Of a DNA stretch of 64,000 bases, positions 1 to 64,000 are shown one piece after another (the first letter of the stretch is position 1; the number at the start of each line of letters is the position of its first letter). The notes beneath the pieces were generated by a model. The model was not told the DNA's origin and did not search any database. It saw nothing but the letters and a program-made list of their open reading frames with translations. A program made the position numbers and the translations under genes. Source of the DNA: Schizophyllum amplum (Eukaryota > Basidiomycota > Agaricomycetes > Agaricales > Schizophyllaceae); contig VDMD01000003.1 in assembly GCA_007026445.1 (NCBI GenBank), positions 1,860,001 to 1,924,000 on the forward strand, read 5' to 3'.

Positions 1-74
1 GGAGGTGCCAAACAAAGATCAACCTTCGCGGTCATTCTTCTTGCATCTCCCTCCCACCGTCCCCCCTTCGCGCC

Positions 75-978
75 ATGTCCTCCTCGCCAGCAGAAACTAC
101 ACATTTGAAAGCGATCGAGTCAAATGTGCCCCGAGAGGCTGATGATGAAGACGAAACGGCGAATGACGAAACCCCTACAAGTCGCAACCAGGCGGGAAAG
201 CTACGCACCGCGGAGGTAGCCGTAGAGGAAGAAGAGGATGGCTCTGCATCAGACGGCGGGAAAGAGGGAGATTCAGACAAACCACAGGACGGCACCGCCG
301 AAGACCCCGAGACGTCGACATCGCACCAGCTGCAGGAGCAGCAGCCATCCTCCACTCCCTCCGCCGAAGGCACTCCTTGGCAAGCCGTCTTTGCACCACA
401 GTACAACGCATACTACTTCTTCAACAACCAGACTGGCGAGACAACCTGGCAGAACCCCCTCGATCCCTCCGCGTCCGCGTCGTCCAGCGCAGCCGGTCCG
501 TCAATATCCAGCGCGGCTGAGCAGCCTACGCCACAACAGCCCCAGCCGTACGCGCCATACGATGCCGTGCAGCAAGCCGCGCTTCAGCAGGGCATTGATC
601 CGGCGCTGGCATACCTCGATCCCACTCTTGCTTCGTCGTCATCCTCGACGCCTGCCCAAGCCTTCCAAGCCAAATTCAACGCTCGCACTGGCGCCTTCAC
701 CGCGATGAACGCGCGCGATCCAAGCCATCTTTCCGAGTACGAACGCATGAAGCGTATGAGCGACGTGTTCTTCGACGTGAACAAGTGGGAACAGGAGGTG
801 CAGACGCGGGATGCAGAAGAGCAGGAAGCGGGGAAGAAGCGGAAGCGTCCGACGAAGAAGGATCTGGTGAGTGGTACATGGGTCCATGATGTTCATGATG
901 CTGATCAACCCTCAGGAGCGGTTCAAAGAGCAGAAGAAACAGAAGAAGATAGCGAAGACGGCATGGCTCAGGACATAA
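75..978 (+). CDS. WW-domain protein with basic C-terminal tail
   Basis: Likely nuclear adaptor; partner unknown. Exons 75-866 and 916-978 are joined across a 49-nt GT-AG intron and give 284 residues. An acidic Ser/Glu-rich N-terminus (1-95) precedes one WW domain at about 100-129, with both signature tryptophans (W102, W125), the YYF block at 113-115 and P128. WW domains bind proline-rich or phospho-Ser-Pro peptides. After a Gln/Pro/Ala linker comes KKRKRPTKK (about 254-262), a plausible nuclear localisation signal. The second exon supplies a Lys-rich tail ending WLRT; without the splice the frame runs into unrelated sequence up to 1160. The ATG at 75 is the first in frame. The combination resembles fungal WW proteins tied to mRNA processing, but that role is inference. 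It converges on the PR-1 gene, 256 nt away. Confidence 0.85.
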
Positions 979-1234
979 GCTGCGTACATCTTCGTATACA
1001 TACGGATGTATCTTCCCTGCCACAGTACAGGCTGCTTGCAATACACTTGGGATTGCCTTCCAAAAATCCAATATGCATGCTCCCTCTTCACAATCCGACA
1101 TTCAGACGTCCATCGTCGACAACGACAATGCGTGGCATAAATACGTGCAACGAGGTTTAAATATGTCAAACGGAGTCCATGCAATATCGAGACCGTCTCT
1201 CTCCCCCTCTGCCCCATCATACATGGTGCTACAC

Positions 1235-1972
1235 TCAAGGCTGAACGTTCTGCGGGTAATACTGATCCGCAGGAACAATGTTGCCCTGGAAGCAGGTCAG
1301 TCAACTGTCGTTTCGCCAGAATGCGAGGACTACTTACTGCCGGGTCGTAGTTGCAAACGTAGTACCAAATTGCTGCGATCCGTCATCAGCTCGAGCGCGA
1401 CAGGAAAGAGGGCAATAACCTACACTTCCAAGGGTCGGAGGTCGAAGTGCCGAGGGTGCCCGGGGCGCACAGCTGGGCAGCGCAGCCGACGCTGGTGGTA
1501 CCCTTCCAGACAACCTGATGATGTCCTGAGGTGAGCATCGTTCTGGCTGACAAGCGGGATTTGACTGACCTGAGTCCAGTGACCCGCGCCCGAGTACGAC
1601 GAAGCATCGTAACTGCTCCGCTCGTCATTCCACTGCTTGACAGCGCCCGGAATGTCCTTCGGAACGTTCTCCACGGAAGCTAAACAAGGACAGAACGTTA
1701 GTTTGTGCGCCATATTGTGTTCGGCGCTAACACGCACTGAAGGTGGACGCGAGGTTCTGGCCCGCGTTGGAGTGCTCGAAGACGCACTGCGATGCCCAGG
1801 AGGCGGCCTTGTCTGCGAGGCCCTGGTTCCAGGTGAGCGCCGCCGCGCCGTGCGCGGCGCGTTCGTCGTTGTGCGCCTTCAGCCACTGGTCCTGGGCGGC
1901 GTCGCGGGTATCGATGACCGCGGCAGTGGCTGCGGCGGCGCAGGTGGCGAGGATGGCGACCTTGAACTGCAT
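1235..1972 (-). CDS. secreted PR-1-like CAP-domain protein
   Basis: Secreted CAP/SCP-superfamily protein; fungal members bind sterols or fatty acids in a conserved cavity. Five exons (1738-1972, 1570-1679, 1424-1514, 1338-1372, 1235-1285), all GT-AG, give 173 residues. MQFKVAILATCAAAATAA is a clear signal peptide. CAP hallmarks appear in order: HNDERAAHGA (about 34-43), GQNLAS (71-76), GHWTQVVW, in which the CAP1 motif is rebuilt exactly across intron 2, and YYVCNYDPAGN (CAP2), rebuilt across introns 3 and 4. The protein stops soon after CAP2, as usual for small fungal PR-1 proteins. The chosen ATG starts the signal peptide; upstream in-frame ATGs would bury it. A TATA-like TATAAAA lies at 2069-2075, about 100 nt upstream. 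It is convergent with the WW gene. Confidence 0.92.
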
Positions 1973-3039
1973 GATGATTATGGACGGGCGAGGTGGTGGA
2001 GAAGGAGAGACAGAGGATGCGATGGGAAGCGAAGAGAGAATGGAGGATTTGCAGCTCCCGCCGCCGGGTTTTATATGTTCGTCGGTGTGGTTGCTCTTGC
2101 TGTTTGCTTCCGCTCCGATCGAGGCGCGACACTTGGTGTCTTGCACACCCCAGTTTCGTCCTGTGGCTATAGATGAGGGCAAGTGCCCGCCCGTACGGCC
2201 GTAGCTGCTCCGTCATGCAGGCCTCGGGATTCTGGTCCGTGTTCGTGCTTCACAATGCAGAGCAATAGACATAGATCATCGCCCCAACAATACATAAAGG
2301 ACCTTTGGCCTATTCAAGACAATCGTCGCCGTGCGGCGGGCCGTGGACATCGCGGTGCGGGCGCACCTCTGGTGCGGGATGGCACCAATCCGACACAAAG
2401 GCCTGCTAAGCGTCTGAGAGTTCGACATTTTCGCCATCGGGATCATCGTTCTTCGTCTCAAACATCCATGGCTCTCGTCAGAATTTCGCCGTCGGCAGCA
2501 GCGAATGAATGAACGACCGTCCGGCGACGAGCGGGAAACTCAATCCGGCAAATGCCGAGACTTGAACTTGGCTCACGTGATGCATGGTCGAAATCGACTG
2601 TAGGTACTGCTGGGCATTCTCTTGGAACTACTTACGACGGGGATTGCAGCGACCGTGTCTCTGTAGTGTCGTACCATACACCTATTTGGGATGAAGGGTC
2701 ATGTTTCATGGTCACTGCCCTCGACATGTCGTCACAAGCACCGGCAGGCTTGGCTACCGCATGTTTCCAAGTCGTTGCTACAGTAGCAATGCTTCATGTT
2801 TATATTCACGGCACCGTGTATACTTTGCGAGCAGGACACTGTGCATTATAAGGTAGTTTAAGAAAGCAGTCATGAGGCCGTGTAGTAGATAGGGATAATT
2901 AAGGCATCAGTGGTGTATGCATAGAATAAGCGAGCTTGCCACGAGCTAGGATGATTATAGATAAGCAGAGTAACAATAGAGAGGCAAGCTCAGCGTAGGA
3001 TGGTTCCCTCGTAGCTGTTCGTTGATTATTTTCTGCCCA
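1973..3039. other. intergenic, PR-1 promoter and anonymous sequence
   Basis: Contains the PR-1 TATA box (2069-2075, minus strand). The remainder, up to the 3' end of the prenyltransferase gene, shows no supported gene, RNA or repeat. Confidence 0.6.
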
Positions 3040-4461
3040 TCAAGTGGACGGCGCGAATGCGGAGGCCATGACAGACATCACGTAGTCAGCGAAGAGACCT
3101 CCCCATATTATCCAGCCGAGGTGGCCGTTGCGTTTGAAGTTTGCTATGAAAACATTCAGCCTTCATTAATCTGAATAGCACTGCAGCACGTACCACCGCA
3201 GCTTTCCGGAACCTCGAGGTCGACCGTGAAGTACTGCCACATGAGATGGGTCGCCGTGCCACCCACAGAGATGGCGAAATACGCGACGCCCTGTCCGTTT
3301 GACGCCCCCATAAGGCCTAGCATGGCGACAAACAAAAGCCCACAAGTGACTAGCAGCGGACGGATCCACGAGCCGAACAGCAGTGCAGTCGAGCGGACGC
3401 CGACTTTGATGTCGTCGTTCTTGTCTTGGCATGCGTAGATGGTGTCTGCGAAAACGATCAGGAGGCGAGGACGACGCAAGGGCGGAACGTAGGCGCACCA
3501 TATAGCATAGTCCAGCTGTGTGGCGGCTCCGGTCAATATCGAGCGCCACGGAATGAACTGCCCGGAGGACGCACCTCCAGAAACCCGCCATAGCTGCGGA
3601 AAAGATCGCGATGACTGTCGGCGCTCCGGTGGACATCCACGCGGTGATGAAACCGAAGTTCATGGCGAGCCCAAGCCATGCCTGAGGCCAGTAGGTCACG
3701 CGCTTCAGGAGCGGGTAGACCATGAACCTGGGCAGGGTCAGGCGAGGGCCGTAGGAAACGGAGATGAAACCATACATGGGGAGCAATTGGAAGATGGCCA
3801 CGTAGAATCTGCAAACGTGTGAGTATTGCAGGAGGCTGAATGTGTGCGCAAGACATACGCCATGCCGTCCAGGGTCAAGTAGAAGAACACGACACCGACC
3901 GCGTACTGCAATAGGAGATACATAGTAGCTGCTAACACCGTGATGCGTCCGCTGGGTAGTGGCCTTCCCCTCGTGCGTTCTATGAAATATTGAGTGTCAC
4001 GGCGGGCAATTCAACTGCAAGACACAACGCACCGACACCAGCATCCACGTCGCGGTCAAAGATGTCGTTGACAGTGCACGCAGAGCCACGGACGAGGAAC
4101 GCGCCGATGAGGCACTGCAAGAGCTTCGCGAAGTACATCTCCAGTGGAAGACCTACGACACGAGCAGCCATAGTAAGGCCCCAAGCTGTCGTAGCTGATC
4201 AGCACGACGGTCTGCAACTTGGAGAGAAAGGCATACCAAAAGGCCAGAACATGAGGACAGTGCCAGTGGGCTGCCGAGCGGAAGAAGTCAGCGGTCATCT
4301 CGGAAAAACTCTCTCAGACTCGCCTTTTCGAACCGTATCAGTTCCAAGTATGGCCGTACGCTGCGCGGCACCAGCCCGAGAGGGAACTTGAGCTTATCTC
4401 TCGCCTCGAGAGACTGGTAGGACGGCGAGAATAGTTTTGTCGTCTCCGTAGTAGCAGACAT
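3040..4461 (-). CDS. UbiA-family aromatic prenyltransferase (COQ2-like)
   Basis: Integral membrane prenyltransferase that moves a polyprenyl group from a diphosphate onto an aromatic acceptor. This family includes 4-hydroxybenzoate polyprenyltransferase of ubiquinone synthesis and meroterpenoid enzymes. Eight exons (4324-4461, 4237-4270, 4033-4185, 3859-3979, 3575-3808, 3499-3515, 3194-3445, 3040-3143) give 350 residues. The first Asp-rich motif NDIFDRDVD (97-105) and the second, QDKNDD (D240, D243, D244), both Mg-diphosphate ligands, are intact, and ERTRGRPLPSG follows the first as in UbiA/COQ2. Several hydrophobic helices are evident. No clear mitochondrial presequence is seen, so a secondary-metabolism role is as likely as ubiquinone synthesis. 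Oddities: intron 1 starts with GC (gcgagt), and exon 6 is only 17 nt. The stop is at 3040-3042. Confidence 0.9.
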
Positions 4462-6016
4462 TGTGCTGACTGAGATGATACGGCTGATGAGGGAGAAGGA
4501 GGTTTGACAAGGCGGGAGGAAGAGAGGAGGGTCTGTTGAGTGAAGTACCTACCTTGCGCTCGCTGTATAAATACGCGGGATGTGCATGCCCCCACGTGTA
4601 GTAGTCGTGCAATCCAGGCAGTCCAGACAGTCTTGCAGAACGATCATATTAGGTCGCCACATATGCGGACCGTTGACATGGCATTAGCATGCTAGAGCTT
4701 GTCCGGGAAAACAGGAGCGCAGCCCGCATGTTCGGACTGACATTACGGGGTGCATTCAGTGGGTGCGGTCCACTGCATGTCAATAGAGGGGTAAGTTGAT
4801 CGTGTCGAGGTGGGTGACATGGTGTACTTCGAGGGGGGCGTCTGATCCACAAGGCGTCGCGGAGTACAACGAGCCGGCGTATTCCGTTGCGTTCGGTATC
4901 CAGCTCGGACGGTAGCAAGTAGTAGGACACTTCCTGACGACGACTGATAGTGCAGGTCCGGCGGACATAGCTTAACAAAAGATGCGCCGCTCTGACGATG
5001 CACTTCTTTCCGGCACAATGAATTCCTATGAATTCGCTTGGGCCTACGAAGTGATAGGCGCGCAAGCGAGCGTCGATGAATCAATACCTAGATTTGGCTG
5101 TCCGATCTCGGACGACAAGATCGGGAGGCCATGTCGCCCCAAACCGGAAAGTGTACCTTGGAGACAGCTTGGTCAATATAGATCTAACGCTAGAAGGAAA
5201 AGCCCATACAGGACACGATATACATACCGAGCACAATAGGCTGCCCTACACTCTCGACCGGGGCCCATGTAAAGGCCGCTTCCACCGGGGCTGGAAGCTT
5301 TTTTTGACCAATAGGAAAATTGGGCCGATTGCAGCTGGCCGAGGTCCCCGACAGCATGGTGACGACCGAGCAGAGCCGTTCGCAGTGCGTTGTATGGAAC
5401 GAAGAGATCTATGTGGGATTTGCGCAATCAAGTGCAAGTCAACCAAGGGAAGTCTAAGAAGCATGAAGTATACCTGCTCCGAGATATACGGTGCCCAGTT
5501 CACGCACGGCATAGACGACTCCGTCTGTAAGCTGTCCATCAGGACAGCTGGGGCGCTGCAATGGACTCGATATGAGCCTCTATGAGGGAAGTTGGTCGTA
5601 AATCGGCTACTTGTTGACGAGTATCTGACGCAGCTGCGATTACTGCCTGCGACGGCAATCTAGAGAACTGTTGAAGACGATCCTGCAGTGGTTGAGTCGT
5701 ATTACCGTTCGTGCACTGCAGCTGTCATGCTCCAGCTGCCCCACTTATGCCTGAGATATAGCAATCATGCAGACATGAGCACTTCATTGTGCCTCAATTT
5801 GCCCGCAGATGAGGTCTAACGAATGATGGAAGGTGTTGAACGTTGAAGACGAACGGGGTGTTGATGCTTGCTATGACATGCGTCATCAGCGATGGCACGT
5901 GATTAGGATTAGACCAAATAGGCAATCGCTGTCTTGTGGCGTGCGAAGTTGCATGATCGATCTTGCGCTCGTCTCGCCAGGCTCGACAAGGGAATCAAGA
6001 GTCGCAGAATAACGCT
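4462..6016. other. intergenic; weak unassigned coding potential on minus strand
   Basis: Separates two divergently transcribed enzymes. On the minus strand, open segments around 5539-5250 and 4970-4780 can be linked by splice-like signals, and one contains the peptide TWAPVESVGQPIVL. No start, domain or consistent exon chain emerges, so no gene is called. Confidence 0.4.
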
Positions 6017-7926
6017 ATGGACATGCAGCACACAGGAACTGAGATGACTGAAGGTGAGATCCATGTTGCTCTGCGGACTTTCACAGCCAACACGTAGCAG
6101 AACAAGTGCACTTCACCAATGTGGTCACAACTTTCCAAAATTATGGGCCGTATGCTGTGGGTACCCGTAGACTATTGATTCAAGAAATTGCCCAACGACC
6201 CAGCTCGCAGCCAATAGTCGTCGTCGGAAAGATCTCTTCGCCCTTTCCAAAGGCGACCAAGATCTTCTGTCGAGCTTGGGATACAAGGAAAAGCTTGAAC
6301 AAGTAGACGCCGCGATTATGGCAAACACCGACTTTCTCAAGCAAATTGTCGCGAACCCCGAGATTTTTGGCGTCATTCCTGAGCCTGATGAGGACGGAGG
6401 CGAAGGACACGGAGACCAGGAGCCGACTAGTCCCCCGCTGGCAGGTATGGAAGACCTCTGGCGCGAGACATGTCGACTCCGCTCTCTGTCGGGATCTGAC
6501 TTCTGTGTTTCTGGCAGACCGCCACAAGCACGATCATGTCCACTCGCACTCTCATGGTCACGGCTCCCACTCGCACTCACATGATGCGCCCGCTAGTGCG
6601 CCGGGGCGCAAGCGAAGACGCTACAAGCCTACAGAGTTCGACATGGACAAACTAAGAAGCACATTGAAGCAGTTCGTCAGGGACTGGAGCGAAGAGGCCC
6701 GTAATGCTCCGTCACGCATCTCTTGGTTTCGGTACTCACGATGATCTTCAGGGCAAGGAAGAGCGAGAGCTGTCCTATGAACCGATGAAGGCTGCGCTGA
6801 TCGAGCACTTCTCGGACATACCACCTGAAGAAAGGTTCGTGTATTGTCGACCAGACGTGAAACTCACCTGACGACTCGCAGGCGAAACTTTCGTGTGCTC
6901 GTTCCCGGTGCCGGGCTTGGCAGACTGGCGTACGATGTCGCAAAATTAGGCGCGCTGGTCTTCGCATTCTAGGTGCTTCCATTCGCTCACAGACGCCGTG
7001 CAGGGTTCGCATGCCAAGGGAACGAGTTCTCGCACTATATGCTGCTCGCGTCGTACTACATGCTCAACAAGTGCGTCTACCGTTTCTAGCTTGTGTCAAA
7101 CCTTTCCGCTGTGCTTAATGGTCGTCCATGTCCGTCGACTGATCACGCGTTCTTAGGACCGAGAAAATTGGCCAGCACACCATCTACCCCTACGTGCATT
7201 CCTTCTCCAACCTTCGGGACAGGGCATCACTGCTGCGGCCTATACCTATCCCGGATGTCCTTCCGTCCGATCTTCCTCCTGACTCTGGATTTTCCTATGT
7301 TGCCGGTACCTTCCTCCGCTCACATCTCAGCTCAGTAAACTTACTACGAGACAGGCGACTTCGAAGAGATCTTCGGAGACACGGAGAGCGAGCAGTCGGA
7401 GCCACAAGCAGGGCAATGGGATGCTGTGCTAACTTGTTTCTTCATCGATACGGTGAGCATCTGTGCAGCAAGGACCACGATATTCACGCGCTTTGAGACG
7501 TCGAAAACGCATGAAGCTGATTGGACGTGCAGGCAAAGAACATCGTCAACTATCTGCGCATCATCCACCGCCTACTCGCACCAGGAGGGGTGTGGATCAA
7601 CCTAGGTGGGTAGATCACTTCGCAGGAGACGCGCGTTGATTCATCCTTACGCCTGCGTTAGGGCCGCTCCTGTGGCACTGGGAAAACAACACTACGAACG
7701 ATCCTTCCATAGAGCTTGACTTGGAAGAGGTCAAGACGCTGGCGCGGGCTATAGGCTTCGACATATCGGTGGGGCTCCCTCTATCGTTGGATATCCAACT
7801 GCGCTACACTGATACTGTCCGTTACAGAACGAGCAGACAATTGACACGACGTACACCAACAACCCGCACGCGATGCTCGGTTACACATATCACGCCGCGC
7901 TCTGGACGGCCACCAAAAGGATATAG
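6017..7926 (+). CDS. carnosine N-methyltransferase-like protein (N2227 family)
   Basis: SAM-dependent methyltransferase of the N2227/CARNMT1 family, which N-methylates carnosine or other histidine-containing substrates. Twelve exons (6017-6053, 6098-6156, 6204-6444, 6518-6696, 6752-6834, 6882-6949, 7004-7070, 7157-7305, 7355-7452, 7533-7605, 7662-7768, 7828-7926) give 419 residues. Family landmarks in order: NSRRRKDLFALS, FVRDWSEEGKEER, the SAM loop VLVPGAGLGRLAYDVA (about 204-219), FACQGNEFSHYMLLASYYML, NLRDR, the catalytic-region WDAVLTCFFIDTAKN, and INLGPLLWHWEN. A His-rich run (about 113-135, HDHVHSHSHGHGSHSHSHD) sits where relatives have a variable loop and could bind metal. Introns 4 (gcccgt) and 6 (gcgcgc) must start with GC to keep the family sequence, which is unusual. 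Start: first in-frame ATG of exon 1. Confidence 0.9.
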
Positions 7927-8015
7927 CATTAGCATTACAATCGTCAGTCGTCAGTACATAGAATGGCGACGCTACCCACAGCCCTAGATCCACCGTGTTC
8001 GACACCGTTCCCGCC

Positions 8016-10343
8016 TCACGCAGCCTCACCTCCCTCTGGGGTGATCAGACCTGCCTCTTTCTCCTTCAGATCTCTCTCCCCGCCCGTCGTATCTAACTGC
8101 GTCCCCACCTTCGTCTCACTCACGCCGCTCTCCTGCCCCCGCTGCACGTGGTCGCGCACCTTGAGCTCCTGCTTGATGCGCCTTAGCCGGTCGCTCTCCT
8201 TGATCCCGAAGCTGCGCCGGAACACCATCTGAACCTCCTCCAGGGACAGCCCCGCAGTCTCAGGGAAGCAGAGCACGACGAAGACAAAGCCCAGGAAGCA
8301 CAGCCCGGCGTAGAAGCCAAACGCGCCCGAGGGCGTGATGCGCGCCATGAGCAAGAGGTAGGTGGACCCGATGAGCAGGTTGGCGCCCCAGTTCGTGGCA
8401 GTCGCGAAGGAGGTGCCGATGCCGCGGACTGTAGAAGGGAATATTATGTCAGATGAGAGAGCGACGTAGGAGCGTAGGTGAAGCCGATGTACCTTCGAGG
8501 CCAAAAAGCTCGCCTTGCTGCCAGGGCACATTCCCGATGCCCGTCGCATACGACGCGACGTAGAAGATCATCGCGAAGAGTACCACCGCGGACCACGACC
8601 GCGGGTACTCCGCGCCGTCCTCGAAGTTCCCGCCCGTCCCCTTGGTGAGGTAGTGGAACGCGATGCTGGCCAAGGTGAGGCCGAACACCATGCCGGGCGC
8701 GCTGAAGAGCATGATGCGCCGGCGACCGACGATGTCGATGTATTTGAGCGCGACGAGGGTGAAGATGAAGTTCGTGCCGGAGACAATGAGGCCGACGGCG
8801 GTGGGTTGATCGAAGCCCATCTGGGCGAAGAGGGTAGCGGAGAAGTACCTGGGGTTGTGCGTGAGCGAGAGCGAAGACACAGATATAATACTTACATGAG
8901 GGTATTGAATCCGGATAGCTGCTGGAAGGCTTGCATTCCGCATGCGATGACTGTAAATGTCGTCAGCCTCTTCCACACCATCCGGAAAAGGCAACACGTA
9001 CTGAGAGCACGACGATTGGAGGGCACCAGCACCATTGATCGCACGCGTTGCAGGAAGGTCGTCGAGTTCTGAATGTCGAGGCTGTACTGCACGGCTGCTT
9101 GGAGAACCTTGACCTTGAGGTCGACCTCGTGCGGCTTTGCGTAGGGGTAGATTTTGGCCATCACGTCCCGGGTCGCCGTGAGGTTCCCGCGTTGAATAAG
9201 GATGCGGGCTGTATCGTATATGAGGTGTCGTACTGACGAGGACTAGTCAGTCAACTTACGACTCTCGGGGAGGAAGTAGAGGACGCCGAGCTGAATACCG
9301 GCAGGGACAGCGCCGAGACCGACCATCCAGCGCCAGCCGCCTGGCACATTGGCGAAGCCGGCGTCAATACCTGCATATAAGTTAGTAATTCTATGTCTAG
9401 CAAGGGAACGGTAAAGGGGACGGCAAGGGAAAAGACAGGGGAAGACTATTGCGCGAATATCACGTGACAGCATTCGTCCTCTGGCTGCAAGCATGTCGAG
9501 GCAGCGATCGCACGCACCGTATGCGATGACCTGCCCAAGGGTGAGGATGGCGACGTTCAATACGACCATTCGGCCGCGCTGGCGCGTCGGAGAGAGCTCC
9601 TGAATGTAGAGCGGCGCGATGGAAGAAGCGAGGCCGACGCCTACTCCTATCACGAAGCGACCGCCGATCTGCGAGGGGGAATGAACGTAAGCATTCGGGG
9701 TATGTAGGAGCTCAGCCGATGGGAGACAAGGCTATGGTGATAAGACACGCACCATGCTCCATACGTCGTGGCAGACGGCCTGGCCAATGGCACCGGCGAT
9801 GAAGATGATGTCGGCGATGCCTACAACTGGTTTTCGGCCTATCCAGTCGGAGAGGATGCCTGCGGTCAGACCACCCAACAGCGCGCCCAAGGTCGTGGAG
9901 CTTGAGATGAAGGTCTGAGGGGGTTTGCGGGCGGGGAGAGAGAAGACTGGCGTCAGGATGGGACGGGGAACGACGCACTGCTGAACAGCTGACCTTCTGC
10001 GTGTCGTTCAGCGCTTCTGGGCCCAGGTCACTCCCAATCGTTACCAGTGCACCTGAGATAACACCAGTATCGTAGCCTGTGCGCAGGACATGTCGAAGTC
10101 AGCGATCTGCAATATATAAGTGATCGACCGCGCACCAAATAGCAGTCCAGAGATCGCGGACGAGCAGACGAGCATCCAAATGAACCAACTCGTCCTCTCC
10201 TCCCCCTCCACAACCACTGCCAGCTCGTTGATCTCCCCGCTGCCTATGTCATGGACAATGTCGGTGAGCTCGGTGCCCTCGACGGGCTTCTCGAGCGAGA
10301 CGCGGGCCTGGGCCGGGGTTTCCGTATCTGCTGCGAACGCCAT
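8016..10343 (-). CDS. MFS sugar/polyol transporter, myo-inositol (ITR) type
   Basis: Plasma-membrane proton symporter of the MFS sugar-porter family; its motifs fit the myo-inositol branch best. Nine exons (10136-10343, 9994-10076, 9753-9914, 9518-9668, 9260-9370, 9002-9208, 8896-8950, 8493-8848, 8016-8428) give 581 residues. Visible motifs: GYDTGVISGALV in helix 1, LSDWIGRKP in loop 2-3, ELSPTRQRGR in loop 4-5, PESPRILIQRG after helix 6, VPSNRRAL then QAFQQLSGFNTLMYF in helix 7, DIVGRRR, GNVPWQQGELF and PETAGLSLEEVQ after helix 12. The order VPSN-RAL, NTLMYFSATLF and GIGTSFATATNW matches fungal ITR proteins more than hexose transporters. The cytosolic N- and C-termini are about 55 and 70 residues. 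The methyltransferase gene ends 90 nt from this stop (convergent). Confidence 0.92.
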
Positions 10344-10899
10344 GGTGGTTGTAGACAAGCACGGCAGGACCGAACTTTCCAGCAAATCTGGTTAGACTTG
10401 GTGGATCAGAGGGCCGCTCCCGGCAATCCGGGGTATGCTGGTGCAGGTGGGGTCAGCGCAGGTCACAAGAGGCGCCCGCCACCCCCGAGGGCGAATTTCA
10501 AAGGCCGCGGACTTTCGGCCCGCCGCTTTTCCTTCTCGATCGACGATGTTGAAGTTAGCAGTGTTCAAATTCAAGTTCAACTTCAACTTGTCGGTCCTGC
10601 GTGTACTTCCCCGCGACTTGTCCTTTTGCCGATGAATACCACTCCGCGTGCAACGGTCTTCAAGCGTCCCATGCGATCCCCTTCGTTTCAATTGGCTCGT
10701 TGCTGTAGCGATGGCACCCATTGACACCCGCCCGGGAACTTGGATGATCGCGTCGCCGGAGCGGCTCATCCCTCATTTCTTCACTCTCACCCTCATCCCT
10801 CTCCCACCCTTTCACCAGTGAACGGGTCAGGTCGCTGCGCTCGGCTCGCCACGCACTCCGTACCCCTACGGCGCGGGCGTCGACACTGTCACTCGAACT
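10344..10899. other. divergent promoter region
   Basis: A 556-nt spacer between the transporter (minus) and the Pro/Ser/Thr-rich gene (plus), so presumably both promoters. A short palindromic run of TTCAA/AAGTT words lies near 10555-10590. No TATA box or other gene is evident. Confidence 0.5.
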
Positions 10900-11907
10900 A
10901 TGGCTCACCCTCACGCGAACGCGCATCCGTATGCCAATGCCGCGGGATACATCCACGCAAGCGACGTACGTGCAGACATAACTCGTCTTACTCTATCCAC
11001 CGATCTCACCTCCCGATCAGACATTAGCGCAGGAGAAGAGGAACATGAACAGGTTCTCGCGATACTTTGTGCGCGTGCGTTGATCTCTGCTCTACATGTG
11101 TCCTTGGTGTAATGCTGACTTTGGCCTTGCAGCGCTTGTCGCGCGACCATGTCACCCAAACCGTGACCGTTGGCGCGCCGGCTCCTCATTCCAGAACTGT
11201 TTGGCAGTCATTGCCCGCCACCCCACGACCGCCCAGGTCCACTGCCGCATCAACACCCAGGTCCACCACCGCGTCAACGCCTACTAGCTCCACCGCTTGG
11301 TCGCCTACGTCGACCGCTACCAGCGCGACGACGCCCACCAGCACAGTGTACCGCTCGACAAGCAGATCGTGTCCCCCACTAGTTCTGACCTCGCCCTCGA
11401 TGACCCGTATACCTTCGTCATCGCAGACGCGAGTGCCACCTCCAAACCTTACTTCACCATCCCTCACCCATCTCCCGCCCTCCCTCACCCTCCTACCCCC
11501 GCCTCCATCCTACTACCCCGACGATACCTGGTCGGTACTCACCCCAGGAACGCCTCCGGTCTTCCGCTTCAGCTTCCAGAGGCCGATCGGCATGGCGCCG
11601 GAGCCGAAGTCGCGAGGGCGGATGTTCAGGGAGCGGATGCGGCCGGTGAAGGATGGTAGTAAGAGGGTGAAGGAGAGGATGCAACCGGTCAAGGAGAAGG
11701 TGAAGCCGCACTGGAAGAGGGCGCGCGCGGTGCAGCGGGGGTGGAAGAAGCGGATTGCGGTGAGCCACATTTCCTACACCCATGCACGGCGTCGCGTCTG
11801 CAGCCACAGTGCTTACCCGAAGTACGAACATATACTCACGAACGCACCCCTAGGCCCGCGCACGGTACATCACGCATGTGGTGAAGCAGGAGCTGAGGCG
11901 CCTGTAG
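10900..11907 (+). CDS. Pro/Ser/Thr-rich orphan with basic C-terminus
   Basis: I recognise no family. Four exons (10900-10965, 11021-11074, 11133-11759, 11854-11907), all GT-AG and phase-compatible, give 266 residues. A His/Ala N-terminus (MAHPHANAHPYANAAGYIHA) leads to a charged strip, TLAQEKRNMNRFSRYFVRR. Next is a long low-complexity Ser/Thr/Pro region (about 55-175) with repeats such as PRSTAASTP, predicted disordered. A basic segment follows (about 195-250) with the near-repeats RMRPVKDGSKRVKE and RMQPVKEKVKPHWK, ending ARARYITHVVKQELRRL. No signal peptide or membrane helix is seen. The final splice replaces a run-on frame (to 12035) with an 18-codon exon, which I prefer because both splice sites are strong and the tail is helix-like. 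Function unknown. Confidence 0.65.
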
Positions 11908-14161
11908 AGCGTACGTCTCTACACGGCTGTGATGCAGCGCTTAGCCAACGCGACGCGCAGACTCGCAGTGGAAGTCAAGCTCACCACAGAGCCGGTAATC
12001 AGAAGAGGAAGAATACACGCCAACCACATACCTAGAATTCACGACACACGACATACACGCTATCGCCATACCCCCTGTTTTCTCTCTGTCACCTTGTTCT
12101 TGCTCCATCCCTCGCTTCGTTCTTCAGTCGTCCTGTTTATTCTTCGGCATCCTGTGTCTTTTACGTTGTTTTTTCCCCTCCTGTACCCACATCCCCGTCA
12201 CCCGCACGGCCCACACTCCTTCGTTCTCGCCATGAGTCACTCTCGCACTCTACCACGCTCCTTTAGAATCTATCTCCCGCTTTCGGTATTCGGATCTCTT
12301 GCTTTTACGCCTGCGCCCGGTGCGCATTACTACTTGTATCTATCTACCGCTTCTCCACTTATACCTCCCCATATACATATTGTATCTGTTATTTCCGGCG
12401 TATACACCTCTAGACGAGGCAGACAGTTCTTCTTTATCTCATACCCCATACCTAATATGTACTGCATACCTACATATTCGAGCGCGAGGCGGAGCCTTGC
12501 TAATTCTCATCCTATACAGAAGCGTGTCTGCGCGCAGCACGCGCACGTACATAGCGGAAGCTCAGGCGCTCGGCGCGGAACAGAGACTAAGCTTGAGCAG
12601 AGTTTCAGACCGTGACCTCGGTGCCGAGGATCACGTGATGGCATGGCGTGATCATGTTGGCCTTGGCTTATCCCTCGTTTCTGTGCGCTGTGGGTCACTC
12701 CGGGTATGCACTGGGCGCGGTAACTCTGTCATAATTAGTTCCACTCGACGGCTTGGGCTACAAGTAGCCGTAGGCTGCGTACTTTGTACAGAAGAGACCA
12801 AGAGTGAATGCTTTCAGTTCACATGCAGTGCGGCAGAAGAAAAAGCGGGACAAAGTAGTCAGGCTCGATGGTCATATAAGAAATGGAGTTCTCCTATGCT
12901 TGTATATTTATGGACAATGGCATGTCTGCTTCAAGTCTTGTCACACACAAAAGCGGTACAGGTTTATGACCGGCACCGTATACTTACATGCGGGCTCAGC
13001 GCAACTACCAGAGCACGTACCGGGTAACCAGACGTGAGCTACTCTAGCGTAGTAGCCCATATCAGACGTAAGACAGGCAATTTGAGACTACAATCGGCCA
13101 AGAAGTGGGCGATTGTGCGCCTAGTCCGGAGAACAATGGGCGCTCGCGCACACGTGGCGGCTTCCATAACGTTGATGCTCGGAGCTTCAATTCCAAGTCA
13201 GACAAACAGAAGAAGCGCTGCTGCGCTGTGACCGTACGGCGTGTGACGGAGAGAACCCGGTGAGGAGCTGGAGAATAGGATATGACTACTCTCGGGAAAG
13301 TTAGCAAGAACACAGAGGGGTCCCATACCGTGTTGTCCATTCGGCATAGGGAGGCTACGCACGACGAAGATCAGGATTCAAAGAGCGCGCCTCCCTTCCG
13401 TTGATATTGCGCTCTCACAAAGCTGTTCATCGGGATTCATCGTCGACAATCGACCTCGAGATCAGCGTGAATTATATTCTATTAGCAGCCTGAGCGCGTT
13501 CAAGGGCAGCGGTCCCCTGGCACCGCTGAGCCATCGCCTCATGAAGGAGTGGAATTTCTTCGTCACATTGGTGTAACAACTCGGGGGCCTCGGATCGGCC
13601 GGCGCTGGCGCAGCAAAAAGACCAGCCACATATGATATCAGTGCATGGTCCCAGCGCGGTGGCGTGACATCCTACACAAAGCGGGAAGTGAGCCGCGTGC
13701 ATATGGAATCCAAAATCGGGGTTTCCCGCACTACCCGAGGGGATAAAGAGTCACAGCGCTCATTCGGTCTTCTTGACTCCTGCCACCACCTCGTTCAGAT
13801 TTGCCACGCACATTTGTCCATTCCTGCGCCGTCTATCGGTGCTCGTTTCGAATCTTCATCCCTCATCGGCCTTGAGCAGGGGTCCTGTTCACCGTTTGCT
13901 ATCCGCTCCTCGTTGTCGACTGTCGCCACTCCTCCTTCTAATCCTCGTCAGAATTGAGAGCCACCCTTTGTGAGAGAGATAGACATACCAAATCACCTCC
14001 AGGTGCATGAGAAGCACCTTCCGGCGTTGGGTCTCACCGCTGACGCTAGATCCTAGAGCTGAACGCGCCGCCTTGTTACCTTCGACCCCCTTGAGCCCAT
14101 TGCCTCATTGTCCAACCTTCAGAACGCCGTTACCAGCGATCGCTCATCGCCCTGTGTGAAG
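11908..14161. other. long intergenic stretch without a supported gene
   Basis: Pyrimidine-rich, presumably the 3' UTR and spacer of the preceding gene up to about 12500, then AT-balanced anonymous sequence. A short Cys-rich minus-strand open frame (13702-13472, with CVGCHAT and CGWSFCC) has no start context or exon partners and is not called. The promoter of the finger gene at 14162 should lie in the last few hundred bases. Confidence 0.5.
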
Positions 14162-15913
14162 ATGTCGTACTACTATTCGGCCCGAACGTGAGCAACGCAT
14201 CTCCTCGTCGAAGGTCACCCACTTACACGTCGTGCAGCCTTGATCATCCCGTCAGCGACCTAAGGTCCACATTGCAAGACCACGAACGATCGCCGACTAG
14301 TTCAAGGACTTCGTGAGCGCATCTATCTCCGACTATACGCGGCAGCTTACATGGTGCACAGTTCCCCCAGTCCATTCGAGCTTAGGTCCACTGGCCACTC
14401 AGAGTCGTAAGCGCTGTTTCCTGGCTCCAAGAGGCGCAAGACTCACATGTTATACAGCTTCCTTTTTATGCCCCTCTTTCCCGAGAACGACTTCACTATC
14501 TCGTCCGCATCGTCCTGTTCCTCACCGTGAGCAATCACTACCTTCAGTAATCAACATAGACTCACGTCGTTCAGTGCGGATAGATATCGACCACTCTTCC
14601 CTGACACGCGCAACACGCAGGGCCCGCACGAGCCTCTCAGCGAGCCAGTCAGTCCGATGCTTGATCCCAACGGCCGAGGGGATCCAGTAGGCCCTGCAAG
14701 GCATTCGGCTTCAGTTGCTCGTGACGCCTCGACATCTCGCTCGCCTTCAAACACGCAACACACTCACGTCACCCAAGGGGCTTCTGCGCTCGATGGCTGC
14801 CGCATGTGGTCCGAGGATGTTTTCTCGCATGGTCCCAATGCGATATTCCCTTCGACGACCTGCAAAGAACATGAGCATGTACCTCGATCGGACGTGCCCG
14901 AAGGACCCTGTTGTCCGCCTCCGCGCCGCGTCTCGCGCGCCAGCTCTGCCTTGAAGAGGTCTCTCGCCGAAATCGATACATCAACCAACGCGTCTGGGAG
15001 CTGCGTCACGCTCGAAGACTTCGCACCATATACCAAGCGTACGCGCACCTCGAGAGCGACTGGCCATGAGAGTGTCCCAGATGCGGGAGCGGATGATATT
15101 GATGCCAGCCCTTCGACAGTCGATAATGCCGTTTTACCCGACGAGTACGAATCCGAAGCACCGGCGGATGACGAGGGGCCTCCAAAGCCTAAGCGCAACA
15201 TAATGCAGCGTGTTGAGGATATCCGTGCAGATGTGTTTCTGTTCGACTTCGGCCCTCACTGGTACATTTGCGGTGGCTGCCTCCAGATCTACCAAGGCGA
15301 TAAACGCAATGACCATTATCCTGGACTCTGGGAAAAGCATGCCCGCAGCTGTTCCATAATCCAAGACTGGTGCGACATAAAATCCAAGAAACGTCCTTCC
15401 CAGGCGCATCTAGACAACATGCGGAGGAACCGAGAGAAGGCATATGAAAGGGCGGTAAGCAACTTGTCGCGATGTGGGGTGGGAGGAGGACTAAACCATT
15501 GAGCAGAAGGCCTACTTCCCGAAGAACGGGGAGAAAGTTGCGCCGTGCCAGTGCGCGGCGCTGGGGAACGCCATCCTCCCTGCCGGCTGGACGCCTCCGG
15601 TGGCTGCCAAGTCGAGGAAGTCAAAGGCAGGCGGCCTTGGGGCTGCATCGCGCAAGACGGCAAAGAAGACCACGAAGACCGCGAAGAAGGCCGCTAGCAA
15701 GACCGCGACCCCCTCGCTCATTTCTCCGTCGGAGGTTGGCACCATGACGGACATCAGCGAAGTGCCACAGACGCCGTCCGACATGCCTTCGGTAGGTTCT
15801 CATTTCTTGATTGATGCAGCTTCTGCTGATGTGTCTTCTAGCCTGCAGCTTCACTGTCCGGAAAGCCGGGTGCGCAGTGGAGGGTGATACGCGCTGGCCC
15901 GCTCGCGAAGTAG
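14162..15913 (+). CDS. divergent C2HC-finger family member with histone-like basic tail
   Basis: Outlying member of the finger family that dominates the centre of the window. Seven exons (14162-14187, 14238-14312, 14362-14406, 14458-14526, 14575-15454, 15507-15791, 15842-15913) keep one frame throughout and give 483 residues. The first exon is 26 nt ending in phase 2 (MSYYYSAR plus two bases), as in the central copies. Residues 1-270 are Ser/Pro/Asp-rich and disordered-looking. The finger block (277-365) begins PKRNIMQRVEDIRAD and has C304-x2-C307, then LWEKH327-x3-C331. The usual RSRKASRD region is replaced by RRNREKAYERA. Instead of the LAYL tail it has a Lys/Ala-rich stretch (about 400-432, e.g. 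KKTTKTAKKAASKT) resembling histone H1 tails, which suggests DNA contact. Function unknown; splice model good, ORF boundaries well supported by phase. Confidence 0.75.
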
Positions 15914-16270
15914 GACAGTCATGCCGAAGTCGTCGCCTGCTGAACGTTAACTGTGGTGAGTAATTCTGAACCGTGGCTTCTGAAAAATTCTGACCTTGTC
16001 TAAACGCCAGATCGCTACGTTGGCAGTCGGAATTTTCGATCGAGTACCTACATCGACGAGGACTCGATTCAGAAGAAGCTTTGCTTCTACCAGGCTGTCA
16101 ATGGACGTCGTACATATATCATCCTATTTCGCTCTTGTTCGCTGTACTCATAAGTATTTGTATCGCATGCTCTCGTAGGTTATAGTCTTACTTCCCGGTG
16201 TGCGTGGATCGCCGGCCAATTTTCATGAGCGTTGAGACAAGGATGTAACACAGGTGCGTGACGTTCCTGC

Positions 16271-17207
16271 TACAGACGTTTCACATATTCTTGCTTTGGG
16301 TGAAAAGTGATCGCATCCGTAAATAAAAAATCAGAAAAATGCCAGAAATCGCTATCGACGCGTTCTCGCGTCGTCGGACGCGTCCAGTCGCGCAGAAAGG
16401 TGCTGTCCATGACGTGCAAAGCTTCTAGTGACGAGCACAGAAAGAACGGGTCGAAAAGACCGCGTTTGGAGTGAAGGACGTCCGGCGGGTCGGCTGGGGC
16501 GCCCGATCATCGTAGAATCCTCTTAACGTCCATCTCCGCGGTTTGCACATCTACACAAGCCTGCCTGGCACGGCCGAAGATGTCGCCCCATTCTGCGGAC
16601 AGTTGTGAACGACTTGGAATGTGGCTATGACGGGATACAAGCCGGGGGCTCCCGGGAGCCTCAGAACAAGCACCGAGCCCGCGCCATAATGGTGCGTGGC
16701 ACTACCACATACAGTTCCCGCCGCTGATTGAACCACCTAGAACAGTTGCGAGCATCTCTTCACGAGCCTGCGTGCCCCCACGAACACTGCTTTGATTGCC
16801 ACGCCTACGCGCAACGGACCCTCCCAGCCTGCATCCCCAGCGACATGAGCCCTCCCACTCCATCCTATCCCTACTCGCATGCCGAAGCACCTTCCCCGGG
16901 CTTGATGCCGCTGCTATGATGCCCTTTCCCGCCACTTTCCCCGCCACTGCTGATGTACGCGCGGCCGACTGGCCAGGAGCGGCATCCGTTTCTGACTCGT
17001 AATCGTGTCGATTTACTTCATTCTTGCTCCTGTACATAGCACTAGACCTCCTGCCCATGAATATGACTTTCTTCAGTGCACAGACAGTGTCAAAAGTCCG
17101 CTATGGACGCCGATACACGTTGACGGCAATTTCTGGCATTTTTCTGATTTTTTATTTACGGATGCGATCACTTTTGACCCAAAGCAAGAATATGTGAAAC
17201 GTCTGTA
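16271..17207. mobile_element. 937-bp element with 79-bp terminal inverted repeats
   Basis: The left arm 16271-16349 and right arm 17129-17207 are reverse complements over 79 bases with one visible mismatch (GGGTGAAA versus GGGTCAAA); weaker symmetry continues about 15 bases inward. Both ends read TA-CAGACGTTTCAC, so a TA target duplication as in Tc1/mariner-type elements fits. The roughly 780-bp interior encodes no recognisable transposase, so this is a non-autonomous element or an internally deleted copy. Confidence 0.8.
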
Positions 17208-18966
17208 CCTTCTTTTCTTCATTCCTCCATTATCTGGGTCACCCGACACAATGCTGGATCTCTCGAAGTCCCTCAAGCGACTCGCGGGCCTTTCCTGAAG
17301 CAATGTCTGACCATGGGCGAGGTCGCTCTTGACCTTCAACAAGCTTTGCACATTCGTGATCCTTTTCGTGGCTCGAGTTGTGACGCGGACCAGTAAGATT
17401 GCATGACTATGAGGGTACGTGGCAGATACGTCTGATTCGACGTGAACTCACCAGCCAACAACTACATGATGTACTCGTACAGCGGGATAACCCAACGGAG
17501 CACTCGTCGTCCAAAGGATGCTCAGCGCAACCTCGGTTCTCCTTGGCACTTACATACTGCTCTCGAACGTTGTCTCTCGCCGATCATCGTTGGCCATGAC
17601 GCTCAGCTCCAACTCGACACCGCTATGCCTTGCTGCATTCTCTTGCGACTACCTCAACATGCCAAGAAGAAGACCATATGCGAATCTCTGTCTCAACGGT
17701 CGCGATTCAAGCACTGATGCACGAGACAAGTCGGAGACTCGAAGTCATTCAGTCCTTCTTGACAAGGTGTGCTACCTGTGCGCTACATGCGCCCAAGGCT
17801 GATAACACAACCGCAGCGAGGTCATCTTGAGTATATGTGGAGTCCAAAAGAGGTACGTTGCACATCGTCAGGTGCTTCGCCTTACTGACGAGCTGCAGGG
17901 CTCGGGCCGCAATTCACGGTCGGCGGTTATACAAGCCCAGAACTGCCTGACTTGCGTGATCTACGGCGGAATACTCGCCTAATATGGTGTATACACGCGG
18001 CCTCATTGAGTGTCTCCCGCAGGTAAAGCAGTGCGGAAGACGTTCACCGATTCGTCATTCAAGCCTTTTCTCGCCCTGCACTGCGCTGCTTCTATATGCT
18101 GTAGCAGCAAGACAAAATTGCTATGCTCAAGCTTGTCCAAACTCTGTCAGTCTGCGAACAGAACAGCCCAACTTGCAATCGAACGCGCGGTGCGGCTGCC
18201 CGATGGCGGGCTGAGCCACGTGCTTCGAATCACGAAATTCGCCTTCATGTCGCTCGTCAACGCGTCAACTGCCGTCTTGTTCTTTCGTTATGTACGACCA
18301 CGCTGCCGACTGCTCGCTTCACCTGTATGCTCACACTCCGTGCTATTGAGCCCCTCTGTGCTACCGGTCGGACGTCGTAATTCTATCCAGGTCCTTGCGC
18401 GACCAAGATTAAACCCACTTGCGCCACCTGTTCTATCTCGCCTCAAGTTAGTGTTCTCTGTCTGCAGCCTCACCAACTCGAGTTTATGGGGAAGGAATGT
18501 CGGTGTATCTGCCACTTTAAATCAAGTTCTGAGGTCATGGGATTCCAGTAACCACTCGCATCGAGCCCCTTATCAGCTCTGCAATGTACATACTACAAGG
18601 CTGCAGAGGATGTCCGTGTGGTCGGACCGGACGAGGGACGTACGTCAAGCTGCACATCGTCCTCCAAATAACCGTTGTTCCTCCTATCTCTCTCTTTGCA
18701 CTCTTCCACACTCCTCAAGTGACGCCTTATCCGCCACTCGCTCGACACGGACGGTCGTCATGCAGCGCCCTCAAAGACGCGATGTCCAGGCTATCGCATT
18801 CAATGGAATGCGCAATGACGGAGAAGTGGCGCCGCAGCGCGGCATCCTCCTTCTGGTGAGCACCTCTACGGTCAGCCTCGAAGCGCCCCTCACGACATTC
18901 TTTCTCATCAACGCGCAGTCGCGAAGTCCCATGACGATGCAGAGCGCATGCCAGGCGCGCGCGTTG
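17208..18966. other. region with unassigned coding potential
   Basis: Between 17399 and about 18000 on the plus strand, several open segments are bounded by splice-like signals (donors near 17410, 17767 and 17853; acceptors near 17455, 17818 and 17900). More than one frame can be linked and none yields a recognisable domain. A 381-codon open frame starting at 18010 overlaps the protease promoter and first exon in another frame and is treated as chance. No gene called. Confidence 0.4.
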
Positions 18967-18972
18967 TATAAA
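18967..18972 (+). promoter_or_regulatory. TATA box of aspartic protease gene
   Basis: TATAAA sits 75 nt upstream of the protease ATG, in TTGTATAAAGCGCTC. Spacing is typical of regulated fungal genes with a short 5' leader. Confidence 0.6.
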
Positions 18973-19046
18973 GCGCTCTCCGACTCTGTCGACTCTGTCT
19001 TGTCAGTTGTCGTCGACTGCCGTCGTCTCAGTCTCCAACAAGCATC

Positions 19047-20701
19047 ATGCGCCTCAACGCCTCATTTGTCCCGCTGTTCCTCGCTGTCGTGGTCGCGACG
19101 AAGCCGGTCATTGTCGACCGCTCGCCGATCACGTTCCCGCTGCTCAAGAAGCTAAACGTCACGAGCGGCCACAACCTCGTACAGTCCGGCAAACAGCGCG
19201 CGCAGCTGCTCAGGAACCAGGCGCTCAGGAAGTCGGGGCAGGCTGTAGATGATGTCCTAGTCGACGAGCCCGTCACCAACGAGGCTGTCATCTATATCGC
19301 GGATATTGCAGTTGGGAGCCCTGCGACGACATGTACGTGCACTCGAGACGCCCACGCAGGGTGGTGAGACCAAACTCATCATAGATCACCTCATCGTCGA
19401 CACTGGAAGCTCGAACACCTGGGTGCGCGGTTCATGCGAATCTTTGTCGTACGGAGAATTGACCACGACTTTTCCAGGTCGGCGCCGATACGGATTATGC
19501 TGAGACGACGACGTCGGATGATACCGGCTCCGGTGTATCCGTCTCGTATGGCTCTGGCTCGTTTTCTGGCAAGTTTCGCTTCCTGCCGCGTCTGCTCATC
19601 GGCTGACGCCCTCTTTTATAGGCGAGGAATACACCGACACGGTCACGATCACCGACGACCTCGTCCTCTCTTCCCAGTCCATTGGCGTCGCCTCGAGATC
19701 GTCAGCACCTTTCATCAAACTGGTTTGTGTGTGCATGAGCTAACGGAACGCAGATCTGGATTCTCCGGCTACGACGGCATCTTGGGTATCGGGCCCACGG
19801 ACCTGACGGAGGGTGTGTAGAAGAGAGATGTTATCCACTGTACCAACTGACCTGTGCGACCTACAGGCACGCTCTCGAACTCGAACGCCGAGATCCCGAC
19901 CGTCGTCGACACCGCCTTTTCGGAGGGCCTCATCGACGAGCAGGTCATCAGCGTGTACTTCGAACCGACAACCGAGGAAGAGGTCGAGAACGGCGAACTC
20001 ACTTGGGGCGGCGTCGACGACTCGAAGTACACGGGCGAGATCAACTACACGTACGTCGTCACATTGAGTCGATCACGCTATGCTAACAATGAATTCAGCC
20101 CCGTCACTAACACGTATCCGGCCTCGTACTACTGGGGTACTTATATTCTCGGTCTTCGCTCGCCACTGCATGATCTGACGACTGATCCAGGCATCGACCA
20201 GTCGATCACCTACGGCAACAGCGTAACCATCCTCGACAACAATGCCGGCATCACCGACACCGGCACGACCCTGCTTTACCTCGCCACCGACGCCTACAAC
20301 GCCTACGCCGAGGCCACTGGCGGCGAGTATGACAACTCGGTCGGTCTCCTCAGCATCACCTCGGCCCAGTTCGACGCGCTCGAGAGCCTCTTCTTCTCCA
20401 TCGGCGGGGTAAGCGCTGCCCTCCTCTGCAAGTGCGATCTCTGAGCTGGATATGAATCGTGCAGGTCACCTACGAGTTCACGCCCAACGCCCAGATCTGG
20501 CCGCGCTCGCTCAATACGGCAATCGGAGGCTCGGAGGATGGCATCTACCTCGTCGTGGCGGACGTTGGGACGCCGTCGGGCCAGGGCCTCGACTTCATCA
20601 ACGGCTACGTGTTTCTTGAGCGCTTCTACAGCGTCTACGACAGCGCGAACTCCCAGATCGGCTTCGCGACGACGCCGTTTACCAACGCTACGTCGAACTA
20701 A
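19047..20701 (+). CDS. polyporopepsin-type aspartic protease
   Basis: Secreted pepsin-family (A1) endopeptidase. Nine exons (19047-19332, 19385-19422, 19478-19568, 19622-19700, 19754-19812, 19867-20050, 20099-20136, 20191-20408, 20465-20701) give a 409-residue precursor. It starts with a short hydrophobic leader (MRLNASFVPLFLAVVVA), followed by a propeptide rich in Arg/Lys/Gln to about residue 75. The first catalytic motif is HLIVDTGSSNTW (D101) and the second is ITDTGTTLLYL (D281); the flap region around SVSYGSGSFSG is present. Strings such as YDGILGIGPTDLTEGTLS and NGYVFLERFYSVYDS are typical of the polyporopepsin group of wood-decay fungi. Intron 3 has a GC donor (gcaagt, the consensus GC form). 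It probably digests extracellular protein; the gene stands alone and is followed 110 nt downstream by a MITE. Confidence 0.93.
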
Positions 20702-20810
20702 TGATAGACGAAGTGACGGAAGATCGGCTTGGAGGGATGATTTGGTGGTGGAATGGAAGAATTGTGAAGGGATGCCGGTGAAGGCCCACGGATTTATATG
20801 ACTTGCGAAC

Positions 20811-21055
20811 GTACTGTACCTACCTGTATGGAGGCAACCAGCCACCAGGTGTGACATTTGGAAAGTGATGCAACCAGTGGCCCGGCCCGACGGCCCGGCG
20901 TCAGCCGGGCGGCCAAAAATTGATTTTTGGGCCTTTTCTGACCAAAAATTACCACTTTTGGAAGGTGTCCGGGTGCCCGAGAGGCTTGTGACCTGTGACC
21001 TAGGCAACGCAACCGAGGCCTGTGACGGTTGCTTCCATACAGGTAGGTACAGTAC
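20811..21055. mobile_element. 245-bp MITE with 29-bp inverted ends
   Basis: 20811-20839 and 21027-21055 are inverted copies over 29 bases (GTACTGTACCTACCTGTATG onward) with one mismatch (GGAGGC versus GGAAGC). The outermost symmetric point allows a TA target duplication around CTGTACC...GGTACAG. The interior is GC-rich and partly self-complementary (CCCGGCCCGACGGCCCGGC) and non-coding. Size, ends and lack of coding capacity fit a MITE. Confidence 0.75.
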
Positions 21056-22093
21056 ATGTAAGTATTATATATGTTTCCTGTACTCCATTGATAAATTCAC
21101 CGATGTTTGTACTGCTGATATCTTTCACCCAAGCCCATCTCCAATTAACCGCTTCTTCCAACCGACACGATACTGGGTCTGGTACGCGAGGGCGCTCAGC
21201 AATCCTTCCATGCTGGCGAGTGACGTCTGCGCGTCTCTGATCCACGGTAAGGTCACGTTGAATGGTGAACGTTCGGCCGCTTGCTGATCTGCCGCTTCAC
21301 AGCCGGACTCTAGATCTTTGGCTCCGACGCCAGGAAGATTTGAGCCAAACAGTGGACGAAGGTGCTCGCTCTCATCTATGACCTGGTCAAGAACGGTCTC
21401 GGAACCGGAAAGGTCTTCGGAGGTACCAGTCCCGAAGGCGTTGCGGACAGGATGCGTGTGCAGCTCGAAATTGACAGCATCATGGGTGCAGGAAATTGAG
21501 CTGACATTGAGCTCCGTGGTCGCCTTATTGTGTCGCCTAATATATGGGAGGTGATGTTCAGCGAAGCGTTCTTGCCGTGATCATCCCGCTGCCATTTCGA
21601 CTTACATGTCGCGCATTGCGCGAGCTCAACGTCAACATCATTGCAGAGCTGACTGCTTAGCGCTTAGCCGTCGACGGTGTCGTTGAGAGCGCACTCTTCA
21701 TGCACAGCCCCTTCAGTTGCATAAGCAGAACCCTTCTAGTGCTCACGGTGCTCCGCTTCAGTTGCCAATCGCAATTAATAGGGGTGAACAGGCGAAAGCC
21801 ATGACTGCTTCGCTCGCATAGGCCGTGGTCTGGGAGTCAGCTCGCAGTAACGTCGATGCCGGATATAGGTACAAAGCATGCGCGCTTATGCGGAGGATCT
21901 CATTGGTTGTCACGCGGTATTGGGGACTGGATGCTGACCTCGAAGGCTCCACGGGACGCACGCCGCACACCCCCGTAAATGGGCATAACGCGCTCGCTAT
22001 CGATGCGGATCCAGTCTCAAGCCCCACACGTCGTGAACGTCAGCCTTCCTTCCTTCCTGCCCTCACCTCCTCCAACAAATCTTTCTTCAGGCA
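21056..22093. other. intergenic between MITE and small HTH gene
   Basis: Apart from the possible coding remnant at 21347-21580, no gene, RNA or repeat can be supported. The pyrimidine-rich last 60 bases (near 22040-22090) look like the leader of the next gene. Confidence 0.5.
21347..21580 (+). pseudogene. possible degraded coding remnant
   Basis: One frame reads WTKVLALIYDLVKNGLGTG and VFGGTSPEGVADRMRVQLE before a stop at 21497-21499. Immediately afterwards a second frame reads ELRGRLIVSPNIWEVMFS to a stop at 21578-21580. The composition looks protein-like and the frame change could mark a decayed gene, but no start, domain or matching exons can be shown. Confidence 0.3.
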
Positions 22094-22475
22094 ATGGCTC
22101 CCGACCCCCAGTGCAGCGCTCTCGCGTCCGCCATGCACAAGAGCGGTGAGCGGACCGTCCTCTTATGGTATCGCGGCGTGCTAACGGACATGACCATCGA
22201 CGAAGGCATGTCCTACGCTCAGATCGCTGCCAAGATCAACAAGCCCGAGCAGCATGTCATTGACGGTGAGAGCATCACATCCAATGACATGTCCCGTATC
22301 TGACATCGACATATCCAGTCTGCACGGGTACCGTCAAGCCCACTGAGGAGGAGTTCAACGCCCTCGCCGGTGCTCTCGGTATCAAGGAGAACGTGAGTGT
22401 TCGATTTCCTGCGCGTGAGACCAAGGCTTACCGGCTCGTCAGCCTCCTCACGTCGGCGTACATTCCACCGCCTGA
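22094..22475 (+). CDS. small HTH protein resembling cyanase N-terminal domain
   Basis: Seventy-two residues from four exons (22094-22145, 22206-22265, 22319-22392, 22443-22475), all GT-AG; intron 1 contains a good branch site (GCTAAC). The sequence CSALASAMHKSGMSYAQIAA, then KINKPEQHVIDVCTGTVKPT and EEEFNALAGALGIKE, is a helix-turn-helix of the kind that forms the N-terminal domain of cyanate hydratase. The catalytic cyanase C-terminal domain is absent, so cyanate degradation is not expected. Similar stand-alone domains occur as uncharacterised small fungal proteins. The short C-terminus PPHVGVHSTA is polar. Function unknown; DNA or protein binding is a guess from the fold. Confidence 0.75.
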
Positions 22476-23586
22476 GCTTCGAAGCGCATAGACTGCGCTG
22501 TCGATGAATGATGGAACCCATCTGGTTCATCCATACATTGTAACATGAATAGGAAACGCGCTGTATGAATACGAAGTGGAAATGCGTCCAAGGGAAGAGG
22601 CCTCGACTACGGATAATTTGCAGGACTACCCGATACTAATAGTACGCGCAGTCGGCGATATTGCAGTGCTCGTTCTGGGAGTGTCAATGGGGGCCTTCGG
22701 TCTGGTGCCACCGGCTATGGGTGGGGTTTGTAGTAGGGTATGCGCCGTTCGCCGGCCGTCTGGGGAGTTAGGTAAAAGGTCGTAGAGGATGAGGGAAAAG
22801 AGGGATAGATCCCGATAGCAGGGGGTACAGGTCATGATACATGATACACGCACCAACATATGGGATCGCCATGGCAAGCGCAGAGCGAGAGGAGCGCGGT
22901 CATGCGCATGCATACAGCAGAAAAATGGGAAGCTGCCAGTAGCGTGGCTGACTTCATGTGGGGGAGAACGCGCGCAGGCCTACATGAAGCGTGCAATGGA
23001 CGAGGATGTGACGCGAAATGGAGATGTTGAGCGACCTAGTTGACTCCCAGGTTCCTCGTCTTAACCGAGCAGCAGCTAGGCAATACATCCGTGCTTAATT
23101 TTTGTGAATACTAAGATAAAGCACACTTGAATTCGAAGTAGGACATGGCCGCGCGCCCGTATCGCGCTCGCAGCCACCGACCTTGACGTCTCTCAGTCTG
23201 TGTATCTGGACGTCCTTGGCGCACCGCACCATATACGGATGACTTCCAAACGCGCCATATTGTGACGACGGGCCAGGCAGCGAGAGCTCAAGGGCTAGCT
23301 GCAACGCGGCATAGTGTTGGTCTGGTGTTGGTGAAGGCTCGGGCGAAGGCTAGGTCGTCCCGATCGCGTCGTCACGGTCGGCGACGATCAGATGGCAGAT
23401 GTCCAGTGCATTCGCTGCGGAAGAGTCACTCAAGGAGGTTCTCACGGTCGAGCAGCTCACGTCTGCTCACGTTCTATCTGAACGGTCATGCCTCAGTCAC
23501 GTCCACGTCCTAGTTCTATATTCTGAAGTCCTTCACAACCGGGTTAAGCTCAGCATCTGCTCAGAATAATCACGCTATCCACAAGA
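22476..23586. other. intergenic, nothing supported
   Basis: No gene, RNA or clear repeat seen. Short open frames on both strands lack domains or exon partners. Confidence 0.5.
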
Positions 23587-24555
23587 TCATTCATTGCCCC
23601 GTTCGGAGTCCCTCGAACAACCCTCGAAGTCCGGACATGTCGTCGCGCTCGAGTCTTCGATACAGAGCGTTATCAGGTCCACAATATCTCTAACTCCTCG
23701 ACTGCTTTTATGCGGGCATGCCTGCATCTTCCTCTCGCGTTGCGTCACATTCCTGCGGCGCACACAGCTTCGTCGCGTATGCCACCTGTACATGAACTGT
23801 GAGTTACCCCCTCTATCGCAGAGTCGCGAGCACCTACTGCCTGGACCACTGCTTCCTCCCTTATCTTTGCCACCTTTGCCTGACGCTGGAGCAGCTTCTC
23901 CCTGTCCTTCGCTAGCTTCGTCTTCGCCTGCTCATCTGTCATCCCCTTGCGTGCGTTCTTCTCCGGATGGAGGGATTTGCAGCTGCGCTCATGCTTATTC
24001 CACAGGGTGGGGTAGTACGGGTGCCTTTTATCGGTAGCGAGACGATGTCCGCACCCGCTGCAAACGACGTGGTGAGGGCCAAAGGACTCGATGTTCGGAT
24101 TTGTGCTGAAGCACTCGATGCGTTTCCAGATGTCGTAGTTGGTACATCGAGCAGCCCGTTTCTTTTTAGGCTTTCCTTTCGCACTGATGGGGGGCTTGGC
24201 GGGCTTTACTGACTGGAGCTCAGGAGAGGGCCGACGATAGGGTTTGGCATCAACATTGCGGGCGGCAACGGTAGCGCGGCGACGAGGGCGGGAAGGATAG
24301 GGGTGAGATGTTGCCCCGGAGGTCCCATTGCGAGGCTCGGTCGTGTCTTCGACTAGCTCCTGCAGAGGTGATGCCCTCGCCGAGTCGGACCCCGCACTGA
24401 CCGTCTGTCTCTTGTAGACTGGTTCCTCGCATGCGTTCACAATGAACATCAAGCTGTTCTTGCCGACCGCGAACGCGGATCTAAAAGCATGTGAGTTTTA
24501 CACTCTGTACAGGCCGCGGTGCGGCTCACCTTGGTGTAGTTTGCAGACACGACAT
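23587..24555 (-). CDS. divergent C2HC-finger family member, basic type
   Basis: Second outlier of the finger family. Proposed exons 24530-24555, 23838-24480 and 23587-23796 give 292 residues. The first exon is again 26 nt ending in phase 2, matching the family layout, though the start is inferred from that match. Residues about 30-115 are Ser/Arg/Pro/Lys-rich with a strong basic patch (KGKPKKKRAAR). The finger block runs KRIECFSTNPNIESFGPHHV then C149-x2-C152, LWNKH172-x3-C176. It continues with a long charged helix (about 185-223, e.g. KLAKDREKLLQRQAKVAKIR), probably coiled coil. The final 70-residue exon is Cys/Arg-rich and less certain. An alternative upstream exon at 24939-24841 (MRTALTVDFTAQAQG...) has a good donor but does not join in frame. 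It stands alone, 2.2 kb from the cluster. Confidence 0.6.
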
Positions 24556-26724
24556 TACGGTCGCCTTGGTCGTATGTTGGGCGTGTAGAGCCGGCTATGT
24601 CGAGGAGTTGATAAGGACTGAGCTCTTTATATATTGGATGTCCTCCAATGCTGTAGAGCAACGAGGCAGGCTGTGGTGCGCTCGGTCCCGCCCATCTTGA
24701 TTCTCGCATCTGACGCCCTGTGCCCAACTTGCAGATCTTCATCTCGCTGGTCCAGAAGCGTTTTCTGTCCCTGGCTCGAGTATCTGGATGAGAGATTTAT
24801 ATTGTGAGTCAATCGAAGACTGGCGGGGCCATTCACTCACCTCGCGCTTTAGGGTCTGAGCCACAGCAGTGTACGCGACAGCCCCATTAGTGGCGCCTTG
24901 AGCCTGCGCCGTAAAGTCGACCGTAAGCGCCGTGCGCATCCACTCATTTCTTGACTCGATTCACTGTTCGGGATCGCCCTTTTCCGCTCGACTGATGCAA
25001 CACATTTAGGAAAGAGCCAAGGCCGAGATGCGAAAACTACCTTGTCCTGTCGTGCGACTGCGCCACATAAGCCGTGCCGAGGCGCCCACATTACGAGGCC
25101 GAGACGCTACGGCACAGATCCGAGGCGCCCACAGAGCACATATTTGTGGCGATCCGGGTTCGTCAGCATGACTACTCTCGTTTCTTTCTCCGTGCCTTTC
25201 TTGATGTGCTGATGGCTTCATTTGTGGGACGCCGAGCGACAATTGAAGCGCATCCAACATTGGGCTTGGAGTTGATGTAACGGCCAGTAAGTCGTCTGTT
25301 CTTCTCCAAATACTTGCTAATCCGCCGGCAGACAGCGGTTGAGCAGCGTTCTGCTCTTCCAGAAGTCACGACCCTCCTCGGCGGCTACCTGCGTCGGAGA
25401 CTGCGCCACAAAAGCACGGCTTTCTGAGCCGCCCACTCATGCAATGTCGGCGCTTCAGGCCTCAAGGCCTCAACATCGAAAGGTCAAGATGCTGCGCGGC
25501 GACAGTAGGCGAGCCAGCCTCGCATTCAGTGCGTCAGAGAAGTTCCCGAGTCCGGCGCATAATTAAGCAGATATATCACAGGAAGTTTCCCCGCTGCCGA
25601 AGCGAGGTATAGATTTCCCAGGATTCTCGAGAATCGGCCGAAAGCAAGTCGAAAGCGTGTCCCTCGCGATTTTCTCCACAAAATCTTCGAGTTCTCGGCG
25701 GTACAAGAAGCGACCGGTTCATGGTTCACAGAAACTCCGCAGCTCGCTCCTGCCTGCTGCGCCGTCCGACTTGGCAGGGTGTCGCCATCATCCGCACTTG
25801 AATCACGTCGAAAAATCGCATATATTGAAGAGAGGACGACTTCAGGTGAGCCGCGCCGATTGACAATGAGAATCCGACGCGCTGACGCGTCCGTCCTCTT
25901 TTTTCAACTAGAAATATTTTCAGCTTGATGTAAGCTATGGGCGCGAAGCTTGCGCTCGTTCATTGAAGCATGCATTGCTGCCAACCTTCAGACGACACGC
26001 GGCTGATGTATGCGACCCGTCTACTCCGATGAGTGACCGACATCGGCGCTCCGGCGTGATGATACGCGCTCTCAGGCAGACGCGGCCCACTCTCCCATGT
26101 ACAGATAGAGGGAAAGTGACCGCAGCCACGCTTTTATCGAGCTGCTATGGAGCGTCGCCCCGCTCAAGCCGCTGAATACTAGGGACAATCGACGTGAGCA
26201 ACATGGCTTGTCGCTATGATCCTTCGACGTCAACCACACGCTTTGAAGAAACTTGGCGCGCAGTGTCTTCTAAAACGATCTGCTCGACGACCTCAGGCCG
26301 GCCTCATTGACATCATCCAGGTTCGTTCTTCTCTGATTCTGCGATATGAACTCTCTGACGATAGCCTTCCGCAGATATGTGACTAGAATTCACAGGTTGC
26401 TTCCATTGGGAGCGCATTCTTTGTCTTCGTGTTGCTCGACGGCACGGCACGACATTCAGATCAGTTCCACCGGCTCTTGACCGGTAGTATATGCAGGCTG
26501 AGGCGGTCATGCATGACCCAGCAAATGCTAAACATGGTCTGACCGCCTGGTCCTCCCCCGATTTTTGGGTCGACCCGCAGCCGACGAACATGGAGCGACT
26601 GTATCACACTATGACCTGGCACTTGCACCGCTTTATGACATTTATGTTGAGAAATCGCACCCTGAGCATTGTGACCATTCATGCGCGCCATCCAAAGGTC
26701 TTTGTCAGGTAGGCCCGTATTTGC
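24556..26724. other. intergenic, outer left edge of cluster
   Basis: No complete gene is supported. One minus-strand open segment (24939-24841) starts with ATG and ends at a good splice donor, but has no in-frame partner. The rest is anonymous. Confidence 0.45.
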
Positions 26725-26730
26725 TATAAA
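26725..26730 (+). promoter_or_regulatory. TATA box of first cluster gene
   Basis: TATAAA lies 82 nt upstream of the ATG at 26812. Every cluster gene has TATAAG or TATAAA at this distance. Confidence 0.6.
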
Positions 26731-26811
26731 ACCTCGCTCTTTCGACAGGACCACGACAGCTCAACCTCCCGACCTGCTCAGAACGACCATCCGCCGCGAA
26801 ATATCGTCGCA

Positions 26812-27307
26812 ATGACGCAGACTCCCCCAAACAAGTGAGAAGTCCATTCCCATAGATCATTGCTGTACTTGTTCATTGACTTCTGTACATTAGCCTCGTG
26901 GCCACACTCTCGCATGAAGCCGAGACCACCTCAAACTTCGTATACCTCGGCCAAACCGCCAGCAGGGGACGAAACGTCCTCCAGCGCGTCGAGGACCTGA
27001 GTGCGAATCCCAACATCAGGTCTTTCAGCGTTCACAAAATCGTCTGCGCGTGCAACGCAACTTTGACCAACAACACGTGGGAGTTCAATGACAGTAGCTG
27101 GCGCGATCATGCGACTTCGAATAAATGCAAGTGGAAGGATGTCTCTTCGTCACACAAGCAGGAGATGCAGGCAGAGCTATTGCGCTCACGGATGGTGTCC
27201 AGGGATGAAGCTGTGAGTAATTCCACTACAGTAAGTTGTACTGAATCTGACATTGTAAATTTCAGCTAGTGCGTCTGGTGAGAGAAAATCGGATTAAGAG
27301 GATGTAA
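26812..27307 (+). CDS. cluster finger gene 1 (minimal form)
   Basis: Smallest member: 127 residues from exons 26812-26834, 26894-27212 and 27266-27307. Exon 1 is 23 nt (others 26), still phase 2. There is no Ser-rich linker; after about 30 residues comes RGRNVLQRVEDLSANPNIRS. The finger is C59-x-C61 (CACN, one residue tighter than most), then SWRDH80-x5-C86. The block closes with LLRSRMVSRDEA and the family intron after that Ala codon; the tail is LVRLVRENRIKRM. Its finger is nearly that of the gene at 48444-49452 on the other arm (both CACN, WEFND, WRDHA and EMQAEL). Function unknown. Confidence 0.8.
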
Positions 27308-28285
27308 AGATCCGGAGGGTGTAGGCTGGCGTTGGGCCATCGATTTGGAAATACCATGAGTGTCATTGAGTTATTGCTTCGCGGCCTGCCAGTCGACGCC
27401 ATGTACTTACTTGCCGTACTTACTTACCGTGTTTTCCCTATATGCATGCGTTTGTCTGACCCGTGAGCGCTTATACGCCTGCCGACGTATTCCGGAGACG
27501 CAGCTCTCATTTTTCTGCCTCTCACTGCTCGGGTTCTGCGATACGCAGGCGTGTCCGCTTTCGGAACACGAACATGATCGGCGATCTCCAGAACACGTTA
27601 TCGGCGGCAGCTGCCGATCATACGCCTTGTCTTTCTCGCCCACGGTTAGCGTGCGCCTGCGCCGGTTTGCATAAAACCCCCATGAGATTTACCCTTAGCG
27701 GCATAGACACGTGTGATGCAAGGACTATTCCCGAATCTGATTGAAGAGCTTCACCGCGAGGCCGCACGGACCTCGCAGCCTTCAGGCCTGCCACCAGCGC
27801 CCTCGCGAGCCCACGTTCTCCGGTGAGCGACTGGCCATTGCAGCGATGCTCCTTGATTAACAACAGTTGTGCTTGATGCTGTGTACGCATCGCTTGGAAT
27901 CAGCTCGGCATGCTCACCTCGATGCTCGTCCGCAAGACGACGACCCGCGGGCCGCTGGTGTTTCTCGCCACTGCCACGCGCCGAGCGCGCCAGCTCTCTG
28001 AGGCTGGCTCTAGGCTGAGCATGTGAACTGCCCTTCGCGCTGTAACCAATTCAAGGTACGTGCTGAGACCCTCTCCGATCCATGGTCATAAATCACAGCG
28101 CTCAGGTTATTGTCGAACAAGGGTCGAGGTCACAAAGAGCGACATGCAACGCGGTCCTAAACATGGTCACAGAGACCTGAATGAGTATAAGAACTCGCCT
28201 GTACGGTTGTTGATCCCACCACACAGCTTGACCCTTTCGAGCGACCCACACCACCGCATCTTTACTCGACAATCATTCCAGAAGA
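27308..28285. promoter_or_regulatory. upstream region of cluster gene 2
   Basis: Carries the three blocks that recur between cluster genes: the exact palindrome CGGCAGCTGCCG at 27605-27616 (preceded by GAACATGATCGGCGATCTCC), a donor-like AAGGTACGTGCTGAGACC at 28053-28070, and the TATA-proximal block at 28127-28165 (AGGTCACAAAGAGCGACATG onward). TATAAG is at 28186-28191, 100 nt before the ATG. No gene is supported here. Confidence 0.6.
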
Positions 28286-29294
28286 ATGGCTCAACGTCGG
28301 CATCCCCAAGGGTGAGTAATCGTACCATTGCATGGACGACTCGCTGCCCCGTACTCATCGACTCCCCAGTTCCGTCTATCCCACAACCAGCAGCGATTAT
28401 GCCGCTCCGCCAGCACTGACTCAGCAGCAAATCGAGCGGCGGGGGTGGCTTACCACCGCGGAGGCGTACAGAGGTTTGAATCTGTCGACCCAGCCAAATG
28501 GATCTTCGCCAGCCACCTCTTCCGCGTCTGCCGACACCGTCGGTCACTCGTCCTCCACCGGCACTCCCGTTTACTCGTCATCGTCGAGCTCCAGCGCGTT
28601 CATGTCTTCTGGCAGATCTCAAGCGTATCCGTCTTCTGCCAGCTCTTCGGCCTACTCATCTTCAGGATCTTCTGCATACTCTTCGTCTACCAGCTATCCG
28701 GCGCACTCTTCCTCTGCTAGGGGACACTCGCCTTCCCACACGACTGCCGCCCACCCATCGGCTCGCCCGTCCAACAACTCGCCTCTAGGCCCCTCGTCTG
28801 CTTCATCTACGCTGCTCTCGCCTCTACGGCCGAGCACGGACCAGCGCGTGCGCTCCGAATCCCATTCGGCCACCAGCTCGGATGGAGTCGAGTACACGTA
28901 CATCGGGGTTCGCGCCCTCAGTGGCCGAAACGTCCTCCAACGTGTCGAAAGCATGAGCGCGAATAGCAACATCAAGTCATTTGACGCATATCACATTACG
29001 TGCGCAGGTTGCGACGTGGCTATTTGGACGCGCGGCAGCGCGCTTTACAACGACACTAAAATTGAAGGCCATCAAAACGTATGCAGCGTTCTCCGAGAGT
29101 GGAAGGACCCATTTTCGGCTCACAAACTTACGGCGGCGATGCGGATGGAGCTCAAGCGCTCGCGGAAGGCGTCCAGGGATCAGGCTGTGAGTAAAACCTG
29201 GATAATATTGAGTATGGACATAACATCTGACGAATTTTAGCTAGCGCATCTTGAGAGCGAGGGGTATCTTAGAGTTGTGAGGGTGATTAGTTGA
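28286..29294 (+). CDS. cluster finger gene 2, Ser/Tyr-rich linker
   Basis: 298 residues from exons 28286-28311 (26 nt, MAQRRHPQ plus two bases), 28370-29186 and 29241-29294. Order: a conserved N-terminal motif ALTQQQIERRGWLTTAEAYR (about 25-45), a Ser/Tyr low-complexity linker (about 55-140) built from YSSS-like words, then HSATSSDG and ALSGRNVLQRVESMSAN. The finger is C220-x2-C223, EGH243-x3-C247, followed by LREWKDP, KLTAAMRMELKRSRKASRDQ and the tail LAHLESEGYLRVV. The Trp normally before the His is replaced (KIEGH). The region from HSATSSDG through the finger is closest to the gene at 44657-45512. The linker looks disordered and phosphorylatable; no signal peptide or membrane segment. Confidence 0.8.
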
Positions 29295-30569
29295 TTGATA
29301 GAATATAGTCCGAGTCGTGGGCCTTCCAGTATCGGACTTTAGGCAAAATATTTACAGTGCCGAATTTGCACTTCAAGTACTGAATTACTGAAGTTCCAGT
29401 TTACAGTATACAATAGATTCTCTGCCCGCTGACGAGCTACTTCCGTGAATGCAGCTGCTACAGTAGCAAATACTGTCAACTTCTTCGCTCTCAAAACTTT
29501 AGGCAAATCCTTTGCTTCGACTGGCGACGCCGGCGATGGCACGTCCGTTCCGGGAGTTATGTTATTCAACTCTCCTTACCCATCCTCCCCACCCCCTCGC
29601 CCAACTTTCTCCTGAACACGCTCCACACCCGGTCCCAAGTCACATCACGCCCTCCCCTCTATATGCACTGCAGCGCGCCCGCGCTTGCCGCTCTCCTTAC
29701 TTATCACGGCTCTATCTCTTCTCCTGAGCCTTTAGGCACCCCTATCAACCTCCTGTCGTGGAATCACGACGGTCTATATTATGTAGCACTTATGATTTTT
29801 CCTTCGGTATGCGTTGAGAGTAAGTACTTACTGGAAGACGAACATTGTCCGGCATTCTCCGGCCCACGTCATCCGCCGCCGCTGCCGATCCCACGTTTTG
29901 GCACTCGCGCTCACGCTTGACATGATGTCACACTGCGCTTGACTAAATGGCACCGCAATGGAGCGTTCCACGTTCCACGACGGAGTCCGCAGAACCCTGT
30001 ACGCGCCGCTCGACAATGGCAATGCTTCAGATCCGGTCTGTCATTTCCATTGCAAGATCACACGCAAGTCGATCAACATTATACCCCGCCTTCAGGCCTG
30101 CGCCTCGCATTTTCACACTCTCTGAGCGACTCGCCAATGCGGCGCAAATTTTCAATCAGCTTAACGCGCCCTTGATTGGACGTACGACGAGCTTGACATA
30201 TAACTTACCCTTTATGCCTACATCAGTACTTCAGTGCTCGTCAGCGAGACAACGACCCGCTGGTCTTTCTCGGCACCGCCAGTGACGCGCCACGCGCGCG
30301 ACGTCAGGCGCTCAATATGCAGTCTACCTGTCGCGCTGTAAGGTATGTGCTGAGGCCTTCTCCGATTCATGGTCATAAATCACAGCGCTCAGGTTATTGT
30401 CGAACAAGGGTCGAGGTCACAGAAAGCGACATGCAACGCGGTCCTAAACATGGTCACAGAGACCTGAATGAGTATAAGAACTCGCCTGTACGGTTGTTGA
30501 TCCCACCACCCAGCTCGAGCCGTCCGAGCAGTCCACAGAACCGAATCTTCAATCGTAAATTTCTCTAGA
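29295..30569. promoter_or_regulatory. upstream region of cluster gene 3
   Basis: Repeats the intergenic blocks: a degenerate palindrome module near 29838-29895 (GTCCGGCATTCTCCGG then CCGCCGCCGCTGCCGATC), a donor-like AAGGTATGTGCTGAGGCC at 30340-30357 and a TATA-proximal block at 30414-30452; TATAAG is at 30473-30478. From about 30343 to 30510 the sequence is almost identical to 28057-28225, so this promoter was copied recently. Confidence 0.6.
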
Positions 30570-31349
30570 ATGGCTCATCGTCAACATCCCCAAGGGTGAG
30601 CAGCCAAGTATCAGGCAGTCGAAGGCTCTCGTACTCATGGACTTCCCAGCTCCGTTCACCCTACAGCCGGCCGCAGCCAGCCGGCAGTGACCCAGCAGCA
30701 GATCGAGCGGCTTACTACCGCGGCGGCGTACAAGGGTTTATACCAACCTCCCCAGCCCTCAGGACCTTATCTGTCTCCTCCGTCTTCTGGACCACCGCTA
30801 GCCGCCTCTTCCGGGCATGCCTCTGCTAGCAACCAGCCCCTTGACGTGCGCTGGGCGCCCCTTCAAACGCCGCTCTCGCCTCCACGGTCGTTCCCGGACC
30901 AATCCGTGCGTTCCGAGATTCATACGGTCTTCAGTTCGGATGGAGTCAGGTACAAGTACATCGGCCCTCGAATCAGAGGCCGCGGGCGCAACGTTCTCCA
31001 GCGTATTGAGGACATGAGCGCGGATCCGGACATCAAGTCTTTCGGGCCTTACGACATCGTCTGCGCGGGATGCAGCCGTGTTTGTTTGACGCAAGAGGGC
31101 TCCGGGATTTACCTGGACTACCAGAGTAGCTGGGGGCACCATCGTTGCAGCACTCTCCGGGAGTGGAAGAGCCCGACTTCGGCTCACAAATTCACGGCGG
31201 CGATGCGGGCGGAGCACGAGCGCTCGCGGGGAGCGTCTAGGGATCTGGCTGTGAGTGATTCCCCTCGAAAGTCTTTTATGGACATCATGCCTAACGAGCC
31301 GTAGCTAGCGCATCTTCAGAGCAAGGGGTATCTTGAAAGGGTGTACTAG
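30570..31349 (+). CDS. cluster finger gene 3
   Basis: 223 residues from exons 30570-30595, 30650-31250 and 31305-31349. The N-terminal motif is shortened to VTQQQIERLTTAAAY, missing the QGW present elsewhere. The linker is Pro/Ser-rich without the YSSS runs and ends in NQPLDVRWAPLQTPLSPP, a segment shared with the genes at 44657-45512 and 46637-47461. The finger block (120-209) has C147-x2-C150, then WGH172-H173-R-C175: the His-to-Cys spacing is shorter than the usual H-x3-C, so metal binding may be altered. It ends RSRGASRDLA and tail LAHLQSKGYLERVY. Splice sites are strong and no frame break is seen. Confidence 0.8.
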
Positions 31350-32644
31350 TTCATAATCGTATAGTCGTCACAGGACCAACTCCGCTTACAGTCCATCTTT
31401 CTACTACCTAGTCCATGCGCTTTCGCTCGAATGTACACCTTCCAATAAAATGGGGGGAGGGTGCGACGTAATGTCTACTTTGATGGGGAATATGGGCGAG
31501 GAGAACGAGAGGTTGAGAGCGTTGATGGAAAGACGGAACGAGGGAGTGGGAGGAGGAGGAGTGGACGAGGAGCCGAGAAGAAGAGGAGTTGAGGGTGTGA
31601 GGGACGAGTCGGAGAGATGAGACGACGCGATGTATGGCTGGACGGGGCGAAACGAGCAAGGAAACGAGTGTCGCAAGCTGACTCCGAGTGACGAGTGGAG
31701 AGGCTGATTAAGAGGGTGTAGAAATTCGGAAGGTGGAGAGAATGGAGTTGGGCCTTCGGTCTGGAGATGGCTCGAGAGATCGCTGAGTCGCTTCGAGTAC
31801 TGTATTTACGGATATCTATTATCGTACCCTGTTTCCCTTATTTGCATGCGTACCTATGTCTGACGTGTGTGCCCTTCCACCGCCTGCGAAGACGCGGCTG
31901 CATTTTTTTTGCTATCCACTGTTCGCCGTTCGGTTTATGCGATATGCAAGCGTGGTCGTCCGCTTTCGCCGGAAGACGAACATGGTCCGGCAATACCCGG
32001 AATATGTAACACGTTACTTGCGGCAGCTGCCGGCGATCACTCTGTCCTTTGCCACTCTTGACTTGCGCTTGACTGTATGACAGCGCCATGAAGAGTTTCC
32101 GAACGCGGTCAGTGAACTCTGTTCGCGACACTCAATGCTTCTTCCCGAATTGTTGCGAGATCATGCAAGTCGATCTCTTCGCGCCCCGTAGTAAATTCAC
32201 GCTCTCTGTCTGAGCGGTTCGCATTTCGGCGGTAACCTTCAGTCAGCATCAGTCGCCCTCAAGAGTCCATTGCATACACGACGAGCTTGCTATTGCTCAA
32301 TATGCTCGCGTCCGGGAGCCTCGTCACTGGTCAGCAGGACGACGACCCGCTGGTCGTTCTCGCCACCACGCGCCACGCGCGCGAGCCCCTGGCTGAACAA
32401 GCGACCTGCCTGTCGTGTTGTGACCGAGTCAAGGTACGTGCTGAGACCTTCCACGACTCACGGTCATAAACTCACATTTCATTAATCGAGGTCACAAAGA
32501 GCGACATGCGACGCGGTCCCAAACATGGTCCTACAGACCCGACTGACTATAAGACCTCTCCTGTACGCCCGATCATCTCACCGCCCAGTTTGACCCTTCT
32601 GAGCGACATCCAGCACCGTATCCTCACTTAACAACTTCTCTAGA
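31350..32644. promoter_or_regulatory. upstream region of cluster gene 4
   Basis: Contains the palindrome CGGCAGCTGCCG at 32021-32032 after GGTCCGGCAATACCCGGA, the donor-like GACCGAGTCAAGGTACGTGC at 32423-32442, the TATA-proximal block at 32489-32526 and TATAAG at 32548-32553. Before the donor, one frame reads DDDPLVVLATTRHAREP, and related peptides occur upstream of other copies. Confidence 0.6.
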
Positions 32645-33950
32645 ATGGCTCAACGTCAACATCCCCAAGGGTGAGCAGTCTAAGTAACAGGCAATTAAAG
32701 GTTCTCATACTCATGGAATCCCCAGCTCCGTCAACCCCACTGCCGGCCGCGGTCACGGCGCTTTACCGGCACTGACCCTGCAGCAGATTGAGCGGCAAGG
32801 GTGGCTTACCACAGCAGAGGTTTGAATCTGTCGACCAAGCCATATGAACCTTCGCCAGCCGCCTCTTCCGGACCTCCGCAAGTCACATCTTCTGGACCTC
32901 CGCAAGGCGCATCTTCCGGGAATCCGCCCACAGCGTCTTCTAGGTATCCGCCCACAGCGTCTTCTGGGTGTCCGCCCGCTACCTCTTCTGGGAGTCTGTC
33001 CTCTACCGGCTCTCCCGTGTACTCGTCATCTGCGAGCCCTGGCGCGCACATGTCCCCTACCGACCCTGCTATGTACTCGTCCTCCGCCGGCTACGCCGCG
33101 TACTCGTTTTCTGCGAGCTCCAGCGCGTACTCGTCATCTGCGAGCTCCAGCACGTACTCGTCATCTTCGAGCTCCAGCGCATACCCGTCCTCTGCCAGCC
33201 CTCAGGCTTACCCGTCCTCTGCTCGCGGATACCCACTCTCCTCCGCCACTCCTAGTACGGACATATCATCCGGCAACTCGTCTGTTGAACTGCGCCAGGC
33301 GTCGTTCTCGACTACACGCTCCAGCTTTGAATCCGAGCAAGCCACGGCTCGCGGCATCGCGCCTGTGTCGTCGTCGGCGCTCTCGTCTGCTTCGTCGGCG
33401 CCACTCCCGCCTTCACGGTCTCCCGCGGGTCAGCGTCGCGCAATGCGCCCCAAGATCCCCGCGGCCTCCACCCCCGGCGGCCTTGTCCGATACATCTACG
33501 TGGGCGCTCCCACCAACCACGGTCGCAACGTCCTCCAGCGCGTCGAAGGCCTAACCGCGGATCCCATCATACGGTCGTTTGGCACCCACAGTATTGAATG
33601 CGCGTGCGGCATCGAAGTTTCTGACAGTAGTACCAGAGATTACAATGACAAACATTGGCCCGACCATATTGCCCGATGCGGTCTGGCTGCTGCCCGATGC
33701 GGTCTGGCTGCTGCCCGATGCAGTCTGGCTGCTGCCCGATGCGGTCTGGCGCGAGAGTGGGACGACCCGGCGTCGCGCTGGTACCTGACGGCGGAGACGC
33801 AGAGAGAGCTCATGCGGTCGCGGGCGGTGTCCAGGGATGCAGCTGTGAGTGATGAACTGTTCCTTGCTGCTATGTTGTGGTAAGTATGCATCTGACGGTG
33901 GATTACAGCTCGCGTATCTTGAGTATCAACAGCTGATTAGGAGGGTTTAG
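32645..33950 (+). pseudogene. cluster finger gene 4, frameshifted, with repeat-expanded finger
   Basis: Expected exons 32645-32670, 32726-33844 and 33909-33950 are present with good splice sites. However, relative to its sisters about 10 bases (GCG TAC AGA G equivalent) are missing after the codons for WLTTAE near 32820, so the frame from the ATG hits TGA almost at once. The remainder stays open in another frame: a long linker with SSGPP/SSGNPP/SSRYPP repeats and YSSSAS words, LRQASFSTTRSSFESEQATA, then GRNVLQRVEGLTAD. The finger reads CACG ... HWPDHIARC and then carries about 3.8 copies of a 21-bp repeat adding GLAAARC units before LAREWDDP. The tail LAYLEYQQLIRRV is intact. Either a young pseudogene or one rescued by an unseen start or splice. 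Confidence 0.75.
33671..33750 (+). repeat. 21-bp coding minisatellite in finger of gene 4
   Basis: Unit GCCCGATGCGGTCTGGCTGC plus T, 3.8 copies, one with a single substitution (GCAGTC). In frame it repeats the residues RCGLAAA, so each unit adds one extra Cys after the expected zinc ligand. The homologous gene at 46637-47461 has a single copy (HAARCSVAREW). Confidence 0.9.
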
Positions 33951-34588
33951 CCGTGGGCGTGTATGAGTCGCGATGGGCGTGTATGAGTCTTGGGCGTGTA
34001 CTACGGGCCGAGACTCATGGCCAGTAGCTATGTAGTACAAGGCTTTGCCGAGGGGAGTCCACCCCAACGTAGATGCACTTTTGCTGTTCATGCACTTATA
34101 CAGCCATATTCTCAGTCCCAACATATCCCCACTGTCATCGACATATCCGCCCATCATCGACATATGCCCCCATCATCGACATATCCCCATCGTCGAGGGA
34201 CTGACAATTCATCCGCTGCACGGATATAGTAGTGCTAAGCAGGTGCTAAGTACTTTGGATTACTCCCTGATGATTGATCTCAAGTTCGTAAGCGTCGCGG
34301 CGAAGTGACCAGCGGTAAGCAGGATCATCCCAAGTTCTCCCATCACGCTCTCTACCCACCTGCCTACCACGCTCTCTACTACCCACCTTCCCATCACGCT
34401 CTCTACCACCCCTCCTCCCACGACTTTGCCCCTCCACCGTCCACGCCCACCGGTTGCCCTCACGCCCACCGGTTTCCCTCCGAACGCCCATCCACACTCC
34501 CGTCTTTCCCAGGTCTTTCCCCACCCACAAACCTCTCCTCACGCCCACCGCTTTTTATCACTATACCTACCCACTCCTCATCCCTCAT
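33951..34588. other. intergenic with short tandem repeats
   Basis: Includes repeats of CATCGACATATCC-like units at about 34117-34196 and a C/T-rich run with CACGCTCTCTACCACC units at about 34340-34420. No gene is supported; the tRNA gene starts at 34589. Confidence 0.6.
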
Positions 34589-34696
34589 GGCCTAATGGTC
34601 TAGTAGTATGATTCTTCCTTCGGGTTCTCCGCAACCCGCGCCGTAACCCGACGCGTCAGATGGAAGAGGTCCTGGGTTCAATTCCCAGTTAGGCCC
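34589..34696 (+). tRNA. tRNA-Pro(CGG) with 36-nt intron
   Basis: Acceptor strands GGCCTAA (34589-34595) and TTAGGCC (34689-34695) pair fully, with discriminator C34696. The D-arm region TGGTCTAGTAGTATGA (A box) and T-arm CTGGGTTCAATTCCCAG (B box) are typical. The anticodon stem CTTCC/GGAAG encloses loop TTCGGG-T with anticodon CGG at 34621-34623. An intron 34625-34660 follows position 37, the canonical site. The mature length would be 72 nt. Confidence 0.9.
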
Positions 34697-36599
34697 CTAG
34701 TTGCGTATTAATATTTTTTTTCGTCATTCTTTTCATGCGTTTACTATCTTTCTTCATGCGTTTATGTACTATCTTCCTTCATGCGTTTACTATCTTTCTT
34801 CATGCGTTTACTATCTTCCTTCATGCGTGTACTATCTTTTTTTTCATTTGTTCGTTATGATGATTGACTCGTCGAGTGCGTTTCTTTTGACTTCTCAGCT
34901 GGGTTTTTGATTTAGCTGCACAGGTGGGTTTTTTGACTGCACATATGGATTTTGAATACGCGTCAAGTCGCCCTCAAGCGGCTACACTGTACCCGCCGTC
35001 CATGATATCGTTTTGACTCCCCCTCGTGCTCTCGCCCCCTCGTCGGGCCTGCGTTCCCTCGTCCCTGCGTTCCCTCGTCCCTGCGTTCCCTCGTCCCTGC
35101 GTCCCCTCACGGTTCGTCCTCTCGCCGTCCTCGAATCGCCCTGGCCTGGTTCAACTTCCTCTCGTCCTCAAAATACCCATCTCTCCACCTCACTCCCTCT
35201 CTCACCACCGCCCGTGGTCCTCGCCCGTCCCGCCCCTCGCCCATTGCACCCTCGTCCCTGCGTCCCCTTGCCGCTCATCCTCTCGCCGCCCGTTGCACCT
35301 TCTCTCGCGTCTCATCCTGTCGTGTCTCTCGTAGTCCTCTCGCTGCCTCTCCGCCCTCTCGCTGCCTCTCCGCCCTCTCGCTGCACCCCGTCCCCTCGTC
35401 CTCTCGCACCGTTATCCCTCTTGCCTCGCAGCCCCCTGGCCTGCCGCAAACTCGTCGTCATCTGGCCTGCCGCAAACTCGTCGTCCTCAAGCGGGGCCAC
35501 CCTCTCCTCCTCGAGCTCGTCTCCTCATCCTCAAGCGGGGCACGCCTCTCGCCACCCGAAGCGCAGAATATACGGGGAGCGCAAATGCGAGGTTATACAG
35601 TATAGTCGGAGGTGGAGGCGTAGAGTCGGAGGTGGAGGCGTAGAGTCGGAGGTGGAGGCGTAGAGTCGGAGGTGGAGGCGCTAGAGTCGGAGGTGGAGGC
35701 GCAGAGGCGTAGACTCGGAGGCGCTAGAGGCGCAGAGGAGATTATACTAGAGGAAGCGCAGAGGAGGTTCGGAGGTGGAGGCGTAGAGGAGGGTCGGAGG
35801 TGGAGGCGCAGAGGAGGGTCGGAGGTGGAGGCGCTAGAGGCGTAGAGGAGGGTCGGAGGTGGAGGCGTAGAGTCGGAGGTGGAGGCGCTAGAGGCGTAGA
35901 GGAGGTTCGGAGGTGGAGGTTATACGAGAGGAAGCGCGGAGGCGAGGTTATACTAGAGGAAGCGCGGAGGCGAGGTTATACTAGAGGAAGCGCTGCAGGA
36001 GGTTGTACTAGAGGTAACGTTAGAGGGAGGTAACGTTAGAGGAGGTCATAAGTACCTGAGGAAACGCTAGAGGAGGGAGAGGTCCCGGATTCGCCTCACG
36101 ACTCGGGAGAGGTCCCGGATTCGCCTCACCTCACCTCACCAGGGTGACAGCCAGAAACATCGTGAGTTAGAGTCATCGTGCATATCCTCTCCCTCATCGC
36201 TCACACATCCTCTTCTCATCGCGCATATCCTCTCCTCCTCGCGCATATCCTCTCCTTTATCGCGCATCCTTTCCTCCTCGCGCATATCCTCTCCTCATTG
36301 CACAGACATCCTCTCCTCCTCGTGCATATCCTCTCCTACTCGCGCATATCCTCTCATCGCACAGACCATCGAGTCCAAGTCGCATTCATCGCGTCCAAGT
36401 CGCATTCATCGTATGTGTATGATCACGTAAACAACATTTTCCCCTATTTCACCTCCCCCCCTCAATCCTCCCTACCCCTCACACCCCTCCCTACCCCTCA
36501 ATCCTCTCCCCCCTCAATCCTCCCTCTCTCCTTCCCGACCTCTTCCCACTCCTCCCTCAATCCTCCCTCTCTCCTTCCCGACCTCTTCCCACAACTGCC
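34697..36599. repeat. minisatellite-rich spacer
   Basis: Successive tandem arrays: CATGCGTTTACTATCTTTCT units (34731-34850), CCTGCGTTCCCTCGTCC units (about 35044-35110), CTCTCGCTGCCTCTCCGCC units (about 35335-35395), GTCGGAGGTGGAGGCGTAGA units and variants (about 35595-35915), AGGAAGCGCGGAGGCGAGG units (about 35930-35995), and CGCATATCCTCTCCTCCT units (about 36178-36360). No coding or RNA gene is supported. Confidence 0.8.
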
Positions 36600-36768
36600 C
36601 ACGCATGCTTCGCTACTCGAACCCCTACTTCCCCTCATCGCTCGAACCGCTTCCACGCATGCTTCGCTACTCGAACCGCTTCCACCCCCCTCAATCCTCA
36701 CCCCCTCACCCCTCTGAATCCTCCCCCCCGAACCGCTTCCACGCATGCTTCGCTACTCGAACCGCTTC
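36600..36768 (-). repeat. minisatellite copied from NOP53 terminal exon
   Basis: Three degenerate copies (about 36600-36622, 36652-36680, 36733-36768) of the NOP53 final-exon sequence that encodes YEKHAWKRFE. In each, AAGCATGCGTGGAAGCGGTT or its core is recognisable, with TAGCG replacing TACGA. They lie just downstream of the NOP53 stop and have no open frame of their own. Confidence 0.75.
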
Positions 36769-36820
36769 CTCCCACTCTTCCCCTTCTCCCTCACCCCTCA
36801 CCCCTCACCCCTCCCTACCC

Positions 36821-39800
36821 CTAATCCTCCCTCTCGAACCGCTTCCACGCATGCTTCTCGTACTCGACCGTCCGGCGGACGCGTTTGGAGGGGCTGGGTG
36901 GGTGGGTTAGCGATGAGTTGAGGTGATTCGTGGTAGGCGGGTGATGAGTCGAGGAGAGGAGAGAGGGGAAGAGGTGTTGGGGGTGGGGGGGGAAGAGAAC
37001 AAAGGCGGGCGAGAGGGAAAGGAGAGTGGAGGGAGTTGGTGTTGGGGAGAAGGAGAGGGAGGAGAGGGGGGAAAAAAGGCGAGAGGGCGAAAGGGAAGAT
37101 AGAAACCAAAGGATAGGAGATCGACCACCGCATCCCCGTGAGCGACAACCACAACCCCCCAAAAATCACGACCACTCACATCACCCGAACCCTCGGCTCC
37201 ACCAGCGCCCGGCTCTGCATGCTCAGGAGACGGTCCCGGAATAGGTTGCCTTCGGGCTGTTAAGGAGGAATTAGTTCACGTATATTTGGGAAGGGGGGTG
37301 CGTTAGTTTGATTACGCGGGAGAGGGTGGTTAGCGTTGAGTAAGGGGTGGGGAAGGGGGGGTATTTAGTTTAATTACGCGGGAGAGGGCGTGTTTAGGTT
37401 AATTACGCGGGAGAGGGTGGTTAGCGCAAGATTACGAGCACGATGAAGGACCGGTACGAGCACGATGAAGGACCGGTACGAGCACGATGGAAGACCGGTA
37501 CGAGCACGATGAAGGACCGGTACGAGCACGATGGAGGACCGGGGTGGAGAGGGAGGTAGAGGAGAGGGCGTTCTTGGGCGGGGAGGGGGCGAGGGACAAG
37601 GGGGACAAGGAGCCGGGGGCGTAAAGGTGGGGGACGTGGAATCGGCCGGACGCTCGTAACCAATCAGCCGGACGCTCGTAACCAATCGGCCGGAGGCTCG
37701 TAACCAAAGAGCACCGGACGCTCGTAACCAAACCCACACGCCACAACCAAACCCGAAAAACGCACCTTCACCCCCCTCAAACTCCCACTCAGCTCCTCCC
37801 CCAGCTGTACATCGGGCGCGACTATGCCCCCTTTACCACTGCCCACCACCATCCCACCCCCTCCCATACCACCGCCCACCCGGTGTTTACCGATCTTGGA
37901 CCCCAGAAGCCCAAGCTTGCGCAGCCGGGCGGCGCGCGCGAGGCGGTTCTGAGGGAGGGGTGGGTGGGTTAGTAAGGGCGGTAAAAGGAGGGTATAAGGG
38001 CGGTCAATAGCGGCCCCTCAACCGGCCTCAAAACTCGACGGGCCTCAAAGTCGACGGGCCTCAAACTCGACGGGCCTCAAAACTCGACCGACTCTCTCTC
38101 GACAACCAACAGCCGACTCTCTCTCGACAGCCAATTCCATCCCCCCCCCCAATCCCCTTTACCCTCGCAAAATCCCAGCCTCCCCTCCACCCCCCCCCCC
38201 CCCCCAACCCCTCCCAATCACACCACTCAAAAAAACCTCACCCCCCCCCCCCCCCCAATCACCACAAATCAAGTAAACACCTCGCAAAACCTCTCTCCCC
38301 TTCCCAATCACCACTCAAAAAACACTCAAAAAAAACCACATAACTCACCCCCTCCCCCCTCACCCCCCTCTCCCTCGCCTCCCTACCCACCCGCCGCCGG
38401 AGCGCGCGCGCCCCCGGGAGGGAGGCCAGGAGCCGCTTGTGTCGGGTGAGGGCGAGGCGGGTGGTGGTCTGTTGGAGTAGTCAGTAGACTATAGAGGGTA
38501 AAAGGGTGGGAAGGTTTTGGGTTAGTGAGAATGCCTAAACAAACACGCACCTCGGCCTTCACCCTCGCTTCCCGGGCGCGTTGCTGTCTCGTTTTGCGCG
38601 GTGGGGCGGGGCGGGGGAGGGCGTGGTTGGTGGTGTTGGCGTTTTCGTCGTCGTCGGCGTCCTGGTCCGTATTGTCGTCCTCCTCCTCACCGACGGGCAG
38701 GACGGTCATGCCTAGCGAGGGTGCGCGTTAGTGATGAGGTGGTGAAGGGAGGCGAAGGTGGGGTGAGGGGTGAGGGGGGCGGTGGGTGGGAGGCAAAGGT
38801 GACGGTGGGTGGGAGGCAAAGGTGACGGTGGGTGGGAGGCAAAGGTGACGGTGGGTGGGAGGCAAAGGTGACGGTGGGTGGGAGGCAAAGGTGACGGTGG
38901 GTGGAAGGGAAGGGTGGAGGGAAGGGCGGGGAGAATGAGGACGAGGGAGAGGGCGGGGTGAGAGAAGGGCGGGGAGAAAGGGCGAAAGGAAATCACAGCG
39001 GCCCATTATATGCAGGAGAGTTAAGCGCGTAGACTCACCCCGCGCCATCCCCAACTCATACTCGCTCGCGCCCTTGATGCGCTCCCCGACGTCCTTGAAC
39101 TTGTTTTCTTCCTTGAGCCGTCGTTTCTCGATCTGGTATGGCTCCGTCAGGAACGTTTGATGCGCGAGCATCGAGAGCTTACCTCGTAGGCTTCGAGGAG
39201 GAGCTCTTGGTGTGCGTCGACGGGCGGATTGTAGGATGCGCCCGCGTGGGGGGTGGGGACGGCGGGTGCGGCGATGAGGGCGGAGGGGTGGGTGTGGGTG
39301 GGGGGCTGGTGGATGGTGAGGTGGGTAGGGGGAGGGAGGCAGGAGGGAGGGGGAGGGGAAGGAGGAGGGCAGGAGGAGGGCAGGAGGAGGGAGAGGGCAA
39401 GGGGGAGGTAAAACAAAGAAAGGAGACGTCAGCGCACGACTCGACGATATGCATGCGACGAACACACCTTGACCGGTTTCGGCTTGACCATTTCGGAGAC
39501 TCCAAAGCCGTTGTCCTTGTCGTCCTCATCGACGTCCATCTCCCAAACATCGTACGTGCCACTGTGCTTGACGGCCTCGGTGGGCTCGAGCAGCGCGCTC
39601 CCCTTGCCGAGCTCGGTGCCATCAACGTGCGAGCGCAGGGGTCCGCGGCGGGTGCGCCCTGCCGCGCGCATCAAGCGGTCCTTCTCTGCGCGGGGCACGC
39701 TCGCCGCCTTGCGCTTCTGCCCCACCGCGGGCACCGCCGAGCGCTCGGCGAGGATGGCGAGGCTTTTGAGCTGCCGCGGGATGGCCTTTCGCACACCGTC

Positions 39801-40016
39801 GTCGCCCTTGGTGTCGATGGCGAAGAGGGCAGCGTCGGGCTGGGCGTGGACGGGTGCGCCGAGGGCGCGCTCTTCGGCGCGGCGGTCGTCGAGGCGCTGT
39901 TCGACGGCGTCGATGTCGACGTGTTTGCGCCAGGCGCGCTTGCCTTTGCGGCTGGCCTGTGTGCGCTGGGCGGGGGCGCCGAGGTGGGCGCCAGAGTTCT
40001 TTTGGGTCGATGTCAT
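36821..40016 (-). CDS. NOP53: NOP53/GLTSCR2-like ribosome biogenesis protein (frameshift in exon 7)
   Basis: Nucleolar 60S-subunit assembly factor that recruits the exosome for 7S pre-rRNA processing in yeast. Eight exons: 39468-40016, 39183-39305, 39039-39132, 38551-38711, 38391-38468, 37766-37948, 37180-37257, 36821-36893. Landmarks: RKGKRAWRKHVDIDAVEQRL near the N-terminus, GASYNPPVDAHQELLLEAYE, KTRQQRAREARVKAE, RHKRLLASLPGARALRR, KIGKHRV, DVQLGEELSGSLRGVKPEGN, LFRDRLLSMQSRALV, and the C-terminal KRVRRTVEYEKHAWKRF. After RALV the genome has three G (minus strand; 37199-37201) where the family sequence EPRV needs two; the extra base breaks the frame before exon 8, which otherwise joins in phase. 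This is a real mutation or an assembly error. Introns 3, 5, 6 and 7 (327, 442, 508 and 286 nt) are far longer than elsewhere and full of repeats. It shares a 94-nt divergent promoter with the Alba gene. Confidence 0.85.
37428..37545. repeat. 22-bp minisatellite in NOP53 intron 6
   Basis: About five copies of ACGAGCACGATGAAGGACCG plus GT (two carry GGAAG or GGAGG variants). A second array of GGCCGGACGCTCGTAACCAA units lies nearby at about 37640-37735. Confidence 0.85.
38190..38256. repeat. two poly-C tracts of about 16 nt in NOP53 intron 5
   Basis: Homopolymer C runs near 38190-38205 and 38241-38256 on the plus strand, so G runs in the NOP53 transcript strand. They can form G-quadruplex or i-motif structures and are prone to length error in sequencing. 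Confidence 0.9.
38780..38910. repeat. 23-bp minisatellite in NOP53 intron 3
   Basis: Six head-to-tail copies of GGTGGGTGGGAGGCAAAGGT plus GAC, almost without variation, which suggests recent expansion. Confidence 0.9.
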
Positions 40017-40110
40017 GATGGTTGGTGTCGACGACGATGGATGGAAAATGTGATCGCAGGCGCGGGTGATCGGGATGATGGACGCCACATATTGCTTGCT
40101 GTCAACCGCG
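40017..40110. promoter_or_regulatory. divergent promoter of NOP53 and Alba genes
   Basis: Only 94 nt separate the proposed start codons. No TATA box is seen, as is common for co-regulated ribosome-biogenesis genes. If the Alba gene used the earlier in-frame ATG at 40075 the spacer would shrink to about 60 nt. Confidence 0.5.
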
Positions 40111-41197
40111 ATGGACGCGCCGACGACGACTATGGCCTCCTCTACGCCTGGCACGGTGCGCATTACGTCCTCTGGCAAACTCAAGGGGTACATCGCCTAC
40201 GCGCTCGCCCGCCTGCACGATCACCCCACCGAGCCCCTCGTCCTCCGCACCGACGCCGCTGCCGCCATCCCCCGCCTCGTCACCGTCGCCGAGATCGTCA
40301 AACGCGAGTTCCTCGCACAGCTCGATGTGGACAAGAGCCCACGGCTAGAAGGCCTCCATCAGTGGAACACGATCGGGAGCGTCGATGGCCCGCTGGTGCC
40401 GCAGAAGGAGAGCAAGAAACGCAAGCGGGGGCAGCCACCACAAGACGATGCCGAACAGCAAGCCGACGAAGGCGACGAACAGCAAGCCGACAACGACACA
40501 AGCCGCCCGCAGGCCATCCTCGACGCCCTCAGCGGCCCCAAACAGTCCGTCCACCCCTCCTCGCACCACCAGCCCCATACTTACATCCACCCTTAGCTTC
40601 ATCCAGCGACAGGCCCCGTGGATGACCACCACGCTCAGTCTCAACATGATCAGTGGGCAGGATGGAAGGTACGTGTCCTTTATCTATGCGCCTCTTCCGT
40701 ACTGTTTGTGCGCCTATTCCGTACTATCTCTGCGCCTCTTCCGTACTGTCTATGCGCCTCTTCCGTACTGCTTGTGCACCCCGTCCTCCCTCGTCTACTG
40801 CCTTCTGCCCCTTCCTCCCTCCCTTCCCTTACCCTTTTCCTCTCCTCACACCTTGCAATCTTTACTAACCCCACTACCCTCCAGCTCCTACCAACCCCCC
40901 CTCCCACGCACGCTCACAAAGTCCGCCCGTACGCGCGTCAAAAAGCGGCTCCGGGCAGAGAAGCGGGCCCACGAAAAGCCCGCGGGTGGGGAAGGCGTGG
41001 ACGAGAATAAAGACAAGGAAGCGGGCGCGGGTGACGCCGCGATGGACGCAGGCGCGGGTGACGCGATGGACGCGGGCGCGGGTGACGCGATGGACACGCG
41101 CAAAGGCGACGCTGCGATGGACGTGGGCGCGGGCGAAGGCGACGCTGCCATGGAAATCTCAGCAGAGGGCGCACCCAGCGCACCAGGCGCACCTTGA
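40111..41197 (+). CDS. Alba-domain protein, Rpp25/Pop6-like
   Basis: Alba-superfamily RNA/DNA-binding protein; fungal relatives are RNase P/MRP subunits (Pop6/Rpp25) or chromatin and RNA binders. Exons 40111-40544, 40597-40668 and 40885-41197 give 272 residues. The Alba fold shows as VRITSSGKLKGYIAYALARL (about 16-35), then LVLRTDAAAAIPRLVTVAEI and VKREFLAQL, with the conserved Lys in GKLKGY. After a Lys-rich patch (ESKKRKRGQ) and acidic/Gln linker, exon 2 supplies FIQRQAPWMTTTLSLNM. Exon 3 begins SYQPPLPRTLTKSARTRVKK, as Rpp25-like proteins often end with a Lys/Arg-rich stretch. The C-terminus is overrun by a 24-bp coding repeat giving DAGAGDAM units (about 210-250). A start at 40075 is possible; I prefer 40111 because it leaves room for the shared promoter. 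Confidence 0.8.
41020..41150 (+). repeat. coding minisatellite in Alba C-terminus
   Basis: Imperfect 24-bp units (GCGGGCGCGGGTGACGCGAT plus GGAC and variants) encode DAGAGDAM-like octads. They extend the acidic tail without breaking the frame. Confidence 0.8.
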
Positions 41198-41310
41198 GCC
41201 GCACCCACATTGCACCTTGAGCCGCACCCACATCGCATCTTTAGCCGCACCCACACCCTCAGCCGCCCACCAGCCTTCCCGCACCCACACCGCATCTTTA
41301 GCCGCGCCCA
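41186..41310 (+). repeat. repeat starting at Alba stop codon
   Basis: Units of about 23 bp (GCACCTTGAGCCGCACCCAC and variants with GCATCTTTAGCC) begin inside the last Alba codons, include the TGA, and continue downstream. The array therefore grew from the end of the reading frame. Confidence 0.75.
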
Positions 41311-43489
41311 CCTCCTTCACCAACCCGCCCGCCTCATCCTCCGCCACCTTCACCACCCTCTCCTTCACCACCCTACCATTAACCTCGCTGCGTCCAACTC
41401 CCCCACCGCACCCTCCCCTCCACCAACTCCCTCTCCTCCTCCAACTCCCTCTCCTCCTTATCCGCCAGCACCCACACCGCGCCCATATTCTCCCCCCCCC
41501 CCCCATACCCTCCGGCACCCACCCCCACGCCTCGCACAGTCCACCCCCACCCGGCTTCTTTCGCGAGGGAGGGCAGGGTAGGGAGGGCAGGGGTCGGAGG
41601 AGGGGGGGCGGGGCAGGGGTCGGAGGAGGAGGAGTGGGGAAGGGCAAGGGGTAGGGGAAGGAGGAGGAGGAGGGGGGCAGGGCAGGGGTCGGAGGAGGAG
41701 GAGGGGGGCAGGTCCCAGCGACCAGTCACCAGCCGATACAGAGCGGTAGTCACCAGCCCATACAAAGTGGAAGCGCACCGCAAGCCAGTGGTGCGGGTGC
41801 GGGTGCGGGTGCGAGTGACGGTGGTGCGGGTGCGGGTGCGAGTGACGGTGGTGCGGGTGCGAGTGACGGTCGGAGGAGGAAGCGGGTGCGAGTGACGGTC
41901 GGAGGAGGAAGCGGGTGCGAGTGACGGTCGGAGGAGGAAGCGGGTGAGGATTCAGGGGGAGGAAGCGGGTGAGGATTCAGGGTGGGGACGCGGGTGAGGA
42001 GGGGGAGGAGAGGTAGGGGGTGGGAGAGGATGGCTGGTAAGGAGAGGTAGGAGGGGGTAGGAGGGATGGAGGGGATGGACAAGTGACGCGCGCGGGGAGG
42101 GACAAGTGACGCGCCCTCTTCGCTGGGACGCGCCCTCTTCGCTGGGACAAGCGCGCGCGGGGGGACAAGGACGCTCGCACTGGACGCGAAGGTGCCGGGT
42201 GCACGAACGGCGCGGGTCGGTGCCGGGTGCACGAACGGCGCGCGGGGAATGAGAACGGCGCGCGGGGAATGAGAACGGCGCGCGGGGAATGAGAACGGCG
42301 CGCGGGGAATGAGAACGTTCGGCGGGTCGGTCCTGGGACAAGAACGCGCGCGCGGGGACACAGACCCTCCATCACGCCCTCGCACTTCGCCCGTTGGCGC
42401 TTCCGCCCGACGCCCCCCTTCGCCCAACGCCCGTCGCCCCTCGCACTCCGCCCCCCTTCGCCCGTCGCCCCTCGCCCGACGCCCTCGCCTCCGCCCTCCG
42501 CCCGCCTATCTGCCTCAGTCCGTGCCCTCCCCCTTCGCGCCCGAACGCCCTCCACAAGCGCCCTCGCCCTCCCCTTCGCCCCCATCGCGCCCTCCGCCCA
42601 TTTCGCCCGTCGCCCACGCCCCCATTCGCCTTCGCCTTCCACCCCATTCGCCTTCGCGCGCCTCAGTCCGTGCCCTCCCCATCCGTCCCCCGACCACTAT
42701 CCCCCTCCGTCCCCCATCATGCGCCTTCGCCCATCGCCCTCTCCCTCGCCCTCGCGCCTGCCTAGGCGAGGCCGCCTTCGCCCGCCTCGCACCACGCCCC
42801 CCTTCGCACCACACTCGACCACGCCCCCGTCACGTCTGCCTAGGCGAGGCCGCCTTCGCCCGCTTGCTAGGGGAGGCCGGCCTTCGCCCGGCGCCCTCGC
42901 CTTCGGCCAGGAGGGGGGACGCGATCGGCTAGGAGGTGGGACGCGATCGGCTAGGAGGTGACGCGATTGGCTAGCGAGGGGGGGGGGGACGCGAGCGGCG
43001 GGATGAGAACGGATCCCAATGGGATGAGAACGGATCCCAATGGGATGAGAACAGATTCCAATGGGATGAGAACAGATTCCAATGGGATGAGAACGGATCG
43101 CAATGGGATGAGAACGGATTCTGGGATGAGGAGAGGAGGGAGCGACGGGGCGAGAAGACGGTGCAGGTGCAAGACGAAAGACGGGCGAAAGACGGGGCGA
43201 GAAGACGGGACGAGAAGACGGGGCGAGAAGACGGGGCAATGGGGAGACGAGGGGGCGAGAAGACGGGGCGAGAAGACGGGACGAGAAGAGGGCACGAAAG
43301 AGGGGCGACGGGGCGACGGGGCGACGGGGCGAAAGGCGGCGGAAGGAGTAGGCGAGGAGACATTGGGGCAAGGTGACGTGGTAGAAGTCGAGAGCACGGG
43401 TGGCGAAGGGGACGATGGGCGGCGATGGAGGACGGGAAATCTCCAGGAGTCACCGGGCGGCGACGGACCAGATTTTTAAATTTCCCCTC
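41311..43489. repeat. GC-rich minisatellite field
   Basis: Dense tandem arrays with no supported gene. They include CTCCAACTCCCTCTCCTCCT runs, GGTCGGAGGAGGAGGAGGGG, GTGCGGGTGCGAGTGACGGT units (about 41790-41945), GCGCGGGGAATGAGAACGGC units (about 42235-42310), CGCCCGTCGCCCCTCGC-type heptads (about 42385-42700), GGGATGAGAACGGATCCCAA plus T units (six copies, about 43003-43130) and GACGGGGCGAGAAGACGG units (about 43190-43340). Long open frames here are by-products of low-complexity GC-rich DNA. Confidence 0.85.
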
Positions 43490-43746
43490 GGCGGAGTAAT
43501 GTGTCCAGCCTACGGCGTGCCCCGGTGAAGATGTGTCCACTGTGCGGACGGAGATTTGTGCGGACGGAGATTTGCCACTTTCCAACTCTGACATCAGATA
43601 TATCCTGTATGGTACTCTACCTATGAACGTAACAGATGCACCGTTGAGGGGAAAACCTCGACACCGTCCTGGACGCATCTTCACCCCCTGCCGAGCTGGA
43701 CACATCTTCACCGGGGCACGCCGCAGGCTGGACACATTACTCCGCC
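43490..43746. mobile_element. inverted-repeat element with 50-bp arms
   Basis: Arms 43490-43539 and 43697-43746 are reverse complements with one mismatch (GCCTACGG versus GCCTGCGG in the same orientation). They start GGCGGAGTAATGTGTCCAGC. The 157-bp loop holds a direct repeat TGTGCGGACGGAGATT and several TGGACRCATCTTCACC words. No target-site duplication is obvious and no transposase is encoded, so this may be a MITE or a repeat-derived palindrome. Confidence 0.65.
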
Positions 43747-43852
43747 GTCCTGGAGTCTGGACGCGCCGAGCTGGACACAGTGCAATACTTACCAGGCCGT
43801 TCGGGTAGTCAAACATCATCAGAATATACTTACATGGATGAGAAAACAGGCA

Positions 43853-44050
43853 AAACAGGCATGAGCGATGAAAAACATGGCATGAGCGATGAAAAACATG
43901 GCATGAGCGATGAAAAACATGGCACTGTGAGCGAGGCAAAAAACATGGCACTGTGAGCGATGAAAAACATGGCACTGTGAGCGAGGCAAAAAACATGAGT
44001 GATGAAAAACATGGCACTGTGAGCGAGGCAAAAACATGAGGCAAAAACAC
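43853..44050. repeat. minisatellite beside right tRNA gene
   Basis: Interspersed units GAGCGATGAAAAACATGGCA and CTGTGAGCGAGGCAAAAAAC, about nine in total, end roughly 50 nt from the tRNA 3' end. Confidence 0.85.
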
Positions 44051-44097
44051 ATGTTACAGTGGGAAAAAGATCATGTTCCAGTGGTAAAAAAGATCAT

Positions 44098-44232
44098 GGG
44101 CCTAACTGGGAATTGAACCCAGGACCTCTTCCATCTGACGCGTCGGGTCACGACGCGGGTTTGAACACCCGCGCCTCCAGCGCGGGTTGCGGAGAACCCG
44201 AAGGAAGAATCATACTACTAGACCATTAGGCC
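44098..44232 (-). tRNA. tRNA-Pro(CGG) with 63-nt intron
   Basis: Mature sequence matches the left tRNA gene base for base where compared: acceptor GGCCTAA/TTAGGCC, the same A and B boxes, anticodon CGG (plus-strand 44198-44200 read in reverse). The intron at 44134-44196 is 63 nt: it keeps both ends of the 36-nt intron but contains an inserted segment including GCGGGTGTTCAAACCCGC. It faces the left copy across 9.4 kb. Confidence 0.9.
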
Positions 44233-44656
44233 GTGAAGGCAGGGTCACGGGTGAGTTATCTGAGGAAGGGAAGCAGGTGGGTAGGTTTCTTGAGGAAGGG
44301 AAGGCGCGCGTCAGGACGAGGAGGGCGCTGTTTAGGCGTCTCAGCGAGGCAGGCGCTGTTTGGGCGTCTCAGCGAGGCAGGCGCTGCTGGGTGGTCCTGT
44401 GGGTAAAAGGACTCGGTGTCAAAAGGACTCGGTGTCAAAAGGACTCGGTGTCAAAAGGACGTGGAGTTGCTTGAATACTTGACTGTCGAACAAATACAAA
44501 GTTGCCCCGCGAGCCGGTGGACGTCTTGCATACAGTTGGGTCCCATCGTCGGCGAGGAGATTATACATGAATTATGGATCATGATTATACATGAATTATG
44601 GAACATGATTATACATGAATTATGGATCATGATTACACCCTGTCTATAAACTAGTA
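44233..44656. other. intergenic with short tandem repeats
   Basis: Holds repeats GTCTCAGCGAGGCAGGCGCT (about 44337-44385), AAAGGACTCGGTGTC units (about 44406-44460) and TACATGAATTATGGATCATG units (about 44565-44630). It includes the 3' side of cluster gene 5. No gene. Confidence 0.7.
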
Positions 44657-45512
44657 CTACACCCTCTCAAGATACCCCTCGGCCATAAGATGCGCCAGCT
44701 AAGAGCTCGTCAGATCTCGTGTCCATATACGATGATATAAGGAAAATCACTCACAGCCTCGTCTCTGCTTGCCTTCCGCGAGCGCTCGTGCTCCGCACGT
44801 TTTGCCGCGGTGAGCGTTCTGGCTGAAGTCGGGTTGTTCCAATCTCGAAGCACGCCGCATGTCGTCTTGTGGCTCTCCCAGGTATCTCGGCAGTCGTCGT
44901 AAAGGACGGCGCCGCGGCGTGTCGAGATAGCGACGCCGCAGCCCGCGCAGGCAATGGCGTACGGCCCGAAAGACCTGATCGTGGGATTCGCGCTCATGTC
45001 CTCAACGCGTTGGAGGACGTTTCGACCACTGAGGGCGCGAGTGCCGGTGTACATGTACTTAACGAGTCCATCCGAGCTGGTGGCCGAATGGATTTTGGAG
45101 GGCACGCGTTGGTTCTTGTACGGCCGTGGAAGCGGGAGCGGCGTTTGAACAGGCGCCCAGCGCACGTCAAGGGGCTGACTATTAGCAGAGGAATGCCCGG
45201 AAAAGGCGGCAGGATTCTTCCCGGACGAGGCGGCTAGCGGAGGCGCAGAAGATGGAGCAGATGGCGGAGGTCCAGACGCCGTAGCAGACGTGCTAGAAGA
45301 TCCAGCTGGCTTTGGAGGCTGATATAAACCTCTGTAAGCCTCCGCAGTAGTAAGCCACCCCTGCCGCTCGATTTGCTGCTGAGTCAGTGCCGGCGAAGCG
45401 CCGTGACCGCGGCTGGCTGTGGGATCAACAGAGCTGGGGATTCCATGAATATGTGAGCCTTTGACTGGCTGGCACAGACTGCTCACCCCCGAGGATGTTG
45501 GCGATGAGCCAT
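44657..45512 (-). CDS. cluster finger gene 5
   Basis: First gene of the right arm; 248 residues from exons 45487-45512 (26 nt, MAHRQHPR plus two bases), 44755-45433 and 44657-44698. N-terminal motif ALTQQQIERQGWLTTAEAYR is complete. The linker is Pro/Ser/Ala-rich (SSSTSATASGPPPSAPSSAP) and ends SQPLDVRWAPVQTPLP, shared with genes 3 and 6; it then switches to HSATSSDG and ALSGRNVLQRVEDMSANPTI, shared with gene 2. Finger: C171-x2-C174, TWESH197-x3-C201, LRDWNNP, RSRKASRDEA; tail LAHLMAEGYLERV. TATAAG (minus) at 45604-45609. No defect seen. Confidence 0.82.
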
Positions 45513-46636
45513 TCTAGAGAAGTTGTTAAGTGAGGATGCGGTGCTGGATGTCGCTCAGAAGGGTCAAACTGGGCGGTGAGATGATCGGGCGTACAGGAGA
45601 GGTCTTATACTCAGTCGGGTCTGTAACACCATGTTTGGGACCGCGTCGCATGTCGCTCTTTGTGACCTCGATTAATGAAATGTGAATTTATGACCGTGAG
45701 TCGTGGAAGGTCTCAGCACGTACCTTGACTCGGTCACAACACGATAGGCAGGTCGCTTGTTCAGCCAGGAGCTCGCGCGCGTAGCGCGCGGTGGCGAAAA
45801 AAACCAGCCGATCATTCTCTTACTGACCTTGCAAGCACGAATGTGAGCATGGAAGGTGTACTTCAAGCTCACCGTATGTACACACAATGGAGAACGAATA
45901 ACGCTAACCAAAGATTGCTGCCGTAATGATGAGTCGCTCAGAGAACGTAAATTTGCGACGGAGGCGCAGGCTCCCAGTGGAAGGCCGCGGCGGGGTGGGA
46001 ACGATGAAGACCAAAGTTGAGAGAAACTATCTAGTGGCGCATACAAATGTCTGCAGACCACGTCGAGGAGCATTTGAAGCGGCTGTGGTGGCAGGTCAAA
46101 CTTACTCAGGGTCAAGCGTGGGCGCGAGAGGACAAGACGTGTCACGTGTGGTCGATACCTGCCGCATAAATGACGTGTTGCGGAAATTGCCGGACGATGA
46201 AGTTCGTCTTCGGAAAGCGGACAACCATGCTTGCGCATCGCAGAAAATCGGACAGAATAGGGAACAAACGGCAGCGATCACGTATCTTGATAGCTTGATT
46301 ACACTTATTCTGCCTCAGGCCTGGCGAACACCTCTTCAAGGCACGTTTGCCATGGCCCATGGCAGTCGGAAACGCGCGCAGGTCAGAAAACCGCACGCAA
46401 AGCGGGTAACTGGATTGGTTATTTCGTATAAGTACAGTATACATGGGCGTCTAGCGCGATCTTCGACGTTGTAGATAACAGCTCGGATGCATAGCTCGAG
46501 TTGCTATACCTTCTCAATCAGCTTCTCCCTCTCGAGATGTGCTGGCTGAGATGAAGTCAGGGCCGATAACTCAAAATTGCACAGCTTGATCCGGGAACAG
46601 TACTAGGCGTGGACAGGCTCTCATGCACACCCACAA
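45513..46636. promoter_or_regulatory. upstream region of cluster gene 5
   Basis: Minus-strand blocks: TATA 45604-45609, the TATA-proximal block 45630-45667 (CATGTTTGGGACCGCG onward), the donor-like block 45709-45736 (reverse of GTCAAGGTACGTGCTGAGAC) and a degenerate palindrome module about 46150-46215 with GTCCGGCAATTTCC. No supported gene. Confidence 0.6.
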
Positions 46637-47461
46637 CTACACCCTCTGAATCAGTTTTTTGTCCTCAAGATACGCGAGCTAAAGTTCATCGTCAGACACA
46701 CCATTCCAGATCGCTCAGAATAGCAACAAGAACCTTTCACTCACAGCCTGATCCGTGGACGCCCTCCGTAAGCGCGTGAGCTCTTCCTGCGTCTTCGCCG
46801 TCAGGTAGTAGCGCGAAGCCGGGTCGTCCCACTCTCGGGCCACACTGCATCGGGCAGCATGGTAGAGCCAATGCTTGTCGTTGAAGTCTTTGCTATGATC
46901 AGAAACATTGGTTCCGCATGCGCACTTGATATTGCAGGCGCTGAAAGACTGTATGATGGGATCCGCGCTTATGTCTTCGACGCGCTGGAGGACGTTCCGA
47001 CCTTGTCTTGGAGAAATTCCCGCGTAGATGTACTTGAGTCCATGCGAGTCGGAGACCGAATGGACCTTGGGGCGCACGCGGTAGCTCTTGGACGGCCGTG
47101 GAGGCGAGAGCGGCGTTCGAACGGGCGCCCAGCGCACGTTGAGGGGCTGATTGCTAGCAGAGGAATGTCCGGAAGAGGCGGCTGGCGGAGGCGCAGAAGA
47201 TGGAGCAGATGGCGGAGGTCCAGACGGCGTAGCAGACGTGCTAGAAGATCCAGCTGGCTTGGGAGGCTGATATAAACCTCTGTAAGCCTCCGCAGTAGTA
47301 AGCCACCCCTGCCGCTCGATTTGCTGCAGGGTCAGTGCCGGCTGAGCACCGTGGCTGCGACCGGTTGTGGAATTGATGGGGCTGGGAGGTCGGTGAGTAT
47401 GAAATTCTTTTATCATGCGAAGGTCGAATACTCACCCTTGAGGACGCTGACGTTGAGCCAT
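46637..47461 (-). CDS. cluster finger gene 6
   Basis: 234 residues from exons 47436-47461 (26 nt), 46745-47381 and 46637-46678. N-terminal half follows genes 3 and 5: ALTLQQIERQGWLTTAEAYR, a near-identical SSSTSATPSGPPPSAPSSAP linker and NQPLNVRWAPVRTPLSPP. The finger half instead matches the broken gene 4: RNVLQRVEDISADPIIQSF, CACG (C162-x-C164), HWLYH183-x3-C187, AREWDDPASRYYLTAKTQ. It is therefore a mosaic. The end ASTDQA lacks the usual Arg of SRD. Tail LAYLEDKKLIQRV. TATAAG (minus) at 47553-47558. Confidence 0.82.
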
Positions 47462-48443
47462 TCTAGAGAAGTCGTCGATTGAAGACAGATTGCTGATTGT
47501 TGCTCGAGGAGGTCAGGCTGGGCGGTGAGCTGGACGAGGGTATAGACGAGTTCTTATACCCAGACAAATCCCTATGACCATGTTTAGGACCGCGCTGCAT
47601 GTCGCTCTTTGTGACCTTGATTCTTGTTCGATTGTGACCTGCGCGCTGTGCGTTATGAGCTGACAGATATAGTGGAAGGCCACAGCACGTACCTTTACTC
47701 GGTCACAGCACGGCAGGTAGACTGATTATCCATTTTCCGGAGCTCTCGCGCGCGTGGCGCGCAATGGTGGCCACTGGCGAGGAAGACCAGCTGTTGGTCT
47801 TCGTCCTCTTGTTGACGAGCAGGTATTTGACAATGGCGAGCTGGTTCCAAGCTACGCGTATATCGACTAAAGTGAGACTGGTGTCGAACAAGGAGTCACT
47901 ACCGCTGCAATGGGCTGTCGCTCAGGGAACGTGCACTTACGGGGCGCTGGTGGTAGGCTTGAAGGCCGCGGATTCGCCGGTCGATTGTGTGGCTTCGAGG
48001 TGAGGCTCTTCAGTAAAATTCGAGAACAGGCCTTGCGTAACGCATGCTCGAGGCGGCGAAGGTGAACATCTTATGGCGGCGTCATGCAGGCAAGCGCAGG
48101 TCAAGCGTAGGCGCGTGCCGGCAGCTGCCGGACATTGCCGAACTTCAAGTAATGACAACTCAGTCGCAGTGCTTGATCAACCTTGCGTGTCAGAGAGACC
48201 GAAAAGAACGACAGAACCCACATCAAATCTGCTGTCTTCAATGTGTTTGAGACTCGGCAGTGAACGAACTGCGAAGGAAGTGTACGCACATCCGAGGTAC
48301 AGACATGAGTCGAAATGATAATGTACGCAGATCAATATTCTAGTCATTTACTTATGCTATCTATGAGTACGGTATAAGGCTCGGAGGTCGCATAGCGCAT
48401 AGTATCATGGTCCCAGCTTCCGGTACACACACGCTGCAAGTTC
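47462..48443. promoter_or_regulatory. upstream region of cluster gene 6
   Basis: Blocks on the minus strand: TATA 47553-47558, TATA-proximal block 47579-47616, donor-like block about 47679-47704, exact palindrome CGGCAGCTGCCG at 48119-48130. Just before the donor a short open frame includes NQLAIVKYLLVNKRTK, not evidently conserved. No gene called. Confidence 0.6.
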
Positions 48444-49452
48444 CTACACCTTCTCAACCAGTTTCTTGTCCTTAAGATACGCAAGCTAAAGTAAATCGTC
48501 AGATATCTCATCCGGATTTAGCTGAAAGGACATAAAACTCACAGCCCGATCCCTGGACACCCTCCGTGAGCTCGATAGCTCCGCCTGCATCTCTTCCCTG
48601 TAAGATGAAGGGCGATTTTTCCACAGGCATCTACTTGAACTCGCATGATCGCGCCAGGTCGTGTCGTTGAATTCCCACATGTTGTTCGTCATTGTAACGT
48701 TGCACGCGCATACGACTTGATGGACGGCGAACGCCTTGATGTTGGGATTTGCGCTCATGTCTGCGACGCGCTCGAGGACATTTCGCCCACGGAAGGCTTG
48801 GGTGCCGATGTACATGTACTCAATTCCGCTCGAGTCGGAGACCGTATGGATCTTGGGGCGTACGCGCTGGTCCGTGGACGACCGTAAAGGCGGGAGCGGC
48901 GACGACGAAACAGACGAGAGGCCGCGAGCCGTGGCTTGCTCGGATTCGAAGCTGGAGCGTGTAGTCGAGAACGACGCCTGGCGCAGGTCGAAGGGAGAGT
49001 TGCCGGATGATGTGTGCGTAGGAGTGGCGAAGGAGGGTGGGTATCCGCCAGCAGAGGCCGGGTACGTCGAAAAACTGGCAGAGGACATGTACGCGCTGGA
49101 GCTCGAAGACGACGAGTACGCGTTGGAGCTCGAAGATGACGAGTACGTGCCGGAGCTCGAGGAAGACGTATAAGCGGGAGTGCCGGTGAAGGTCGAATGA
49201 CCGAAGGTGCTGGCAGACCCGCAAGATGCGGCTGGCGAAGATCCATGTGGCTGGGTCGACAGATTCAAACCTCTGTACGCCTCCGCAGTAGTCAGCCACC
49301 CTTGCCGCTCGATCTGCTGCTGGGTCAGTGCCGGTGAAGCGCCGTGACCGCGGCCGGCGGTGGGGTTGGCGGCGCTGGGGGGTCGATGAGTATGAGTGTT
49401 TTAGTATGCAGAAGTCGGATACTCACCCTTGGGGACGCTGATGTTGAGCCAT
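48444..49452 (-). CDS. cluster finger gene 7, Ser/Tyr-rich linker
   Basis: 299 residues from exons 49427-49452 (26 nt, MAQHQRPQ plus two bases), 48543-49374 and 48444-48485. Complete N-terminal motif ALTQQQIERQGWLTTAEAYR, then NLSTQPHGSSPAAS and a long YSSSSSSNAYSSSSSSSAY-type linker. The segment LRQASFSTTRSSFESEQATA is shared with the broken gene 4 and gene 9. The finger, RNVLERVADMSANPNIKAF with C231-x-C233 (CACN) and TWRDH252-x5-C258, matches gene 1 on the opposite arm. Ends SRRVSRDRA; tail LAYLKDKKLVEKV. TATAAG (minus) at 49532-49537. Confidence 0.82.
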
Positions 49453-50954
49453 TCCGGAGTAAAGATTTGGTGATGTAGCTGCTCGAAAGGGTCAAGCTGG
49501 GTGGCGATTCAGTCGAGCGTGCAGGCGAGTTCTTATACTCAGCCGCGAGTCTCTATGACCGTGTTTGGGACCGCGTTGGGGTGTCGCTCTTTGTGACCTC
49601 GACTGTTGTTTGATTGTGACCTGGGCGCCGTGATGTATGACCAGATACCGGGATAGGTCATAACACGTACCTTGACTCGGTCACAGCGGCACGACATGTC
49701 GATGAGTCGCACGTTCAGCCTGACCAGAGCCTGACACTTGCGCGCGTGGTGCGTGGTGCCCAGAAAGACCAGCGGGTCGTCGTTTCGTTCACGTAGGCAT
49801 GGAGGACTCGATATTTCAGCTCATCCTGGTGGGTCAGTAATGCTAACCAAAGATCAAACTGCGCTGTGGGTTGCTCAGAGTGCGTTTCCTTACGTGGCGT
49901 AGGCTAGGTGAAATCTTGAAGCTTGAGGACGGGGCAAAATTTTGATTGACTCGTGCATGGGCTATGGTTGCAAATCCTGGACAAAATGCGATTCACTAAT
50001 GCTTTTGAGTGCTTTCACTCGCGAAAGCACTCGTTTCGAGTGAAAAATAGTGGTTTTTAGTGAGTTTTCGGTCAGGAATCACGCACGACTGCTTCACTCG
50101 CTGCGTGATGACTTCCGGGACCCCCAAATCGTGAAGTCCACGCAGAACGAGTGGTTCACTCGCCGCGTGAAATGACCACTATCAGGTCACTATCGTGGTT
50201 CACTCGATGCGTGAAAGGAGCGGTGATCACGATCGTTATCTCCCGTCAGCCGTCTCAACTGATCCGACCGGGAATTGCCGTGTTGTTCTTCCTTCTTGTT
50301 GTCACTAAGGTCTGCTGTTTTGAGGAAAAACGTAAATTAACAATGGAAGAATAGGCCAAGAAACGTCGTAACGCAACACTGGCGCTCATTGCGCCCCCGG
50401 TCGTCAACCTTTAACGAAGTTCGGCCGGGAATAGCCGAGGAGCTCCGGTTATCAGTGACGGCGAAAGCACTCAGAGTGATTGAATGCGTGACAACGAGTG
50501 CCTAGTGAACCAGTCGGTGCGTGATATCACGCACCGAGTGGTTCACTCGAGTGCGTGATTGGGGGTCCCATAGTGGAAAATAGTGGTCCTCGATCACTCA
50601 ATTTTGTCCAGAAACAACAATCATACATGGGCTCGCAACGGACATGATCGATTTGAGAAGAATTACTCAGTGGCGCACAGAGGTCCGCAAGACGCGTGGA
50701 GTGATATTTATCGCGGTCTCATGCAGTCGAGCGTGGGCGCCCTGGGAAAGGACGCGGCCAAGGTGTGTGATCGGCAGCTGCCGCGTGACCGGCAGCTGAA
50801 CGCACGGCAGACGCAAACAACTGTGACGCTTCCCGGATGTTGCCGGACCATGTTCATCTTCCAATTCAGCGCCGCCCGAAGGAAGAGCCGCACTTTCAGA
50901 AAAGAATGTAGAGTAAATTTTACCAAAAAACCGCAATTGAACTCTAATAGTAAA
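49453..50954. promoter_or_regulatory. upstream region of cluster gene 7, interrupted by an element
   Basis: TATA 49532-49537, TATA-proximal block about 49560-49599 and donor-like block 49662-49684 (all minus). They are separated from the palindrome module (CGGCAGCTGCCG at 50772-50783) by an inserted inverted-end element (49977-50611). No gene supported. Confidence 0.6.
49977..50611. mobile_element. 635-bp inverted-end element in gene 7 upstream region
   Basis: Ends CTGGACAAAAT (49977-49987) and ATTTTGTCCAG (50601-50611) are exact inverted copies. Further in, the GGGACCCCCAA and TGGGGGTCCC segments and the pairs GAGTGGTTCACTCG are also inverted, and the element is full of CACTCG/CGAGTG words (e.g. 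CACTCGCGAAAGCACTCGTT). No coding capacity or clear target duplication. A MITE-like element is the simplest reading. Confidence 0.65.
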
Positions 50955-51526
50955 CTAGCACGCTCTCTCAATATACCCCTCGCGCTCAAGATGCGCCAGC
51001 TAAGACTCGTCAGATATCGTATTCATACATAATATTCAAAAGGCACTCACAGCCAGATCCTTGGACGCCTTCCGCGAGCGCTCGTGCTCGTCCTGCATCT
51101 CCGCCGTAAACTTTCCAGGAGAGTCAGGGTTCCACCACTCTCGCAGTGAGCTGCATATCTTCTGGTGGTATTTCCAGTTACTAAGATTATCCTGGTAAAT
51201 CCCGGAGCGACTGCGCGTCGAGACAGCGCGGCCGCAGCCCGCGCAGATGATGTGTTCGGGGCCGAACGACTTTATGTTAAGATTCCATCTCATGTCTTCG
51301 ACGCGCTGCAGGATGTTTCGCCCGCCGCCTGTCATTTTAGTCCCGATGTATTCGTACTCGGCTTCATGGGAAGTAGGAGCCGCGGAGGTGGATGTGTGCA
51401 CCCGCTGGTCAGTGGACGACTGGGGAGGAAAGAGCAGCGACACGGATCTGGGGATTGGATGAAATGCCATCCCTGAACTGACCGATGTTTGCTCACTCAC
51501 CCTTGGGGATGCTGACGTTGAGCCAT
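50955..51526 (-). CDS. cluster finger gene 8 (short form)
   Basis: 155 residues from exons 51501-51526 (26 nt), 51051-51447 and 50955-50999. It lacks the QQQIERQGW motif and the Ser-rich linker: the second exon opens at SVSLLFPPQSSTDQRV and goes straight to TSAAPTSHEAEYEYIGTK, a segment shared with gene 9. Finger block GGRNILQRVEDMRWNLNIKS, C77-x2-C80, NWKYH103-x3-C107, LREWWNP, RSRKASKDLA; tail LAHLEREGYIERAC. With gene 1 it shows that finger plus tail is the minimal conserved unit. TATAAA (minus) at 51607-51612. Confidence 0.8.
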
Positions 51527-52570
51527 TTTGGAGTAGAGCTGTAGTGCTGTCAGTCGCTCAGGAAGGTTAAGCAGGGGGGTGAGCTGCACGAGCATGCAGG
51601 CGAGTTTTTATACTCGGTAAGGTGTTTATGACCATGTTTAGGACCGCGTTGCATGTCGCCCTTTGCGACCTCTAGGTCGTGACCTGAGCGCTGTGGGTTA
51701 TGACCATGCATCGGCGAAGGTCTAAGCACGTACCTTGACTCGGTCACAGCGCGACGAACTGGAACTCGCACGCATGAGGATGGTGATGGCGAGAAAGACC
51801 AGCTGCCAGTCTTCGTCTTGTTGACGAGCGTCGTCGAGCACAGAGGTGATCATAGAGAGTGCCTCTCTGCCTGGCAATGCAGTCAATGAAGGGATACTGA
51901 TGCCGACCGAAGACGCGCATCGCACTGGTGAGACGCTCGGAGGACGTGGTAGGGGCGCAGGTCAGCCTGGTATATGGCTTCGCGTTGATGAAGACAAATC
52001 TTGAGTATGACCATCAAGAAACGCGTATATAGATTTGAAGACGGCGCTGAGTAGCACTCGACATAGGTGCTGTACAGTAAAGCGCAAATCAAGAGTGGGA
52101 GCGAGAGCGAAAGGGCGAGGCGCGTCATCGGCAGCTGCCGGCGTGTCACGAGCCGGGAACTGCCGGGGAATCATCCGGACGATGTTCGTCTTTCGAAAGC
52201 AGACAATCATGCTTGCGTATCGCAGGAAATCAAAATACATTAGCAAACAAACGACAGCCACGTCTCCGGAGGCAGACTTAGTCCGCACATGTCAAAAAAT
52301 CGCACGCAGATGGGGGAGTCAGGGTAGTTCTCGTACAAAATTCATCAATAGTATATGGTGTCTAACGCGATACGCTTGAACGCTGTAGAGGGAGAATGGC
52401 AGGATGATCATACACGCCGAGGTTGCTTACGCATGGTGAATATGAATGATGATGGCTGCGTACAGCGCGGATAGAGGAGAACTGCGCTTACAGTTGTCGT
52501 TGAAATTGTGATTCATATAGCCAAGAAAGCTCTCTTGTCGGCAACCGACGGCCGAAGTCGAAATACACCC
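51527..52570. promoter_or_regulatory. upstream region of cluster gene 8
   Basis: TATA 51607-51612, TATA-proximal block 51633-51670, donor-like block 51724-51747, palindrome CGGCAGCTGCCG 52129-52140, all in gene orientation. Before the donor a frame reads QQDEDWQLVFLAITI, related to DDPLVFLAT-like peptides in other spacers. No complete gene. Confidence 0.6.
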
Positions 52571-53752
52571 TCAAAGGTCCTGCACCCGCACAATCTGATT
52601 CTCCCTCAGAAGATGTGCTAGCTGAAGTAGATGTCAGACATCGCAAAACTCGAGACTGCAGAAGAATTACTCACAGCATTCTCCTTTGACACCATCCGCG
52701 ATTGCTTGAGCGCCGCACGCATTTCTGCTGTGAGCTTGTGAGACGAAGATGGGTTCTTCCACTGTTGGAGAACGCTGCACGCCGTCTGGTGGTATTCCCA
52801 GCTGCCTTCAGTGTCTCGGTAAATTTTGATGCCACGGCGCGTCGATATAGCGCGTCCGCAGCCGGCGCAGGTGATGTGGTAAGGGCCGAACGACTTGATG
52901 TCCGGATTCGCGCTCATATCGTCGATACGCTTGAGGACGTCTCGACCGCCGCCCGTGTTGCGACTAGCAATATACTTAAACTTGGCTTCATGCGAGGGAG
53001 CCGCGGAGGTAGGTGCGTGCATTTGCTGGTCCATCGACGGCCGTGAAGTCGAGAGCGGCGAGGACGAAGCGGATGGGAGGCCGGGTAAGAATTGCTCATC
53101 GGACTCTTCGAAGCTGGAGCGGGTGGTCGAGAACGACGCCTGACGCATAACGAAGGGCGCGTTGCCGGATGATAGGTTCATAGGAGTGGGGGAGGAGAGC
53201 GAGTATCCGCTAGTAGAGGACGCCGGATACGCCAAAAAGCTGGCGGAAGACGAGTACGCTGGAGAGGTCGCAGACAACGAGTATACTGGAGAGCTCGAAG
53301 AAGACGTGGACTCGGCATAGCCGGTGGAAGACGAGTATACGGGAGTGCCGGTAGAGGCCGAGGACATGGGATAGCCAGTAAAGGACAGATGCATGAAAGA
53401 GCCAACGGGCGGATTTCCGAAAGACGCTGTGGGCGGATACCGGGAACACGCTGTGGGCGGATTCCCGGAAGATGCGACTGACGGATGCCCGGAAGATGCG
53501 ACTGGCAGATGTTCATATGAAACGGCTGGTTGAGGTCCATACAGTGGCTGGGTCGACAGATCCAAACCTCTGTACGCATCCGCGGTAGTAAGCCACCCCT
53601 GCCGCTCAATCTGCTGCTGTGTTAGTGCTGGCGGGGCGCCATGACCGCGGCTGCCTGTAGGGTTGACGGAGCTGGGAACTCGATGAGTATGGGGCCGCTC
53701 GACCATTCGATGCTTTGGTTGCTCACCTGCGGGGTTGTTGACGTTGAGCCAT
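52571..53752 (-). CDS. cluster finger gene 9 (longest form)
   Basis: 357 residues from exons 53727-53752 (26 nt, MAQRQQPR plus two bases), 52675-53671 and 52571-52621. N-terminal motif ALTQQQIERQGWLTTADAYR; then a linker with SSGHPS/SSGNPPTA repeats like those of gene 4, YSSSTGYAESTSS words, and MRQASFSTTRSSFEESDEQF. Close to the finger it switches to TSAAPSHEAKFKYIAS as in gene 8. Finger block GGRDVLKRIDDMSANPDIKS, C277-x2-C280, SWEYH303-x3-C307, QQWKNPSSSHKLTAEM, ending SRMVSKENA; tail LAHLLRENQIVRVQDL. TATAAG (minus) at 53831-53836. Confidence 0.82.
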
Positions 53753-54887
53753 TCTTCTCAGGTTGTTTTCGGGGGTAAAGACACAGTGTCTTGAATCGCT
53801 GGAGGAGTGTGAGCAGCGCGTCAACGAGCTCTTATACCCAGCCGCGAGTCTTTATGACCATGTTTGGGACCGTGTTGCATGTCGCCCTTTGTAACATCGA
53901 TTCTTATGCGATTGTGACCTGAGTGCTGAGATTTATGACCAGGTATCTGAGACATTTACCCTGACTTGGTCCCAACAGCATGAAGACCACATGTTCCGAG
54001 TTCGATCTGGAGCTCGCGTGCGTGGCGCGCAACGACGGCGAGAAAGACGAGCTGGGAGTTGAGTCAGTTCGTATACAACTTTGAGCACTGAAGGTGTGCT
54101 CTTATATATACAATGAAGGGCGAAATTTGCTCCCCCTGGATTGGCGTCGTGATGTCGGGTCGCATAGAGAACGTGCACCAACGGGGCGCAGGCTCGAATT
54201 TGGCGGAAGGGTGAGGGAAATCGACTCTCCCAGACTGCATCTGAGTGGACTGTTGAGGCTGCACATACAGATGTATGCATGCCGCGTCAAGCTACAGTGG
54301 ATCGCGTAACCATGTACATAATCGAGGGCAATGGGCGCGCTGGGACAAGGCGTGCGATCGGCAGCTGCCGCAGATAACGTGTTCCGGAGAATGCCGAACA
54401 ATGTTCATCTTCCGCAAGCAAGCAACACCAAACATGCACAGTGAACAAAGTTCGAACGACATCGCATTTGTTGTCTTTCTACAGCTGACTAAGTCCTTTC
54501 TTCTAGAGGCTCCTACTAGGGGTATGAAACGATCTGTAGGCGAGACAAGCACCAGTCGGGGAACACATGCAGGTTAGAAAACAAGCGCAAATTGGGGAGA
54601 CAGGGTTGTTCTTGTATTATATCGGTAGGTAGAGTACATATGTCGAGCGGGATTTACGACGTGGTAGTGTAGAAATATGTTTAATAGGCAACGCGAGGAT
54701 GGATAGGTGCGGCAGTGATGGCTGAGTACAGCGCGAATGGACGAGCGCAAGGAGGACTTGGCAGGATCAGCACAGCGACTACACGGGCGGCTGGAAGTGT
54801 TGTCACGACAGAGCCTGTTCAACATAAGGCGAGCTCTCACGTCGCTCGCCGACGGCCCAACGCCAGCTCAGTATAGTCTTCGATCTC
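53753..54887. promoter_or_regulatory. upstream region of cluster gene 9
   Basis: TATA 53831-53836, TATA-proximal block 53859-53896, weak donor-like block about 53951-53975, palindrome CGGCAGCTGCCG 54359-54370 followed by CCGGAGAATGCCGAACAATG. No gene supported. Confidence 0.6.
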
Positions 54888-55884
54888 CTACAGCCTCTGG
54901 ACCAGCTTTCTGTCTTCGAGGTACGCCAGCTGAATTACATGTCAGTTGTGGTACCCAACCTCTATGTTGCAAAGATACCACTTACAGCGTTATCCAATGA
55001 CGCCATCCGTGAGCGCTCGTACATCCGACCCTGCTCTTCCGGCGAGAGTTTCCGGGGCGAAGACGGGTTCTGCCAGCCTTGAAGAGTGAGGCATTTCATC
55101 TGGTGCCACTTCCAGGCGCTATAGCGATTATCGTAGAGCATGGGTGATGATCCGTGTGCCACTAACATAACGTAGCCGCATCCTGCACAGACGATGTTTT
55201 CTGCGTCGAATGATCGTATGTTGATATCCGCGGCCATTTCCTCGACGCGTTGGAGGACATTTCGCTTCATGCCGGTGCCATGGCCACAGTAGATGTACTG
55301 GGTTCCATCTGAGCTGATAACCCGATAGCTACTATCGAGTTGCGCGCGCCGCTTCGCAGACGACCGCGGAGGCGGCAGCGGCGATGGAGCGGACGGCTGA
55401 CGGACGTCGAAGGACGAGTTGCTGGATGAGCGCGCGGAGGGGCGTGCTGAATTGGAGGGCGGGTGTCCGCTAGCAGACGAGCGTGTGGGTGAGCTGGGAT
55501 ACGCATAACCATCGTGAATCACATACCGCCTTCCGTCCGGAGTGACAACCCCGCTGTTGCGCATGGCGGCGGGATGGTTGTGTCTAAGGCTATGGTTACA
55601 CGTCTCTGCAGAATAATCATCTCGACGACGTACCCTGCTGCATATGCCGTGTCGCCCTGTCCAAGATAGTGCGGCGTGGTGCGGGACTGTGACTGCGGCG
55701 GTGGCTGAGCACGCGGGACTGGCTGGCTTCGCGGTACTGGCTGGTTCTGCGACGCCGGGCTGTCAAGGATGAAGTTGAGGTCGAACTTGCGACTGGCGGG
55801 GCTAATGGGCGGTGAGTAGGTACGTCAGATGATCGTCAAACCCCGGATTGCTCACGTATTCTGACGTTCAGATTGAGACGACAT
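54888..55884 (-). CDS. cluster finger gene 10, outer right copy
   Basis: 268 residues from four exons: 55856-55884 (29 nt, MSSQSERQN), 55634-55801, 54986-55553 and 54888-54929. It has an extra intron and a different N-terminus (Gln/Pro-rich, QPVPRSQPVPRAQPPPQSQS) without the QQQIERQGW motif. A second ATG at 55564 falls inside the last bases of intron 2, so it is not the start in this model. Finger block KRNVLQRVEEMAADINIRSF, C188-x2-C191, AWKWH216-x3-C220, LQGWQNPSSPRKLSPEE; ends SRMASLDNA; tail LAYLEDRKLVQRL. TATAAG (minus) at 55975-55980. The most divergent central member, at the cluster edge. Confidence 0.78.
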
Positions 55885-57907
55885 TGCGTGACTTCGCGTG
55901 AGAGGCAGATGAGTATGTGTGAAGAGCTGGTGTATCGAGCGAGACTGAATAATTCAGAGGTGCATCCCGACGTGCTTATATACTGCAGCACTGGTAAGCA
56001 TGCAAAGGCCGTCAAGAGGGCTTTGGCAGCCAAACGACCCGCACCAAACCATGCATAAGCCTGTGTAGGACTTGGTCATAGCCGTAATTGTTCTGCGGAA
56101 CCTGATTGTTGTATGAATAGGCATCGGAAGGCGTACCTAGAGGTCATAGCGCGATGGCGGCTCTTGTTGCTGTGCCCCATCTGGGCGAAAGTTGAAAATT
56201 ACGAGTCGATATAAGGCCTCTTGCTCGTACCTCTGGAAAAGCAACGCGCGCGGGCACAAGGTTCCTGGCTATGCGAGGGACCTGCTGAATGCGTTAGCGT
56301 AGAGCTTCCGTCATCATTTGCTAAACCTTACCAGCCAGCAAGCGCTATTGGATGTCCAAGTTACACGGGCGCGGACGGAGTGCTGAGCCTGGCGCGCGGC
56401 GTCGCGCCCGATTGTCGAAGTAAACCTTGTTTGTGGTGCGGTCCGTCTCCGCCACAAGGCCGAACGGCCCAACTCCCGCAAATATGCCACAGCATACTAA
56501 ATCTTAGGAGACCGGTCAGCCAAGGCAGGGACCTCGAAAGGGTCCGAGCATCGTGAAGCCAATTCTAATTGTTCTCGACCTATGGTAGGATCAGTGAGGC
56601 AGAGCGCATTGGCAGAGAAAGTAAGGCGACGATCCGTGCAAGAGCATCGACCAGCGCGACAGACCCGTTGGAAGATCAACCCCCTTCGGCGGAGTCGTCA
56701 CTGCGCGCGTTGGCCGTGCGTGGGAGACTGTAAACCGAGTTTGCGCAGCCGTTCGCCACGTCGCTCCGTCGTCGCTGTCGCGTCGCCGCAGCATCCCGGA
56801 CACCCTGATCATCATCTAAAGTCCTCTCGAAAATCACGGCCTCGGCGAGACTTAAGACACGGCAGGGACGACGCAAGCTGGCGTGTATGAGCATAAGGGA
56901 CGAAGCCGGACGAAGACTTCTAATAGTAATTATGATAAGATCGATGCTGACCGCGCTACTAGAGCTGGCGGGCGCCAGTCACCGCGTAGAAGGCCCATGT
57001 TCTTCCTCGACTTGTGGGACCAGCGGCGGTCCAGCGCCATAGGGGTGTGTGTAGATTGAGAAGAACATCGAGGCCGTATGATACAGAAGCAGTTTGAGAT
57101 TCTTGCAGACCCAGAGAGACACATACAAGAGGAGCGTAGACATGAGTGCTACGACTTGAGTTCGCGAGCGGAGGCGAGGCTGAAGTTCAGGGCTGGAGAG
57201 CGATGTTTAACTTCGCGACTCAGCAACGCCGTGTGATGTATCTTGAGTCGTGTTGTCTCTTGTCCTTTCCGGAAGTTCACCTAGTAATTCTGGAAGCACA
57301 AGCAGCTGAACCGAAGAGGAAAGCAGGGGTTGGCCTTCGATTGTGGGTCCAAAACTTTGGTCATGATTGCTCGGAAGAAGACAACAGCGCGCCGCGCGCG
57401 CGATTGCTTGCGCGATGATCGAAGTGGCGTGTCCGGCGGACCGGATCGAACTGGTCAGCACTCTTCAGCAGCTCTTTACTTGTTAATTATTCTGACCTGC
57501 AAAGCAGACACCCAGGAGGCTGAAGAAGCCTGGCTCCTACGATTCCAAAGCTTCACCCTCCCTCGAGCTCCAATACTTATTTGGCGCCTTTTGACGGTTG
57601 GAACTTTCCTACTTCTCGACATCAAGACATCCATGTGTTCCTCGGCTATCGCCGCCGCAGCCACCATGCCGTGTCTGCTCCACGACTGCTCCTCGCCGCG
57701 TTGCGAAGACGCGAAGCTCGATGTGGTACTTAGAGACGAGTCTCACAATGCGTCACTTCCTTGCTCTGTCCCCTCATCTGCGTTCGAGGTGAGTTCAACA
57801 TTCTGGCTGTGTTTGAAGCCTTGGCGATTCAGATTCTGCCAAGCCGCGGAAAACTGGTACTCATCCGCCATGCAGGATCCCTTCCCTTCGGACTACCAGC
57901 AAGCGGC
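55885..57907. other. intergenic beyond cluster
   Basis: Includes the gene 10 promoter (TATA 55975-55980) and then about 1.9 kb without a supported gene; short open frames on both strands lack domains. The 3' part serves as promoter of the esterase. Confidence 0.5.
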
Positions 57908-59116
57908 ATGGTCATCGCTAGCCTGCTCTTACTCCTCACCGCGACTCAGTCCAGCGCGTCGCCGTCTCCGCGATCTGCCAGCTCTCCCCGATCACCCAAC
58001 AATGCGCTGCTCAAGTCCTCGGGGTGCGGTAGCTCCCCCTCATGGGACTTTAACTCCAAGAACCACCACACGCGTAATACCACGGTCGACGACCACGAAC
58101 GCCAATACCTCATCCACCTCCCTAATGACTACGATGTCGACACCGCGTATCCTGTCGTTCTCTCCTTCCACGGCGCCAACGGCAACTCGGCAGGCCAGGA
58201 GGACGCGTCGCAGTTGTCGTACGACCGGCAGCGGCTGGCGGATCGGCGCATCATAGCAGTGTACCCGCAGGGAGTGAAAGGCGCGTGGGAGAGCGCGCCG
58301 TACGCGGAGGCAGACGCGCATGACTCGGATGTGCGTTGAGCTCGCTTGCTCCGTGGTGTATGGTCGACTGACACGCGTGCGCAGATAAGATTCGTCTCTA
58401 CCATCCTCGACGAACTCGAGGACAACCTCTGCTTGGATAGGAACCGCGTGTACTCCTCCGGATTTTCAAATGGCGGTGGATTCGTGAGTGCCATCCCCCG
58501 CTTATCCTGTTCCCTCGCATGTCCCTGTCCCTTCTGCTCCGCCCATTTCCTCCTCCCTACGTCTCACATTCTCCTGTCTCCACAACATCCGAGCTAACAT
58601 CATGTGCAGAACAACCTCCTCGCCTGCACGCCGTCCATCAACAAGCGCGTCGCCGCCTTCGGCCTGGCCTCCGGCGCCTACTACCCCGCAGCGCACCCCG
58701 GCTCCTCCTGCAAACCCGGCCGCAAGGTCCCCGTCCTCATGACCCACGGCGACGGCGACCCGCAGGTGCACTACCACGGCGAGCACACCAACGCCTCGAG
58801 CCACAGCGCGCGCCTCTCCCGGCTCCCCAACATCAGCCACTTCGCGAAGGACTGGGCGGAGCGCAACGGGTTCGAGCGCGACGGGTACAAGTGCACGCGG
58901 ATGGAGGGGACGGACAAGGTGCACATATGGACGTGGGGCGGGGACGACGACGACGACGAGGACGCGGTGCAGGTCCAGCGGTACCGTGTCCTTGGGATGA
59001 ACCACATCTGGCCGACGACTATCAAGGGGCAGCAGCGGAAGCACGAGGCCGCGCCATTCAACCTGACGGAGCAGGTGCTGCTGCCGTTCTTCGAGAAGTA
59101 TACGCTCAGTCTTTGA
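57908..59116 (+). CDS. secreted CE1-like esterase (feruloyl esterase / PHB-depolymerase type)
   Basis: Extracellular alpha/beta-hydrolase. Exons 57908-58330, 58385-58483 and 58610-59116 (all phase 0, GT-AG) give 342 residues. MVIASLLLLLTATQSSA is a signal peptide, which fixes the start; an in-frame extension upstream would hide it. The mature enzyme shows YLIHLPNDYD, VVLSFHGANGN (oxyanion region), IAVYPQGVKGAW, the nucleophile elbow YSSGFSNGGGF (S169), THGDGDPQVHY (acid D222 or D224) and LGMNHIWPTT (H306). These are the hallmarks of CE1 feruloyl/acetyl xylan esterases and related depolymerases; substrate cannot be told from sequence. No carbohydrate-binding module is attached. An acidic run (DDDDDED, about 290) is a local oddity. 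Plausible role: hemicellulose deacylation during wood decay. Confidence 0.88.
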
Positions 59117-59189
59117 GGCTGGACGCTTAGCCTCCGAGGCTGGATGCCGGCTCGGATGAAGCGATTCATGACGACGATGGACAACTGTT

Positions 59190-59745
59190 TACGCGAGGTG
59201 CAAGTAGAGTGTAGATGTATTTACTAGTTCTGTAGATGTACTGTCATGCTTCGTACGTAGATGTAGTGGCGACGAGAGATGTAGAGTCAAGTAGTTCATG
59301 TCAGTAGAAGTAGTTAGACGCAGATGCGAACAGTACTGTAGACAGACTTCTATATAGTATACCCCAACACGGACATCCCTTTGTTTCTCATGTGCCTTCG
59401 TAATCGCACCTGTGCACCATGCATCACTCCATCCACAACACGGGGACCAGTAACGGTGAACCTTACGGCGGTTGCTCATCTTCTGCTGAGCATTCTTGGC
59501 ACGCGAGGACGCGGCCGAGCTCGATGCACCGAAATATTGCGGCTGCCAGTCAAGCCTGAAGATCAATGTACGCGGCCGCTCCGGGGTCGGAATCAGGAGC
59601 ACCGGCAGGGGATGACTGCGCCGATTCAGACGCGGTCCGAGGGGAAGGGTCAACGATGGTCTCGCCTTCGACGCCGTGCGACCGGCTCTCCTGCAAGGCT
59701 ACACTGAGAACTGACTCGAGGGATACCTACTTGGGAGGAAGAGTC
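59190..59745 (-). pseudogene. truncated, frameshifted copy of BTB-gene last exon
   Basis: Matches the final exon of the gene at 61214-62999 from its acceptor (GTATCCCTCGAGTCAGTTCT at about 59731 downward) to beyond the Cys motif. The pieces GETIVDPSPRTASESAQS and, after a frame change near 59550, WQPQYFGASSSAASS, RRKVHRYWSPCCGWSDAWC correspond to GQTIVDSSSSSSTPSDAP and RKVYRYYAPCCGWKCCMV. The AT-rich 3' flank is also shared. No BTB-encoding exons accompany it, so it is a partial duplication. Confidence 0.75.
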
Positions 59746-59851
59746 ATCGTTGAGCGTGGTCTGACTCGACAAGGCTCGGGATATGCACTGGTTTTCCTCT
59801 GAGATTTCATATATACCGCCGAGTACAATGAGATTGTGCGACAGCACAAAC

Positions 59852-60923
59852 TTACGAAGCAACAGCGTTCTCTTTCTCTGATCCTCCACGTTGATCCTTC
59901 GCACCGCCGCTCGGTCTCTGTTGCTCCTTTCTTCTCACCATCTTCTCCTGGTCCTGGCGCGCCACTGCCGCGTACATGGCCAGGACTTCTGGATCTGCAT
60001 TGGGGCCGTCGACTGCGAAACATACATCAGTGAGGGTATCAATCAAGTATGCGAACGTAGCTTACAAGGGCCTTGACCAAAAAAGCCAATGGTAGTTGCA
60101 AGGTCCCATAGCTCGTCGCATCCGAATATATGAGGGAGAGGGGGTGTCGTGTACGCCTTCATTTCCATTCGTAGCATGCATTTGTGTTTTTCCGCATTCG
60201 AGAAGTCGACGATGGATGCCTTCTCTTCGACTAGGTCGTACAGGAAGTGTAATGATGTATCGGGTATGAGATTGTTGTGCTGCAGCCCGGCGTCGTGGAC
60301 TGCCTTCAGTGCTTGCATGACCTTCGTTCTACGCTCTCTTGAGTAACGGTACTCGGAGCAAGAACGTAGAGAACGCACCTTCTATCCGGTCTTGTCAATT
60401 GAGGATCAACAACCCGGCAATCGTACGGATGTCCACCCCATTCCATGATGGCGCACGCCACCGTCGCGCCCCATGATGTCCGACCATACCAAACGCCGTA
60501 GTGCTTCGGCACGGCGACACCTTGTATTTTGCTGAGATGCCAACGATATGTAAGGGCTTCCTTGCGGAAGCCGTCTTTGAGCTGGCCTCCCCCGCTAGAC
60601 GGTTCTTCGACATGGAAGGCCACTTTGAGTGCGAATCGCTGGCGAGGAGCAGCTCGATCTGGGCGTACAGCTTCGGCGTAGAAGACCAGTGAGGATGTTG
60701 ATTTCCACTCGGAGAGGCATGTACTGTACTTCTCGAATGGGAGGCGCTTGCCACCCACGCGAGGGGGAGCCGTGATCAGGCGAGCGTTAGGGAGAGTATG
60801 GAATGTGTTCGCGTCGATTCCTTTGAAGCCATACTTGATAGGGCGAAGAATAACTCCAACATCTGTGCCGTGGAAGCAGATGCTGACACCCGGCCTTTCT
60901 CCGATGAGTGGCTGCTGAGGCAT
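59852..60923 (-). CDS. degenerate protein-kinase-like protein
   Basis: 325 residues from exons 60379-60923, 60066-60337 and 59852-60012. It resembles the small fungal protein-kinase-like fold: RFALKVAFHVEE (beta-3 Lys), FRKEALTYRWHLSKI (helix C Glu), VPKHYGVWYG, ATVACAIMEWGGHP (hinge), QALKAVHDAGLQHNNL (catalytic loop) and ASIVDFSNAEKHKC (DFG position). The catalytic loop reads HNN where active relatives have HxD, and the metal motif is DFS, so catalysis is doubtful and a pseudokinase is likely. The tail (about 275-325) is Gln/Lys/Arg-rich and charged. No transmembrane segment. The gene sits between the truncated BTB copy and the intact BTB gene, all on the minus strand. Confidence 0.75.
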
Positions 60924-61213
60924 AATGATGGTTTGCGTTGAAGGAAGAGCCTATCATTGTCAACTTGAACGTCATCTGAACTTCACGTGATCGTGTTGAT
61001 CCCGCGAGGCTGGCAGTGACTGATGCGTAACTGTGTCACGCTTACATCGTTCTCCTTATTATCTTTTGTTCTGCTTGACCGTCATGTTTTAGTACTGCCC
61101 ATGCTTCCCACTGAGATTTAGTGGCGACTAGAACCGTAGAGCCAAGTAGAGAATGTAGCAGTCTGCCTCGTGCAGAAGGAGAGGCGAACAATACCGTAAG
61201 TAGACACACTTTA
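60924..61213. other. spacer between kinase-like and BTB genes
   Basis: The 3' flank of the BTB gene (61060-61213) resembles the 3' flank of the truncated copy (59270-59370), so the duplication included untranslated sequence. Confidence 0.5.
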
Positions 61214-62999
61214 CTAGATATTATCATACCCCAACACGGACTTCCCTTTGTTTGCGCTCGTGCCCGCACACCTGTGCACCATGCAGCACTTCCATCCACA
61301 ACACGGGGCATAGTAACGGTAAACCTTACGGCTGAACGTAGATACATTGCTCGTCTCCTGTTGAGCATCGCTGGTGCACGAGCTCGCTCCACTCATAACC
61401 TGCCGCGGCTTCGAGTCTAGCCTTAGGATTGGTGTACGCGGCTGCTGTGGCAGGTCAGGAGCAGGAGCATCGGAAGGTGTCGAGGAGGACGAGGAGGAGT
61501 CAACGATAGTCTGGCCTTTGACACCGATCGTGACAAAGGTGTAGTGAGAAGCAAGGCGAGCATAGGTGGATGAGAAGCGGAAGGTATCATCAATGTGCCA
61601 GATCGGCTTCCGCCCCGGGTTGAGCGGCGGCAAGGTGACAGATGAGGAGATGGGTAATGACGATGCGACCGAAGTCATAGGGAGGCGAGCGGACGGACGA
61701 GTGGGAGAAGACGCGACAGGCGCAGCTGGCGAGGTTGAACGAGGGGGCGCCACAGCGTGGGGTTCCATGAAAGAGCTCTCGAAAACCGTTTGCGACCGGC
61801 TCTTCTGCGAGGCTACATCGACAGTTGACTCGGAGGATACCTACTTAGGAAGAGGGGGATGGTGGCAGAAGGAAATCATATATTGTCAGATATGGACGAG
61901 AAAGACGATATGCGTAAGACACACCTTGTCGTCCGACTCATCCTCGTCGGGAATGTAGGGAAAAGGCGTCGAGGAACTAGCATCTTCCACTCCGATCTTG
62001 ATGTTCTTTGCAGGCGTCTTTTCGAAGTCCTGCGTCGCGCTCTGGTCCGCCTCTGGCTCGACAATGATAGAGACGTCAGTGTCCGCCTCCAACGCATTGT
62101 GGTCCTTGTCGTCAATGACATTCCCGCGGCCGCTGAGCACAGGGGACGGGAGACAGCCAGCGGTCGATCGGTGCTGATGCGAGAGTTCCGTCGGGTTTGC
62201 TGCCAGGCTGTCGATCGGCAGTACAGGGTCCCCCTTGGACAGCGAAGTCGCAGCGGGGACGAAGTCAGAATATCCGCCGGTCGAGACAGCAGGCGTGGCA
62301 AGACCAGCGTCTACTACAGCCCTGGCCACATCGAAAGGTTCGGCATCGCGTTGAGCGTCCCTCCACTGCTCCCTGATGCTGAAGATCTTGAGGAGGGTGT
62401 ACCTGTCCAGTAATTCGGCGTCCCGAACCCCAGACCATTTCGGCTCTTTGCAGATGGCGAGAACAGCGGAGACAATCTTGTCGAAGTCTCTTAGGTGGCA
62501 CGCCATCAGGACGTCGTAGCCGTGGCTTCCGAAAGCACCCAGCCTTTGTATAGCGACGGCTAGCAGAGATCCCATCGAGAATCGTTCGGCAAGGCGCACG
62601 ATGCTCCACCACTGACTTGGTATCATCACTTGTATGTCTCCGATAGCCCTAAGGTTATAGGTCAGTGAAGAAGAGCATGGCGAAGCGGTCGGACAGACCT
62701 TGGGTACATCAATGAAACTAGCGCATCGAAGTCGCTGGGATGGCATTGCAGGGAGCGTTTCGACGTGCCAAAGGGGATATCCTGGAGGAGAGCGGGACAG
62801 AGGCGCTCGACGACAGTTCGGTGAAGATTGTACACCGTTCGACGGTCAAAACTCCAGAATAACTGTCGTGAGATCGGAATCAGTCCTATAGACGTCAGTG
62901 GATCGAGCAGAAATCACTGACCTCGAGCTCGAGGTTGCCGTCGGAGAAGTAGTAGAGCTTGTGTTTCTCCGTATCAGGGGAAGAAGCGACACTGGACAT
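61214..62999 (-). CDS. fungal BTB/POZ-domain protein with long disordered C-terminus
   Basis: Protein-interaction module of the fungal BTB family. Exons 62922-62999, 62699-62862, 61925-62648 and 61214-61840 give 530 residues. The BTB fold is seen as YYFSDGNLELE, VYNLHRTVVERLCPALLQDI, HPSDFDALVSLMYPR, then QWWSIVRLAERFSMGSLLAV and LLDRYTLLKIFSIREQWRDA, the usual C-terminal helices. From about 190 the sequence is Ser/Asp/Pro-rich and probably unstructured, ending in a Cys/Trp motif RKVYRYYAPCCGWKCC. The start at 62999 is the first ATG giving the BTB frame; an open segment at 63324-63100 upstream cannot be spliced in without losing frame. Adjacent kinase-like gene and duplicated last exon suggest local rearrangement. 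Confidence 0.82.
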
Positions 63000-64000
63000 G
63001 GCGGTGGTGTAGCTGCGGGCGCTAGCGGTGCTGCAGATAGATTCGAGAGAAGGAGTCCGGGTCAAGGGCATCGGAGGAGTCGCGCAGTCAATAGTGGCCT
63101 CAGGGAAGCGCTGTTATAGCATGATGGTGTTGACCCTCTTCTTTTGAGCTTCCATAGGACCGATTGTCAGCGGTTTGAGACAAGACTGAGCTGGTTGCAG
63201 CGGGCTCTGGCTCCATGCGTCGTGAGTGGCTGACAAAGAGGCCTCTGGCTTTATCGACCATCGAGAGGAAGCCTTGAGGAATTGAAAGGCGCAAGGACCC
63301 GCTGTCTGTTGAACTCGGCAAAGCCATGGCGGTCTTTGTCAAAGAGCGGCGTCAGCCTTTTGTCACGTGGGATAGAAAGTCGAGCAGTCACGTGACATTC
63401 AAGCTCGACTCCGGAGACCTCGGACTCGACCTTTGCCGACAGCCCTGAGGCCGGCAGGCGATCGCTGCTTGAGGCATTTGCTTTCTCATTCTTGGTCAGT
63501 TATGTCGCGGACGGCGGACGAGGACTGCGTGAAGGGGATGGAAGGAGGCCACGTACCGCGTATATGCTTGACGTACTCCCTAATCATGGTCTCGCAAGGC
63601 CGAGCTTCTCAGTGTCACTCTGAGTACATTGTCTGTACTCTTACTTACTCTGGAGTCCTGATAGCTCCGAAATCGGATGAACTATCTCGTACTTAGCACA
63701 CGACAACAACGAGATTTCGGCCTCAGCGCGATGTCAGACTTCATGAATATTGTTGAAACCTAGATCGGACTCCTCCTGCATATAGTACAAGCGCACCCGG
63801 GTTGCCCCTTCATGTGCTGTCCTGGCTTCAGGGCACTGCCTGACAGGCGCCCATTCGCTGAAGCAAGGGAATCGTTCAGCCGCGGTGAAACACCCTGTTG
63901 AACGATCCACACACCTCAGTTACTGCCAAATTCAGAGAAACCGAAAGTTAGACGTGCCTGGTTCGACGAGGTGTTCTGGCTCGACGTGTTGTTCTGGCTC
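63000..64000. other. BTB promoter region and right end
   Basis: Two CACGTG palindromes (63364-63369 and 63389-63394) lie about 365-395 nt upstream of the BTB start, in GTCACGTGG and GTCACGTGAC; such sites bind fungal bHLH factors. A minus-strand open segment (63342-63100, with LRLSIPQGFLSMVDKARG) may be an unspliced upstream exon or chance. Nothing else is supported to the end of the window. Confidence 0.5.

Follow-up and report, generated by a model that had tools for sequence, protein, structure and literature searches.

A local array of putative single C2HC finger genes in Schizophyllum amplum appears to belong to a wider, unnamed fungal finger family

What kind of protein is encoded by a tandem cluster of conserved blocks in Schizophyllum amplum, and is it new? 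The cluster lies in a window of 64,000 nucleotides (the whole stretch of DNA analysed here), in which ten such blocks and two divergent relatives had been predicted. In the taxonomy, Auriculariopsis ampla and S. amplum have one taxid. All ten finger blocks were found where they had been placed. Their RN(V/I)LQR motifs start at 26970, 28926, 30987 and 33524 on the forward strand (copies 1–4) and at 45024, 46999, 48785, 51320, 52944 and 55264 on the reverse strand (copies 5–10), with the variants RNVLER in copy 7 and RDVLKR in copy 9. When the block at 45024 served as query in a whole-genome protein search, the other nine returned E-values from 3.7e-31 to 3.3e-10. DNA alignments between the copies, considering pieces of more than 80 bases, showed 67–84% identity, the longest piece measuring 1,365 bases. 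From these E-values and alignments it follows that the ten blocks are true paralogues and do not resemble each other by chance. The two divergent relatives are likewise present (E 1.6e-8 and 3.3e-8), one at 14531..15454 on the forward strand with its finger from about 15194, the other at 23745..24497 on the reverse strand as an open frame mostly shared with the deposited protein P0020 (BD626DRAFT_627581).

The genes follow a three-exon design. The first exon, MA(Q/H)RQHPQG, typically encodes nine residues (MAQRQHPQG), the second carries SVxPT..., the ALTQQQIERQGWLTTAEAYRGL motif, a Ser/Pro-rich stretch and the finger, and the third LA(H/Y)LE..YLERV. This design is supported by the deposited protein P0001 (BD626DRAFT_535124, 223 aa), which is identical letter for letter to the spliced model of copy 3 (30570..31349, forward; exons 30570-30595, 30650-31250 and 31305-31349; CxxC / Hx1C). 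Ten genes had been predicted, and the full design is found in six copies. Besides copy 3 these are copy 2 on the forward strand (28286..29294; exons 28286-28311, 28370-29186 and 29241-29294; CxxC / Hx3C) and, on the reverse strand, copy 5 (44657..45512; exons 45487-45512, 44755-45433 and 44657-44698; CxxC / Hx3C), copy 6 (46637..47461; exons 47436-47461, 46745-47381 and 46637-46678; CxC / Hx3C), copy 7 (48444..49452; CxC / Hx5C) and copy 9 (52571..53752; exons 53727-53752, 52675-53671 and 52571-52621; CxxC / Hx3C). Copy 7 has its ATG at 49452 (MAQHQRPQG), its exon 2 ends at 48543 and exon 3 spans about 48444-48485; by analogy with the other copies, its exon 1 would be spliced in the same way.

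The remaining four copies depart from the design. Copy 1 (26931..27212, forward; CxC / Hx5C) is a finger block truncated at its 5' end, without exon 1 or the N-terminal half. The reading frame of copy 4 (32645..33950, forward) is broken within exon 2, 3' of the QQQIER motif; the copy's finger block (33485-33844) shows H-x3-C ahead of a minisatellite with a 21-bp unit (33670-33750), which lies inside the block and makes the finger longer. Copy 8 (50955..51526, reverse; exons 51501-51526, about 51051-51477 and 50955-50999; CxxC / Hx3C) is short and lacks QQQIER. Copy 10 (54888..55762, reverse; finger block 54986-55303, exon 3 about 54888-54929; CxxC / Hx3C) has a different N-terminal half. Four copies on the forward strand and six on the reverse form two arms, and all ten point toward a GC-rich core that is dense in minisatellites and holds a non-member, a Nop53 gene (39429..40196, reverse; PF07767, E 9.1e-37).

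A C2HC pattern had been proposed for the block, and it is borne out by an alignment of 31 rows: of the 56 columns filled in 28 or more rows, four alone are invariant, namely C, C, H and C. The rows comprise the ten window copies, one divergent window relative and 20 locus rows, the latter including the second divergent relative and four fingers of the wider family described below. The alignment omits the near duplicates L014 and L075, further copies on contig C236, L024, whose matched piece stops short of the last Cys and in a wider reading retains a Cys, and L030 (C54:34050), a damaged relative that lacks the first Cys and carries a stop. Ligand spacing is C-x2-C/H-x3-C in 20 rows, C-x2-C/H-x1-C in six and otherwise in five, four of these with C-x1-C. 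Among the ten window copies it amounts to C-x(1-2)-C ... H-x(1-5)-C; the original prediction had given H-x(2-5)-C, which copy 3 with its H-x1-C extends, and the predicted Trp three residues before the His, present in 26 of 31 rows, is missing from copy 2. AlphaFold modelled the array block with a mean pLDDT of 85 and a pTM of 0.75, in the order helix, strand, strand with CxxC, strand and helix with WxxH, followed by the last C and two further helices. We regard the block as very probably a metal-binding finger, in which the four conserved residues would bind one zinc and so hold the finger together.

The window cluster is part of a larger local expansion, with 25 places in 400 kb. Four protein queries, pooled at a best E of at most 1e-3, located 34 places genome-wide, a count that by the search tool's own statement is a lower bound for large families and that allelic contigs, if included, would inflate. 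On the window's contig (C223), 25 of the 34 lie between 1,802,174 and 2,201,958, i.e., 12 in the window, four before and nine after it. The others are five places on C236 (four of them spaced by about 11.4 kb), two on C54, and single places on C299 and C90. The 34 do not include a second piece of copy 4 or the weaker places on C288, C266, C19, C246, C21 and C289. The proteins at C54:37241 and C223:2081787 are 88% identical, and C19/C246 and C21/C289 look like haplotype pairs. A telomere array was looked for on C223 and none was found. Two protein-collection searches for array-type members returned only S. amplum proteins (both of two matches each time), which does not prove absence from other species since such searches need shared five-residue words.

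Is the family then undescribed, as had been suggested? Within Pfam this holds, with no family matching eight of the ten copies (all except 4 and 8) or the two divergent relatives, and among the papers listed in a literature search there was no description of the array family. It is not isolated, however. With a divergent query, a three-finger gene was found on C19/C246 at E 0.02, each finger reading C-x2-C ... W-x2-H-x3-C and the second, in our reading, interrupted by an intron. This gene has 16 relatives in the protein collection, including one from S. commune (P0018, GGF50DRAFT_112953) whose deposited model stops within the finger and takes in its first part alone. Further relatives lie on C21/C289. 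The wider finger probably runs through the Agaricomycetes. In profile comparisons with hhalign, the ten window blocks matched 23 wider fingers with a probability of 96.7% over 60 columns, and 27 rows of array members and divergent relatives matched them with 98.0% over 58 columns; 50 column-shuffled versions of the ten-block profile, the only profile so controlled, stayed at or below 5.2%. AlphaFold returned the block's element order again for the wider finger (pLDDT 79, pTM 0.61), from an alignment that is partly dependent, 9 of its 26 rows being array members or divergent relatives. From this profile and model agreement, the array appears to be one branch of a wider fungal finger family, itself unnamed, and not a wholly new kind.

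A rapidly evolving binding function had also been suggested. The local expansion agrees with this, whereas the substitution pattern does not: the finger block is under purifying selection. Median dN/dS was 0.47 among 19 blocks (170 computable of 171 pairs), and pN exceeded pS in 2 of the 171 pairs, so diversifying selection on average is not seen; these estimates are rough because synonymous change is often large. Mean pN/pS was lowest from the W to the last Cys (0.40) and from GRN to the first Cys (0.44), and higher in the loop (0.71), the tail (0.71) and before the block (0.75).

The most unusual result, and a new one, is that the 5' and finger parts of the genes have conflicting histories. 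In the tree of the 31 rows, 6 of 28 inner branches are well supported and most window copies stay unresolved, while copy 10 pairs with a copy at C223:2100241 (support 87/61). Among the eight copies having exon 1, nearest neighbours change when finger parts are compared instead of 5' parts. The start region of copy 4 has copy 5 as its nearest neighbour (88.8% identity), its finger part copy 6 (76.8%), each in 100% of 500 column resamplings; compared with copy 5 alone, copy 4 is 90% identical upstream and 57% in the finger. Pairings other than those of copy 4 have weaker support. In 22 of 28 pairs, the 350 bases upstream of the ATG are more alike than the coding finger (means 70.5% vs 62.4%). 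These conflicting halves and the upstream likeness suggest that the 5' halves were probably exchanged or homogenised as modules, by ectopic recombination or conversion, and such exchange would fit the suggested rapid evolution.

A recombination-prone stretch might also produce such an array by mostly neutral birth and death, with few functional copies, many drifting ones and no repertoire function. The damage in copies 1 and 4, the stop at C54:34050, the drifting metal-site spacing and a dN/dS near 0.5, which is relaxed, all speak for this. Nevertheless, the ligands are retained in all 31 aligned rows, the excess of pN over pS is confined to the two pairs mentioned above, and upstream DNA remains 61–90% identical among eight copies, so that we consider this account rather improbable.

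Alternatively, the finger might grip peptides or proteins as a BIR-type C2HC module, and the array could then serve as a recognition repertoire, for example in non-self recognition or conflict. BIR domains show the order CxxC, W-x2-H, C and then a helix, with a longer spacing from H to C than Hx3C; the array finger shares the C2HC order with W-x2-H and differs by its Hx3C. In Foldseek searches with the array block, BIR/IAP chains made up 43 of the 50 PDB matches listed and named inhibitors of apoptosis 7 of the 50 viral matches listed; with the wider finger, BIR/IAP accounted for about 14 of 50 matches listed. All of these matches were weak, with E >1. Profile similarity to BIR was weak as well (scores 20.6–27.6, probability 9–63% depending on the profile); 60 shuffled controls with the joint profile scored no higher than 16.9. 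BIR PF00653 matched none of the eight copies and two relatives scanned, and its genome scan at E ≤10 contained no family member, the matches being one BIR gene on C235 and four weaker ones elsewhere. The fold matches to BIR, like the weak resemblance to the BED fold, are too weak for membership, and we regard a protein-gripping finger as unlikely.

The zf-BED ligands are CxxC, a long spacer, hydrophobic-x2-H and a fourth ligand that is His or Cys, a layout like that of the array finger. That the copies are BED-type leftovers of hAT-like transposons, lacking a host function and spread by mobile elements or along with them, is nonetheless very improbable: zf-BED PF02892 matched none of the eight copies and two relatives at E ≤10 and its three places in a genome scan include no family member, profile comparison gave only 9% for the wider finger, no transposase domain, hAT or other, was seen in the 25 neighbouring frames scanned, and most copies lie close together, have introns and show purifying selection.

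We favour, as the probable reading, that the array encodes intracellular, perhaps nuclear, nucleic-acid-binding proteins with a single C2HC finger, expanded in S. amplum in a recombining array. An intracellular location is assumed since no obvious signal sequence was apparent by eye, and of 10 proteins read, only copy 2, P0020 and L036 have basic, NLS-like clusters. The Ser/Pro-rich linker is presumably disordered and would act as a flexible arm. BED- and matrin-type fingers bind nucleic acid, and the array finger, with a weakly similar layout, may do the same; we see an even chance that DNA or RNA is its main ligand. Since the array is inverted and rich in minisatellites, ectopic recombination within it would re-pair a promoter and N-terminal half with another finger half. 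We may speculate, with considerable doubt, that the roughly 25 copies in 400 kb constitute a private combinatorial finger repertoire in which promoter/N-terminal and metal-site modules are swapped by ectopic recombination. Its subfamilies would be set apart by their metal-site spacing (CxC or CxxC; Hx1C, Hx3C, Hx5C), and its targets would change quickly, as repeats or non-self do.

Our analysis thus draws attention to a concrete domain of fungi: a C2HC finger, marked by W-x2-H and an R..eRI helix, that has no Pfam match in the proteins scanned. In one lineage, this domain has burst into an array. The array offers a natural experiment on how far a finger tolerates altered ligand spacing and on the reshuffling of gene halves. 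If the proteins bind DNA, it would represent, within mushroom-forming fungi, a lineage-specific repertoire of regulators or of genome defence. Protein binding would instead point to a possible repertoire for recognition. A PF00096-based survey of the C2H2 family in Basidiomycota reports a zinc-finger gene expansion in Schizophyllum commune (PMC12295980); the array family differs in that PF00096 does not match it in the eight copies and two relatives scanned. With the wider finger, the array has in common the N-terminal R..eRI helix, C-x2-C, about 19 residues, W-x2-H-x3-C and the predicted element order, and in the proteins scanned both are without a Pfam entry. In contrast to the wider finger, each array protein bears a single finger, the ligand spacing varies, the genes have expanded locally, and the finger is extended by a C-terminal tail, LREW.(N/D)P ... 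RSR.(A/V)S(R/K)D.A. The logic of a combinatorial finger repertoire would be comparable to that of expanded KRAB-zinc-finger and allorecognition families.

Contig C236 of the S. amplum assembly (G000) carries four long sequences related to the finger family, at 112547, 123962, 135381 and 146785, spaced by about 11.4 kb. Because two of the 3-kb loci surrounding these relatives, L048 and L049, are 99.8% identical, the series is either a tandem array of large units that arose recently or an artefact of the assembly. Furthermore, the contig pairs C19/C246 and C21/C289 each bear identical or near-identical genes. Judging by these pairs, both haplotypes appear to be present in parts of the assembly, with consequences for copy counts.

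In the window, both arms of finger copies face a GC-rich core. This core (34000-44600) is dense in minisatellites and surrounds a Nop53 gene on the minus strand (39429-40196); Tandem Repeats Finder returned 86 rows between 33500 and 45000, many of them overlapping one another. An inverted repeat pair of 93 bases with 93.5% identity is found at 16271-16363 and 17115-17207. Moreover, the window contains a second local duplicate pair without relation to the finger family (59238-59609 and 61092-61477, 70.6% over 401 columns). It features a Cys/Trp-rich stretch (CCGW), and its frames 59189-59698 and 61214-61840 had no Pfam match.

Elsewhere in the assembly, locus L087 (C1:3858993-3859100) encodes a BED-like finger (VRCAGC ... 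H ... KH). It reached profile probabilities of 65-79% against the window and array rows, in contrast to 9% against the wider fungal finger. L087 may occupy a position between BED and the finger family of the window.
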